Shown here piece by piece: positions 1 through 64,000 of a stretch of DNA of 64,000 nucleotides (position 1 is its first letter; each line of letters opens with the position of its first letter). Under the pieces are notes generated by a model that saw only the letters and a program-made list of their open reading frames with translations, did not search any database and was not told where the DNA came from. The translations under genes and the position numbers were made by a program. Source of the DNA: Ceratorhiza oryzae-sativae (taxonomy: Eukaryota > Basidiomycota > Agaricomycetes > Cantharellales > Ceratobasidiaceae); NCBI GenBank assembly GCA_030998015.1, contig JARWMV010000245.1:434001-498000 (forward strand), given 5' to 3'.

Positions 1-84
1 GAGTCAAGCGCCAGACTTGCATAATTTCCAAATAACACTGTCACCCTGGTCAAGCGCGCTCAAGTCTTATTCTTATCCACCCTA

Positions 85-462
85 ATGTCCACCGATCGAC
101 AAACAGAGAACAAGGAAAATGAGACTTTTGAATCGGCAGTTCCTTCTATATTTTCAGAGATACTCAAACCTGGCTCATCTCGGCATCCCGTGTTTCTTAT
201 GATCGTGGATGGCGCGTTGGCATTACTGCTGTCCGTCCTTCTGTCCTTGCTTTACCTAACGTCAGGAAATGTACATGTCATGGCGTTGATTGGGATTGAG
301 TGCTGCCTGTGGGCAAGTATAAAATGGTAAGCCTACTTCCTTGTGATGTTCGATATTGCATTGCTAAAGCCACGTAGGTTTCTACATGAGCTGCGAAAAG
401 TGCATGTACAGGAGGCTGCGGAGGGAGCAGATAGCCCGACGGAGTCCAAGAAAGAAAAATAA
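85..462 (+). CDS. PKR1: Pkr1-like V-ATPase assembly factor
   Basis: Two exons (85..326, 378..462) give about 108 residues. Pkr1 is a small ER membrane protein that helps assemble the Vo sector of the vacuolar H+-ATPase. The sequence shows a short polar N-terminus, then the family signature: an SIF...KPGSS motif, two hydrophobic helices (roughly residues 40-62 and 67-82) joined by a TSGNVH turn like the yeast NGNIH turn, and a charged Lys/Glu-rich tail. The intron begins GTAAGC and ends CACGTAG, splitting a Trp codon that is followed by Phe, as in yeast. Length fits the family. The next gene, PSF3, lies convergent 160 bp downstream. Identification is by remembered family pattern, not by alignment. 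Confidence 0.8.
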
Positions 463-622
463 AATGCTATTCGATATGCCACCCTGTATTCCTATCCGCA
501 CTCACACCTATTTCACCGAGGCCGGTCCGAGCTTTCAGACCACTCACGCATCTGATTGGTGCTCTCTTGTGCTATGAGAAATACTGGAGGCACATTAGCT
601 CATAATGATAAATCTAGCGAGA

Positions 623-1354
623 CTAATGCATACGCTGTCTTTCGGTCGTCTCGAGCCCTTGCCTAAACTCTTCCGACGCGTCGTTTCCTTGGCCTCCTCG
701 TGTGCCAGACCCACCACCAAAGTACACCGCCTGATCCCAGATGTCCCCGATACGAGCGTTGAAAGTCTGCAAAACCCCGTAAATTATAATTAGCTATAAT
801 GTAATGTAGACATTATACATACCTCCAGCAGCAACTTGGACAGCGACTCTCGTTGTTCATCCACAAGCCTTCGGCTCGCTCGATCAGAAATGCCGACACA
901 CCAAGCGTCTAGGCCAACGTACCTACATCTCGGCTATCCCTCTCCCGAAATTATACCAATGACCAGTGCCTCCAACGAGGCCCGCAAGTCGGACGTTTCT
1001 AGTGTCTGCCTTGAGGGCACGTTGAACTCGAGAACCGAACGGCGCCGGGATATCAAAGTCGATCCACTCGCCTGCTAGGAGAGGCGGGACAAGCCAGAAT
1101 GGAATCGAGACCTCGCTTCCATCTTTAATCTTCAAAATTGTTATGAACTTGCCTGACCCAGAAATGCAGAACTACGCACGTCTTTCTCATGTCCTCCATC
1201 AATAAATCCCATATCTGGGACATCGAGTTTAAATTTAACCGTTAGCTTCTAGCACGATTCAGTTGGGTTACATAAATTTAATGCTGTGGTACATAGACGA
1301 GCGAACCTGGTTATCCGCAATCACAGAATCGATAGAGTAGTAGTCACTATCCAT
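623..1354 (-). CDS. PSF3: GINS complex subunit Psf3
   Basis: Psf3 is one of four subunits of GINS, which with Cdc45 and MCM2-7 forms the replicative helicase in the nucleus. Five exons on the minus strand (1307-1354, 1180-1248, 927-1129, 823-874, 623-766) give 171 residues. The N-terminus (MDSDYYSID) and the segment VSIPFWLVPPLL followed by WIDFDIPAPFG and ALKADTRNVRLAGL match the conserved B- and A-domain layout of Psf3. The C-terminal helix reads RRLVDEQRESLSKLLLETF. Phases at all four introns agree and each intron is about 50 nt. The exon-4 acceptor is inferred from frame and has a plausible branch site (TCTGATC). A second GINS subunit, PSF2, lies 46 kb away. Confidence 0.85.
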
Positions 1355-1418
1355 GGTGGTATGAAAGTGAATTGGCTGGATCACGTGTAGCAGTCTGCAC
1401 TCATTACAATCAACCATC

Positions 1419-2046
1419 ATGAATGCACTCAGGATTGCAACACAGCACCAGGTGCGAGCTCGCCGGCTTAATCTGATTGTGCATCTAGCCCGCCCGACTC
1501 GCACGTTTGCCTCGACATCAGCCCGTCGGGCGTCCGAAGATGCAGATTCGTTTATGGCGGGATTTAAGAACTCCCCGATCTTTAACCAGCTCGCAGACAA
1601 GCCCGAGGCGATTGCAGCACTGAGTGAGTCTCTAAGCCCCGCCTTTCATATCACAGTATAACATCGCTCGTACAGGCAGAATGGCTGAATATCTTAAAAA
1701 ACAGAGTAGGCCGCTGATACTGAAATGGGACTTGACGCGGTACTGAGAGATTTTCACTGTCAGATGTTGACTTTTCGACACCCCCATCCACTATGACAAT
1801 GTTCAAGTGAGCTCATGACGGCCGACAAACAATTGATCTTTGATCTTTGATGCCCCAGACTCGCGTCCGATTCCGAGTTTCGAGAACTTACTCGCCAGGC
1901 TATCGCAGAAATTCGGAACGCTGGTATCGATCTTAGAGCAGAGGTGCGCATATTCACCAGGCCACATCATCATTGTGCTAGATTAAACTATTGAACAGAA
2001 CGCCATGGAGCTTTTCTCACCAAAAGGTCCCAGGGGTCCAAAATGA
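1419..2046 (+). CDS. Small mitochondrial-type protein, unknown function
   Basis: Five exons (1419..1623, 1676..1705, 1764..1806, 1859..1943, 1999..2046) join in phase to give 136 residues. The N-terminus is rich in Arg, Ser and Ala and almost free of acids for about 40 residues, which looks like a mitochondrial import sequence ending near STSARRAS. The mature part has a helical pattern: a block ending QLADKPEAIAALS, then a PPSTMTMFKLASDSEFREL motif and an AGIDLRAE stretch. I recall similar small fungal proteins with a PPS...FR layout but know no assigned function. Its start lies 64 bp from the PSF3 start, so the two genes are divergently arranged and probably share a promoter. Confidence 0.6.
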
Positions 2047-2283
2047 CCGGAGTTTATTGTACTCGCCGCCTTACTCGCAACGCCTGTGCCATGCAGCGTA
2101 TAATAAGAAAGACTAGGCGCGAGATAACAGATGGCAGTTTTGAAAATGAAAAATTGCTCGTGATACTCACACACAGAAACAACACTCGCAAGAAATACAT
2201 TTAGTCCTAGAAACACCGCTAAGGCGTTCGCAGAGGTCAATCAAAGTACACACATGAAGCATGGAACGATAACGGAGAATAAC

Positions 2284-3020
2284 TTAGTAAGGCTTGTGCT
2301 TGTGAGCGTTCTTCCTCTCCTTGTCCAATTGTCTTGCCTTGCGATGCCCAATCTCAACGGGACGAACCGTGTTATCAGCACGCTTTAACTTGACTGGTCT
2401 GTTACCGACATATTTGCCTAGAAATTTATCAGCACCAACACGGTGCTATCGAATAATTGGACATACCATCCATCTCTTTCCAGGCCCTCAAAAAGTCCTC
2501 TGGGTCGGAAAATGCAACAAAGCCGTACTTGGCTTTCTGTGATAAGCGATCCCTGATCACCTTGGCCTTTTGGAATGAGGGATACTTATTGAAAGCATTT
2601 GCAAGGACGTCGTCAGAAACATCGTTGCTCAGATCGCCAACAAAGAGGCGTGACCAGCCTGGACAAACAGACGTCGGCGGACGACCAAACAAAGATAGCA
2701 ACTGACTTACTGGGATCCCACTCGAGGAGCGTTTGATCCTCCCACACTTTCCCGGCGCCTTTCCGCAAGACCGTCGTTCGCTTTCCCCCCTTTGCAAGCC
2801 TTCCTCCAGATCCGCCTTTCTTATCGAGCAACGCACCCGGAACGTATGCACTTCCCTGCGCCGCCGCTCCTACATCATACTCGTAGGCGTTGGCTGGGGC
2901 ACGTGAAGACGACCCGCCCTGTTGCCACGCAAGCGTAGCCGCGGATGGTTGGTACGGCTGGTGGTAGGGATTGATCTCGCCGCTATTGTAGCCTTGTCCA
3001 TAATATCCAGAGTAGTCCAT
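2284..3020 (-). CDS. RBM42-like RRM protein
   Basis: Three exons (2711-3020, 2467-2658, 2284-2417) give 211 residues. The N-terminal 100 residues are Tyr/Gly/Gln/Pro rich and disordered, followed by a Lys/Gly-rich linker ending KVWEDQTLLEWDPS. One RNA-recognition motif follows: RNP2 is RLFVGDL and RNP1 is KYGFVAF, with VIRD and EMDGKYVGNRPVKL between and after. The C-terminus is basic. This order, with a single C-terminal RRM preceded by the WDP motif, is that of RBM42 homologues, which bind RNA and associate with spliceosomal or hnRNP complexes. All splice phases agree. The 351 bp between this start and RPL5 is a divergent promoter. Confidence 0.82.
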
Positions 3021-3371
3021 GGTAGAGTACAAAAGAGTAGAGTATCGAACTGGTGGAGGTGGTGGAACGGAGCAGAGGCGTATGTTTGATAAGCTTGCGC
3101 ACAGCCATATCGGCAAATGTCGGTACGGAAGTAGAATTCAGGGACCAGTTTCCGCATCGTCCCAACACACCTCCCCCTTCATCACCTACGTTCTCGGGTC
3201 TTCAAGGTAAGATATAGATTTAATCTACGTTGTTTTTTCGAGTGAGATACCACGGTGCGCTGGATCCTGGTTTGCCTGCTTGACATGAGGTTGGGATGGC
3301 TGGATGGGATGACTGAAATCCGGATGTACACATGAGCTAACGCAAAAGTTTCCCCCTCTCTTCTACTGTAG
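3021..3371. promoter_or_regulatory. Divergent promoter between RBM42-like gene and RPL5
   Basis: 351 bp without a credible ORF separate two genes transcribed away from each other. It must hold both promoters and the 5' leader of the ribosomal protein gene. I see pyrimidine-rich runs next to the RPL5 start (around 3348-3365), as is usual upstream of fungal ribosomal protein genes, and no clear TATA box. Confidence 0.45.
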
Positions 3372-4558
3372 ATGGTGAGTTTCTTTCAGGACCCGTACAT
3401 GATTCATGCTCATTTTTTATTTATTTCCAGCCTTTCGTCAAGCAGGTCAAGACCAATGCTTATTTCTCGCGGTACCAGGTCAAGTACCGGCGCCGCAGGG
3501 AGGGCAAGACCGATTGTGAGTCTTGATATAAAACAACGGGCTTTTTCACTCCAGCTAATCCATGAATTTTAACCCTCAGACTATGCCCGCAAGCGCCTCG
3601 TCGTCCAGGCAAAGAACAAATAGTGAGCACGGAACATATACCTCATTTCGATCAATCACTTATCGTTAATTTAGCAATGCGCCCAAGTACCGCCTTGTCG
3701 TTCGCTTCTCGAACAAGAACATCACCGTTCAGGTTGTCTATGCCCGCCTGCAAGGTGACTTTGTTCTCGTTGCTGCCAACTCCCGCGAGCTCCCCAGGTA
3801 CGGGATTGAGCATGGTCTTACCAACTGGACTGCTGGTACGTCCATTCACATCGTTGAATGTATCATATATTGATACACCTTGATCAGCCTATGCCACCGG
3901 CCTCCTTGCTGCCCGCCGAGCACTCACCAAGCTCGGTCTCGCCGATAAGTATCAGGGTGTGACCGAGCCGGATGGCACCATCTCCATGACCGAGGCCGTC
4001 GAGGATGCACCCCGACCATTCAAAGCGTACCTTGATACTGGTCTCAAGCGTACATCGACAGGTTCACGCGTGTTCGGTGCCCTCAAGGGAGCATCTGACG
4101 GCGGTATCTACATCCCCCACTCCGAGAAGCGCTTCCCAGGCTACGACAGCGAGGGCAAGAGTCTCGATGCCGAGGTGCTCAAGAAGTACATCTTTGGTGG
4201 CCACGTTGCGGAGTACATGGAGAGTCTTGAGGAGGAAGACGATGAGCGGTAAGCCTTCGGAAACTCTATCCACTTGCTCATATAATTGAACGCATATCGC
4301 AGCTTCAAGAAGCAGTTCTCCTCCTACCTTGCTGATGGCGTTGGCTCCGAGGATATCGAGGAGATCTATACCAATGCCTACGCTGCCATCCGTGAGGACC
4401 CGAGTTTCAAGCCCACAGAGAAGGACAAAGACCACTGGAAGGCCGAGTCATCCAAGTACAGGTCTCCCAAGCTCACCAACGCCCAACGCAAGGAGAACAT
4501 CCAACAAAAGATATCCATGTTCCAAGCGGGACAAGAGGCTGGGGGCGACGACGAGTAG
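3372..4558 (+). CDS. RPL5: 60S ribosomal protein uL18 (RPL5)
   Basis: uL18 binds 5S rRNA and, with uL5, forms the 5S RNP of the large ribosomal subunit. Six exons (3372..3374, 3431..3515, 3580..3622, 3675..3835, 3888..4248, 4303..4558) give 302 residues, the usual length. Diagnostic stretches are [20 protein letters not shown] at the N-terminus, [23 protein letters not shown] and [17 protein letters not shown]. The C-terminal half has the acidic EEEDDER segment and a basic RKENIQQK helix. The first exon is the ATG alone, spliced directly to CCTTTC; phases are otherwise consistent. No frame disruption. Codon use is strongly biased, as expected for a highly expressed gene. Confidence 0.97.
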
Positions 4559-4692
4559 ATGTGTGGTTATGCTCGCTTGTCTTTCATCTTTTGTGTTATG
4601 CATTTTGCTGTACTTACGTTCATGTCACGTTCAAAATTACTCGGCTTACGTGCTTCTGCACATTGAACAAGCATATAAGATGAAAGATATAT

Positions 4693-6659
4693 TCAAAGCT
4701 CCTTTTCGCCTTTAGATTTAGGTTTTGGTCTTGGCTGTCCGCGATCCAAGCTGTATGCTACAGTTCCTGCCACCACTGCGAATGCACCACCCCACAGCCA
4801 AATGTCGCCTTTGGTTCCCCCTACCAGGACAACGCTAACCCACAAAGACACCGCCTTTCGTACAACTAGAACAAGTGTCACAGTCAAACTTGAAACCCGG
4901 CTCGTCAGCCGATGTACTCCGCCGACACATAGAAACTGGGTAAACACGTTGATCGCGAGGGGGACGTAGAATGAGGGCAGTGTGATTGCCAATAATGGGA
5001 ACGCCATGACTCTTCCCATGATCCATTCCAGAGCGCCCGTTGGGCGCCTCCCCAGTGGCCCTCCGGGGCGAAATACGGGTGACATAGTCACAAAAGAATG
5101 AGCAGAGGAAACGAGGCCTGGGAGTGTGATATCAACCTTTGGGCTTGCGTTTGCGATCTTGATTTGTTGAACGAGGTCACCCCCTATGCCGGGAAACGCA
5201 AACATCGGCAGAGCTAAAAAGTGTAGATAAAACATTCCCTCCTCCCAATGGCGCCCGAACATGGCGTAGGTGCGTTCTTGGGCGAATCCCATCAGGCTGG
5301 AAAGAACCAAGGCCAAGGTAAGGAGAGCTAAACCAACGAGCTGTTCTTGGTATGATACGCTGGTCGTAGACATCGTGTCATTCGCGTGTTTTGAACGTTT
5401 GTGTGAGAGAGAGGAGAGCGTGGACATGGCTACTCCGGCAGTGACGACCAGAACGGAAACAATTTGAGTTAGGGTATATCTGAAGCAAAACGTAAATAGC
5501 AGCGGACCAAAGTAATAATGAGCGAACTCACCTTTTGCCTATGGCTAAACCTAGCAGCAGATTAACTACGAGTCCCCCAGATCGAAAGATGATGTGGACA
5601 GCCTGGGGCTCAGTCATCTATTTCAGTACGTAATGCGGGGCAGGGATACCGCATACCATCGGAATAGAGTATTTGAATGCAGCGTTGTTCAATAACGAAG
5701 TTACCAAGAATAGTACAACTTGCACAATCCAGTGTGATAATGGAACCTTCAGTGGGCGGAACCTTAATCTGAAGAGTTGAACCAGCGGAGGCATAGGCAC
5801 CACGATGTTTGACCAAGTGATTTGGGGTCGCTTTTTCTCCACGCCCTTTAGGATCATCGTCGGGCACATGTCTCCGTCCCGTAATTGGTACGACTCGTCA
5901 AGAATGACTCGAAAATCCCAAAACTGGTCCAACTCGTCCTCCAGCAGAGCAGACCCATCTAGCAGCAATATGGGCGCCGCGACGCAGTCGGTAAGACCCA
6001 GGGTGGGGGAACCGGACTTCCAGTGGATGGGTCATAGGCTTTGACCAGATACCTCCGAGTTCCTCCCGGAGACAACGGCTCGAGCAGCCCAGACTTGAGA
6101 GCCGAATAATCAAAGTTTGAAACATCTGCCTCATTTTTGCTCGACGGACTGCTTCGGAAATCGTTCAGGGAAGCTCGAATGACAGAGACGGGTGACAGTG
6201 TTCTTAGACGCTCAGCCACGGCCGCGGCCAGGCTGCTCGCTTCCTCCTTAATTTTAGGACTGTATAGGTACTCTAATTGTACCCTCGGTTCCGGCCCTTG
6301 CTCTGAGGAGAGCATGAGCAATCTCGTCGACGAGGCCAGCTTTACTCCATGGCTGGGGTGGCGCGACGTAGAGTCTCTTGCGTAGGCCAGCTATGGCGAC
6401 GAGGAGAAACTGGGCGAATGTGATAAGCGAGCCCGCGCCCGGATTGTGCCTGGCCGTGTATTCGAGGACAAGAGCGTTACTAAAAACAGGTTACTTATCA
6501 TGTCAAAAACCAGATAGCGAGCAAACGATTCAAGTCCAATGCTCACCTGCAACATCCGCCAAAGATAAGTGACAGAATAAGTGTCCACTGTGCCAGAGTC
6601 GATTGCAAAATGGCTGCCAGCACCCCCAAAGTATGGCCGTTGTCGCCCCCAGGTGTCAT
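4693..6659 (-). CDS. UAA-family nucleotide-sugar transporter (Yea4/SLC35B4-like)
   Basis: Yea4/SLC35B4 transporters carry UDP-GlcNAc or UDP-xylose across ER or Golgi membranes. Readable exons on the minus strand are 6547-6659 (start; LSLIFGGCC), one beginning at 6479 (NALVLEYTARHNPGAG), 5532-5602 (HIIFRSGGLVVNLLLG) and 4693-5479. The last encodes several membrane helices, including the hallmark SSLTVTLVLVVRKAVSL, and a basic tail. The part ending NNAAFKYSIPM stops at 5657. Between the second helix and SHWIVQVVLFLV, about 550 bp encode an unrelated kinase-like sequence (listed separately), so either the gene is fused or interrupted, or unusual splicing removes it. Ends convergently with RPL5, 134 bp apart. 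Confidence 0.75.
5810..6385 (-). other. Uridine-kinase-like segment embedded in the transporter gene
   Basis: In the transporter's orientation this block reads, in three adjoining frames, like a bacterial-type uridine kinase or phosphoribulokinase-fold protein. In order it has LVDEIAHALL, LAAAVAERL, VSVIRASLNDF, FDYSALKSGLLEPLSPGG, then ILLLDGSALLEDELD and FWDFRVILD. These correspond to helix alpha-1, the RASxDDF strand, the FDYxxLxxxLLxPLGPGG segment and the (V/L)DGxxLLxxEL Walker-B region. No Walker A GxxxxGKS/T motif is visible in any frame, and the frames do not join with obvious introns. It may be a decayed inserted gene, a fusion domain, or a neighbouring gene with miscalled bases. Family assignment is from memory of motif order. 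Confidence 0.4.
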
Positions 6660-6995
6660 TCGTGGTGGACGTTGCTCAAAGAGAAAATCCTAGGCTAGAA
6701 ACGATCCAAAGTGCTTGTGTCCCAGATTGTCCGAACACGTAGTCATAGTCAGATATGGTTTTGGCGCCTCGTGGTTGCGTAACGCTGTAACGGTTTCGGC
6801 GAGCGAGCGCCGTGGCTGTCATCGTTTGGCCGACTAATTTTACTGATACACATCTTCTGACAGTCTAATATATCCTTAACATTCATATCTTTTCCCAATG
6901 ACAACTATTTAAAGCCTATTAAATTAATATTCCTCCCAATCGCTGTCCATGTCCTGTTCCGTCCATTCGACTTACCATACCGATTTGTCAGTCAA
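6660..6995. other. Intergenic, upstream of two minus-strand genes
   Basis: 336 bp between the transporter start and the stop of the exonuclease gene. It is AT-rich around 6840-6930 with no protein-like frame. It should contain the transporter promoter and the exonuclease 3' UTR; I see no distinct motif. Confidence 0.4.
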
Positions 6996-8654
6996 CTACT
7001 GGGATCTGATCGAGCAAAAATTGTCACCTTTTACGCCTCTCTGCTGACCAAAAAGCACCTCCGTCTGGTTCGGCCAGCGGGCCTCGCGCTGGAGATCCAA
7101 AGGCTGTCCAGACGCCATCTCGCGCAAGGCCTCGAGCGTAAACTATCCGCCGAGGTCCATGCGAAATCGGAGGGGAAGAAAGGGGTATTGTCAGGTGGAC
7201 TAGGAGGAAATGGGGATAGTAAGGAACGTACATGCGCGTCATTTCCGGCGTTGTGCGGATGGTCGAATCCCCGGATCTTCAGCAGTCCGCAGACACGTTC
7301 GAGCGAGCGTTGTTGGGAGGAGCTTCCTTCCAGTGCGGCGAACATGTCTCTCTGTAACATGCCGTATGTGAACATGCGTATCATGGTAACGGCAAGCAAT
7401 CTACCGTATCTATGCAATACAGCCCTGGACCAGGCGGTTTGCTTGGTACCGAAGAAATGCCAGATATTCCTGGCACTTGAAGTTGTTGAAGGTACCTGCC
7501 AAGAGAAATAGTACGTTAGTGGAGCGTATAGCAACGAGTGGGTCTGGAGCATACTTGACGTCTCCGTACCGGTCGTGGAAAACGAGGTACAGAGGCCTTG
7601 AGTGGCATACTTTGTAATTAGTTCTCCGATTCGGGACTTGAATGTTTCTTGGGCAAAACTTCGGTTGTCCCAAAGTCGTATCTCTGCATACGAAAATTAG
7701 CCTAGGACGATTTAGCGCATGGAAACGTACATTACGGTTATCTTGGACAAATGTCCCGTTCCGATATGCTGCATACTCCTTTACTGTCCAATGACCTTCT
7801 TCTCGGATCTCCTTGAGCTTGTCCTCTCCCTCTTTTGCATACTCTTTTTCCTCCCATCGAGTCAACGCCCACCCAAACTCGGTGATCATTGTATGATCTC
7901 GCTCCCATCCCTCGAAATCGATCGCCATCCACGCACCCCGCCTTTCACCCCACACTGTTCTAACTCGCTCAAATACGGTTCTCATATCACCCAGTGCAAT
8001 GTCCCCTGCGAATGTCTTAACACGCTTGTTATGTTTCCCAACATCTTTGAGAGCGCTTCGAAGTTCTGCGACGGTTTTGTATACGACTGGCGATGGAGGG
8101 CCGCGGAGGTCAGATGGAGAGAGAAGATAGTAGGGTGTGGGCAGTGGAAGAGGTTCATCTGTGAGTTTCATCGCGTGGAGCCAGTAGGCGATGTAGGATA
8201 TTTGTTTAAAGGAGAACAAAAGGCGGGATTCGCCGTTGTGGATTGTGCCTGTGGATAGGGGCATAAATATCGATAACAAGAGCGGTAAATATACGTTACC
8301 CATGTAGAGCTCGACCCCCTTTTTTCCTGGATGCCATGGGCATTCCTCACTGATGAGCGAGTCGGTATGAAGAAACGCCTTGAGCGCGGACCGATGGCTC
8401 AGGTTTTCGATCACTTTCCACCTGCGCTTTGGATATAATCAAACGAACACGTAAAGTCCAGCATTACTTACCATTCAAATACAATATCGGTGTACTTTGT
8501 TCAATCCGTGTTAGCCACTTCGTTTCGACAGATAGCCACACATTCACTCACCCTGCCAAAGTGTCAGTATTTCGAGTACACATCAGTGGGAGTTGAGGAC
8601 GCACCTATAGTAACCCTCATTGACAAGCCCCGCTTTAATATCGTCGTTTGCCAT
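6996..8654 (-). CDS. Gfd2/YDR514C-like DEDDh 3'-5' exonuclease
   Basis: A multi-exon gene whose core matches the fungal Gfd2/YDR514C family of predicted RNase-H-fold exonucleases. AIDFEGWE gives the first acidic pair (D, E), VFHDRYGDVKYL the next Asp, and DHPHNAGNDAH the closing His/Asp. Upstream are KRVKTFAGD and a variable helical region. The start is placed at 8654 (ATG before AANDDI-type residues). Exons include 8605-8654, a proposed 1-nt exon at 8552, 8472-8494, and one from 8421 downward; the last exon ends FCSIRSQ at 6996. In the core, the frame ending ITKYATQG and the frame starting PLYLVFHD are offset by one base near 7597-7603, so a 1-nt indel or error is likely there. Function in RNA turnover is inferred from the fold. 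Confidence 0.68.
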
Positions 8655-9784
8655 TGGAGTATGGGCGGCGGGTTGGCGAAAGACCAGCCTACCCACGTGA
8701 GCGCGCTTTATGCTCCCGTTTATGTAACGCTGATTGGCAAGACGAGAATGGCAGGTGGTCCGCCACCACCAGTCTCGAGAGCCACCCACTGCCGATCAAA
8801 CATATGCGCCTGACAATCATGGGCAAACTGATCTCGTGCACGTCGTTCCGCCGCTCTCACGCCTAGTTGGGCTTATCGTGGTGATATTCCTAGGCTGGCA
8901 TCGGACAATGACGACATATGAACCCTCACGGGATTAGTTGGAGCTCGGCTTTTGACGGGCTGAAATGGCTCGTTCAACCTCCACCCCAAGGGCAGAGCAG
9001 GGGAGATGGTTCGCACTGGGCTAGAACTTGTGTATATTCTGGTACGTCAAATACACATGCGGCCTAAAGTGGCCCTGAAAGGGGGTGGGCGTGAATCAGT
9101 GCGAGTGCGTGGATGGGATTACGCGGGTGGACGAAAGCAGAATTTCAGACTTTTTCTCCCAGGCGGAAGCTGCCTTGAAAACGTGTCAAGTACAGCTTTG
9201 GGATCCGGGGAGCAATGCCGGATGCTGCATATAGACCACCTGGTGGCCGAGTTGGTTTAGCCCCGAGCGGAGTGCTTGCCTGGTGAGGGACGAGCGTCTA
9301 CGAAAATAGGGGATAACCTCTGATAACCTTAGTAATTGCGGCGATAATCGCTTGGAGCATGTCAAGTCTGTGTGATTGAGTGGTGGGGGGGGGGGGCGGA
9401 GTCGGGACGGCTCGAGGGCGTCGAGGCAGAATTCTCTGACTGATTTCGATCTCGATGCTCGGCTCGGCGCAAGCAACTGGCGGACGATTGCATCATGCAG
9501 CTGAGCAGCGTCATATGGAGTGACGGGGTGCCGAGTTGGGCGACAACGCAGGATAGTGTGTGACGAGTGTGTGTGGCGAGGCGTGGGATGGGGCGAATGA
9601 GGCGAGACGAATGGGGACGTGGGGCCGGTAGCGCGGGTGTATATAGGTCAGATATGGCTGATGTGCACCGAGCACGTGCGCGGCTGTCACCAGAGCGAAC
9701 CCTGGAAGCGCGTCCGTTTTGCATTTTGTTCTCGCCGACGTCGAGGGGGCTCGTCTGGCCACGACCGCCGGGCTGCTCTTCACC
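8655..9784. other. Intergenic region with poly-G tract
   Basis: About 1.1 kb separating divergent genes. It contains a run of 12-14 G residues near 9386-9398 and GC-rich, CpG-rich sequence toward the next start. Several ORFs up to 110 codons exist on both strands, but their composition follows the base bias and none resembles a protein. Promoters of both flanking genes must lie here. Confidence 0.4.
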
Positions 9785-12579
9785 ATGCGCCGCATCACCG
9801 CTGCCCTCGGCCTCACTCGCGCCGACCCCCACAAGCGTCCAGACCGCCGCCCCCCGACGAGCACCACCCTCCGCGCGTCCGAGAGCACCCCCGCCCTCGT
9901 CCACATCCCCGACTCGTCGTCCAGCTCGGGTGTGCGCACTCCGAGCGACGTCGACGCCCACGACCTGCTCGGAGTCCCCGCCGTCGTGGCTTCCCCATCG
10001 ACCGAGCGTCGCCCAGTCGACCGATCGACGAGGTCGACTCGCTGGCTGCCAGCATCGCTCATCCGCTCGCTGAGTCGGAAACGGCGGGTGTCGGCACCCC
10101 CGCCCGCTGAGCCTCTTGTTGTGAGTGGCTTGCCCTGCGGTGTTTCATCCCACGGCTGACACACCATGATGATCAGCCTCCAAGCGAGCCTGCCGACGAT
10201 GCCTCGTCCGACACCCAGTCGACACACAGCTCCCGCCCGCGCTCGCCGCCAGCAGTGCTGCTGCACCCGCCCTCGCCCGCGTTCGCCTCGCCCGGCCGGC
10301 GGACATCGAGCCCCGCAAGCAGTGTCTACCGAGCTGGCCTCGCGCAGGTGCAGCGGCGCGCACCCCCCTCTCGTGCAAACCTCGCGCTGCAGGCCTTTAC
10401 TCAGCCGCTCGTCTTCGGCGCAGGCGCTCCGACTCCCCATCCCCTCACCGCACCCGATTCTGCGTCCCCAGCGATGTTCCCGCGCTCCGTCTCGGCCATG
10501 CGGGCAAAGCTGCCACCGTCTCACTCGCTTCGCACCCATATGCACCGGGCCCGCGTCCTTCGCCGGCTCGAAGAAGGCGCTCTCACCGCAGCTGAAGAAT
10601 CCTCGATCATGCCCTTTGCGGCCCGTTCGCCAAGATCGCCACCCACCCCATCACGCCGGGTCAGGCCAAGCGTCAGCACCGAAGAAGCCATCGCAGAGCT
10701 TGGCACGGGCACCGGTCGCTGGTCCCGCGGCCTTCGCCGCTGGGTCGCCCGCCCCGTGTTCGAAGACAGGATGAGTGTCTACAGCCCGTCCGAGGCGGGT
10801 GTGGCGGCAGACATCGTTCGCCCGGCTCGAGGCCTAGGAACCGAAATGCTCGATTTCTCAGATGGCACTATGGCGATGGCTGGGCTCGCCCTGGATTCGG
10901 ATGGCGAATCCGATGGCGAATTGTGTGAGTATTTTCATCCCCAAACTTTGCGGCCTCATTTCACCACCCTTATTCGCTTCAACTAACGATCTCCCTCATT
11001 TGCCCAGCCCCACTGCCATCCAACACCAAGCCGTCACTGCACATTCAGACTGCGTCCTTGTCACGCCGGCAGTCACTCCAACCGTCCTCCCACACTCCCT
11101 CGCCAACGTCGCCTGCACGCCTGTCACCGGGCATGGAAGGATCGATTTCGAGAAAAGAATCCGGGGCCCCAGGGTCGAGATCGGGGCAGGGCCGAAAGGC
11201 AGCAATGCCAGCGGTCCGTGGGGTTCGTTTCGCGGACGACGATGATGCCACAGACGGAGACGACCTGCCGCTCGCTGTGCTCTTCGCCGTACAAAAAAAG
11301 CGAGCAGAACGGGAAGCCAGGGTGAGACACCAGACTCTGATGGAACAGCAGGCGAGTCGTGCCCAAGACCTCTCCGGGCGATACGAACTCGATGGCGGAC
11401 CTAGTGCTGATCAACCCAGGGATAAGAAGCAGCGTTCGTATGCCGAGGAGCTCGCACGTGCCCGTGTGCTACGGGAATCCGCGCGCGCGGGAATGGAACG
11501 CCCTGCGACTTTTGTCAGGGAGGCAGAGGCGAAGCACGATGGCCACCGTCCTGAACCAAAACGGGAGAGTAGCTCGGCTCGACCTGCCGGTGCGGGGCAT
11601 GCTAGAACCGGCAGTGGTGGTAACTGCCAGCGCAAGTGCTTCACACAAGAGGAGAAACACCGCTGGAGATGCGAATATTGAAGCCATTGGCCCCTTGCCT
11701 GCTCCTCCAATGCCTTGGATCCCCAGTTCCTCGAGCCTACCTCCGTCGCCAAACTACGCTACTGTCGGCCTTCCGTCTTCAGCACCTTCCACCACGGCCA
11801 GTTTTCCGGCTGGGTTCGGCAGTGGCTTCCCGTCACCTACGGCTTCACCTCGTAGTTTTATTCATTCCAACTCGTTTCCACTTACCCAATCTCATTCGCG
11901 TCCGGGATCTGCGTCTGGATCGGTTTCGGGCCTTCCTTCCCCACAATCTCAAACCACGTTTAGTAGTGCACGCTCACCCTTGCGTGCATCCTTTGCGCTA
12001 AGCCAGGATGAGTTTGGTTCAATGGCAAACAACGCGATCATGTTCAACCAGGCAGTTATTGCCAACAATGCCGCAATGCTAGCTGCCCACCAAGCAATGA
12101 TCTCGAGCATGGGTATGCCCAACCCTCCGTTTGCGGGGAATGCTAGTGGAAGTGGTAGCTCGACTGGGTCTGGACAACGAGGTCGTGGAAATGCGCCAGT
12201 TGCTTCGCAATACGGGACTGGACCAAGAAGTCGGAGCGCAAGCTCGCGACCTGGGCCATCACCGATGCAACTGTACTCTGATTCAGCTACTGGCTCTGCC
12301 AATGGTGATCGCAGGTCTACAGCCGGAGATCGGCTTTCGACAGCGGTGGACAAGAGCCGTCGGGGGTCCATGGCTGGAGACAGGGATTCGGTTCGAGCAC
12401 CTACGCAACTCCACTCTCGACATGCCCACTCGCGCTCTGAACATTCGAATATGCCAACTGCCGGACGACGAACATCCAAGCTGAGCACTGTCGCTGACGC
12501 GCCCCCGATACCTTCTATTCCGACGGGAATCTACAGCTCTAGACCACGCCCAGCTCCGGGGACCGAGGTGATTACCTGA
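9785..12579 (+). CDS. Large low-complexity protein, unknown
   Basis: Exons 9785..10120, 10177..10924 and 11008 onward join in phase, ending at 12579, for roughly 860 residues. The protein is rich in Ser, Pro, Arg and Ala throughout. Recognisable islands are HSLRTHMHRARVLRRLEEG, a GRWSRGLRRW motif, and an acidic VRFADDDDATDGDDLPLAVL stretch followed by a charged helix (FAVQKKRAEREARVR). The C-terminal third has Asn/Ala/Met-rich helix (MANNAIMFNQAV) between Ser/Gly-rich tracts. I do not recognise a domain; similar acidic VRFADDD-PLA motifs occur in Agaricomycete proteins of unknown function. The reading frame shifts by one base near 11,620-11,640 with no acceptable intron, so a small indel or sequence error is likely. 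GC content is much higher than in the flanks. Confidence 0.6.
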
Positions 12580-14559
12580 AGAACAAATGATGGAGAGATT
12601 TTCTTGCGTGTACGATATGCGATGCGATATGACTAGATGGCGCGTTCGTTATCTCCTTCTTTCTTATTCTACGCTTTTTTGGATCCCGCTCTCTCATCTC
12701 ATTTTGGCCCTCTCATCTCGCGCATGCGACCGGCCTGGTTCGAACGACCATACCCGGCAATATTTATTCTCTCATTCCCAAGTCGGACCTCCTTTGCTCT
12801 CTCTCGCACGATTGTGTTGTTGTTTCGTACGAAGAACTTTATTCATTTTTGCAACTCTCGCACTCTAATACGTTCATTACCTGTCTTGATCGTCACTCGT
12901 TTGGGCTTCTGGGCTTTATTTTTGCATTACGTTCATTTTTCGTTAATCATTGAGGTCTTCGGCGGATTTGTGTATGTTATTTGGATGAAGTAGCGCATAA
13001 AATTTCAGTTTGTTTTGTGCAAGCTTGTGGGGGAGGGCTGAGAAGCCTCGTTTGTGAACCGTGGGGGGGGGGGGAGTTGGATTCGAGAACAGTCGTGTGG
13101 GGAATCGATCCTTGAGAAGAGTGTCCTGTGTGCTGGCGAGTGCTATCGGATTTTCAGCCCAATTCTCTTGGCTTGAAATCGCGATTCTTCCGGTCGTATT
13201 GTTCCCGGCTTGTTTTGATTCTCTGTTTGCATTGACTTGGTGCAAGTATTGAATCACGTGTCTTGGGTGGCTACTGTGGCTTGAGCGTGGAGGTTTAGAT
13301 GCCTCGAGGTCGTGATATATATTCAAAAGTACCAGCCTTAGCAATACATAAACAGTGGCGTATACATTTAGGGTTCGATTACATATTTGATTCTACCAGC
13401 CTGACGCTTCCAGGGTAAGGATAACGCGTGCCAGATTCGCCCACATCCGCTCCGTCGCATAGTGATGGGGTGGACGAGCGATCTATCCTTCAGTAATGGG
13501 CATTACCTGTAGCCCTACCTGGGCGTTCGGGACACCCTAGCCTTTTGAACAGGATAATAAATTGTGTTGCGATGACACTCGTGGGCCGATCATCCCGGAC
13601 GACAGTACACCAGCCCACTGAGACGCATATAAGATGATCGATTGTATCAGATGTACATTCGGCCCGATGTATTAACCTCCCCCTCCCTCCCATTATGAGC
13701 TATTTATCGACTGAAACCTGGTTACAGGGCGTGCCTTGTTCCCTCCCGCCGATCGTCAAGCCGCGAAGGCGGGAACAATATGAAAGCCAACAGGTTCTCC
13801 ATTATCCGCAGCAGCCGTTCCATGGCCGCACAATTGTGCACGAGTGTGACGTGACATGAGTCATGGCAGAAAGCTTGGTGGTTTATGGTCCGCTGCCGTG
13901 TGCCGATGGCAAAGCGGGATTCGAGGGTTGAGATAAGGAGAAAAGCCCTCGGCTTGAGCCATGAACCCTGCTGCCAATTATTAACGGTATCATCCGTGTC
14001 CGACCGATGGGTATGAGTCCTGAATAGGGATAGATATATCAGCCATCGAGCGGTGAAGATATATGCGTCCCGACAATTCCCCAATTTTCTCGCGCCGCTT
14101 TACAAAGTCGGCCTCGATTGATGACTGAGCGTCGCCAATGGCTCAGCAGATTGGGGGGGAGCTCGGGGACCGTTCCGTCATCGCGCTTGAAACGGCCGGG
14201 TCAATCGTTGCCGGATTGAGAAACACACTTAGGGAAAGTCGGAGGCCGCGTCGCCAGGCATCGAAAATCGCTGACAAATGAACCGGGCATCGAGTGATAT
14301 TGCCGAAGATGGATAGAATGCCGGCTTCGGGTTCGTGTATAGCCGGCTCGCGTGCGGGGGCTCCAAAGGTCGCTCATTGACGATGACCAAACTCCACCTT
14401 GTTCGTGCCGAGATTGCCTAGGCCGGGTAACTTTGAGTCAACATTCTTTCTGACTTCAGCGTTCTGAGAATGCATTTAAGCTCACGAATCCACCCGAGTC
14501 GGACTTCGTGAAGCTTGTCCCCTCTCTCCCCTCCTCCGTCCCTGGCACTCCATCCCGCC
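12580..14559. other. Intergenic region, no gene seen
   Basis: About 2 kb. The first 400 bp are T-rich and look like 3' UTR. A run of about 12 G lies near 13,062-13,073. The remainder has short ORFs only, with no family resemblance, and must include the MFS promoter. Relic transposon sequence is possible but I cannot name any. Confidence 0.4.
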
Positions 14560-16428
14560 ATGAACGCCGCATCGGCCGCACATCGATTCGACCCAGAAGA
14601 GCAGACCCATCCCGTCCAAGGCCCCCTCTCTCTCAGGGCACGAGAAAGATATCAACAAGCCGTCGACCGAGTCAACCAGCCCGACCAGTGTCCGACGAGA
14701 ACGTACCGAGTCGCTCCGGACTGTCGTCGACGAAAAGACAAAATACTCGGGTTCGGGTACGATTGAGGATCCCTATGTCGTTGACTGGGCACCTGAAGAT
14801 CCGCAAAACCCGTTCAACTGGTCGTCTTTTAAGCGATGGAGGATCACTGCGATCGTGAGTCACTTGTTTGTTTAATTTCGGCTCATTCATTGATTTGATT
14901 TTTATAGCTTGCAATCACCACCTTGTGTATTGCGTTTGCTTCGAGTTCTTACTCTGGAGGCATCCAGTACATGATGGCTGACTTGCACATGGGTCAATAT
15001 GTCGCCATTCTCGGCATTTCCCTCTATGTCGTTGGCTTTGGTCTTGGCCCACTCCTGTGGGGACCTCTGTCAGAGGTGAGCTCGCAGACATCCCGATAGA
15101 TTTGATTGCTAACTCGAGGTGTCTAGATGTACGGTCGACGATTGATCTTCTTGGTTTCCTTCCTGCCGTTTACGCTGTTCCACCTGGGTGGCGCTCTTGC
15201 GCACAACGTCGAGACCCTGCTTATCACTCGTTTCCTGGCGGGTGCGTTCGGCTCGTCACCACTGACCAACGCTGGAGGAACCATTGCCGACATGTTTACC
15301 GCACGCGAACGTGGTCTCGCTAGCGCGCTGTTTGCCATGGCACCTTTCGCTGGCCCTGTGCTCGGCCCCATCGTTGGAGGCTACGTTTCCGAATCTAGCG
15401 CCGGCTGGCGCTGGAATTTTTGGATCATGTTCATATTTTCGGCCGTCATGTTCGTCCTCAGCACGTTGTTTGTCCCCGAGACAGTGAGTCCAGGATTGGC
15501 AAACAGGTGGAATCTCATTAACAAATTTCGTAGTTTGCGCCAGTACTTCTTCGTCGTCGTGCCCGCGAGCTCCACGCTGAATCCGAAGGCAAGGTCCATT
15601 ACGTTAGCAAATACGAAAAGGGCAACAAGAAAGCCTTTGGCGAGATCATGAAAATCAACCTTAGCCGACCATTCATCTTGCTCTTTAAGGAGCCGATTGT
15701 CATGTTGCTATCCATCTACACTGCACTCGTCTACGGCACTCTGTACGGCCTCTTTGCTGCGTTCCCTGTCGTCTTCCAGCGAGGTCGTCACTTTACTCCT
15801 GGAGAAGGCGGCCTGGCTTTCCTGGGTGTTGGGCTGGGTATCATCATCGCGACTTGCCTCACTCCAGTGAACAACAAAATCTACGACCGTGCGATCGAAA
15901 AGGGTAATGGCATTGCTCCCCCAGAAGCCCGGTTGGTGATGGGCTGCGTGGGTGCTGTCCTGCTGCCGATCTCCATGACGTGGTTTGCCTGGACTACCTA
16001 CCCTCGATTCACTACATCGTTCCCATCATTGCAGGCGTTCCTTTCGGCGCTGGCATGTTGCTCGTGTTCACCTCGGTCATTTCCTACCTCATCGACTCCT
16101 ACACTCTCTACGCTGCCAGTGCCCTCGCTGCCAACGCCGTCCTGCGTTCGGTCATGGGCGCTGTCTTTCCGCTGTTCACGCCCAAGATGTATGCGTCTCT
16201 CGGAGACCAATGGGCGTGCATGGTGTTCGCGTTCCTAGCACTCGTTTGCACTCCGATGCCGTTCCTGTTTTACCGATACGGACCTGCTATCAGGGCCCGC
16301 TCAAAGTTCTCGGTCAGCCCTCCGACGTCGAGTGGAAATCCTGTTCCCGAGGTTGTCGAACGTGAATTGGAGAGGGAAGCCGAGGTCGAGGCTGAGAAGA
16401 GACACGTAGAGGCTCGCTCTGCTGCATA
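14560..16428 (+). CDS. DHA1-type MFS drug/polyamine transporter (frame disrupted)
   Basis: A 12-helix major facilitator of the fungal FLU1/TPO1 type, a proton antiporter exporting drugs or polyamines at the plasma membrane. The soluble N-terminus has DPYVVDWAPEDPQNPFNWS, the typical entry to helix 1. Motif A is GPLSEMYGRR, followed by RFLAGAFGSSPLTNAGG and AGPVLGPIVGGYVSE (motif C region). Exons: up to 14854, 14908-15075, 15127-15483, 15534-16428. Two frame problems exist. The N-terminal ATG (14560) is out of frame with the conserved part, and near 16,003 a CCC run breaks the frame where the right-arm copy has CCCC and stays open. The 3' part from 15,936 lies in the palindrome. Whether this copy works depends on whether the missing C is real. 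Confidence 0.8.
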
Positions 16429-17441
16429 AAATCGTTGGTCTGTACCCTAACGGACCGTGTGTCACGATTTGATGTTTTCGCACTTTCTCCTCTTTGGGCA
16501 TAACACAGTTTTGAGATTGTTCCACACGCATATATCTTATTTACCTCGCGCATGTTTATAGATTCCTTCTTCCGAGTAGATTTGTAGCCTTTTCCTTAAT
16601 GCGGTTGAATTTTGTACCCGAATTATCACGAGTCGAATGAAACGTTTTTACACATACAACCGGGAGCGAAAGGTAGCCAGGATTCGGCTAGATCGCGAAA
16701 GTCGAGCCGCGGCTTAAGTGAGATTTCAAGTTCGATGCCTCGACCCTGAAAGGCATTCTCACTCCTTCGAGTGTTCGGAGTGAAGCCGGAGCACTAGGAA
16801 ATGGCGTGCGCTGATGCTCAGCACTGTTCATACAGCCCAGGCATCTAGACAGATCAAGTATGCGACGAAGGAAAAAAGAAAGTGCTCACCTTGACACCAG
16901 AACCAGCGGCTGCCATCGGAATCGAACTTGCGACGTTCACAGTCAGAAAGTCAAGATGGCCTTGGGGACATAGGAATTACAATCCACTCATGGATGACGC
17001 TCCCTTCGGCACATGGAGCCCTTCTTAACCGTTAGGTAAATATATATACCGTCAACCTTTGCCAGAGCGGGACCATACCCACCACTCTCGTCGTGTGGAA
17101 TAAAACACGTATTTAACCCAGTGCACTTGGGCGTATGCAAATAATATCTCGGGTGATCATGTCCCTATGGAAGTTGAACATCAGGAGAGTGGCAGCGATA
17201 CCTTGCACAGTTGTAAACAGGGTCACTGGCCCACCCCTCTTGTTATGTTTACGCCGACGCCCCACAAACCATTCGCTGTAAGCCCATTTAATGTGGAAAC
17301 TTCACGCTCCGCTAAGACATAAGAATATCCCTGACCGTGCTTAGATTTTGCACAATCTTACCCTGATACTTAACGTGACTCTTCGGACAATAGACTGGGA
17401 CGGTGTGTGGCCGAAACAAGAAATTACATTGTGAATCGAAT
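16429..17441. other. Intergenic between convergent MFS and LEU1 (left arm)
   Basis: About 1 kb joining the 3' ends of MFS and LEU1. It contains 3' UTR sequence and one copy of the dispersed repeat (16,837-17,110). No protein-like frame. Mirrored in the right arm at about 33,821-34,831. Confidence 0.5.
16837..17110 (-). repeat. Dispersed SINE-like repeat, copy 1
   Basis: One of four copies in the window (others at 34,152-34,425, 41,283-41,533, 42,587-42,880). Oriented from the ACGTGTTTTATTCC end to the TAGATGCCTGG end, this copy lies on the minus strand. It contains a tRNA-like B-box (the AATTCGATTCCG region) and the constant block around CCCCAAGGCCAT. It is the palindrome partner of copy 2. 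Confidence 0.6.
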
Positions 17442-20191
17442 CTACCACTCCATCTTCTTGCCGCGAGTCCGCACCGCCGGCGCGTCCACTCGCCCACCGC
17501 CCTTGGCGTATCCGAACCCGTCCAGCCACGGCCACGTCTCCGACCGCCGCGTCTCGAACCCCTCGATCGCCGCCCCCTTTTGTAGTGTGATGCCGATGTC
17601 GTCCAGCCCGTTGAGCAGACAATGTCGCCGGAACGGTTCGACTGAATCCAAGTCAGCTATCCGTCTACGCTCGCTGATTCGCCTACTCACTCTCGAATGG
17701 AATAGGCGGCTGCCCGTTTGGTCGTCGCACCTCCAGCTTTTCCAAGTCCACCTCCAGCTCCAGTTCAGCCAGCGCGTCCTGGTACAGCAGCTCGCACGAC
17801 TCGGCCGGCAACACCACAGGCAGCAATCCGTTTTGCATCGAGTTGCCCTTGAAGATCTCTGCGAAGCTCGGTGCGATCACCGCCTGGATCCCAAAGTCTT
17901 TGCTGCACGCGTTCATCAGCCAACCCGGTCTGTTTCAGACTCGATCCACTCACAGACTCCACGGGGCATGCTCTCGGCTGCTCCCGCACCCAAAGTTCTC
18001 ACCGGTCACGACTAGGATCTTGGCCTTGTCCCACGGCGCCTTGTTCAGCACAAAGTCCGTCCTGTCGCCCGTCTTGGGGTCGACCCGGAGGGTGTGGAAC
18101 AGCGCGTTGCCCAGCCCGGTCCGCTTGAGGGTCTTCAAGAACTGTTTGGGGATGATCATGTCCGTGTCGACGTTGGCCATCGCCAGCGGGGCTGCGATTC
18201 CCTTGACCACCGTGAACTGGTTCACGGCCGCACCGGTCTTGGCCTCGGGATCTACGGCTGCGTCTTGAGCCCCGACCGGTGAGATGGGATTCGGCGGAGG
18301 CAGAACGTCGTCGGTCAGGTAGTCCATCGCGCTCGTCACCTTGAATGTCCCAGCGCCGGCGCCGGCCCCGACCCCGGCGGCGTCTCCCCCGCCCACGATC
18401 TTACGTACGTCCGTCAAACGGCCGGTTATCGCCGCTGCAGCCGCCATGGCCGGGCTGACTAGATGGGTCCGTCCGCCGGCGCCCTGGCGTCCCTCGAAGT
18501 TCCGGTTGCTGGTGCTCGCGCACCGTTCGCCGGGAGAGAGCTGGTCCGGGTTCATGCCTAAGCACATCGAACACCCGGCCTCGCGCCAGTCGAACCCGGC
18601 CCGGATGAACACCGCGTCCAGTCCCTCCGCTTCGGCCTGCTGCTTGACGAGCCCGGACCCGGGAACGATCATGGCGACGACGCCGTCGGCGACCTTGGCT
18701 CCCGGGCCGGCGGCGGCGACCACGGCTGCGGCGGCGCGCATATCCTCGATCCGTCCGTTGGTGCACGAACCAAGGAACACCTTGTCGACCTTGACGTCCT
18801 GCATGGGGGTGTTGGGCTCGAGACCCATGTAGGCGAGGGCGCGCTCCATGCCCTTGCGCTTGATGGGGTCGGCCTCGGCCGCTGGGTCGGGGACTCGGCC
18901 GGTGATGGGGACAACGTCTTGGGGCGAGGTTCCCCAGGTCACTGTCGGAACGATGTCTTCGGCGCGAATGGACACCTCGACGTCGAACTTGGCGCCGTCG
19001 TCGGTCTTGAGGGTCCTCCAGTACTTTTCGGCCCGATCCCATTCGGGGCCTTCTCTCGGCGCGAGCGGTCGGCCCTTGAGGTAGGCGAAGGTCACGTCGT
19101 CGGGGGCGATCATGCCAGCGCGGGCGCCGGCCTCGATGCTCATGTTGCAGACGCTCATGCGAGCCTCCATGCTGAAGCCCCTGAAGACGGACCCGGCGTA
19201 CTCGATGACGCAGCCGGTACCGCCGGCCGTACCGATGACGCCGATGATGTGCAGGATCACGTCTTTGGACGTGACGCCAGGGGGGAGAGTGCCCTCGACG
19301 GAGATGCGCATGTTTTTGGATTTCTTCTGCATGAGCGTTTGGGTCGCGAGGACGTGTTCGACTTCGGACGTGCCGATGCCGAACGCGATGGCGCCGAACG
19401 CGCCGTGGGCTGTTCAGAGGTTGTCAGACACAGAGATCGCGGCGAGTGGGGCGAGTGGGCGGCGGACGTACTGGATGTATGCGAGTCGCCGCAGACGATC
19501 GTCGTTCCGGGCAGCTATCGACGGTTCAAAGATATGAGTTTCAGTCGTCTGTATGAAAAGGATACTCACCGTAAATCCTTGTTCAGGCCCGATGATATGC
19601 ACGATCCCCTGCCTCCTGTCCTTCATCCCAAAGTACGTCAATCCAAATTCGCGCACATTCTCCTCCAGCGCCACGCATTGCGCACGCGAGTCTGGCTCGG
19701 CGATAAACTCTGAGACGGTCGTCATATTTTTTCGAGAGGTCGTTCTGCGGGTGCTGATTGAAGTGGCGGACGGCGGGATCGCGGGATATGGTGCTTACGG
19801 GACGTTGTGGTCGACCGTCGCAAGCGTACAGTCGGGGCGGCGAACCGGGCGGCCTGCATTTCGCCTAGGGTTAGGCCGTTAGTCGGTCTGGTATGTCTCG
19901 TGGTTGGACACGACGGAGACTCACAGGCCTTCGAACGCCTGAGGGCTCGTCACTTCGTGAACGAGATGCCTGTGCGCCACGCCATGTCAAACTGAATGCG
20001 CTGAAAGTCGTAGAACATATGCCTTACTTACCTGTCGATATATAGTAGTGTAACACCATCGTCCTGCGTGTGGCTGATCTCGCCCGTCAGACTCGTTCGT
20101 TCAGCCTCGGCAACCGACTGGAGACTCACACGACGTGGTCGTCCCAGATCTTGTCGTAGAGCGTCCGAGGGGGTGGAACGGCGGTCGGCAT
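17442..20191 (-). CDS. LEU1: 3-isopropylmalate dehydratase, intact left-arm copy
   Basis: Leu1 isomerises 2- to 3-isopropylmalate in leucine biosynthesis using a 4Fe-4S cluster, in the cytosol. Small 5' exons (start at 20,191, reading [12 protein letters not shown], then [21 protein letters not shown]) lead into a long exon from the MTTVSEF region. Cluster-binding sites are GSCTNGR and [12 protein letters not shown]. The swivel-domain motif is [15 protein letters not shown], and the C-terminal exons read [20 protein letters not shown] and [17 protein letters not shown]. Length is close to yeast Leu1 (779). The frame is open at [10 protein letters not shown], where the right-arm copy is broken (five C here against four). 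This is probably the functional copy. Transcribed away from the palindrome apex, convergent with the MFS gene. Confidence 0.95.
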
Positions 20192-20690
20192 AGTCACGTC
20201 GCGGGTGCGCTGCTTTTCAATCGACAGTCGCCGAGACTTTTTGGTAGGGTAAATGCTGGTGGTGGTGGTGTGGAGTCGGGATATTTATGCGAATGGCCGA
20301 GATCTAATTGGCCTCGGACTGTTCGAGACCCTTTCGGACTTGGTCGGCCGACGTCGTTCGGTCGTCGATCGTCGATGGTGATGTGCAGAACCGCTGGGAG
20401 CGGAGCTGAAACTGAGCTCGCCCGGAGACAGATCGGGCGAGGGTATATGCGCGTACAGTAGAAGCCGTCTGCCCGCAAACGTGGCGGCTTGGATTTTGTT
20501 TCCACCGCTTCATGAAAAGGGGTCGTCGTGATAAAGTAGACGACAAGCAAAGTCATCCAACGCCAGCCAGGGTGGGAATCAAGGGTTTTGTTGTGGCCGA
20601 TTTGGGGAGAAAAACACATGTAACTCCTGAACAGCATCAAATATAGACACATGGCACACAACATTTTGTAGATAATTTATAACAGAATTG
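20192..20690 (-). promoter_or_regulatory. LEU1 promoter region, left arm
   Basis: About 500 bp between the LEU1 start and the transposase relic. A TATA-like element (minus-strand ATAAATATCC) lies near 20,279-20,290, roughly 90 bp upstream of the ATG, beside a CACCACCACC run. Beyond about 20,600 the sequence becomes AT-rich and belongs to the mobile element. The same arrangement is mirrored in the right arm, so both LEU1 copies keep their promoter. Confidence 0.45.
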
Positions 20691-21299
20691 CATTACCATA
20701 CAATATTTGCTCTATCTAGCACATGCAGAGGTGAGTTTCCAAAATATGGCCTGAGGGGGGTGACAGCTGCTTGACAGCCAGCAGCAGGACCAACCAGCTG
20801 CAGGTACCCAGGGTCCTTAACTGGAATGAGGCATGCCTGGTGTGACTGGAGCAGCTCTACAGGGAAGGGAAGAGACATACTCAATACAAGTTGTCCAGAT
20901 CCTCCAATAACACATCTGGTATGATCCTGTGGCCATGGTATTTCTTGGCTGCCTGAGAGACTGTAACCATATGTGTGAACAAACTGCTGAGAGCAAGCAG
21001 CAAATCTTGAACACATTTAGATATGAATTAAGTAGAGTGTAATAATACATACCTTCAGATCAACTCCAAACTTACTGAATCCAGTGCCCTAAGCATATTT
21101 TGCCTGAGATCAGCCTCTGAGCTTGATGAGGGCAAGTCTTGATACACATGCTTTGCAGTGCCCCAGCACTGTTTGATTGGGTTGAGTTTGCAGTGATACT
21201 TTGGCAGGTACATAACCAAAAACCCTTCAGCTGCAGCTCACATCTGAAGGATTGACTTTTGCACAAGGACATCTGGTTGGTTCATCATGGTACAGCAAG
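20691..21299 (-). pseudogene. DDE transposase 3' fragment (left arm)
   Basis: Minus-strand frames give MYLPKYHCKLNPIKQCWGTA, which matches the LPxYHCELNPIExxWG motif of IS630/Tc1-like DDE endonucleases common in basidiomycete genomes, followed by an ALDSVSLELI helix. Further down, frames with a QAAKKYHGHR-like stretch match the C-terminal end of the same transposases. Only the last third is present and it is split by stops and a possible intron (near 21,010-21,055). The conserved Glu of PIE is Lys here. A dead remnant, lying directly against the LTR at 21,302. Confidence 0.6.
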
Positions 21300-21301
21300 T
21301 G

Positions 21302-21696
21302 TGTCACGAACTGACACACATACATCCACTCTACAATATTTTCTTGATTAACTACATTTTATGAGATCACCTTCAAAACATACTTGCCTTTTATGGTATA
21401 TCTGTGTCATGTGACTCAGGGAATGTTCCGGACTGGTAACCGAGATGTATTTCAACTCTGATGTGAAATTCCGCAGTTCCGCAGTCGCTTCTACTGCTTC
21501 TATCTCTTATCTGTCGTGACTCACTGTACAGACTTGTTTGTTATGATGTGGCTCATACTATGTATATAAACCAGGTCAAGTTCGCAGAGGACTCCTCAAG
21601 AACTTGACCTCTTGTCGAATACAAGTTCTTTTATTCTCTTACTATTTTCCTTGTCGCCTGACTTGTTGTCGTCGACATCAGGTCAAGTTCTTGACA
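21302..21696 (+). repeat. LTR of a Ty3-like retrotransposon (left arm)
   Basis: 395 bp beginning TGTCACGAACTGACAC and ending CTTGACA, so it has TG...CA ends, with a TATA box (TATATAAACC) near 21,561-21,570 at the expected promoter position. It is followed by retroelement ORFs on the same strand, so it is the 5' LTR. The matching 3' LTR is absent: the element is cut off at the palindrome apex. No clear tRNA primer site was recognised immediately downstream. Confidence 0.65.
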
Positions 21697-22000
21697 ATCG
21701 TAAGTCTCAGTGTCGTCTGGGATACGTTCTGGAACGCTGTTGGCGTCGTCTCGAGATAACTTCCCATTGCCTTCCCCAATCCTACTCCACCTATCCACAG
21801 CCATGAGATATCGTTGCCCTATATGCGCCTCTGTGAAACCTTGCATAGCCAGGTCCCTCACATGTTGTAACAAGCTTCAGTTCTCTAATCTCTTTTGTCA
21901 ACAAGAGGTGGGGTCGCTCATTGCCCTTAAGTAGCTGAGCAACAGAGGTCACCTTCCTATTCCAATAGACTCGGGAAAGGGTCTATTTTTCCTTTTTATC

Positions 22001-22754
22001 TTGCTCTTGCTCGAGTACGTCTCTAACGGAACGCACGGCCCTCAAGTGGCACAACCTTTTACAGAAGATCAGCACTGCCATCTGTGTGGGTGGTTCGGAC
22101 ACCTCTCGATCCACTGCTTCACCCTCAACTTGGTCGAAAGTATCCTTGAAGAAGCAGGGCACATCGATTTCAACCGAGTAGTAATTATCAAAGTCCGCCC
22201 CCAGAAAGTCGGATGTGCCCAACAAGCCTTCGTCACCAAGCCAGGTGCCCCTGAGTGCAAAATCTGCCGTTGGGCGAACGGAGCCACCTTCCCAGCGCGC
22301 TGTCCCTACTGTCCTAAGAAGGACAAATTCCTTTATTACTACACCATCCCCCGCAACCAGCTATAAGCTGGAGAACCTTGGCCAACAGCTTCTTTGTCAC
22401 CTGCTAAACACTATCGAAAACTTCCAAGACAGGTACCGTTACTACCAGAATAAGTACGAAGAAACCTGTGAAAGACTTCACAAAGCCAAGGCCCGTTGCG
22501 CATACTTAACCAAGCGTTTGCGCGAACACCAGGAGGACTACCTATCCCTCCTCCAAGACCATCTCAGACTAGAAGCAATAGTCCAAGAAACAACTGAACC
22601 CCACAAGTACGCCTTCCCTGTTTTCTCAACACCGTCAGACCTCCCTCACCCCACCTTTCTAAGTGGCACGGGCTCACCAATTCAGGAAGAAGCACCCCTT
22701 CCGGCAGCCCAAATCAATCCTTCCCAAGGAAGCACTCCTTCGGGACCCAATTAA
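22001..22754 (+). CDS. Retroelement leader ORF with zinc knuckle and coiled coil (left)
   Basis: An ORF between the LTR and gag. Its N-terminal part has a CCHC knuckle (CHLCGWFGHLSIHC, spacing C-x2-C-x4-H-x4-C) and a second Cys cluster (CKIC...CPYC). Its C-terminal part is a long charged coiled coil (NTIENFQDRYRYYQNKYEET onward). In this arm the two parts are in different frames because of one extra C near 22,350 (five C; the right arm has four and reads straight through YYYTIPATSYKL). Ends at 22,754, about 210 bp before gag. A further short frame with CPYCCQDTKSWDLDD lies at about 22,768-22,938. Function unknown; probably part of the element's capsid or leader region. Confidence 0.5.
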
Positions 22755-22965
22755 ACTAAAGAGGGTGGAGTGCCCATATTGTTGTCAGGATACCAAAAGC
22801 TGGGACTTGGACGATACTTGGTTGAGGTTTGTGGGAATCGGGAACTTTGAAATCTATAGACTTGTGAGGGGAACGGAAACCCTTTACTATCAAAACAACT
22901 CTCAATTCCCTGTACTTCCTTACCATCTTCGTCGCCTTTAAAAATCTACTCGAGTCCCTCCTGAA

Positions 22966-24085
22966 ATGGCATTGCCAACCCCTGCCCCTGCTTGGGCGAA
23001 TATGTCTGATGAAGATAAGGTCATCTATATGCTTCGATCAATGGACGAACTGCGAGAGCAAACCAATAATCTCCAAAATGATATTGGGGATGTCGAACAC
23101 AATAATAAAACCTACACAGATTCACTCAAGGCCAAACTTACCACGAATCAGACAAAAATAGATGCAGATGTGGCTGGACTAGCCACCAATGTCAACAACC
23201 TAGTGGGAATGTTAGCCATCCTCCAAACTACTATCACGCGCATTGAAGCGCAAATCAACACCTCCATGGGTGGCTCAGGCGCTGCTCCAGTACTAGCTCC
23301 CACTGGTACAGTCCAATCACAACCAACAGCACCTGCTCCCTCTGGAGGGTCGACCACAAAGGTTAAGATGGCCGCCCCTCAAAAATTTGATGGCACAAAG
23401 CGGGAAGACGCCATCTCATTCAGGATTGCATGTGCCCGATATGTCAATACAAACATGAGTGGGCACTCGGCTGACCAAGTGGTCGCCTTCATCACCTCTT
23501 ATCTTGAAGGGTCAGCAGCTGAATGGGTTAACTCATATGAAGAATTTGAAATTCTCAACCCTGGAACTGTGATCCCCTGGCTTCATGATGCCAATTTATT
23601 CTGGCAAGAGTTTACTACCCAATATGGGGATCTGAACTGCACTGAAAATAACCGCGACAAGTGGCGGAAGTTGAAACAATCCAAGACGGTTCAGGACTAC
23701 CTCACCCTATTCAACTTATATTCCACAGGCCTCAACTACAACGATGCCGCCATGCATGATCAATTCTATGATGGTCTGTCATCAGATGTAACAGATAGCA
23801 TGGTGGCCCAAAACTATGATCCCTGCACAAAGACATTTGCCCAGCTCACACAGCGGGCCCTAGAAATTGACTGCCACCTCATTTCCTTTGGTAGCAAGAG
23901 GACATCTCATGGGGGTAATAAGTCCAGCAGCAACAATGCTTCGACTAGCAGGCCCACAAGTAACCCCCAAAGCACTCCCCAAAAGGAGAAATTCAAGAAT
24001 GGGGAACGCATATACAAGATCAAAGATGGCAGGGCTGTAAAAGGTCAAATTGTAGCCATTGGGCCCAATGCAAAGGTAGAGGTGC
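22966..24085 (+). CDS. Ty3-like gag, N-terminal part (left arm, interrupted)
   Basis: Open for about 373 residues. A coiled coil near residues 20-100, a Pro/Gly/Thr linker, and then the retrotransposon gag domain: KFDGTKREDAISFRIACARY, AAEWVNSYEEF and FWQEFTTQYGD, ending in a Ser/Asn-rich region and NAKVEVL. After Leu the frame runs into the 1.42 kb transposon inserted at 24,086 and stops shortly afterwards. Excising the transposon and one GC duplicate joins VEVL to LYAKGFT in frame, the sequence now found in the palindrome spacer. The left arm is open where the right arm carries a 2-bp loss near 27,890. Confidence 0.75.
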
Positions 24086-25507
24086 TGTGCCAGGCTCCTG
24101 CAGCCAGAACTTGCCAGAATTCTGGCTAAAATTCCAGCGAATTCCGGCGTGCCAGTTGCCAGTGCAGGTGCCAGAATAGCCTCAAGGGTGCCGGAGTCCT
24201 AGGCGGAGTCCTGCAGTACTGGCATACCTGCATACCTGCATACCTGAATACTGGCACATTGTCACCTGTACATGACCACCACGGATTGCATATATTAAGC
24301 ACTCATAAAATGCGCAAAATTCAGCGGATCAAATTGTACTTTACTTGATTACAAACGGTTAAGAAATGAGCAGTATCGGCGCAGAATCGTCTAAGAAAAA
24401 TATTCAGGGGGATGCGCAGATGTTCAAGCTCGCTATCCTGAGCTCTAATTGGGGCGATATACATACCAATCGACTCGTCTCACTGAGAGGAATCGAATGC
24501 ACATATTTTCATAATAAACGAACGCTTTTATCGAAAGTTATCAGCAATATAAAGGGGGAAACCCCTGAACAGCGCCACAAGCGCTAGTGAAACCAGCTGT
24601 GCAAACCTCGCTCCCTTGCGCGGAGTCGATGCGCATTATCATAAGGACTCTATATACCAAAAACCAGCCTGATTGAAGGTGTTTTAGCTGGTGAAACTGG
24701 GGGAACAGCGCCCCTGATGCTGAAAACCCCCTGAAATGCACCATGGACACCCACACAGTGCTATTCTGGCTTTCTTAGTATCACAGACAGATTCAGGGAT
24801 GCTTATTGCCCTATCTCAGGTACCTGAAACATCTGGAACAAGCTTATAACATAAATTTCCGACCATGTGCAGTGATTCTGCTGGGTTGACAGTGAGGTTG
24901 CCTGCACACACCCGGTTCATAGTTATCCAGTCAATGTATTTACTAGATATAATGTCAGTAGGGGTTTTTCAAGCTCAGGAGAAAGGCTAGCTGGTCGGAT
25001 AAGCTTCAAACAGCTTTCTTTGTGGTGAAATAGCATGTGTGCATTTCCCAGAATATTTCCTGAGCATCAATTTGGAGCGAACTATGCGTTATCGAATTTT
25101 TTGCGCAGAGCAAATGACATATCTGTGATCTCCTGATTTTTGCGCATTTAATGAGCTACTTTGCGAGAGATTGTGGTGAGGTTTATGGCCCTGGAAATGT
25201 TGGCCACAAAGACCTGAACAAAAGAACTGCGTAAAATTTGCCAGAATGAATTTTGTATGAAACGTGCTCTATATCATTGGAATGCTCTCTCTTCTGCGCA
25301 TCTAATGAGCTATTACACAACTTGATGTGGTGAGTTCTGACCATAGCCAGTTGCAGGAGTCCCGGGATTCTGGCATGCTCCTGCACCTGCCAGAATTCTG
25401 GCACGGACTCCGGCAACTGGCGAGCCAGTGCCAGTGCCAGTGCCAGAATGGCCAAAAAGCGCAGGAGTCCTGCTGCAGGTGCCGGAGTCCTGCAAAATTC
25501 TGGCACA
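24086..25507 (+). mobile_element. 1.42 kb non-autonomous DNA transposon in gag (left arm)
   Basis: The ends are inverted repeats: TGTGCCAG...CTGGCACA. A 2-bp GC flanks both sides (24,084-24,085 and 25,508-25,509), fitting a short target duplication (2-3 bp, ambiguous). Terminal 200 bp zones at both ends are packed with CTGGCA/TGCCAG and GGAGTCCTGCA motifs, including short tandem copies of GCATACCT near 24,222-24,246. The inside is AT-rich and encodes no recognisable transposase. It interrupts gag at a precise point, so it is younger than the retroelement. The superfamily cannot be fixed from this. Confidence 0.65.
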
Positions 25508-25516
25508 GCTTCTCTA

Positions 25517-25773
25517 CTATATCCTCAACCACTGCCTCATATCCTGACATCTTGGCTGAGGGACATTTGGCAGCAATATGGCCCTGTCCTCCACAGTTAT
25601 AGCAGGTGTTTGTTCCCTTCCCCTTTCCTGCGCTATCCAGATCCATTGCGTCTGGATCCTTCGCCTTGGGGACCGCCGGTGGGTGATTGTCCTTCTTTAT
25701 GTCCTTGAAGGATTCTTGTATGTTGGCATTACTGCCATCGTAACAGACGGTTGGAACCGTGAAGCCCTTTGCA
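25517..25773 (-). other. Palindrome spacer: gag zinc-knuckle segment
   Basis: 257 bp of single-copy sequence between the arms. On the minus strand it encodes YAKGFTVPTVCYDG, a Lys/Asp-rich linker (DPDAMDLDSAGKG), the CCHC nucleocapsid knuckle CYNCGGQGHIAAKCPS, and GYEAVVEDIV. It continues the right-arm gag after removal of the inserted transposon. At its far end it abuts TAGAGA, the terminal six bases shared by both arms. Confidence 0.8.
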
Positions 25774-25782
25774 TAGAGAAGC

Positions 25783-27203
25783 TGTGCCAGAATTTTGCAG
25801 GACTCCGGCACCTGCAGCAGGACTCCTGCGCTTTTTGGCCATTCTGGCACTGGCACTGGCACTGGCTCGCCAGTTGCCGGAGTCCGTGCCAGAATTCTGG
25901 CAGGTGCAGGAGCATGCCAGAATCCCGGGACTCCTGCAACTGGCTATGGTCAGAACTCACCACATCAAGTTGTGTAATAGCTCATTAGATGCGCAGAAGA
26001 GAGAGCATTCCAATGATATAGAGCACGTTTCATACAAAATTCATTCTGGCAAATTTTACGCAGTTCTTTTGTTCAGGTCTTTGTGGCCAACATTTCCAGG
26101 GCCATAAACCTCACCACAATCTCTCGCAAAGTAGCTCATTAAATGCGCAAAAATCAGGAGATCACAGATATGTCATTTGCTCCGCGCAAAAAATTCGATA
26201 ACGCATAGTTCGCTCCAAATTGATGCTCAGGAAATATTCTGGGAAATGCGCACATGCTATTTCACCACAAAGAAAGCTGTTTGAAGCTTATCCGACCAGC
26301 TAGCCTTTCTCCTGAGCTTGAAAAACCCCTACTGACATTATATCTAGTAAATACATTGACTGGATAACTATGAACCGGGGTGTGTGCAGGCAACCTCACT
26401 GTCAACCCAGCAGAATCACTGCACATGGTCGGAAATTTATGTTATAAGCTTGTTCCAGATGTTTCAGGTACCTGAGATAGGGCAATAAGCATCCCTGAAT
26501 CTGTCTGTGATACTAAGAAAGCCAGAATAGCACTGTGTGGGTGTCCATGGCGCATTTCAGGGGGTTTTCAGCATCAGGGGCGCTGTTCCCCCAGTTTCAC
26601 CAGCTAAAACACCTTCAATCAGGCTGGTTTTTGGTATATAGAGTCCTTATGATAATGCGCATCGACTCCGCGCAAGGGAGCGAGGTTTGCACGGCTGGTT
26701 TCACTAGCGCTTGTGGCGCTGTTCAGGGGTTTCCCCCTTTATATCGCTGATAACTTTCGATAAAAGCGTTCGTTTATTATGAAAATATGTGCATTCGATT
26801 CCTCTCAGTGAGACGAGTCGATTGGTATGTATATCGCCCCAATTAGAGCTCAGGATAGCGAGCTTGAACATCTGCGCATCCCCCTGAATATTTTTCTTAG
26901 ACGATTCTGCGCCGATACTGCTCATTTCTTAACCGTTTGTAATCAAGTAAAGTACAATTTGATCCGCTGAATTTTGCGCATTTTATGAGTGCTTAATATA
27001 TGCAATCCGTGGTGGTCGTACAGGTGACAATGTGCCAGTATTCAGGTATGCAGGTATGCAGGTATGCCAGTACTGCAGGACTCCGCCTAGGACTCTGGCA
27101 CCCTTGAGGCTATTCTGGCACCTGCACTGGCAACTGGCACGCCGGAATTCGCTGGAATTTTAGCCAGAATTCTGGCAAGTTCTGGCTGCAGGAGCCTGGC
27201 ACA
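25783..27203 (-). mobile_element. 1.42 kb non-autonomous DNA transposon (right arm)
   Basis: Inverted counterpart of 24,086-25,507, with the same TGTGCCAG/CTGGCACA ends and flanking GC. It sits between the right-arm gag (ending at about 27,204) and the spacer gag segment, so here both halves of the interrupted gag flank it on the minus strand. Confidence 0.65.
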
Positions 27204-28315
27204 GCACCTCTACCTTTGCATTGGGCCCAATGGCTACAATTTGACCTTTTACAGCCCTGCCATCTTTGATCTTGTATATGCGTTCCCCATTCTTGAATTT
27301 CTCCTTTTGGGGAGTGCTTTGGGGGTTACTTGTGGGCCTGCTAGTCGAAGCATTGTTGCTGCTGGACTTATTACCCCCATGAGATGTCCTCTTGCTACCA
27401 AAGGAAATGAGGTGGCAGTCAATTTCTAGGGCCCGCTGTGTGAGCTGGGCAAATGTCTTTGTGCAGGGATCATAGTTTTGGGCCACCATGCTATCTGTTA
27501 CATCTGATGACAGACCATCATAGAATTGATCATGCATGGCGGCATCGTTGTAGTTGAGGCCTGTGGAATATAAGTTGAATAGGGTGAGGTAGTCCTGAAC
27601 CGTCTTGGATTGTTTCAACTTCCGCCACTTGTCGCGGTTATTTTCAGTGCAGTTCAGATCCCCATATTGGGTAGTAAACTCTTGCCAGAATAAATTGGCA
27701 TCATGAAGCCAGGGGATCACAGTTCCAGGGTTGAGAATTTCAAATTCTTCATATGAGTTAACCCATTCAGCTGCTGACCCTTCAAGATAAGAGGTGATGA
27801 AGGCGACCACTTGGTCAGCCGAGTGCCCACTCATGTTTGTATTGACATATCGGGCACATGCAATTCTGAATGAGATGGCGTCTTCCCTTTGTGCCATCAA
27901 ATTTTTGAGGGGCGGCCATCTTAACCTTTGTGGTCGACCCTCCAGAGGGAGCAGGTGCTGTTGGTTGTGGTTGGACTGTACCAGTGGGAGCTAGTACTTG
28001 AGCAGCGCCTGAGCCGCCCATGTTGATCTGCGCTTCAATGCGCGTGATAGTAGTTTGGAGAATGGCTAACATTCCCACTAGGTTATTGACATTGGTGGCT
28101 AGTCCAGCCACATCCGCATCTATTTTTGTCTGATTCGTGGTAAGTTTGGCCTCGAGTGAATCTGTGTAGGTTTTATTATTGTGTTCGACGTCCCCAATAT
28201 CATTTTGGAGATTATTGGTTTGCTCTCGCAGTTCGTCCATTGATCGAAGCATATAGATGACCTTATCTTCATCAGACATATTCGCCCAAGCAGGGGCAGG
28301 GGTTGGCAATGCCAT
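27204..28315 (-). pseudogene. Ty3-like gag, N-terminal part (right arm, frameshifted)
   Basis: Same gag as in the left arm, starting at 28,315. Compared with the left arm it lacks two bases in the AAAG(CG)GGAAG stretch near 27,890, which ends the first frame after FDGTKG. It also lacks six bases at QIN(TS)MGG, an in-frame loss. Downstream of the shift the frame continues openly to KVEVLC, then enters the inserted transposon. Confidence 0.7.
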
Positions 28316-28520
28316 TTCAGAAGGGACTTGAGTGGATTTGTTTAAAGGCGACGAAGTCGGTAAGGAAGTACAGGGAATTGAGAGTTGTTTTGATAATACA
28401 GGATTTCCGTTCCCCTTACAAGTCTATAGATTTCAAAGTTCCCGATTCCCAAACCTCAACCAAGTATCGTCCAAGTCCCAGCTTTTGGTGTCCTGGCAAC
28501 ATATGGGCACTCCACCTTCT

Positions 28521-29240
28521 TTAGTTTAATTTGGTCCCGACGGAGTGCTTCCTTGGGAAGGATTGATTTGGGCTGCTGGAAGGGGTGCTTCTTCCTGAAT
28601 TGGCAAGCCCGTGCCACTTAGAAAGGTGGGGTGAGGAAGGTCTGACGGTGTTGAGAAACGGGAAGGCGTACTTGTGGGGTTCAATTGTTTCTTGGACTAT
28701 TGCTTCTAGTCTGAGATGGTCTTGGAGGAGGGATAGGTAGTCCTCCTGGTGTTCGCGCAAACGCTTGGTTAAGTATGCGCAACGGGCCTTGGCTTCGTGA
28801 AGTTTTTCACAGGTTTCTTCGTACTTATTCTGGTAGTAACGGTACCTGTCTTGGAAGTTTTCGATAGTGTTTAGCAGGTGACGAAGAAGCTGTTGGCCAA
28901 GGTTCTCCAGCTTATAGCTGGTTGCGGGGATGGTGTAGTAATAAAGGAATTTGTCCTTCTTAGGACAATAGGGCAGCGCGCTGGGAAGGTGGCTCCGTTC
29001 CCCAGGCAGATTTTGCACTCAGGGGCACCTGGCTTGGTGACGAAGGCTTGTTGGGCACGTCCGACTTCTGGGGGCGGACTTTGATAATTACTACTCGGTT
29101 GAAATCGATGTGCCCTGCTTCTTCAAGGATACTTTCGACCAGTTGAGGGTGAAGCAGTGGATCGAAGGTGTCCGAACCACCCACACAGATGGCAGCGCTG
29201 ATCTTCTGTAAAAGGTTGTGCCACTTGAGGGCCGTGCGTT
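28521..29240 (-). CDS. Retroelement leader ORF (right arm)
   Basis: Counterpart of 22,001-22,754. Here the knuckle-side and coiled-coil parts are joined in one frame at YYYTIPATSYKLENLG, showing what the undamaged ORF looks like. Upstream, an extra disruption between the LVESILEEAGHIDFN segment and the Cys cluster is visible near 29,000, so this copy is not fully open either. It ends with PLPTGSTPSG-like Pro/Ser residues at 28,521. Confidence 0.45.
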
Positions 29241-29569
29241 CCGTCAGAGACGTACTCGAGCAAGAGCAAGATAAAAAGGAAAAATAGACCCTTTCCCGAG
29301 TCTATTGGAATAGGAAGGTGACCTCCGTTGCTCAGCTACTTAAGGGCAATGAGCGACCCCACCTCTTGTTGACAAAGAGATTAGAGAACCGAAGCTTGTT
29401 ACACGTGTGAGGGACCTGGCTATGCAAGGTTTCACAGAGGCGCGTATAGGGCAACGATATCTCATGGCTGTGGATAGGTGGAGTGGGATTGGGGAAGGCA
29501 ACGGGAGTTATCTCGAGACGACGCCAACAGCGTTCCAAACGTATCCCAGACGACACTGAGACTTACGAT

Positions 29570-29962
29570 TGTCAAGAACTTGACCTGATGTCGACGACAA
29601 CAAGTCAGGCGACAAGGAAAATAGTAAGAGAATAAAAGAACTTGTATTCGACAAGGTCAAGTTCTTGAGGAGTCCTCTGCGAACTTGACCTGGTTTATAT
29701 ACATAGTATGAGCCACATCATAACAAACAAGTCTGTACAGTGAGTCACGACAGATAAGAGATAGAAGCAGTAGAAGCGACTGCGGAACTGCGGAATTTCA
29801 CATCAGAGTTGAAATACATCTCGGTTACCAGTCCGGAACATTCCCTGAGTCACATGACACAGATATACCATAAAAGGCAAGTATGTTTTGAAGATGATCT
29901 CATAAAATGTAGTTAATCAAGAAAATATTGTAGAGTGGATGTATGTGTGTCAGTTCGTGACA
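29570..29962 (-). repeat. LTR of the Ty3-like element (right arm)
   Basis: 393 bp, inverted counterpart of 21,302-21,696, with the same TG...CA ends and TATATAAACC box. It faces the opposite direction, so the two LTRs diverge in outward position but both transcribe toward the apex. Confidence 0.65.
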
Positions 29963-29964
29963 CA

Positions 29965-30600
29965 CTTGCTGTACCATGATGAACCAACCAGATGTCCTTG
30001 TGCAAAAGTCAATCCTTCAGATGTGAGCTGCAGCTGAAGGGTTTTTGGTTATGTACCTGCCAAAGTATCACTGCAAACTCAACCCAATCAAACAGTGCTG
30101 GGGCACTGCAAAGCATGTGTATCAAGACTTGCCCTCATCAAGCTCAGAGGCTGATCTCAGGCAAAATATGCTTAGGGCACTGGATTCAGTAAGTTTGGAG
30201 TTGATCTGAAGGTATGTATTATTACACTCTACTTAATTCATATCTAAATGTGTTCAAGATTTGCTGCTTGCTCTCAGCAGTTTGTTCACACATATGGTTA
30301 CAGTCTCTCAGGCAGCAAAGAAATACTGTGGCCACAGGATCATACCAGATGTGTTATTGGAGGATCTGGACAACTTGTACTGAGTATGTCTCTTCCCTTC
30401 CCTGTAGAGCTGCTCCAGTCACACCAGGCATGCCTCATTCCAGTTAAGGACCCTGGGTACCTGCAGCTGGTTGGTCCTGCTGCTGGCTGTCAAGCAGCTG
30501 TCACCCCCCTTGGCTGTATTTTGGAAACTCACCTCTGCATGTGCTAGATAGAGCAAATATTGTATAGTAATGCAATTCTGTTATAAATTATCTACAAAAT
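29965..30600 (+). pseudogene. DDE transposase 3' fragment (right arm)
   Basis: Counterpart of 20,691-21,299 on the plus strand, with the same MYLPKYHCKLNP motif (about 30,050-30,090) and the same truncated extent. Small differences from the left copy are scattered through it. No intact transposase in the window. Confidence 0.6.
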
Positions 30601-31071
30601 GTTGTGCACCATGTGTGTATATTCAATGCTGTTCGGGAGTTACATGTGTTTTTCTCCCCAAATCGGCCACAACAAAACCCTTGATTCCCACCCTGGCTGG
30701 CGTTGGATGACTTTGCTTGTTGTCTACTTTATCACGACGACCCCTTTTCATGAAGCGGCGGAAACAAAATCCAAGCCGCCACGTTTGCGGGCAGACGGCT
30801 TCTACTGTACGCGCATATACCCTCGCCCGATCTGTCTCCGGGCGAGCTCAGTTTCAGCTCCGCTCCCAGCGGTTCTGCACATCACCATCGACGATCGACG
30901 ACCGAACGACGTCGGCCGACCAAGTCCGAAAGGGTCTCGAACAGTCCGAGGCCAATTAGATCTCGGCCATTCGCATAAATATCCCGACTCCACACCACCA
31001 CCACCAGCATTTACCCTACCAAAAAGTCTCGGCGACTGTCGATTGAAAAGTAGCGCACCCGCGACGTGACT

Positions 31072-33820
31072 ATGCCGACCGCCGTTCCACCCCCTCGGAC
31101 GCTCTACGACAAGATCTGGGACGACCACGTCGTGTGAGTCTCCAGTCGGTTGCCGAGGCTGAACGAACGAGTCTGACGGGCGAGATCAGCCACACGCAGG
31201 ACGATGGTGTTACGCTACTATATATCGACAGGTAAGTAAGGCATATGTTCTACGACTTTCAGCGCATTCAGTTTGACATGGCGTGGCGCACAGGCATCTC
31301 GTTCACGAAGTGACGAGCCCTCAGGCGTTCGAAGGCCTGTGAGTCTCCGTCGTGTCCAACCACGAGACATACCAGACCGACTAACGGCCTAACCCTAGGC
31401 GAAATGCAGGCCGCCCGGTTCGCCGCCCCGACTGTACGCTTGCGACGGTCGACCACAACGTCCCGTAAGCACCATATCCCGCGATCCCGCCGTCCGCCAC
31501 TTCAATCAGCACCCGCAGAACGACCTCTCGAAAAAATATGACGACCGTCTCAGAGTTTATCGCCGAGCCAGACTCGCGTGCGCAATGCGTGGCGCTGGAG
31601 GAGAATGTGCGCGAATTTGGATTGACGTACTTTGGGATGAAGGACAGGAGGCAGGGGATCGTGCATATCATCGGGCCTGAACAAGGATTTACGGTGAGTA
31701 TCCTTTTCATACAGACGACTGAAACTCATATCTTTGAACTGTCGATAGCTGCCCGGAACGACGATCGTCTGCGGCGACTCGCATACATCCAGTACGTCCG
31801 CCACCCACTCGCCCCACTCGCCGCGATCTCTGTGTCTGACAACCTCTGAACAGCCCACGGCGCGTTCGGCGCCATCGCGTTCGGCATCGGCACGTCCGAA
31901 GTCGAACACGTCCTCGCGACCCAAACGCTCATGCAGAAGAAATCCAAAAACATGCGCATCTCCGTCGAGGGCACTCTCCCCCCTGGCGTCACGTCCAAAG
32001 ACGTGATCCTGCACATCATCGGCGTCATCGGTACGGCCGGCGGTACCGGCTGCGTCATCGAGTACGCCGGGTCCGTCTTCAGGGGCTTCAGCATGGAGGC
32101 TCGCATGAGCGTCTGCAACATGAGCATCGAGGCCGGCGCCCGCGCTGGCATGATCGCCCCGACGACGTGACCTTCGCCTACCTCAAGGGCCGACCGCTCG
32201 CGCCGAGAGAAGGCCCCGAATGGGATCGGGCCGAAAAGTACTGGAGGACCCTCAAGACCGACGACGGCGCCAAGTTCGACGTCGAGGTGTCCATTCGCGC
32301 CGAAGACATCGTTCCGACAGTGACCTGGGGAACCTCGCCCCAAGACGTTGTCCCCATCACCGGCCGAGTCCCCGACCCAGCGGCCGAGGCCGACCCCATC
32401 AAGCGCAAGGGCATGGAGCGCGCCCTCGCCTACATGGGTCTCGAGCCCAACACCCCCATGCAGGACGTCAAGGTCGACAAGGTGTTCCTTGGTTCGTGCA
32501 CCAACGGACGGATCGAGGATATGCGCGCCGCCGCAGCCGTGGTCGCCGCCGCCGGCCTGGGAGCCAAGGTCGCCGACGGCGTCGTCGCCATGATCGTTCC
32601 CGGGTCCGGGCTCGTCAAGCAACAGGCCGAAGCGGAGGGACTGGACGCAGTGTTCATCCGGGCCGGGTTCGACTGGCGCGAGGCCGGGTGTTCGATGTGC
32701 TTAGGCATGAACCCGGACCAGCTCTCTCCCGGCGAACGGTGCGCGAGCACCAGCAACCGGAACTTCGAGGGACGCCAGGGCGCCGGCGGACGGACCCATC
32801 TAGTCAGCCCGGCCATGGCGGCTGCAGCGGCGATAACCGGCCGTTTGACGGACGTACGTAAGATCGTGGGCGGGGGAGACGCCGCCGGGGTCGGGGCCGG
32901 GGCCGGTGCTGGGACATTCAAGGTGACGAGCGCGATGGACTACCTGACCGACGACGTTCTGCCTCCGCCGAATCCCATCTCACCGGTCGGGGCTCAAGAC
33001 GCAGCCGTAGATCCCGAGGCCAAGACCGGTGCGGCCGTGAACCAGTTCACGGTGGTCAAGGGAATCGCAGCCCCGCTGGCGATGGCCAACGTCGACACGG
33101 ACATGATCATCCCCAAACAGTTCTTGAAGACCCTCAAGCGGACCGGGCTGGGCAACGCGCTGTTCCACACCCTCCGGGTCGACCCCAAGACGGGCGACAG
33201 GACGGACTTTGTGCTGAACAAGGCGCCGTGGGACAAGGCCAAGATCCTAGTCGTGACCGGTGAGAACTTTGGGTGCGGGAGCAGCCGAGAGCATGCCCCG
33301 TGGAGTCTGTGAGTGGATCGAGTCTGAAACAGACCGGGTTGGCTGATGAACGCGTGCAGCAAAGACTTTGGGATCCAGGCGGTGATCGCACCGAGCTTCG
33401 CAGAGATCTTCAAGGGCAACTCGATGCAAAACGGATTGCTGCCTGTGGTGTTGCCGGCCGAGTCGTGCGAGCTGCTGTACCAGGACGCGCTGGCTGAACT
33501 GGAGCTGGAGGTGGACTTGGAAAAGCTGGAGGTGCGACGACCAAACGGGCAGCCGCCTATTCCATTCGAGAGTGAGTAGGCGAATCAGCGAGCGTAGACG
33601 GATAGCTGACTTGGATTCAGTCGAACCGTTCCGGCGACACTGTCTGCTCAACGGGCTGGACGACATCGGGATCACACTACAAAAGGGGGCGGCGATCGAG
33701 GGGTTCGAGACGCGGCGGTCGGAGACGTGGCCGTGGCTGGACGGGTTCGGATACGCCAAGGGCGGTGGGCGAGTGGACGCGCCGGCGGTGCGGACTCGCG
33801 GCAAGAAGATGGAGTGGTAG
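31072..33820 (+). pseudogene. LEU1: 3-isopropylmalate dehydratase, right-arm copy with frameshift
   Basis: Second LEU1 copy with the same exon pattern as the left arm, including promoter, start (31,072) and stop (33,820). Near 32,155-32,160 the GCCCC run is one C shorter than the left copy (GCCCCC), so GMIAPDDV becomes GMIAPTT and stops at 32,170. From 32,167 the original frame reopens to the end, with [15 protein letters not shown] and [15 protein letters not shown] all present. At least one substitution changes a residue (AAGPGAK to AAGLGAK, and FEPSIAA to FELSIAA in flanking intronic frame). If the missing C is a sequencing error this is a second active gene; if real, it is a fresh pseudogene. 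Confidence 0.85.
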
Positions 33821-34831
33821 ATTCGATTCACAATGTAATTTCTTGTTTCGGCTACACACCGTCCCAGTCTATTGTCCGGAGAGTGACGTTAAGTATCAGG
33901 GTAAGATTGTGCAAAATCTAAGCACCGTCAGGGATATTCTTATTTCTTAGCGGAGCGTGAAGTTTCCACATTAAATGGGCTTACAGCGAGTGGTTTGTGG
34001 GGCGTCGGCGTAAACATAACAAGAGGGGTGGGCCAGTGACTCTGTTTACAACTGTGCAAGGTATCGCTGCCACTCTCCTGATGTTCAACTTCCATAGGGA
34101 CATGATCACCCGAGATATTATTTGCATACGCCCAAGTGCACTGGGTTAAATACGTGTTTTATTCCACACGACGAGAGTGGTGGGTATGGTCCCGCTCTGG
34201 CAAAGGTTGACGGTATATATATTTACCTAACGGTTAAGAAGGGCTCCATGTGCCGAAGGGAGCGTCATCCATGAGTGGATTGTAATTCCTATGTCCCCAA
34301 GGCCATGTTGACTTTCTGACTGTGAACGTCGCAAATTCGATTCCGATGGCAGCCGCTGGTTCTGGTGTCAAGGTGAGCACTTTCTTTTTTGCGTCGTCGC
34401 ATACTTGATTTGTCTAGATGCCTGGGCTGTATGAACAGTGCTAAGCATCAGCGCACGCCATTTCCTAGAGCTCTGGCTTCACTCCGAACACTCGAAGGAG
34501 TGAGAATGCCTTTCAGGGTCGAGGCATCGAACTTGAAATCTCACTTAAGCCGCGGCTCGACTTTCGCGATCTAGCTGAATCCTGGCTACCTTTCGCTCCC
34601 GGTTGTATGTGTAAAACGTTTCATTCGACTCGTGATAATTCGGGTACAAAATTCAACCGCATTAAGGAAAAGGCTACAAATCTACTCGGAAGAAGGAATC
34701 TATAAACATGCGCAAGGTAAATAAGATATATGCGTGTGGAACAATCTCAAAACTGTGTTATGCCCAAAGAGGAGAAAGTGCGAAAACATCAAATCGTGAC
34801 ACACGGTCCGTTAGGGTACAGACCAACGATT
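33821..34831. other. Intergenic between LEU1 and MFS fragment (right arm)
   Basis: Mirror of 16,429-17,441. It contains copy 2 of the dispersed repeat (34,152-34,425) and 3' UTR sequence; no gene seen. Confidence 0.5.
34152..34425 (+). repeat. Dispersed SINE-like repeat, copy 2
   Basis: Runs from ACGTGTTTTATTCC to TAGATGCCTGG. Internal B-box-like AATTCGATTCCG, then a T-rich stretch (CTTTCTTTTTTG) near the 3' end. Palindrome partner of copy 1. Confidence 0.6.
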
Positions 34832-35371
34832 TTATGCAGCAGAGCGAGCCTCTACGTGCCTCTTCTCAGCCTCGACCTCGGCTTCCCTCTCCAATTCACG
34901 TTCGACAACCTCGGGAACAGGATTTCCACTCGACGTCGGAGGGCTGACCGAGAACTTTGAGCGGGCCCTGATAGCAGGTCCGTATCGGTAAAACAGGAAC
35001 GGCATCGGAGTGCAAACGAGTGCTAGGAACGCGAACACCATGCACGCCCATTGGTCTCCGAGAGACGCATACATCTTGGGCGTGAACAGCGGAAAGACAG
35101 CCCCCATGACCGAACGCAGGACGGCGTTGGCAGCGAGGGCACTGGCAGCGTAGAGAGTGTAGGAGTCGATGAGGTAGGAAATGACCGAGGTGAACACGAG
35201 CAACATGCCAGCGCCGAAAGGAACGCCTGCAATGATGGGAACGATGTAGTGAATCGAGGGGTAGGTAGTCCAGGCAAACCACGTCATGGAGATCGGCAGC
35301 AGGACAGCACCCACGCAGCCCATCACGAACCAGGGGCAGGTGTATGCGCCGGCAGTACAAACCCGCGGCAA
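34832..35371 (-). pseudogene. MFS transporter C-terminal fragment (right arm)
   Basis: The last 165 or so residues of the MFS transporter, starting inside a helix (VMGCVGAVLLPISMTWFAW) and ending with the acidic tail EREAEVEAEKRHVEARSAA. Here the TACCCCTCG run has four C, so WTTYPSIHYIVPIIAG reads through openly, unlike the left-arm gene. It lacks everything upstream of 35,326: no promoter, no first seven or so helices. The ORF runs on to an ATG at 35,371 through unrelated border sequence. Confidence 0.85.
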
Positions 35372-35395
35372 GAAGAGGTTAATCCAATTTCCAAT
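35332..35395 (+). pseudogene. Diverged third scrap of the LEU1 3' end
   Basis: Just outside the palindrome, the plus strand reads GQVYAPAVQTRGKKRLIQ, matching the LEU1 C-terminus [18 protein letters not shown], with GCGCCGGC and CGCGGCAAGAAGA identical at the DNA level and a similar A/T-rich tail (ATTTCCAATGT against ATTCACAATGT). It is clearly more diverged than the two arm copies are from each other. Short, so chance cannot be fully excluded. Confidence 0.5.
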
Positions 35396-35441
35396 GTGGT
35401 TACATCACCCCAAAGGGTCTTGTTCTTGTCTTTGACGACGC

Positions 35442-38400
35442 ATGTCAAGCATCAGTACGCTCTGGCCGCCGTCTGTTTGCGTCTTCTTTGCTAACACGCT
35501 GCAGGGCCCCAGCCCAAGCGCCAGGACACGAGCCAGGTGCTCTCCTACTATTTCCGGCCCAGCGAGCACAGCAACGACGACGACGACGACGACGACACGC
35601 TCGCTCGTCGCCAGACACCAGCCACCGACGCACCCAACCGGAAGCTCGCCATCGTCGAGGTTGACGCTACCGACACCGACGTTGAGCGCCGTCCTCTAGC
35701 CTTGGTGTCGCCACCCGAGACTGCCCCATCACAGCTTACGGCTGGAAGCGTCTCGCCACGCGACGTCAGTGTTGCCGGCGACTCGTCTACTGCTCGCGTG
35801 GACCAGCTTCGCTTGCCCTCGCTCGCGCCACTCCCAGTCTTCCAGCCGTCGGAGAAACAAACGACCCCGATGCTCACGCCTGCCATCGGCGACTCGAAGC
35901 AGATTGACGCCAAAGTCGCTCCACCCATCATGACCCGGCTGACCGCCCAGGACGACTGGCTGTCGCCCAAGCCTGCCTCGCCGACAAAACCTGTTGCCCC
36001 CGTCGGTGGGCGCGGAGCGCCTCCACCACGACCACCCCGACTGCACTCGCCCCCTCCTCGCGCTAGCCCTATCTCGCTTGCCGCGGCCGCTTCATCCATG
36101 TCCCCTCCCCCATCCAATGGCGACCCTGTCAAGCTGGTCACTCCGGCCGCGCTGGTGCGCGGAAACTCGGATTATTCTATCACTGCCGCGACTGATGGCA
36201 GCGCTGGCACCAGCGGGTGAGTCCTGTCTATCGTTTTTCTTTTTGGGGCAACATGGCTCAGATTTTGCGGGGTATAGGCGTAATACACACCGAGAAGGAG
36301 TGTCAGAGTCTGCATCGCCTACCAAGCCGTCGGCAGACGGATCGGGCTCGTCTCACAGGCGCGAGGGCGCGTTTCCAGCTCACTCGGTCTTTGCGTCACA
36401 GGCGAATTCCCATCTCAGTGACGGTCTTCCAGACACGGCGTCTATCACTGACGAACGCGCGTTTTATCTGGCCGACCGAGCCCCTCTGCGTGTCGTCGGT
36501 GAGCCCGAGAGTGACAACGTGGAGGAAGATGATGATGAAGACTACACGGAACGCACCCCCAACGCCAGAAAGAACACCATTACTTCGCGATCTTCTCGTA
36601 CACACACGACCACGTCCTCCGTTTCGCACTATACCCAGTCATCCGGTTCTCAGTATACATCTTCCAATGTCTCCCGTCAGAATACCCTGCACAAGCTCCA
36701 AGACGCCCACGCTGGGGCAGATGACATGGAGGATCTTATTGCAACTGTCGGCACTGCCCTCGCCGACCTTGGGATAGATCCTGCGGACGTCCCTCCCCCA
36801 ACCGTTTTCCCACCTCCGGATGAATCCAAGCCATCACGGCCGGCGAGCACAGAAGGACATGGTTCACGCTCATCACCCATGACGAGCACCGTCAACCTCG
36901 TTCAATCTAGCAACTCACCCCGGACGAGTGGCGGCGACTTTGCGCGAGGCTCGCCCCGGACAGGTGCCAAAGACCTCTCACGCGGCTCCCCCCGAACGAG
37001 CGTATCCGACCTCGCGCGGGGTTCCCCTCGGCCTGGGAGCGTCGATTTCCCGAGAACCGAAGCACGGGGCTCGCCGCGTCCGAGCATGACAGAAATTTCA
37101 AGGGGTTCTCCTCGGCCGAGTTTGCGAGTGACACGCGCGCCCGACAAGTTACTTGGGCTCGAGGTCGGGATCGAGATCTGGATCGCCTGCGTCCAGGCCG
37201 AGAGATCTATCCCCTGATAAACAGAGGGCGGGGAATGGGAATAAGGCTAATGCGCCAGGGCGTGGACTTGTACGGTCACGCTCACCCGAAAAGCCGACTT
37301 TCCCCACGATTACCAGGAGCTCATACGAGCAGGCGTCCCCGAGTGCTGCGACGTCCACGTCTACGGGAAGCACGCGGACCTACCCCTCTCCCCAAACGCC
37401 CACTTCGTCTTCGCCCCAGTCCAATGTACACACTCTACCCCGTGCTCGAAGCTCGAATTCGCTCGCACGAGGCGCGAGGTCATCACCTCTCCGGAATGTA
37501 GTCGACCACCCTCGGTTTAGGGAACGCGGCGCGCCAATGCCAGAGAGTTTCATGTTTGACGATGTCTTGCGGATGAAGACCAGCGCAGAACGAGCGCAGG
37601 GATACGTACGCAAGATTAATCAGCTTGCAGCGGAAGACTCTGGGCTAGGATACTGGGTCGCATTTATGAAGGGTCGAGGTGAGTTGATTTGGCTTGGTCC
37701 ATGCTGGTTCTAATTATAGCTCTAGCGCGTCCGCCTGGCCCGGATGGCAAGACTCCTCCTGTCGCACCCATTTCACCAAGCGCCTTGCTCACCACGTTTG
37801 GCCCACACGGTCCAGGCACCCGACGTCAACAACCACGACACGTCTCGGGTGGATCGACGGCTTCCGAAGTGACGTTTGCGGTCCGACCGGACGCATATGT
37901 CGCGACTAACATCAGTATTCGAGCCGAGTCTCCCCCACTCGGCCCGCCACCATCTCTACCCTATCCCTCCCTCGCGCGCGATATTGGAGTTCGAAGCGTC
38001 GCGTCTAGCTCGGTTTCTAGTGCCGGAGGAGGTGGGTTGAAAGCCAAGGCCGGAGCCGTTGGGTTCTTTTCGTCGATCGGTCGCAAGACGAGCACGAGGC
38101 ACAGAGATCGAGCTGTGATGCAGCAGGCGAGGAAACCCCAACCTGCCAACACCGGAGGATATGCCGAACTACCTGCCACCACACGGCCCGTGCAGTTGAG
38201 CGCCGTGCCGACGATTCCCGGTGGACCTCGAGCGAGGGGTACCAAACCTGGAGCGAATGCTCCTAGATCAAACGCGGAGAGTATACGGCCGATGGAGACC
38301 GGAAGTTCTGGGGCAACGTTGAGCTCTCACCCGCGTTCAAGTGTCATCATGATTGGTGGACGGGATTCGTTCCAGACAATGTCGCCCGACGGAAACGGGC

Positions 38401-38867
38401 GTCCTGTTTCGATTCGCGTGCCGTCGTCGAATGGACATGGGGTGATCGTCCCCAACCTGCCCCCGACTAGTGCGAGTTCATCTCCATTGTTTGGGTCGAG
38501 CCCGACGGACACGAGCACGGTGCGCAGTGGGATGAGGAGTCCTGATGCGCGTTCTTCGTATCGGGGTGGGGAAGGAGGGAGCGTGTATAGCGGAAGGGAC
38601 GGGCGGGAGAGCGTGCGAGAGCGTGAGAGCATCCGGGAGAGGGAAAGCGTGTATGGTGTGCGCGGGAGCAGTGTGCCCGGACATGGTGGAAACTTGGACC
38701 AGCTCGCGGATGTATTGCCGCACGTGGATCGGGCAGTATTGGCTGGGTATTTGGAGCGTGCGGGTGGCCATGAAATTGATGCGATTAGTGCGTATCTGGA
38801 GGATGAGAAGCGCGCCGCCACGGCTGCTGCAGGCGCAAGTAACGCCGGTGTCGGGAGGTACATTTAA
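35442..38867 (+). CDS. Large disordered protein with C-terminal CUE/UBA-like domain
   Basis: The start is inferred as a 13-nt first exon (35,442..35,454, MSSI) spliced to 35,505, giving RPQPKRQDTSQVLSYYFRPS. Most of the roughly 1,100 residues are Ser/Pro/Arg-rich. Features: a poly-Asp run (about residue 30); an acidic NVEEDDDEDY stretch; five RGSPR repeats about 14 residues apart (DNA 36,950-37,120); a conserved-looking helix FMFDDVLRMKTSAERAQGY; an RESVRERESIRERES charged repeat; and a last domain reading LADVLPHVDRAVLAGYLERA, then EIDAISAYLED, the three-helix CUE/UBA pattern that binds ubiquitin. The frame slips by one base near 37,140-37,160. It is not recognised as a named protein. Its promoter lies only 115 bp from the palindrome edge. 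Confidence 0.65.
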
Positions 38868-39145
38868 CCGGGATGATTGGACAATTTGGATGAACAAAGC
38901 CTTGTACTATATGTGTGTTCTGTTCTTGTGTGTGTTCTTTCGTTCTGTTTCACCTTTGGTCTATCACTCGTTGAAGTGGTCTTTCTTTCAGGACAAATAT
39001 CATAATACACTCCTAGTTCTGGTTCTACTCTTCCTATGCATTGAATCCCGCACCTGCAGGTCTGAAAACCTGTCCGGCTTGGCGTGGTTTGTGAGGGGTG
39101 TGCTATGACTGGATGTATGCGCATTAGTGAGACTAGGTGCTCGCG

Positions 39146-40701
39146 TTACGGTTTAAGCTCCTGCATACCTCTAGGCGGATTTTTCCCTTTGACGAACCCT
39201 CCTCCTGCGGACTGGAACACACTCTGAGCGGCGCGCCTCTGGAAACGATCTTCCTCGGTATCAACCTCTGAGCCAGATATGGATACCGAAGGCTGTTGCT
39301 GGATGTTGAATGCGCGCGAGGCGGCCGTAGTGGTGGCCCGCCGCTGAAGATTGTTCATTCCAATGTTCACTCCCATCCTATTAGGCTGTTGGATGAACCC
39401 ATTGGATGGTTGGACTGGGCGGAGAGGGGTACGTTGAACCTGTCAAGAAGTTGACCTTGGGCCGAGCTGTACCGTTATGAAGGACAAGGGCGTACCCGGT
39501 TGGCATCCATTCCACCTGCTATATCTGCCAGGCTTCCCATACGCTGCGCTTGCTGTGGTTCAACAGGAGAGGTGCGATTGTTGAGTTGGTGTGCGGCTTC
39601 GTTTGCTGCTGCCGTGGCGAGTGTGCTTGGCGCAAGGATGGTTTTGCGTTTGAGGTTATCATATTGCGTCTGGCCAAAGAACTCAAATAGATATAAAAAA
39701 AAGAAGCGGGAATGAAATGAGTGTCACCTTCAGTTTCTGGTACTCTTTGTCCTTTTCCCGGACGGATTCCATGAGGTCTCGTGCCTTGCGCCGTTCGATT
39801 TCAAGGTCACGCTCAACGCCTAGTTTTGAATGTGTAAAAGACGAGAGCGGATGGCTTAGAAATGGCCTACTTGTGAGCTTGTTGTTCAATAGGGTGAGTT
39901 CGCCGTTGGCTTTTCAGCGGCTTGATTCAGTGGTTTGGGACGTCAGGCCAGGGAATTTACCTTCGCGAACAACATTGTCCAACTGTTTTTGGAGATGGGC
40001 GTTTCGTTCGTTTACGTTTTTGAGAATAGCAGCTTGGAATAGACTGCCAAGAATAAATGCGTAGGAGAGTGACATACGTGCGTTTGCTCACCTTTCTTGA
40101 TGAACTTGGTACTGCCAGAATGAAATCGCGCTGAACCATCCATAAGATCAACAGACGTGCAGAAGTCGTAATCAGATTGGAATCTCACCGTCCGCCAATT
40201 TCTAGAATGAGTGCTGGGCTAAGGCCCGAAAGGATGGACTTGAGCATTAACAGTAAGAATTAGCAATAGTGACCAAGTGCGCGAACTGACCGTTTTGTAA
40301 TCGTTGGTTGGATGGAGTGTAGATATCTGCAGCCTATGATTTATAGCTAGTGCGTATTATTCATAGGTTTACTTACGACCACGTCGTCCCTACGAACCAA
40401 TCGTTGCATGGTAATTTTAAAGCAAAGGTGAGACTCACGGTTCGGTCAAAGAGGATTCGCAAGCTGGGCATGTTTGAGAGGGCCCAAACAAACTCGTTGG
40501 CGCATTCGACTTGTCTAGATGTTAAGGCGGCATCGTGTAAACGAGTTTGGATGCGACGTACGACAAAAAACATCTGTTGTGAACTATAAGTACACCAAAT
40601 GAAATGAAAGGGGAAAACATACGAGAGCATGTAGTAACTACAGCCTTTTCCGTAAGATTTGTTCGACATGTCAGTCTATTGCATTTCAGGTCGGTTTCCA
40701 T
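39146..40701 (-). CDS. HEI10/CCNB1IP1-like RING E3 ligase
   Basis: Homologue of the meiotic crossover regulator HEI10/Zip3 (CCNB1IP1 in animals), a RING-type SUMO/ubiquitin ligase of the synaptonemal complex. At least ten exons on the minus strand, start at 40,701. RING cysteines: CNRLTC, then CSHVFC (spanning introns), LECANE, and TCPAC. Next come TLHPTNDYKTSILSGLSPAL, AISFWQYQVHQE, then a coiled coil through NAHLQKQLDNVVRE, RDLEIERRKARDLMESVR and EKDKEYQKLK. The C-terminal tail is disordered. One extra T in GAGTTTGTTTGGG (near 40,485-40,495) puts ECANEF and PSQTCPACESSL in different frames; a 1-nt error or lesion would remove two RING cysteines. Confidence 0.8.
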
Positions 40702-40978
40702 CCTGGTGGTATCGGGTGGAGTTGGGTGGCTCTTGAATTTGCAAATTAGAATAGTCGGCGCTAAGGGTGTATCACATGCGAGGAAACTTTTTTTTTTTTT
40801 TTGCATTCAATTTTAACGAGCTACATGAACACATCGGTCAAACCGCTCGGGACACAGTCCGGGAAACAGGAAGGAGCAGCCCTAAGGGCGGGGGACATCA
40901 GCGAGGCAGGAGAAATAACAGGGGCGTGTACAGGGGGGAGCAAAAAGTAGGGCCCGAAGGCAAAGCGGACACGATGAA

Positions 40979-41209
40979 CTAGATAGTAACCGAGTCGGTA
41001 TAGTTAACTTTACGGAAAGCAGAAGTGAGTTTTAAGAAAATGGCCATAACCTGAAGGCCCGCGATGGTGCCGAACAGGTCAGATAGAAGCAGAGGCTTGG
41101 AGGCCTTGCGTAGAATGTGCCGGCGCGTGTCCCACAGCGTGCACTCCCTGAGCACGTGCGAGATCGTTTGCCTGGTCTGAACACATGCGAGGAACTTTCG
41201 TGTGTTCAA
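40979..41209 (-). pseudogene. Non-LTR retrotransposon 3' end relic
   Basis: The minus strand reads ISHVLRECTLWDTRRHILRK followed by LSDLFGTIAGLQVMAIFLK, the arrangement found at the C-terminal end of Tad1/LINE-type polyproteins, where a CxxxH-x-C-like cluster (H...C) follows the reverse transcriptase/RNase H. Only this last piece is present. A 16-T run at 40,788-40,802 lies downstream but on the wrong strand for its poly(A) tail. Confidence 0.5.
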
Positions 41210-41282
41210 TCAAACGTGGGCCTCAAACTCCCTTGAGCCAGATTAATTTTGATACATTGTTTTATTTAACGCTTACTACTAG

Positions 41283-41533
41283 CCAGGCATCCAGTCGGAT
41301 CAGTCATGAGATGATGGAAAAAAGAAAGTGTTCACCTTGATACCAGAACCAGCGGCTACCATCGGAATTGAACTTGTGACGTTCACAGTCAGAAGTCAAG
41401 ATGGCCTTGGGGACATAGGAATTGCAATCCACTTATGGATGAATCCCCCTTCGGTACATGGAGGCCTTCTTAACCTTTAGGTAAATATATACCGATCAAC
41501 CTTTACCAGAGCGGCACCATAACCACCACTCTC
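41283..41533 (-). repeat. Dispersed SINE-like repeat, copy 3
   Basis: Same family as 16,837-17,110, same orientation, more diverged (for example GGAATTGAACTTG against GGAATCGAACTTG). It ends early at ACCACCACTCTC, so it lacks the last 20 or so bases of the family. Confidence 0.6.
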
Positions 41534-42586
41534 CTTTCATCCAATAAATGTGTTGCAGCATACATGATAATGCTCTAGACGAGCAAAATACGTCTTTAAA
41601 AATGTAAAGGAATATATATATAACGTGTTGTGCATGTGAAATCGTTGTTGAAACGATGCAGACATCCAGGATTGCGACGGGGAAGAAACTGTAGGGACGG
41701 AGGTTTTCGGGTCACTCACCCAGGCAAGCTAAAGCTTAACGGTATTGATCTTTCTTGTACTGCTGCAATCTCCGAGTAAAATAAGTACCTGTGTATAACT
41801 ATAAGTGTAGCCGTCCCTGAGATATGCACATATGGGGTTGCCGTTTTGGGACGTGCAACTGTTGTGTTGGCTTGCGTATCATAGGATCCAAATGTATTTT
41901 CGGTCCTCATGACTCGGCCGAGGTGTTTTGCCGACTATATGGCCGTAATGCGTTTCTGGGACTCCATACATGTCCCTGGTTGCTACTGTGTCCGCTGTGT
42001 GCGGACGCATATAGCTAATATGCCTATGTACAGCATGTGATGTGTGTCACGTTCAAGCCAGATAAGGATATGAGGGGGTCCCCCTGACATCGCTCCTGCG
42101 GTGACGTCGGAGACGAGGATCGTGGCGCCGAGACGCGAGCGGAATAGCTCGCGAGTCGGTGGACCTGATCCAGTTCAAAAGACGTGAAAAGGGGGGATGG
42201 GACGAAAAGACCGAGCCACAGGTGAGGCCAATAACGAATCGTCAAAGCTGAATAGACGATTCGAACGCCTCGATACTCACGTGTCCGGTCCTGAGGCTCG
42301 GATGCGCCTTGACACTTACATTTCGTACCAGACATGCCTGATTGCCACATGCCTCGCGTCCCACGTTTGGCGAGAGTGCTTATGTGGGCTTAGGCGCCGA
42401 GTTAGCGCGAAGGTTGTACTGGGCCGTATTTAACGATAGTAATGAGTAGTGGATTGTATGACACGGACGACAGCATCTTGGAGGCGTTTCCCGACATTGT
42501 TTCCTCTGTAGGAATTACCAACATCCGCGCGGACATAGTCTTCCCGAATATTTTTCTTAACATACTCAAGCGGACTACGTTACCCA
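41534..42586. other. Gene-poor stretch between two inverted repeats
   Basis: About 1 kb bounded by inverted copies 3 and 4 of the dispersed repeat. There is no complete gene. The minus strand at 42,430-42,580 has a protein-like reading ending at a stop (EDYVRADVGNSYRGNNVGKR and QDAVVRVIQ), truncated where copy 4 begins. I cannot name the family. Confidence 0.35.
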
Positions 42587-42880
42587 ACGTGTTTTATTCC
42601 ACACGACGAGAGCCGAGGTTGGACGGAACGAGAGCGGTGGCTACGGTCCCGCTCTGGCAAAGTTTGATCGGTATATATTTACCTAACGGTTAAGAAGGGC
42701 TCCATGTGCCGAAGGGAGCGTCATCCATGAGTGGATTGTAATTCCTATGTCCCCAAGGCCATCTTGACTTCTGACTGTGAACGTCACAAGTTCAATTCCG
42801 ATGGCAGCCGCTGGTTCTGGTATCAAGGTGAGCACTTTGTTTTTTCCATCGTCGCATACTTGATACGAATAGATGCCTGG
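42587..42880 (+). repeat. Dispersed SINE-like repeat, copy 4
   Basis: Runs from ACGTGTTTTATTCC to AGATGCCTGG, with an extra 22 bp near 42,611-42,632 that duplicates a CGAGAG flank. Same orientation as copy 2. B-box-like GTTCAATTCCG with one mismatch. Confidence 0.6.
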
Positions 42881-43022
42881 CCAGTGGACACCCTCCTGTA
42901 ACCTCTAAATCTAACGCCAAGCCAAGCTATCCACAGTGTGGCTGGAACTGGTGGATGCGCTATTTAAACCCATAGATCCCCATATGATACATGTGGACGC
43001 GTCTAAGTCATTGGTCTTTACT

Positions 43023-44131
43023 TCAGTCCTTTCGTTGGAATTCTTTGACTTCATCATTATTCCACTCGATGAAAGACCCGGAGAGCGATGAATTTGCTGC
43101 AACGGATAGCCCCGCAATTACATGCCCTGTATCCTCGGGCTTGACGAGCTTAGAATCCGCGTGCAACCTTGTGAATCGCTCGTGTTCCTCGGGCCGCATT
43201 GCGGAAAGACCTGTAACATATAATTTATAGGCGTAATAACATCCAGGTATGAAATTCGTACCCTGCTGTCTTATAATGGATTGCATCTAGGAGCGAATTG
43301 TTAGGTTTCTCTGAGTGTATGCGTTGCGACAAAATTAATACCTCTGTGTCGACCACCCCAGGTCTAACTGCAACCGAAACAATATCTTTCTCTTCGTTTG
43401 CCAGCGTTCTATGATGAGGATAAGCTGACATTCTCATTAGGAATGTTCGTCAGGACTCACCGGGCTAACGAATTGAGAGCGGCTTTGGAAGCACTATAAG
43501 GACCCCACCCAACCACTCCGCCGTTAGCGGCACCGGAACTAGATCATAGTTAATCAGTGCATATTTTTGAGCATAAGAATCAGTCGACCTGCCTTACAAA
43601 TATCACGCGTCCACGAGCTTCACGTAAAGAAGGAAGACCAGCCTTGATGAGATGGATGGTCGAAAATAAATTGACGTCGAACAAGTTTTTCCATCCGTCT
43701 ACGGTCGATTCTGGGGAGCTTATGCGTCCGAGTGGGTCAAGAGTCCCAGCATTGAGGACGAGTCCGTCCAAGCGGCCAAATTTGGACTTGGCAAGCTGAA
43801 CGGCTGAAATCGCAGACTGTTCCTGAGTGCTGCCGAAGCCGTAAACTGAGGATGTCCTGTTGAACAAATCAAAAATTCATGACCACGTACACATCTCCTT
43901 CCAAGAGAGCGAGGTTATCTGGATGTTTAGAGGCTAACGCGCTGATCTCGGGTGTACGAGTACGAGATAAGGTCACAACACGAGCTTTGTATGACTCGAG
44001 AAGTGCTCCGACTACTGCGAGTCCGATGCCGCTACAGACCAGCGACCACGTTTCAAAGCTACCAATCGGTGATTAGGAAAACGAACTAACCGAGAAGCTC
44101 CTGTAACAATGATAACTGGTGCATTTGACAT
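43023..44131 (-). CDS. Short-chain dehydrogenase/reductase (frame problem)
   Basis: Classical SDR of the sepiapterin-reductase/fungal YIR035C type; NADP-dependent reduction of a carbonyl is expected, substrate unknown. Exon 1 (44,091-44,131) reads MSNAPVIIVTGASR, exon 2 (43,891-44,031) continues GIGLAVVGALLE, completing the TGxxxGIG cofactor loop. Then LVLNAG, RGRVIF, SSGAANGG with the catalytic Ser, and the catalytic YSASK with Tyr and Lys. The C-terminus reads AVRPGVVDTE, ending at 43,023. Between RGRVIF (donor near 43,607) and SSGAA (acceptor near 43,543) the phases disagree by two bases, as if one GT of GTGT were lost at the donor. The gene is damaged or the base calls are wrong there. 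Confidence 0.8.
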
Positions 44132-44302
44132 ATTATTTGATGTATTTTGAGTTTCAAGGGATGTTTGTGCTAATGGCGATGGGAATCAAAACCACGAAAT
44201 GACGATTAGGGTTATCTAAGCTGACCAACATAATAATCAGGGAGCCCGGCTAATTGATATCCATAAGCAAGCGAAGCGCCTCACCGCAACCACGACCTTG
44301 TT

Positions 44303-45148
44303 ATGATTAGTTACGTCCTCTTGGTCTCCCGTCAAGGTTTGTGTTGTGTGTACTAAGGCAATCAATACAACGCTAAGGAATATGGTCATTTTAGGGAAAG
44401 TCAGACTTGCAAAATGGTATTCCACACTGTCGCCCAAGGTCAAGGCCAAGATCGTAAAGGACGTGACACAGCTCGTTCTCGCTCGACGGACCCGGATGTG
44501 TAACTTTTTGGAGTACAAAGGTGTGCCCCATGATTCCTGTAGCTTATGCGATATCACCGATTGACGATGCCGACCTGTCGCACCCGCGTAGACACCAAAG
44601 TCGTGTACCGACGCTACGCTTCGCTCTTCTTCGTTTGCGGTATCAGCTCGGGAGACAATGAGCTTGTGACGCTTGAAATCATTCATCGTTACGTCGAAGT
44701 TCTTGACAGGTACTTTGGGAATGTGAGTATTGGATATTCGTACGTGGTTTGTGGTCTAAAACGCGTTTTTCACCGGCGTGGATTAGGTTTGCGAGCTTGA
44801 TCTGTGAGTACACGCATCTTGGGCGGCATGGCCCGACTAAACTTAGCCCCTTTTTAAGGATCTTCAACTTCCAAAAAGCCTACGCGGTAGGTTGCCTTTA
44901 TCTAACCCCCGACCCACCCGTATTTACTCCGTTGGTACAATAGATCCTTGACGAGCTCATCATTGCGGGTGAACTTCAAGAATCATCAAAGAAATCTGTC
45001 CTCCGAGTCGTATGTCTCTTTCTCCCTACCATGAATCTAATACTATTCCAACCCTGCTCCCGCTGGCTAGGTGGCCCAATCAGACTCCATAGAAGAGACC
45101 GAAAACAGTGAGGACAGCCTCGCCCGCCTGGGCTCTCGAAGTGCATAA
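44303..45148 (+). CDS. APS1: AP-1 complex sigma subunit
   Basis: The small (longin-fold) subunit of the AP-1 clathrin adaptor, working at the trans-Golgi and endosomes. Seven exons, all in phase (44,303..44,336, 44,395..44,520, 44,592..44,722, 44,787..44,803, 44,859..44,886, 44,944..45,009, 45,071..45,148), give about 159 residues. Family landmarks: [80 protein letters not shown] and [10 protein letters not shown]. The short acidic tail ([14 protein letters not shown]) is typical of AP-1 rather than AP-2 sigma. No disruption; a clean gene. Confidence 0.95.
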
Positions 45149-45475
45149 TCATAGATTTATTCAATCGCTCTTTCCCCTATGTTCTTTGTTATACCTGGAA
45201 ATTTAATTGGTGCTTCCTCTATCACAAGTGGGCGATGCACTCAAAGAAGCTGGCTTGTAGAGCTGGGATGTCTACGTGTTGTACGCTACTCTATCTTATT
45301 TTACCTGTAGCACTAATTGACAAGCCCTCACGCAGATTTTACGTATTGAAATAAATCACGTTCATTATCGTGAAACATTAATGGATTATGCGTCGGGATA
45401 GGTCGTTACATTAGAAATATCAGCATCACAGCAAGTTCATAATCAGATACAGAAAGTAACCAAAGGAGAAAATGT
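45149..45475. other. 3' intergenic region between convergent genes
   Basis: 327 bp between the AP-1 sigma stop and the ceramide synthase stop, holding both 3' UTRs. AT-rich, with an AATAAA-like AAATAAATCACG at about 45,350. Nothing else seen. Confidence 0.45.
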
Positions 45476-47374
45476 CTAATCACTCTTCTCATCTTCGTCG
45501 TCGTGCTCGTCATCTCCATCGCATTCATCATCAGACCTATCATCGTCGACTTTGTCAAGGTCTGGTGCGAATAACGCCCTATCGGTGGGTCAGCGGGACA
45601 GCAAGGAAAGGAGTGAAGCATACTAGCCTGATAAGGATCCTCCAGATGAGGAAGTACCAGAACAGGTTGACGAGTTGCAGGAGGAAAATCGGGAAGAACA
45701 CTACCGGTCGGGCCCTAGTTTGTGTCGAAACTCAGTACATCGCATACACTGGTACTTGTGAGAATACCCACCACCAAGGCATGTATGCATGATCGGCGGG
45801 ATCCAATTTCGTAAATTGCTCTCTGTAAAAAGGAAACGGATAAGTGGGAAACCAAATAGTTCGGGGGATGTGGCGTACGGGATAAGTTCAAACTCGAACC
45901 AGACTGAATACAAAAACTTCAGATTCAGATAATGACGGCAGTAACTAAATGGTGCACCATTTTGTTAGTTGCAGATTCATTCGATAACATGCCAAATACA
46001 TACCTCCATACAACAGTCGACCATGCGAATGCAATAAACTTGCTCTTGTTCATCTTTAGATAATTGAAGATTTTAGACAGCTGGGAAGGCACCAAATTTA
46101 GCTCTGTGCGAATCGGTGGAAAACGTAACTCACGGCCAAAAAAATATCAGATACATCCATGGTAATGAAAACAGCATTTCCGATCCAAGTCAGATTGACA
46201 ATATAGCTTGAACTGACGAGGAAAATTGTAACGAGGTGGTGGATAACGAGCTCTGCGAAGTCTTTTCGGGGCTTTTCCAAGCCAAGGACCATAACGAGAA
46301 GCTGTTGGGTCCAGTAGGCCCCTTGCAGGAGGTAGTATACCTTCATGAGCGCGCTCATCCGCCAATGGGGGTATTCTGTGGAAGCAAAAGTGAGCAAGCA
46401 TTCGACAAATATAAACCGCATACACTCGCCAAGCCAGAAATGCTCCGTATTGAACCACCATGTCGGCATTCCACTCATAATATACAAGCCGAGTGACCCA
46501 AAGCACCCGAAGTAAAGGACAGCATATCCTTGCTCAGCAAATCTAGGAAAGAAAAGGCTATATATGATCGTCGGGGGGCACGTTTGAACTGACATACCGA
46601 TCGAGTTTCGACTCTCTCTTGATACCAAGAGCTCGCGCCAATGGTATGAGAATGTAGATTGTGACCGATTGTCGGACAAAGGAAAAGAAAATGACGTAGT
46701 AGGCCAAGAAGATGAGATCCTGATATTCCGTATTTAGCACGCGAGTCTAAATTCCTGATCGGATCGAGGGCTTACCAACCAGCCCTTGTCGAATCGCGGG
46801 TCCGATGCGTCAGAGTCGGGTAGATAGTACGAAATGAGCAGTAACGGCGCAAATGGGTTTTTGTACGGGTGCTTGAGTATGTGTCGGGTGACCAGCTCAA
46901 AGTTGGCGTAGAGAACTACGGGAATCATCAAAAGCTTAAAGGAGGAAGCTGAAGGAAGATCTCGGTTAGGCGAGTTCCGACGTGAAAGAAACCGGGGATT
47001 ATTTACCGGGCTCTCTCATCCATCGCATAGTTTTCACATCATGCCATAAGCCAGATGGCTGAGTCCGGTCAGCGCCCACACCCGGCAGGTCGAAACCTCG
47101 CCGTTTCTCATTCGCATAACGAAGTTTGGCGTTGGAGAGTGAGTTGATATTTGGGCTCGATGAGGGAGTAGAGCCCGGGCTACTGTCGAGCATAGCTCCA
47201 GCAATGTGGTGGTCAGGATCATGTCTGAGAACGATTGTCTTCAGAATGTGCTATCAACAACATGGGATATGCTCACTCGATGTTGTCCAGTGCCTCTTTG
47301 AAAGAGCCCGCCCTCGCTCTGCTTTTGTGGCTGGTAACCCGGAGGCGAGCGGTTGAGGAGTCACTTTCAGACAT
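45476..47374 (-). CDS. LAG1: Lag1/Lac1-type ceramide synthase
   Basis: Acyl-CoA-dependent sphingoid-base N-acyltransferase of the ER membrane (TLC domain). Start at 47,374 (MSESDSSTARLR), a disordered Ser-rich N-terminus, then GLWHDVKTMRWMREP, the usual lead-in to the first helix (SFKLLMIPVVLYANFEL). The Lag motif is complete: FAELVIHHLVTIFLVSSSY and NLTWIGNAVFITMDVSDIFL, with the two His and the two Asp required for activity. Later helices include LQLVNLFWYFLIWRILIR. The C-terminal tail is strongly acidic (DDDRSDDECDGDDEHDDEDE), as in yeast Lag1/Lac1, which bind Lip1/CK2 through it. Exons are short and numerous; I did not resolve all junctions in 45,600-46,000. Divergent from PSF2, 243 bp apart. 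Confidence 0.85.
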
Positions 47375-47617
47375 AGTGTCGGCGACGGGCGCGGGCGATA
47401 GTCGTTGAGACAGCGGGCTCGACCCGGAGGGCAGTGGTGGGGGGGAGGAGAGAGAGCAGACCCTTGGAACACACGGCCGCCGTCATGTTTAAGCCCGGCA
47501 TCCTTAGCTCTCACGAATCCGAGACGCCAAGGCCGTCATCATTTCCAATTCTCAACCATTACTTGATTGCCATTCGACCACCTCAGTTGACACGCCCATC
47601 CAATTCCAGCCCGAAGA

Positions 47618-48480
47618 ATGGCCCTGCCGCCAGCCCTTTTGCATGGAACAACACCACATGAGCTCGAATTCATCGCAGCTGAGGAGATTGTCACTGTTGT
47701 CCCGACATTCTCCATGGAGAGGATACGGCTCATGTCGGTGCGTGGCTTCGGCAATTTGCAATGTCCCGAATGTAATTGCAGATTATATGTGGGTAGTAGG
47801 GGGTATATGGCCCATTCCGGCCTCCAGCACGCTCGCAGGTGCCTCTTTGGTTTGCTTCAGATCTCAAGTTGAAGCGAAAATGTTATATTGTCCCACCCGT
47901 TGGATGAGTGTCGGTAAGTGGCATACTCACGCACTCTATCTGTGCTCAATTTTGTCCGTCGCAGAATGGCTACAGGAGAAGCTACGTGAAGAAACAACCG
48001 CAGATGCCTTCAGCAAAATGCCCTTCCGATATATTGAAATATCTAAGCTTCTGCTGGATGTGTACGTCCTACATCATCCGTCTTTTATCTCAATATTCAC
48101 GAGGACATTAGAGCACCCGACGACATACCTTCTTCAGAACGAGTGCGAACCTTGCTCAAGGATATCCAAGAAGCTAGACAAGCCAAGCTTCGCGCGAGTC
48201 TCAAGGATCTGGACCATCTGCAACTTTCGGTTCGCCTGGATCTTGTTGTCTCCAATCATCTGACTGATTGTCGGTACAGTTCCCGAATATCTGTGCGATG
48301 GAGATCAATGAATTGCGACCGTTCTTTATTAAGGCAATGGAAGCCAAGGGTCGACTCTTTGCCGCACCACTGGGTGATAATGATACGACCGTGGGCGGCA
48401 CAGTAGGCGGGACGTTCGGGGCCACACAGTCTCAAAACGAGAGTGGATGGGGCAACAGCTATGATATGGACACGACCTAA
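47618..48480 (+). CDS. PSF2: GINS complex subunit Psf2
   Basis: Second GINS subunit in the window (helicase assembly with Cdc45 and MCM). [20 protein letters not shown] with [18 protein letters not shown] starts the protein. The next exon has [19 protein letters not shown] and KRKCYIVPP, followed by [49 protein letters not shown], and [17 protein letters not shown]. The order and spacing match Psf2. The tail is Gly/Thr/Asn-rich. The exon ending CCACCCGTTGGATGAGTG needs one extra base (expected PPxWMSV) to reach the following EWLQ exon, so a 1-nt deletion or error lies near 47,898-47,905. Terminates at 48,480. Confidence 0.88.
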
Positions 48481-48594
48481 ATGTGATTAGATTCAATAAA
48501 TATGCATGTACAGTAAAAATACAACAGCTACAAAAGTACCCACACTAACAAAAAAAAAATCAATAGGACAGCATAGGCAAACTAGTGAAAGCGG

Positions 48595-50806
48595 CTAAGA
48601 GGTAGGAGGAAGGCCAGCTTTGCGTCGTTGTTCTTGCACCCAAAATTTCACAAGATTTAGAGTTGCGACAGCGTCCTCTAAACTAGAGTGCCCTTGAGTT
48701 TCGGCCCCATCGACATTGCCATTCTGTATCAATAATCCCAGGTGTTCTCGGGCCCTGTACCCAACACGCTATGAGCAAGGTGTGGTAAAAGCCAGCACCG
48801 GAGACTCACAAATCTCGCAAAGCCCGCCGGTACGGGAATCCAGATGCATGGGGGAACAGCACCGTAGTATCTACTACGTTCAAATGAACCATACGCAGCG
48901 CGCGCATATCGTTTTCCAGCCTATGCAAACCGGGGATCAGATTTACACTGAGGATTTCAATCGAGTTGAACATACGCGTGTCCGATGAGTATTGTCTCAG
49001 GCCCGATTAACTTCCTTAACTCTCTTCGCACGCCGTCTAGATCCAGCTCAGCGCCCTCCAACGACTTGACTCCAGAGAAACGGGTATTATAATCGCTAGG
49101 CCTAGGCTCAGTCCCCATTTATGATCCCAGCTTCGCCATTCTACTTACAGAACCTCCACTCCAGGATCCATCTTCACCAGCTTGTCATACACAGGCTTGC
49201 CAGCGCCATCGATTACCGAAACTCGCGCGAGACTCATCCCTGCGGTGGTATATATCATCTCACAGTCTAATGCAGCGACATCAAGTTGGCCGGCTAGTGG
49301 GCTTCCAGATGGGGCCGATGTAGTCCCTTCGAAAGCTGAGGATAACGAATAAGGGTGCCGAGCATGAAGAAGATCAAAGTCGTCTGGGTCTTTGAACACA
49401 TGAGCACCAATCACGCAACCAGGGGAGCCACTAGGAGCACCACAGCATTTATGCATCATTTCCCGTACACCTGTAAATATATCGCGTTTTATGCGTATTC
49501 AGTTGGAACGAAGCCAAAGCTACTCACCTGCAACTCTGCTAACATACGTCCGCCCCCAGTGAAAGGTACACTTCTCCGACAATTCTTTCGCTTCCCTATC
49601 GCTCTTGGGACCCCTTACAATAAAGAGCGTCTGGCACCGCTCACATATTGCTTCTTGCCCCTCATCGCTGACCCTTGTCCCGCCCGGCCCTTCTGGTACC
49701 TCGACCAAATATCCCCACTGGACCAGCTGCTCCTGTGAAAGGATGGCATTCTCAATCTGTGCGCGTTTCAGAGCCGAGTTCTTCTGTGCTCGTCGCGCAT
49801 CAACGGTCCCTTGTGTGCCCACCGATGGATGCGATATGTGGTTCGGTTTGGGGCGTTTTTTAATCATGGTGATCGTGTGTGCACCGTTCTGTGGCAAGGG
49901 GGATGGGGTAAAATGGTGTGTTACAGGAACAAATAACATGATTGACGTACATTTTTGTATGTCGTTCTTTGTGACCTGGCGTAGATCTCTGCTTCTTGGG
50001 CTATCGCATGTTGGCCAGGCAGAGTCGCCGAACGTGAGTCTTTTGGAAGGTCGCCGTAGAGTGTTTGAAAAGTCTACAGGGTAGTAAGTATCATGGTACC
50101 CACACGCGAGGAGATCCCGTTAACCACCTGGTATATCACAGTCACCATTCTTTGCCGCTCTTTGAGTGGTACGTTGGTGTTCGCAGCGTTAATATTCAAT
50201 ATCGGCGCCCCAGTGGGAGATAAGGATGTCTGGAACAACCCCGTGGTTCGAAGTCAGTCGAGAGCGCAGTTCAGGAGTAACCCCACCAAGGACGTACCAC
50301 AGAGGGAGGGACCGTTTTACGAACTGGTCCTGGGGCAAACTTGGGGACTTTTGCAGGTGGGGGCGGGGAAGATGCGAGCGATGGCGTTTCAACAGGTCGC
50401 TTAGCGACCTCCACGCGAGGTGCAGATGTCAGACGGCTGGGTCTAGGGGCTACAATTGGCGTTCGGTTCGCACTAGCAGGTGTGGGATTGGACGGAGGAA
50501 TTGGAGGTTTAGAGCTCGATGGTCCGGCTATGGTGTCATTATTATGACTGCCTGGTGGTGCGTTGACTGTAGCTTCCAACGGGATGGTCCCGGTTTCCTT
50601 GACAAAGGCAATATGCCGTCGGTATCAACATGGCTAGTTTGTATCGCAGTTGGATTCTTTGACGGCGGAGCCGGACCATGTAACAACGGGCAAGGAGAGC
50701 GAGCACAATGTTGATCGGGACATGCTGTTGCAAGTCAGAAACCCGGATAGTAGCCAGTTTGACACGGCTTACCGCTCGATTTAAACAAGCCGGCTGGTCT
50801 GAACAT
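48595..50806 (-). CDS. CCCH-type DEDDh RNA exonuclease (Rex3/REXO1-like)
   Basis: Nuclear 3'-5' RNA exonuclease of the yeast Rex3/human REXO1 group, trimming small RNAs. The start is placed at 50,806 (MFRPAGLFKSS). Exon 2 carries a CCCH knuckle, CPDQHCARSPCPLLH. A Pro/Ser-rich linker follows (SLASSPPPPAKVPKF), then SEKCTFHWGRTYVSR. The catalytic domain has ALDCEMIYTTAGMSLARV (first D and E), ILIGHALENDMRALR (D) and GHSSLEDAVATLNLV (H and D), so all five DEDDh residues are present. The C-terminus ends RRKAGLPPTS at 48,595. A one-base slip lies between LPLS and ATVNAPPG (near 50,590-50,625, at a TTT run). Terminates 114 bp from the PSF2 stop, convergent. Confidence 0.82.
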
Positions 50807-51037
50807 AACAGCTGCGGCCGTGATGCTAGGCGGATTGGATGCCTAGCCGTAGTTGACTGCAAGTTGTGTGAGTGTTGTAGCCACGTGAGGCAGTTTGGAA
50901 ATTGCACACGCGCAGGGTACTCCGAAATAGCATTCAACTGTTGTATTTATTGATTTACAAGTTATTCAGAATACCAGACACCCCTAGTAACTGTGATAGA
51001 GTACCATTTTATTGGTCGGCATGTGGAGGGGGCCAAG

Positions 51038-52760
51038 CTACACAGGTGCGGGCACGACGCGATTGAATAACACCTTGACCTTCCCTTGCTTGGCGGCGTA
51101 CTTCCCATCCGCGCCCTGCTTGAATCCACTCAAGATCCTGTCACCTTCTATATTGACGATATGTTAAGCGCTATCAATAGCCAAGGCCATGTTGGTGAGG
51201 GTCTAGAATCATATAACACTCAATCATTGAGCTATGCATGAAATATGCAAAAACTCACGGGGTTAGTGGTGAATGGAGTGTCAATTACACCATTTCCCTA
51301 AAGAAATATGAGCAGCGTCCGATAAGCGATAAAGTAAAGCTCCCAGCCACGTAAATACTTTTGCTATTGAGGAGAGTTGTTGCAATCAGTTTTCACAGTT
51401 CCACTTCAAGCGATAATCGCACGACTTACAAACCATGAACCTACCGATATTGAGAAGTTAGAAAAGACCCAAACGCAAAACTTGAGTTCTTACCTGTCCA
51501 TGGAAGTTGGTGCACAAGTCCTCGTTGGTGCCGTGTAGCAAGTAGGCATCAGTGTGCACCCTTGTCAAGAGCCAGCGCTTAGACATACCCCAAACGAGCA
51601 TTACCCTAACAATCAAACAGAAATCGGCGTATTACTCGAAAGGTAAACCAAGGAAACTTACACCAAGATGAAGTGCGGGCCAGGTGCCATAAATTGAGGC
51701 TCGAAGCCGGGCAAGTATCTTCTAACCCGCTGTGCGACCTAAGCTAAAGGTTTAGCAGGCTTTGAACATCAGGTGGATTGGCACACGCTATAAATTTCTG
51801 TAAACCAATCAGTCAATCGTCTTTGAGCGGCTGTAAGACGTACTCAGCCATCATCAAATGACTCTCACGCACAGACGCGGCGTTAGGCCTGGAGTGGAAT
51901 GTGGGCTAGAGACGAGAACGAATCCTATGATGAACTGGTACCCAAACTGTCACCTGGGGACCAGCGTACTCATTTTCGAACATGATATAGCTGCCTCTGG
52001 CTGAGTACGGCCGAGCAATCGGAAGTCGCATACAAGTCTTGAATCAATGGTTGCAGCAACAGCGCCATGAGAGAACGCTATACGTAGAGCGATATGCAGG
52101 AGGTACTAGTACGAAGGAAGAAGAACATACCATCACGATGAATCTAACATAATCCATGACTCAAGCAGAATAAACAGGAACAGTACACCATGCTTACTTG
52201 AGTATGCCACGGGCGTTTCTCTGTAATGGGGAGGTGATCGGAGGCTCGGGGTCGAATCGAGGCTATATGCGTTTGGTTAGTAAATACGTATAGTTGTGAG
52301 ACTCCTATGCATGAATGGCAATGGGTCATCTGGATCATGCTCCTTAAGTGCCTCCTCCCACCAGCGCAGGTCCCATGGATTTTCCTTCACCAACTTGACC
52401 CAGGTCTTCTTGAGCATAACCTGGCAGAAGGCCATCCTATAAGTTGGTATCAGACACCGCTATTCTGGCAGAATCGATGTTATACAAAACTCGCAGTTGC
52501 TCGGTGATATACTGGCCTTATTTGATCTTGTTAAATTATGAGTCTTCAACAAATATTTTCACTTACTAACGTGAGGAGCATGGGCGGCTTGTCAATATGC
52601 TTGATTTTATCCCCGACGAAGTTGTTCAAGCTGGAGTAATAGAGAATCCCGGACCGAAATGACAATTTAAATGCACACTCAAAGCGATCTGATGTACTGA
52701 CTGAGGAGTTGCTACTGCGCCAGCAGCTGTAACAGAGTATTTCACCTCTAATAAAACAAA
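51038..52760 (-). CDS. Unrecognised multi-exon gene
   Basis: A chain of short minus-strand exons with good splice signals and protein-like content but no family I can name. In order: NNFVGDKIKHIDKPPMLLTL, QYITEQLRVLYNIDSARIAV, FCQVMLKKTWVKLVKENPWD with LRWWEEALKEHDPDDPLP, PRFDPEPPITSPLQRNARG, AFSHGAVAATIDSRL, YIMFENEYAGPQ, AASVRESHLMMAE, RRYLPGFEPQFMAPGPHFI, VHTDAYLLHGTNEDLCTNFH, KSIYGNGVIDTPFTTNP, GDRILSGFKQGADGKYAAKQ and a C-terminus ending NRVVPAPV at 51,038. Introns of about 50 nt separate them. I did not find a secure start; the 5' end may extend above 52,760. It resembles an enzyme in composition (many aromatic and His residues, no low complexity). Confidence 0.45.
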
Positions 52761-53927
52761 CCATCAGAACGGAGCCGAATGTGGTAATGGATAAATGCCT
52801 TGCTCATATAGAAGTTGATTGGCTGATTCTCATCCTCAGTATGGTCTCAATCGCTCATCATGTCTTGAACTAGAAGAGCCCATAATCTTTCAGTTTGTGC
52901 TGCAGCCAGTCGTTTCAGAAAAAATCACCGACCTTCAACAGCTGTGACCCTTCCTTCCTGGCTCAGGGCATAGCGAGTTGCTCATGGTTGGTGAGGGGCC
53001 TAAATTTCTTTTGGTTAGCAGTGAATTTTCTTTGAATTTAAGGCCAATCCTCTCTCGCTCTCATTTGAAAACATGTTGCTGCGCGATAGGATCGTCAAAT
53101 GCCTGAAAGAGGAGCTGGATTGGATTAAGGCTGGGCGAAAAGATGTGCCTACGAGCCGATTCAGCACTCATCCACCCTGTAACCCCCAAAGGATCAGACC
53201 ACAAAATCGCGTAGCGAAGGGGCACAATACTAACCAAAGGACCGCGGCGAGTATATCAAGCGGCGAGTTGCCAAAGGCAGTGGTTTGCACTCCTGATCTT
53301 CTTCGGGTGGCTCATCAGGAACATTGACCTTCTGTTGAGGGATAGAACTTGGGGGACAATTGGGTTGCCTCGCCCATCCACGCACATAAATGCGTGTCAT
53401 GTATGTACTCAATCGTGCTCGACCTCGCCGCCAGGGTGCGCAACTTGGATGCATGCAAGTATGGAATTCAGAGGTACAAGAATGCCCAATTTCAAAGGTC
53501 GTGGTGCCCACAGAATTGGTTCAGTTAGACTGCGGCCTTTGGCTAAATAGGAGGGCCAGCATATGGAAAAAATCCATACCAACAAATAAATCATTTGCGT
53601 TAGGAGTGGGATTGAGCCAAAGGAACTTTGATCGACAGAGATATCTAACCTAAGTATAGTCAGATTAGAAGGCCGCATACACCCGCCAAACTCCTTCGTC
53701 GAAGATCCTGGAAACTAACAGGAACATAATCCTGCACCTCGCTCTAAGTGTATAATGATATCACGATCCCTTAGTACAACAAAGATGCCGAATAGAATCA
53801 GAAAGCTTGTCATATTATGTAGTCGTTACACCAAAGAATAAGCCTGTCCATGAAGCCCATTAAGCCAACAAATGTGCTCCCTCTACAGCTCGACTCACAA
53901 GAGTCTAAAGCAGCACCGACCAAGAAA
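52761..53927. other. No confident gene; possible decayed coding sequence
   Basis: About 1.2 kb. Minus-strand frames at 53,230-53,680 contain hydrophobic stretches (QMIYLLVWIFSICWPSYL) and a Pro/Glu-rich stretch (NVPDEPPEEDQECKPLP), and the plus strand has KCLKEELDWIKAG at about 53,095-53,130. None can be joined into a model. Confidence 0.3.
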
Positions 53928-56105
53928 TTATTGCTTCTCACTTGAGCCCCTCAACCATCTCATGACACCCTCTAATCCTTCGCTCCCAGCAATCAGCGCG
54001 CTCCCATGGCGCCCTTCGGGATCAAACGTAACGCCTTTGCGTACTCCATGGAACGAAGGTAACGACGTACGCGCTGCATGTGCAAAAAAAAACTTAGTAA
54101 ATGAGGAGGCTAGACAGGCTGAAGAAAATCTTACCTCCCCATCAATGATCGAGTCCTTCCCCCCGATAAAGAAAGCTGACCGACTGTGATCGCGCGCTGC
54201 AGGAATTTCCTCAAACCAAAGCGAATTTGCAGACCACTAATGTAAATCCCGGAACGATCAGCGTTGAGATACACCTTGGCCGAGGATCGGGTTGTCCTGG
54301 AATTGGTAACTTAAACTTACATCGAACTGGCGCTGAATGTGGTTCGCAACGCCGAGCTCCGTGCCGACAAAATATCTCATAAGAATATCCATGCCCTGAA
54401 CACAAGTTAGTGACGTCAAGATACTCAGCGATCAAGAACTCACGGTTGTCGGCCGTTTATAGACGAAGTTGTAGCAGACATCGCCCTCCCAGAGACAAAA
54501 GGTGACTGGATCAACGAAGCAATTGCGACGGAGCAGTTCAGGATACGCCTTGAGCATCCAGGCATGAGGTACGCTCCCACTAGAACGATGGAAGGATGAA
54601 TAATCAGCACGAGAACGAGCCAAACCGAGTAGAAGACGACTGCATACTTGGAATGGCTCATGAACGTAATGTTGTACTCGCTCGTTTTTTCGCCATCGGC
54701 TTGCGCCCAACCAAGATCTTGGAGCAGGTCTCGCAGCGAAGATACCAATTCGTGCTTGCTGAGTGACTCAAGATGACCTGGGTGTATTATCGATTGCGAG
54801 ATGTGCGGTTGCAAGGGAATAAGCACTGGTCGATTCGGAAACTCCCGAAGAATGCAGTTGATAAACATGGCATACTGCGCAGGACCGATACCAAGCCCAT
54901 GCATGAAAACAATGGGTTCTTGGGCCCATCCGACGATACTGCCGGCATGCGCAAGAAGTATCTAAACATGCGGATGAGAATTCATGTGATGACAGTGGAA
55001 GTTCTATTCACTTACTCGAGTTTTTCAAACTTCCCATGAACAACCCCAAATTTCGTTTTAGATGGGCTCGGAATGACAGGTTGGCTAGTGCAGTTACGGC
55101 GTAACAAATAGCCGGACGTCCGATAATGTCAATGGGATCCAAGGTCAGGCGAGGGGCTGCGCCGGTTTGAATTGGTTGGAGCGAGCAAGGTCGCCCTCTG
55201 AATGCAGCTTCGTCCCTGACCTCTTCTCTAGCATTTCCAAAGCCTCGCGGAGCACAAGCTCATTTGCAGGTCGCTTGATCGCATCGTCGTACGACGAATT
55301 GAAGCAAGACCAAGCCAACCAAGACAGCATGGCCTCTCTCGAGATGGACGACCATTCTACTTGTGGAACCTACAACACGGCATTTATCAGCTCGACGTAA
55401 GCAAATTCCTAGTCATCACCAACATACCAAGTACGAAGTCTCTGCCTAAAATCGACTGCACGCGGGTCGTCCCATTCCAATCGGTCAATGGCTTGCTGGG
55501 CTCCAGGTCGATCGCCAGCGGCTTCATCCTCGATATCCCGTCATCATCAGGTACGCGGGGGCCAATCCAGTCTGCAGTATACGAGTAAATAGGTTGCGCA
55601 GATGGTGTATGTCGTATTGCGGTAACGCAGAGGGCTTGGCCCGGAGTCTTTGGGCTACAATTAGGTGATATATACAAAATATAGTCTGGTAGCGTTCAGC
55701 CTGGGTATAGCTCCTAACAAATCATGGCACTTACTTCGATGTACAATATGTGAACAAAGCTAGCTCCCAATAGCTCATGGACAGTACATGCCGAGTCGCA
55801 GCGAGCCAGCCGACAGTAAAAATACTCAGAGGGGTGACTGCCCAAACAGGACCAACAATACAGAGCAAGGCAGCATAAAAAGACAGTTGGCGTTTCGGAA
55901 AGACTGTGGGCGAATTAGATATACATGGTTGTTCGACCATTCTTGAAGTATCCAGCCAGCGCAAAGCCCGGTAGAGGACAGGAAGAGCGGGTCGCCGAAC
56001 GAGTTCAACACAAAAAGGACGAATTGCAAATTGAAACCATGTGAATGTCCCTGAGCAGTCACCTGAGATGAGATCATCCCCATCGCTACTCTTCATAGTG
56101 AGCAT
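53928..56105 (-). CDS. Membrane-anchored alpha/beta hydrolase (frames disrupted)
   Basis: A fungal alpha/beta-hydrolase with N-terminal membrane helices. Near the 5' end: FYAALLCIVGPVWAVTPLS. Then KRPANELVLREALEMLEKRS, DPIDIIGRPAICYAV, the oxyanion-loop HG in FMHGLGIGPAQYAMF, a nucleophile region FMSHSK (Ser after the beta strand), CFVDPVTFCLWEGDVCYNFV, LMRYFVGTELGVANH, and the catalytic His near GRHGSAL, ending EGVMRWLRGSSEKQ at 53,928. At least two one-base slips occur: near 55,046-55,060 (expected KFGVVHGKFEKLE) and near 54,920-54,935 (GPK to EPIVFMHG). The start at 56,105 is uncertain. Substrate unknown. Either recent decay or base errors. Confidence 0.65.
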
Positions 56106-57402
56106 CTCGGTTGGAATCCTACGAAACGTCGGCGATCCGGAGTCCGCTTCCCAGCCTGGGCTAACTGAACCATTTTCCTACCTTTCGTGACTCAAAATTT
56201 ATTGATATTGGTCGAAAGCGGCGCATCTGCAGATGAAGTATACTCAAACCGCAACCGTCCCACGCTGCCCTGGTAGATCCATAGCCATTGCCCTCAATAC
56301 TATCTCATGGATTTTAACCACAGACTACGCAAGAATGATTATAACAGAAATTGCCGCTTGGCCGTACCATTGACTGCTCCTTCTACAGCCATTGATTATG
56401 TCAGTTCCGAGCGCTTGGTTTAGATATGTAAATTCCGTACACACTAATTTAGATCATAAAGAGCGAGCTAAAATGCTTCGTCGGTTGCAAATGAGCAAGC
56501 CAACGAATGGTTGGACCACGACCACAAGTGTCTGATGTATGCATAGGCACCCCACACAAAACGCCATTTCTAACTTCAACCATCGCTCCACCATTACACT
56601 CTGCATGGGCTGATTTACCTTTGCTGGCCGAAGCATGAATTATAGGCCACTATTTCTCTCGCTAACATAAAAAAATCTTATAAATATAAACTTAAGTGAA
56701 CAGTAGTGTCCAACTTCGTGTCTCTTCGAGCTGAACGATCAATTAAGAGCATTTATTTTTAAAAGTAGTGGTCGGCTTATACTTCGGGTCTCGGTTTGCA
56801 ACCCGGCGCCAAGCCTGACAGCTGTTTGCGATGTTCAATGGTGCTTGTTGGAGTTCAGGATGGCACTATTCATTTCAACGGTCTCAACGGTCTCAATGTG
56901 CTCATGAGCGCTCAATGGGTGTTGAATTGTTTTCGGGATGTGCTCTTTGGGATATCGAGGTTGCTGTTACTTTTACCTAAATTATCTTGAAGCACCCTGG
57001 TGGTCTTCAGCAAAGGCGCTAGGCTCTACGCTCATGATTATCTGCTTTATGTTGCTTTAATATGAAAATCCATCAAAATGTCAATCTCGGATTTCGAGTG
57101 GGTTGCAAGCGTGCGTGGTTAACTAGAAGCCTACTCCTGTGCCTTGTTCAGTTGGGGTAAAGGGTCAATTCGATTATAGATATTCTCTTATTGTCTCTTC
57201 CGCAACGCTAAAGCCGATTACTAGAGGGCAGGGCCCAGCAGAAACCTACATTGAGGGTGATTCCAGATTCGACTCACCAGTCATGTGACTCGGCCACAAG
57301 ATAAGATAACGATCGTTCCGAAAGTGCCCGGATAGGCAATAAGCCATTCCGAACTCTCACAGAAAACTTCCCCGACCTCCTTCAACAATTCTCGATCCAT
57401 CT
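56106..57402. other. Intergenic region, no gene seen
   Basis: 1.3 kb with AT-rich portions (56,650-56,770). Short ORFs of 60-65 codons only, not protein-like. Must contain the IDH1 promoter; a pyrimidine-rich stretch (CTTCCCCGACCTCC) precedes the start. A short tandem GGTCTCAA/CGGTCTCAATG repeat lies near 56,879-56,898. Confidence 0.4.
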
Positions 57403-59048
57403 ATGTTCCGTTCTGCGCTTTCTGTTGCGGCCAAGTCCCCCGTCCTCCGACCTTCGTCGCAGGTGAGTCGATTCCAACACCTATGTGCCTGATTACTTAA
57501 TCTCGAGCAAATCATAGACGATCCAGACACTACGACCTGCAACTACCCTTGCAGCTTACTACCCCAAGGTCTCGCGCCGTGTGAGTATATAAAAGTGTTA
57601 AAATGCGCTAATTGCGTTTCTGAACGACAACCATAGTTGCCGACCAAATATGGCGGAGTATACACGGTATGGATAACTATCCACACACCCGCTAATATGC
57701 TCACCAGTGACCCATACTTCAGGTCACATTAATCCCTGGTGATGGCATTGGCGCCGAAATAACCGACTCGGTCAAGGAGATCTTCGAGCATGTCAATGCC
57801 CCTATCGAGTGGGAACAGTACGATGTATCCGGACTCTCCTCCGCAGGCGAGAGCCTCTTCAAAGAAGCCATGGAGAGTCTGAAACGCAACAAAGTTGGTC
57901 TCAAGGGTACGTTGTGCCATTTCCCTCCTCATGCATCTCCTTTATCCCACCCCACGCCCAGGTATCCTCTACACGCCTATCGACCGCTCAGGACACAACT
58001 CTTGGAACGTCGCAATGCGCCAACAACTAGACATCTACGCATCCGTCGTTCTCTGCAAGTCCATTCGTGGATTCCCGACTCGTCACACAGGCGTCGACTT
58101 TGCGATCATCCGTGAGAATACTGAGGGTGAGTATGCTGGCCTCGAGCACCAGAGCTATCCAGGTGTGGTAGAAAGTCTCAAGGTCACGACCCGGGCCAAG
58201 TCGGAGCGTATCATCCGCTTTGCTTTTGATTTTGCCCTCAAGAACAACCGCAAGGTAGGTTCCGATCAGATCTCATTGTGGAGATCGCTGATCGGAATGT
58301 GGACACGCAGAAAGTTACTTGCGTACACAAGGCGAACATCATGAAACTCGGTGACGGTCTCTTTTTGAACACCTTCCGCCAGGTCGCGGAAGAGTACAAA
58401 TCTTCTGGGATCCAGTTCAATGACATGATTGTTGATAACACGTACGCATGATCTCCTATCCTTGCTATCGTTCATGATTGAGGCCTTGCGTTCAGATCTA
58501 TGCAACTGGTTGCCAAGCCTGGTCAATTCGACGTGATGGTTATGCCCAACTTGTACGGCGCGATTGTTTCAAACATTGGTGCCGCGCTCGTTGGTGGCCC
58601 AGGTATCGTCCCTGGATGCAACGTTGGTCGAGTGAGTCGGCCAAATTATGTATGCCCTTCGGACATACTTACATCCTGACCGTAGGAGTATGCTCTTTTC
58701 GAGCCCGGTTGCCGTCACGTCGCAAAGGATCTCATGGGTACCAACAAAGCCAACCCGGCTGCCATGATTCTTTCCGCGACCATGATGCTTAGGCACCTTG
58801 GGTATGCACGACGATTCCTATATGCACATGCTTCTGCTAATACGCTTAATTTTCCAAAGGCTTGAGTCTCTAGCTAATTCGATTGCCCAATCCACGTTCG
58901 ACGTCATCAATGAGGGCAAGGTTCGCACGGTCGATATGGGTGGTAAGTCTCCGTTGGCGCTTTTTATATGCTTGGCCAGCTGAGTTAATTCGCCTCAGGA
59001 TCCGCTACCACTAGCGACTTCACTGCCGCAGTTATCAAGGGGCTATAG
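57403..59048 (+). CDS. IDH1: NAD-isocitrate dehydrogenase, regulatory subunit 1
   Basis: Mitochondrial TCA-cycle enzyme subunit, oxidatively decarboxylating isocitrate with NAD+ as an Idh1/Idh2 octamer. Exon 1 (57,403..57,462) and exon 2 encode a basic, acid-free import sequence ([20 protein letters not shown]). Core motifs: [98 protein letters not shown] and [27 protein letters not shown] is typical of the regulatory Idh1 (gamma/beta) type rather than the catalytic Idh2. Exons are in phase with no disruption; about 370-380 residues, the usual length. Confidence 0.94.
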
Positions 59049-59200
59049 ATGTGGACTTTGCATGTATTATAGCTGTCTATTCTAGGATGTTCATTGCTAG
59101 ATTAAAATTCAATCTGGGTAGTCCAGAATAACAAACAACATCCAAGCCGAAAACAGGACATGCTACTCTACAACATATCTACCAAAACGACCATACGTTT

Positions 59201-60333
59201 CTATCTACGCTTGTTCGTCTTGCGTTTCTTTGCGCCAGTCTTTTCGACGCCAGAAGCGGCCGCAGCATCAGACGCCTCGGCTTCGGATGTATCCACACTT
59301 TGGTCCGCACCATTCTGCTGCGCCGGTTCGTCTGATTGCTTTTTGCCAGTAATCTTTGCAAGGACCGACTTGGCGAGCAGAGGAGCCCAAGTTGTACCGA
59401 TCGAGGGTGTGGGCAGAATTCCTTCATCAAAGAGTTGCTCACCCTCTTCGTCAATCTGCCAAGTTGTTCAGGTCAGCGACTTTCGCGATGCTAGCAGAAC
59501 CGTACCCACATGCCAAACGCTACCATCCCCATCGACTACGAACTCAATGGTCCTAACACGCTGCTGGTCCACGCCCATACCCATATTGTCCGCTGCGGCA
59601 GGAGTCGCTGGAATCCTAACCTTCCTCGAGCCCTCAACGGGAACCAGGCGTGGGCCCCATGCAGCAAGCTTTGCGCGGCTGACAAGGTCCCGGACACGCT
59701 CCAAGTCGCGCGAGTAATTCATTCGTTTGACTAGGAATTCGAGTCCGCATGAAAGAATGGTAAGGAAAACAAGGACTGTGCCAAGACCGGGGCGGAATCG
59801 GGAGTAGTAGTAGCCCGTGCCACGCCATTTGGGTACGCCATTTTTGTAGAAAAAGTTGTAGCTTTGGGTCAAAATGAGTGATGGGTCCGGTGACGGAGTG
59901 GTGGGACGTACCGTTCACGGCCTTCTGTGCTTTTGAGAATGGCGTTGACCTTGCCGAGGCGAGCATAACGTTCATGTGCGCCTTTTACACCTGGGTTCTA
60001 CGAGATAATACGTTAGGTGAAAGTCTCGAGACGACGCCTCGCAGCCGCACCTTGTCAGGATGAAGTTTGATACTGAGTTTCCTATACGCCTTGCTTATCG
60101 CCTCTTTTGGTGCCGTGTGCGGTATGTCTAGCCAAGAGTAAAAGGTCGTCCCAGGTCCTGCCGTTGCATCCATCGTTCAGCACCACATGCAACCAATAGA
60201 CACAACCAGCACACCCACCCTCGCTTGCCTCTATTTCGCTCACCAGGTCGAATATCTCATGGTCCTCTTTTGTCCATGCGAAGGCAGCCGTGATAATCAC
60301 AAAGAGAGTGCTCAGGTACAAGAGAGCTCGCAT
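59201..60333 (-). CDS. ERJ5: ER membrane J-protein (Erj5-like)
   Basis: A J-domain co-chaperone of the ER lumen. Start at 60,333 with a clear signal peptide (MRALLYLSTLFVIITAAFAW). The J domain reads TFYSWLDIPHTAPKEAISKA, then YRKLSIKLHPDK with the essential HPD, and continues RFARLGKVNAIL, RERYNFFYKNGVPKWRGTGY. A single membrane helix follows (LGTVLVFLTILSCGLEFLV), then a cytosolic part with RDLVSRAKLAAWGPRLV and a C-terminal Lys/Arg tail (GAKKRKTNKRR) ending at 59,201. The layout signal-J-TM-basic tail is that of yeast Erj5. Exon phases agree where checked. It is convergent with IDH1, 152 bp between stops. Confidence 0.85.
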
Positions 60334-61357
60334 GACGGCGGTCGGCTGGGAGAGTAAATTATATTGGAAATCCCGCGTGCCAGCAGATACATAGCGGAAG
60401 TCACGTGAGTAACAGATGGTCGTGTCGCATGAATGCAGACGTGTGAACTTTAGGTTTGGCCATCAACTCCCTCAGGCCATCCGGTGCGACCGACTCGCCT
60501 TCATCGAAAATGATAAGAATCTGATTTAATTTCAGCAGCTATGAGCCCCCTATCTCGTCATGCCTTCGTGGAAAATCAAAGAGCCCGCTACAATATGAGC
60601 GATGTGCTTCGCCTTTGACTGCAGTCGCGGTTGGTTCCCACAGGCCAAATTCAATTACTGGTTCGGGCATCAAAGTTAGTACGTTTGTTTTTTTTCTTGC
60701 TGTATATTAACAACACTTTACTCATACACGTATATACCTTAGTGTCTTCATGATGCAAATTCACTCTCAAGCCAAGAGTAAATGAAACACGGATCCTGAC
60801 GTGCCGATGAACAATTACCATGCAAATGGACACATCTAGATTTTGTTCATGTGGCACGTTTTACAGATTGACATCGGCAGCCGCAAGATTGTCGACTGGC
60901 TACAGCCAACTTCTCTGGCACACCACGGCCAGTGTCATCCATTCACTTAAAGGCGATAGCATACAATGTGAATACGACCTGTACGAGTTGTCCAAACGCG
61001 ACGCATGCTCGCATTGTATGAAGTAATGCTCTCTAGTGTATGCGCAGTGTCCCGCGCTATTCAAAGCCGCTATCACCCTCACAATCCAAGACCCCCGCTG
61101 AATCAGTGAACACCTACTACAAGCCGGACTCGCCAGACCCACTGTGGGGAGCATGGCTACGTCTCACAATCAAAGGATCACGCCAGCAACCAAATATGCT
61201 ATATTTTTTTGTCACGCTTTGTAGGTGCTGTGTTCGTCCAACCAAGCCTACTACAGTGTCGCACTATAGGTTACTAATGTGTATATATATCTACCGACAG
61301 ATCAAGAGCAGAATACCAAGGCTTACAAGACCACCACCGAGACTCACAAAATGCCCT
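60334..61357. other. Intergenic, no confident gene
   Basis: About 1 kb. Minus-strand frame near 60,440-60,540 reads QILIIFDEGESVAPDGLREL, which looks protein-like but has no start or neighbours to join. Otherwise AT-rich with short ORFs; the ERJ5 promoter must lie in the first part. Confidence 0.35.
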
Positions 61358-61929
61358 TCAAACCTTGGGTGCCCACAAGTCGTACAACTCCTTGTCTTTT
61401 GGGTCAAAACATGTGAATAACGCAGGATCCGAACGAATAGTGATCTTTTGCCGGTTGGTAAGTGGTTGTTGGACAGGAAGAGCAGACGCAGGAACAATGT
61501 CGGGCGTCGCAAGTGTCGAAGCGACGCTAGCCGCAGTCGGGCTCGCGTCAAACTACGCGTATAGGTAGACGGTCACTTCACATGCGACATGTCGGAATGA
61601 ACAAAAAGTGCTCACCTGACCAACCATGCCTCCTTGCCCAGCCCTTCGAGACCTCAACGAAGGCGCCAACGCACGCTCTACATCAAAAAAATAACGTTAG
61701 TTTACGCCATACATGGTCGCATGGAGCGCGAAAACACGCGAAAACAGACACCGAGACCTGGCTCACTCTGATCTTCAGAAATGACGCGAACCTCACCCGA
61801 CACGAGACTGAGGCTTCCAAAACGGCTGTCTGGCCTTGGTGCGGGAGTGGGCGTCTCAAACGCGAAGGAAGGCTCCTCGGTTCGCTCGTCACTGTGAAGT
61901 GTGGATGCTCGGGAAGTGGGGCGTGACAT
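61358..61929 (-). CDS. Small conserved-looking protein, unknown
   Basis: Three exons on the minus strand (start 61,929; introns near 61,700-61,775 and 61,560-61,615) give about 135 residues. N-terminal half: Ser/Thr/Pro-rich (MSRPTSRASTLHSDERTEEP, then FAFETPTPAPRPDSRFGSLS). Middle: RALAPSLRSRRAGQGGMVGQ. C-terminal: TNRQKITIRSDPALFTCFDP followed by KDKELYDLWAPKV. The last 30 residues look like the conserved core. I do not recognise the family. A further downstream exon cannot be excluded because GTTTGA at the stop could be read as a weak donor. Confidence 0.5.
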
Positions 61930-64000
61930 GAGGTTGTAGTTGGAACAAGAGTGGAACTTGGTCACGTGGAACTTTGCCATCCAGCTCGACCGGCAACCAT
62001 TGCACGCACCTCGCAGTGGATCCGTCATGAGCGACCTCGCAACTGTGCCCATTCCTAGGGTTCTGTTGAATGGAATAGCTAACGATTATGCATCATTAAT
62101 TAATGGGGATGCCAACTTGGAAAGTCACTTCTGCTGACTGGAACAGCAGATATTCCAGTCCAATGACGGGGGTTGCGAAATCCCCATGAATTTACCGTTG
62201 TCAAAATATACTCTGTGTGAATCTTTGGGTCTGTTCTGGAAGGCCCAACGAAGGGGTACTTCTATCCAATTATTATGGCCTTCGACCAACGTTGTGAAGC
62301 CCGCTCGCCTGGTCTGAATCTCGGCTCCAGCGAGGTGTTGGGGTGTCTGGTTGAGGACTGGCCTGTATTCGGGGCTTTCGATTCGACTGCAATGAACCAT
62401 AAATCACTACTATACCCAAAATCAAGTGCGTGCCCCCAAAAGGGGTTGTTCTAGGAGTGGATTTCACGAGACTCAATTGGCCGAATTGCCTCGCGAGTTT
62501 AGATGGAGCTACGTGGAGAAGTTATCTCAGTTGAGAGATCCACAAACTGAGTGTTCAATCAAGGAGATGGATACGAGGCTGTAAGATTGTGCGAGTCTTT
62601 TTGGCTAGCGAGGGTCATTGTGCACTAAAATGGTTCAGCAAAATGAGCCGTTACGAGCTGTAAGAACCGCAAACCTTCAATATATCGCAGGATGACTTCC
62701 CGAACAAATCCATATCACAAGATTCTAGCGACACTCACGTGGTAGAAGCCACCCCAAGCCACCCAGTTTCTCGCGTTCAAGCCTTGGGCTAGAGACACAA
62801 CCCTTGCAGAAGCCTCTCGAGTTTGGTCTGCTGACAAGGCTACGGTGAGAGTATGCGGTGTCCCACAGGCTATTCGAGGCTGTTCTCGTTCGCACCGCAG
62901 GCTATGAAGTGGCATTCCACTATGGACAGTTACCTTGATGGGCCAAGACGGTTTGGGATACGTCGATTCACTTGCTTTACTCGGACTCCGCTGAACCCCT
63001 GTTTGTCTACCGGAGCGCCCCGCCAGCCTCCGCAACAATATTCATTCCCCGCTGGGACAAGCGTCTGATCCCCCGCAATAGTGTCCTTGCGCACTGCCTT
63101 CTCCTCGAGGTTGGGGGTGCTCAAGATCCGTCGGTGACAGTGCCATCGATCATCCCCACGTTTGACCGACTTCTATCAGCTCTTCGTGAAACGCCCCCGA
63201 AAGAGGATGAATTTGTTCAATTTAGTCTATGATCACATGAAGCACTAGCAGGCGGCAGCCTCAAACATCAGCCTCCCGGGCGCCCGAATGACTTCCGCCC
63301 AATGCAATGTGGATAGCCTAGTTGCCGTAAATTCCCCCACGCAAACCACTTGACGTACTGAGTTCCCCCGCAGTTTGTTTTACCCCACACTCGACCCGTG
63401 CCTTGTTAGGACACGTAAATTAGAGTGTTGGCCCGCAAATCGTTGACGCCTTTTCACAAGATCCGTTGGGGGACGGCTGAGTGGGAATTGTGCAACGGGT
63501 GTTTTACGGCAAAAATACGGACGAGCGATGCTTGAAACGCTATTGGTCCATAACCGGTAAAATACGGAGCGAACCATTTCACATTGTAAAAATTGACATT
63601 CCTGATGCGAGTGGGATGTCGATACCCCTTTTTCTCTTTGGCAGTTCTTTCTCCATTCAGAAAGGCAGCGTTCTACCAAAGACTGAGTTGGCGAGGCCTT
63701 CTATTCGCTGTGTGATGGCCGCGCCACGTTTCTGTCGTCGCCTGGGCAGGTGCGACCATCTGATCTAATCTAAATTTTATCTGGGGCCAACTGCAGCATA
63801 CACAGTGTACTCGGGGGGCCTCTGTTGGCACTGGCGTATGATTCTGTGTATCTCAGAGCACCAGCGAGTGCTACCTACCAGTCACATGCGTCGGATCACC
63901 AACAAGTATCAAACTACAATTTATCTAATCGACATCTTCACAAAGGATCGAGGCGTCAGGCACCAAAGACCGCTCGCTCGCGCTGTTCGCGAGGCCTTAT
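61930..64000. other. Window end: no complete gene; one coding-like fragment
   Basis: 2 kb with no complete model. On the plus strand 62,966-63,232 a frame reads AEPLFVYRSAPPASATIFIP, RNSVLAHCLLLEVGG and IIPTFDRLLSALRETP, ending at a stop at 63,232. It has balanced amino-acid use and may be the last exon of a gene or a captured fragment. From 63,240 on I see nothing protein-like. Confidence 0.3.

What the first reader, a model, noticed from the sequence alone, without database searches (positions are those of the whole stretch)
15936..35326. 19.4 kb imperfect palindrome carrying a duplicated LEU1 locus
Two arms of about 9.55 kb are inverted copies separated by 257 bp. Each has a full LEU1 gene with promoter, the 3' end of an MFS gene, and the same nested set of mobile elements. 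Palindromes this long are rare in nuclear genomes: they are unstable and known chiefly from sex chromosomes, amplified DNA and mating-type regions. Visible divergence between arms argues against one molecule simply being read twice. It could be a true fold-back duplication, or two haplotypes of a dikaryon joined at a repeat during assembly.
Basis: seen in the sequence. Interest (0 to 1): 0.88.

Follow-up and report, generated by a model that had tools for sequence, protein, structure and literature searches.

The report
Transposon-made mirror duplication of LEU1
In this fungal genome assembly the leucine-synthesis gene LEU1 sits in two mirror-image copies, and the footprints of a jumping gene at the mirror's centre suggest that one misfired jump likely made the duplication, although an assembly mix-up of two nuclei is not excluded.

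Summary
Confirmed: two 9.6-kb inverted arms (15928-25516, 25774-35334; 98.6%) around 257 bp. No third LEU1 was found, the flank stretches tested are single copy, and RPB2-type domains look haploid. A Rhizoctonia solani gene model fuses LEU1's end to the right-flank gene, so that linkage is conserved. New is the centre. The spacer belongs to an LTR retrotransposon present in both arms, and each arm ends at the exact terminus of a 1,440-bp hAT-like transposon, E (8-bp target duplications, TAGAG ends). Right-arm E has TGCAAAGG on both sides; left-arm E has TGCAAAGG on one side, CTATATCC on the other; the two Es agree at 22 of 24 comparable variable sites. A maize paper describes this one-sided pattern in direct duplications made by alternative hAT transposition. 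Best reading (0.48): aberrant sister-chromatid-type transposition of E. Rivals: haplotype chimera in the assembly (0.30), two E insertions plus fold-back (0.16). Against: allele-like divergence (1.05%), a mixed-read consensus in part of the right arm, and 6 of 18 other E copies without target duplications. Long reads would decide.

The parts
15928..25516 (+). left arm of the palindrome
   Evidence: inverted match 98.6% to 25774-35334
25774..35334 (-). right arm of the palindrome
25517..25773. spacer Y: 257 bp of the LTR retrotransposon (CCHC knuckle reading, by eye in the ORF), continuous with the right-arm retrotransposon and inverted relative to the left
   Evidence: 39 further places listed, 91-98% identical, 40 of 391 candidates scored; orientation from uninterrupted copies
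24077..25516 (+). left-arm copy of transposon E; flanks TGCAAAGG (outer) and CTATATCC (inner): no matching target duplication
25774..27212 (-). right-arm copy of transposon E; TGCAAAGG on both sides (intact 8-bp target duplication)
21302..24076 (+). left-arm LTR retrotransposon, 5' LTR (about 21302-21677, inferred from the 376-bp repeats) through gag, interrupted by E
   Evidence: 32 further near-full matches, 91-95%, 33 of 980 candidates scored; Retrotrans_gag PF03732
27213..29963 (-). right-arm copy of the same retrotransposon insertion; the part equivalent to 21609-23424 has a mixed-read consensus
   Evidence: end coordinates by arithmetic
20532..21288 (+). left end of a DNA transposon of about 3.3 kb with about 286-bp terminal inverted repeats (inferred from paired matches), truncated by the retrotransposon; right copy about 29977-30732
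17445..20191 (-). LEU1 (3-isopropylmalate dehydratase), left copy; exons that could be matched are open
31072..33817 (+). LEU1, right copy; 1-bp shorter G run in an exon near 32161 and a P-to-L change
15127..16429 (+). MFS transporter, left copy (exons seen; start not determined); frame crosses the arm edge at 15928, frame shift at 16000 (CCC against CCCC)
34832..35334 (-). MFS 3' end, right copy, cut at the arm edge
35335..38867 (+). right flank with gene X (a CUE-domain name is attached to one distant relative, P0125); linked to LEU1 in an R. solani gene model
12600..15927 (+). left flank with MFS 5' part; one place in the genome

Best explanation
The palindrome is an inverted duplication of the LEU1 locus, likely made when one copy of a hAT-like DNA transposon (E) transposed aberrantly, so that an E end on one sister chromatid was joined to a site 257 bp away on the other. 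Shown: LTR retrotransposon DNA beside LEU1 holds E with an 8-bp target duplication (TGCAAAGG) in the right arm; in the left arm nearly the same E variant has TGCAAAGG on its outer side but abuts, at its exact terminus, the far end of a 257-bp piece of that retrotransposon. Inferred: transposase acting across sister chromatids inserted the E end at CTATATCC, fusing the two sisters head to head as X-E-Y'-E'-X'. Inferred: the unstable product was stabilised by breakage beyond MFS on the left copy and joining to the present left flank. Inferred: the right arm is the original, because its LEU1-gene X order matches R. solani and the spacer reads on from its retrotransposon. The MFS gene of the right arm would have lost its 5' part in a later deletion. 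Both LEU1 copies then diverged mostly at synonymous sites.
For: Both inner edges are exact E termini; in 7 of 7 uninterrupted retrotransposon copies viewed the bases before the spacer's far end are GGTTGTTT, which match the E end (CTTCTCTA) at 2 of 8 places and differ at the joint itself. Right-arm E has TGCAAAGG/TGCAAAGG, left-arm E TGCAAAGG/CTATATCC; 12 of the 18 other copies examined (the best-scoring; 65 further exact left ends exist) have exact 8-bp duplications. Left and right E agree at 22 of 24 comparable variable sites (a 25th is deleted in the right E), including two uncommon states on the spacer side (25215, 25254); 3 of 153 pairs among the 18 others are as close. Among 67 exact left ends the pair is the only one closer than 15 kb; two insertions 257 bp apart are expected 0.02 times if insertion is random. 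PMC3744419 (section 10 read) describes the same one-sided pattern in two of three maize hAT-associated direct duplications; its introduction (passage) says sister chromatid transposition can give inverted duplications. R. solani P0122: residues 1-112 match LEU1 P0005 645-758 at 90%, residues 199-660 match gene X at 42-62%. LEU1, the two flank stretches and RPB2-type domains showed no second haplotype contig.
Against: Arm divergence (1.05%; LEU1 coding 6 synonymous to 1 replacement in three exon stretches) is as expected for alleles; R. cerealis has 1.31% heterozygosity. Part of the right-arm retrotransposon has 26 private gap columns against 0-1 in 12 other copies, 11 of 27 gap columns falling where the left arm has a non-majority base (3.7% of columns): reads were mixed there. 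6 of 18 other E copies also lack target duplications, one pair being reciprocal swaps, so E ends are places of exchange or of misjoining in general. The two Es share no state that is absent or nearly absent (0-1 of 18) elsewhere. No reciprocal product with CTATATCC on the E left side was found. No second E needed for classical sister chromatid transposition is present here. The whole MFS on the left and the cut MFS on the right need a further event. The R. solani linkage rests on one gene model. hAT membership of E rests on ends and target duplication only.
Confidence: 0.48

Rival explanations
1. Assembly chimera of two nuclei: the strain is dikaryotic, the haplotypes differ in structure at this locus, and the assembler switched haplotypes inside E, joining one LEU1 allele head to head with the other. 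The arms are then alleles, not paralogues.
For: Allele-like divergence and mostly synonymous LEU1 differences; a dikaryotic relative with 1.31% heterozygosity and 31 inversions between haplotypes; mixed-read consensus in the right arm; E is young with 67 exact left ends, and 6 of 18 examined copies have mismatched flanks, two of them reciprocal.
Against: The LEU1 3' side leads to the whole MFS and the left flank on one side and to an MFS remnant and gene X on the other, so collinear haplotypes cannot give this contig without a further rearrangement. The joint of E with the spacer's far end must exist in some molecule. No haplotig of LEU1 or of the flank stretches tested, and RPB2-type domains at three loci only.
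Confidence: 0.3
2. Two E copies inserted in inverted orientation 257 bp apart; a break beside them let the inverted pair anneal, and fold-back synthesis or template switching copied the arm, as in yeast inverted duplications or ODIRA.
For: An inverted E pair with a short spacer is the classic substrate; PMC10622511 (abstract and section 11 read) reports inverted duplications at inverted repeats followed by repeat-mediated secondary joins. It predicts the same flanks of the two Es.
Against: The two Es carry nearly the same variant states, also on the spacer side, where an independent insertion should differ; two random insertions 257 bp apart are expected 0.02 times. Gene conversion between the Es, or local hopping of E, could weaken both points.
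Confidence: 0.16
3. Artificial palindrome from a chimeric or twice-read molecule (missed adapter, amplification chimera).
For: Known artefact of long reads after amplification (PMC6218980, start of abstract in a search listing).
Against: 79 of 100 differences are transitions, LEU1 coding differences are mostly synonymous, and the two outer flanks differ from each other and are found once.
Confidence: 0.04

Closest known systems
Maize Ac/Ds alternative transposition (reversed-ends and sister chromatid transposition; PMC3744419 section 10 and passages, PMC8225341 passages)
   Same: 8-bp target duplications; original element with both duplications, second copy with one; rearrangement edge at an exact transposon end; inverted duplications reported for the sister chromatid form
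   Different: The one-sided pattern read there is in direct duplications; here a fungal element without a found transposase, no second element seen, a 257-bp spacer and genes in the arms; no transposition was observed
Yeast fold-back inverted duplications (PMC10622511, abstract and section 11 read)
   Same: Inverted duplication round a short spacer with an inverted repeat at the centre and a secondary join at the outer edge
   Different: The centre here is an exact transposon terminus carried by two copies of nearly one element variant
ODIRA palindromes (PMC10766186, abstract and outline seen)
   Same: Palindromic junction at interrupted inverted repeats
   Different: ODIRA starts as an inverted triplication; here two copies only
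Sex-chromosome palindromes with arm-to-arm gene conversion (recalled)
   Same: Long inverted arms, patchy divergence
   Different: Here 98.6% identity, one housekeeping gene, and no shown gene conversion; part of the patchiness is a consensus artefact

Membership tests
hAT DNA transposons (element E) | 8-bp target site duplication | tested here: met
   12 of 18 examined copies and right-arm E exact; 6 of 18 and left-arm E not
hAT DNA transposons (element E) | short terminal inverted repeats beginning YARNG (rule recalled) | tested here: met
   TAGAG..GCTGTGCCAG at both ends, 15 of 17 bases alike; other superfamilies with 8-bp duplications not excluded
hAT DNA transposons (element E) | mobilised by a hAT transposase | tested here: inconclusive
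   no long ORF of E was identified as a transposase; the hAT dimerisation domain has 26 matches elsewhere; E-like ends not found in the 3 of 26 loci looked at
Duplication by alternative transposition | one element with two-sided, the other with one-sided target duplication | tested here: met
Duplication by alternative transposition | both elements copies of one insertion | tested here: met
   22 of 24 comparable variable sites shared, a 25th deleted in the right E; 3 of 153 other pairs as close; no state private to the two
Duplication by alternative transposition | matching target duplication at the reciprocal product | tested here: inconclusive
   none found with up to 2 mismatches apart from an unrelated copy on C8; the product may be lost
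Duplication by alternative transposition | partner E end in suitable orientation at the time of the event | not testable with these tools
   no ancestral allele available
Fold-back inverted duplication | two independent inverted repeats beside the break | tested here: inconclusive
   the two Es look like one variant, but conversion could mimic this
Haplotype chimera in assembly | arms at half depth, phased by nucleus | not testable with these tools
   no reads available

The most novel reading that the evidence does not exclude
A single hAT-like transposon in a basidiomycete made a 19-kb gene-bearing palindrome in one aberrant transposition: a natural fungal case of the sister-chromatid transposition known from maize, leaving both LEU1 copies in use long enough to diverge mostly at synonymous sites. 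The 65 further E copies, a third of the 18 examined with mismatched flanks, would be agents of rearrangement across the genome.
Probability: 0.38. Interest if true: 0.68.

Novelty: new variant of a known kind. Interest (0 to 1): 0.52.

Why it matters
Long gene-bearing palindromes in nuclear genomes are usually credited to fold-back or breakage and fusion (recalled). A centre that carries its own transposition signature would let the cause be read from sequence alone, and it gives a simple rule (exact element end, two-sided plus one-sided target duplication) by which other inverted duplications can be screened. It also warns that young, near-identical DNA transposons in this fungus mark places where either chromosomes or assemblies exchange partners.

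Tried and rejected
Read-twice or amplification artefact: disfavoured by transitions, synonymous pattern and unlike flanks. Spacer as an independent element: rejected, it is the continuation of the arm retrotransposon. Left arm as the original, with one spacer flip: held at first, dropped after the R. solani fusion, though the whole MFS on the left still speaks for it. Right-arm divergence in the retrotransposon as conversion from one donor: not supported, no donor stands out among the 12 copies compared, and gaps sit at mixed sites. C8 E copy with flank ATATATCC as the reciprocal product: rejected, it has its own target duplication and other surroundings. Inverted duplications round other E copies: compared 1.5-kb flanks in 18 loci (one flank shorter); L044 and L051 have 216- and 403-bp inverted matches, both with intact target duplications. 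This test is weak: it also missed the LEU1 palindrome itself (L037, L038), whose arms start beyond the flank held. Left-flank synteny by a LEU1 search admitting longer candidates: no fusion noticed in the 120 listed of 8,000 scored. Assembly named by contig count: no paper found.
Full report
Observation. The window is bases 434001-498000 of contig C245 of a 48.8-Mb, 253-contig genome. The self-comparison shows one long inverted repeat, 15928-25516 against 35334-25774, 98.6% over 9,593 columns. The spacer is 257 bp. A second alignment counts 100 substitutions and 36 gap columns in 9,557 aligned pairs. LEU1 protein hits are best to Ceratobasidium sp. AG-Ba (90%), with Rhizoctonia solani next among named hits (85-86%), so the organism is probably one of the Ceratobasidiaceae; the species is not known.

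Copy number. LEU1 is found only in the two arms. The left flank with the MFS 5' part (12600-15927) has one place in the genome. The right flank 35320-41000 has one full match; other matches are a dispersed repeat at its far end and one weak partial match. One search, on a longer left-flank stretch, was not scored. The RNA polymerase beta-subunit domain PF04563 falls in three loci (four matches), as in one haploid set with Pol I, II and III (the expectation is recalled). The assembly thus shows one haplotype where tested, except perhaps here.

Anatomy of an arm, from outside in: MFS 3' end; LEU1, convergent to it; 757 bp of a DNA transposon of about 3.3 kb with inverted ends of about 286 bp (inferred from paired matches); an LTR retrotransposon cut off in gag; and element E. 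The spacer is the next 257 bp of the same retrotransposon, listed at 39 further places at 91-98% (40 of 391 candidates scored). In uninterrupted copies the spacer follows the arm sequence directly; in the window it stands in that relation to the right arm and is inverted against the left.

Element E. E is 1,440 bp and ends in TAGAG..GCTGTGCCAG (15 of 17 bases alike). The genome has 67 exact left ends, two of them here; 36 other full-length and one nearly full copy among the 40 candidates scored are 97-99% identical. Of the 18 other copies examined, the best-scoring ones, 12 have an exact 8-bp target duplication and 6 do not; two of the six, on C29 and C99, carry each other's flanks. Right-arm E has TGCAAAGG on both sides. 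Left-arm E has TGCAAAGG outside and CTATATCC, the far end of the spacer, inside. In 7 of 7 uninterrupted retrotransposon copies viewed, the bases before the spacer's far end are GGTTGTTT, against CTTCTCTA at the E end (2 of 8 alike, the last base different), so the joint is an exact E terminus and not a microhomology join. Of 25 sites that vary among the 18 copies (minor state in at least two), left and right E agree at 22, differ at 2 and one is deleted in the right E; shared states include the uncommon ones at 25215 and 25254 near the spacer. Of 153 pairs among the others 3 are as close; all-site differences are 6 against a mean of 10.6. No state is shared by the two and absent or single elsewhere. 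The two Es are most simply one insertion, duplicated. Two random insertions within 257 bp are expected 0.02 times, and no other two of the 67 left ends lie within 15 kb of each other.

Mechanism. PMC3744419 (section 10 read) describes this pair of footprints in two of three maize hAT-associated direct duplications: the first element with two-sided duplications, the second with the same duplication on one side only, because its other end took part in the later transposition. Its introduction (passage) and PMC8225341 (passages) state that the sister chromatid form can yield inverted duplications, and the latter names impala in Fusarium as a case of non-standard transposition. I infer the same for E: an E end on one chromatid joined at CTATATCC on its sister, 257 bp from its own position, gives X-E-Y'-E'-X' with the observed flanks and spacer direction. 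The chromatid-level steps, the partner E end, and the later break and join to the left flank are inferred. Two E insertions followed by fold-back would leave the same flanks; the shared E variants and the rarity of close pairs speak against it.

Which arm is original. R. solani protein P0122 (660 aa, contig of 318 kb) is a fused gene model: residues 1-112 match LEU1 P0005 645-758 at 90%, residues 199-335 and 338-660 match gene X of the right flank at 42% and 62%. Gene X thus lies just downstream of LEU1 on the same strand in that R. solani record, the order seen on the right. It is one gene model among 41 listed gene X relatives; the rest were not tested for fusion, apart from three (P0121, P0123, P0124) that match gene X only. 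The spacer direction agrees. Against this, the left MFS has its 5' part while the right one is cut, so a deletion on the right, or another event, is needed. The right outer joint has 6 of 8 matching bases beyond unbroken identity, a weak sign of microhomology.

Divergence. LEU1 differs at 10 of 2,746 bases (0.36%), E 0.42%, the MFS end 0.71%, the LEU1 upstream stretch 0.59%; the retrotransposon 1.67%, the DNA transposon 1.95%, the MITE 2.5%, and also one stretch not known to be repeated, 17101-17444, 2.0%. In three LEU1 exon stretches there are 6 synonymous and 1 replacement difference; one more in exon 2 (20049) is synonymous by my own reading. One copy being dead since birth is disfavoured (p about 0.02 under an assumed replacement fraction of 0.60), so the right-arm frameshift is recent or a consensus error. 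In the retrotransposon 31 substitutions look derived on the left and 16 on the right, in E 5 of 6 are left-arm minority states; this may mean that the right arm's repeats were drawn towards the family average. The right-arm retrotransposon is suspect as sequence: 26 private gap columns against 0-1 in 12 other copies, and 11 of 27 gap columns fall where the left arm has a non-majority base, against 3.7% of columns. Reads of different copies were mixed there.

The strongest rival. The arms differ about as much as haplotypes of a related dikaryon (1.31% k-mer heterozygosity, 31 inversions; PMC12144256, passages), and mixed consensus and mismatched E flanks show that E and the retrotransposon are hard places for the assembler or for the chromosomes. 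Simple collinear haplotypes cannot give LEU1 two different 3' surroundings, and some molecule must hold the joint of E with CTATATCC, so the chimera needs a structural difference plus a switch inside 1.4 kb. I give it 0.30.

Print. Searches (top rows of the listings only; 21, 193, 21, 170 and 36 papers held the terms) showed no report of this palindrome or of a transposition-made palindrome in Ceratobasidiaceae; most subscription journals are not held.

Noticed in passing
G000:C29:12324-13763 (L045) and G000:C99:19837-21275 (L048): Two E copies carry each other's 8-bp flanks (TCACTCAC/GTTCTGTA and GTTCTGTA/TCACTCAC): a reciprocal exchange inside E, in the chromosomes or in the assembly.
   Followed up: partly
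window 41278-41544 and 42619-42885: Inverted pair of a MITE-like repeat of about 260 bp (89%) that also occurs in both arms at 16837-17091 and 34171-34425.
   Followed up: no
window 27890-29660: Right-arm retrotransposon stretch with many 1-2 base gaps at sites where copies differ, as in a consensus built from mixed reads.
   Followed up: yes
G000:C37:227, C79:1101, C238:1780: E left ends lie within 2 kb of the start of their contigs, as if assembly stopped at E.
   Followed up: no
P0122 (R. solani): Gene model that fuses the end of LEU1 with the next gene; useful as a synteny marker, doubtful as a protein.
   Followed up: yes
window 4693-5427 and 46098-46679: UAA-family transporter and a TLC-domain gene in the flanks.
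   Followed up: no
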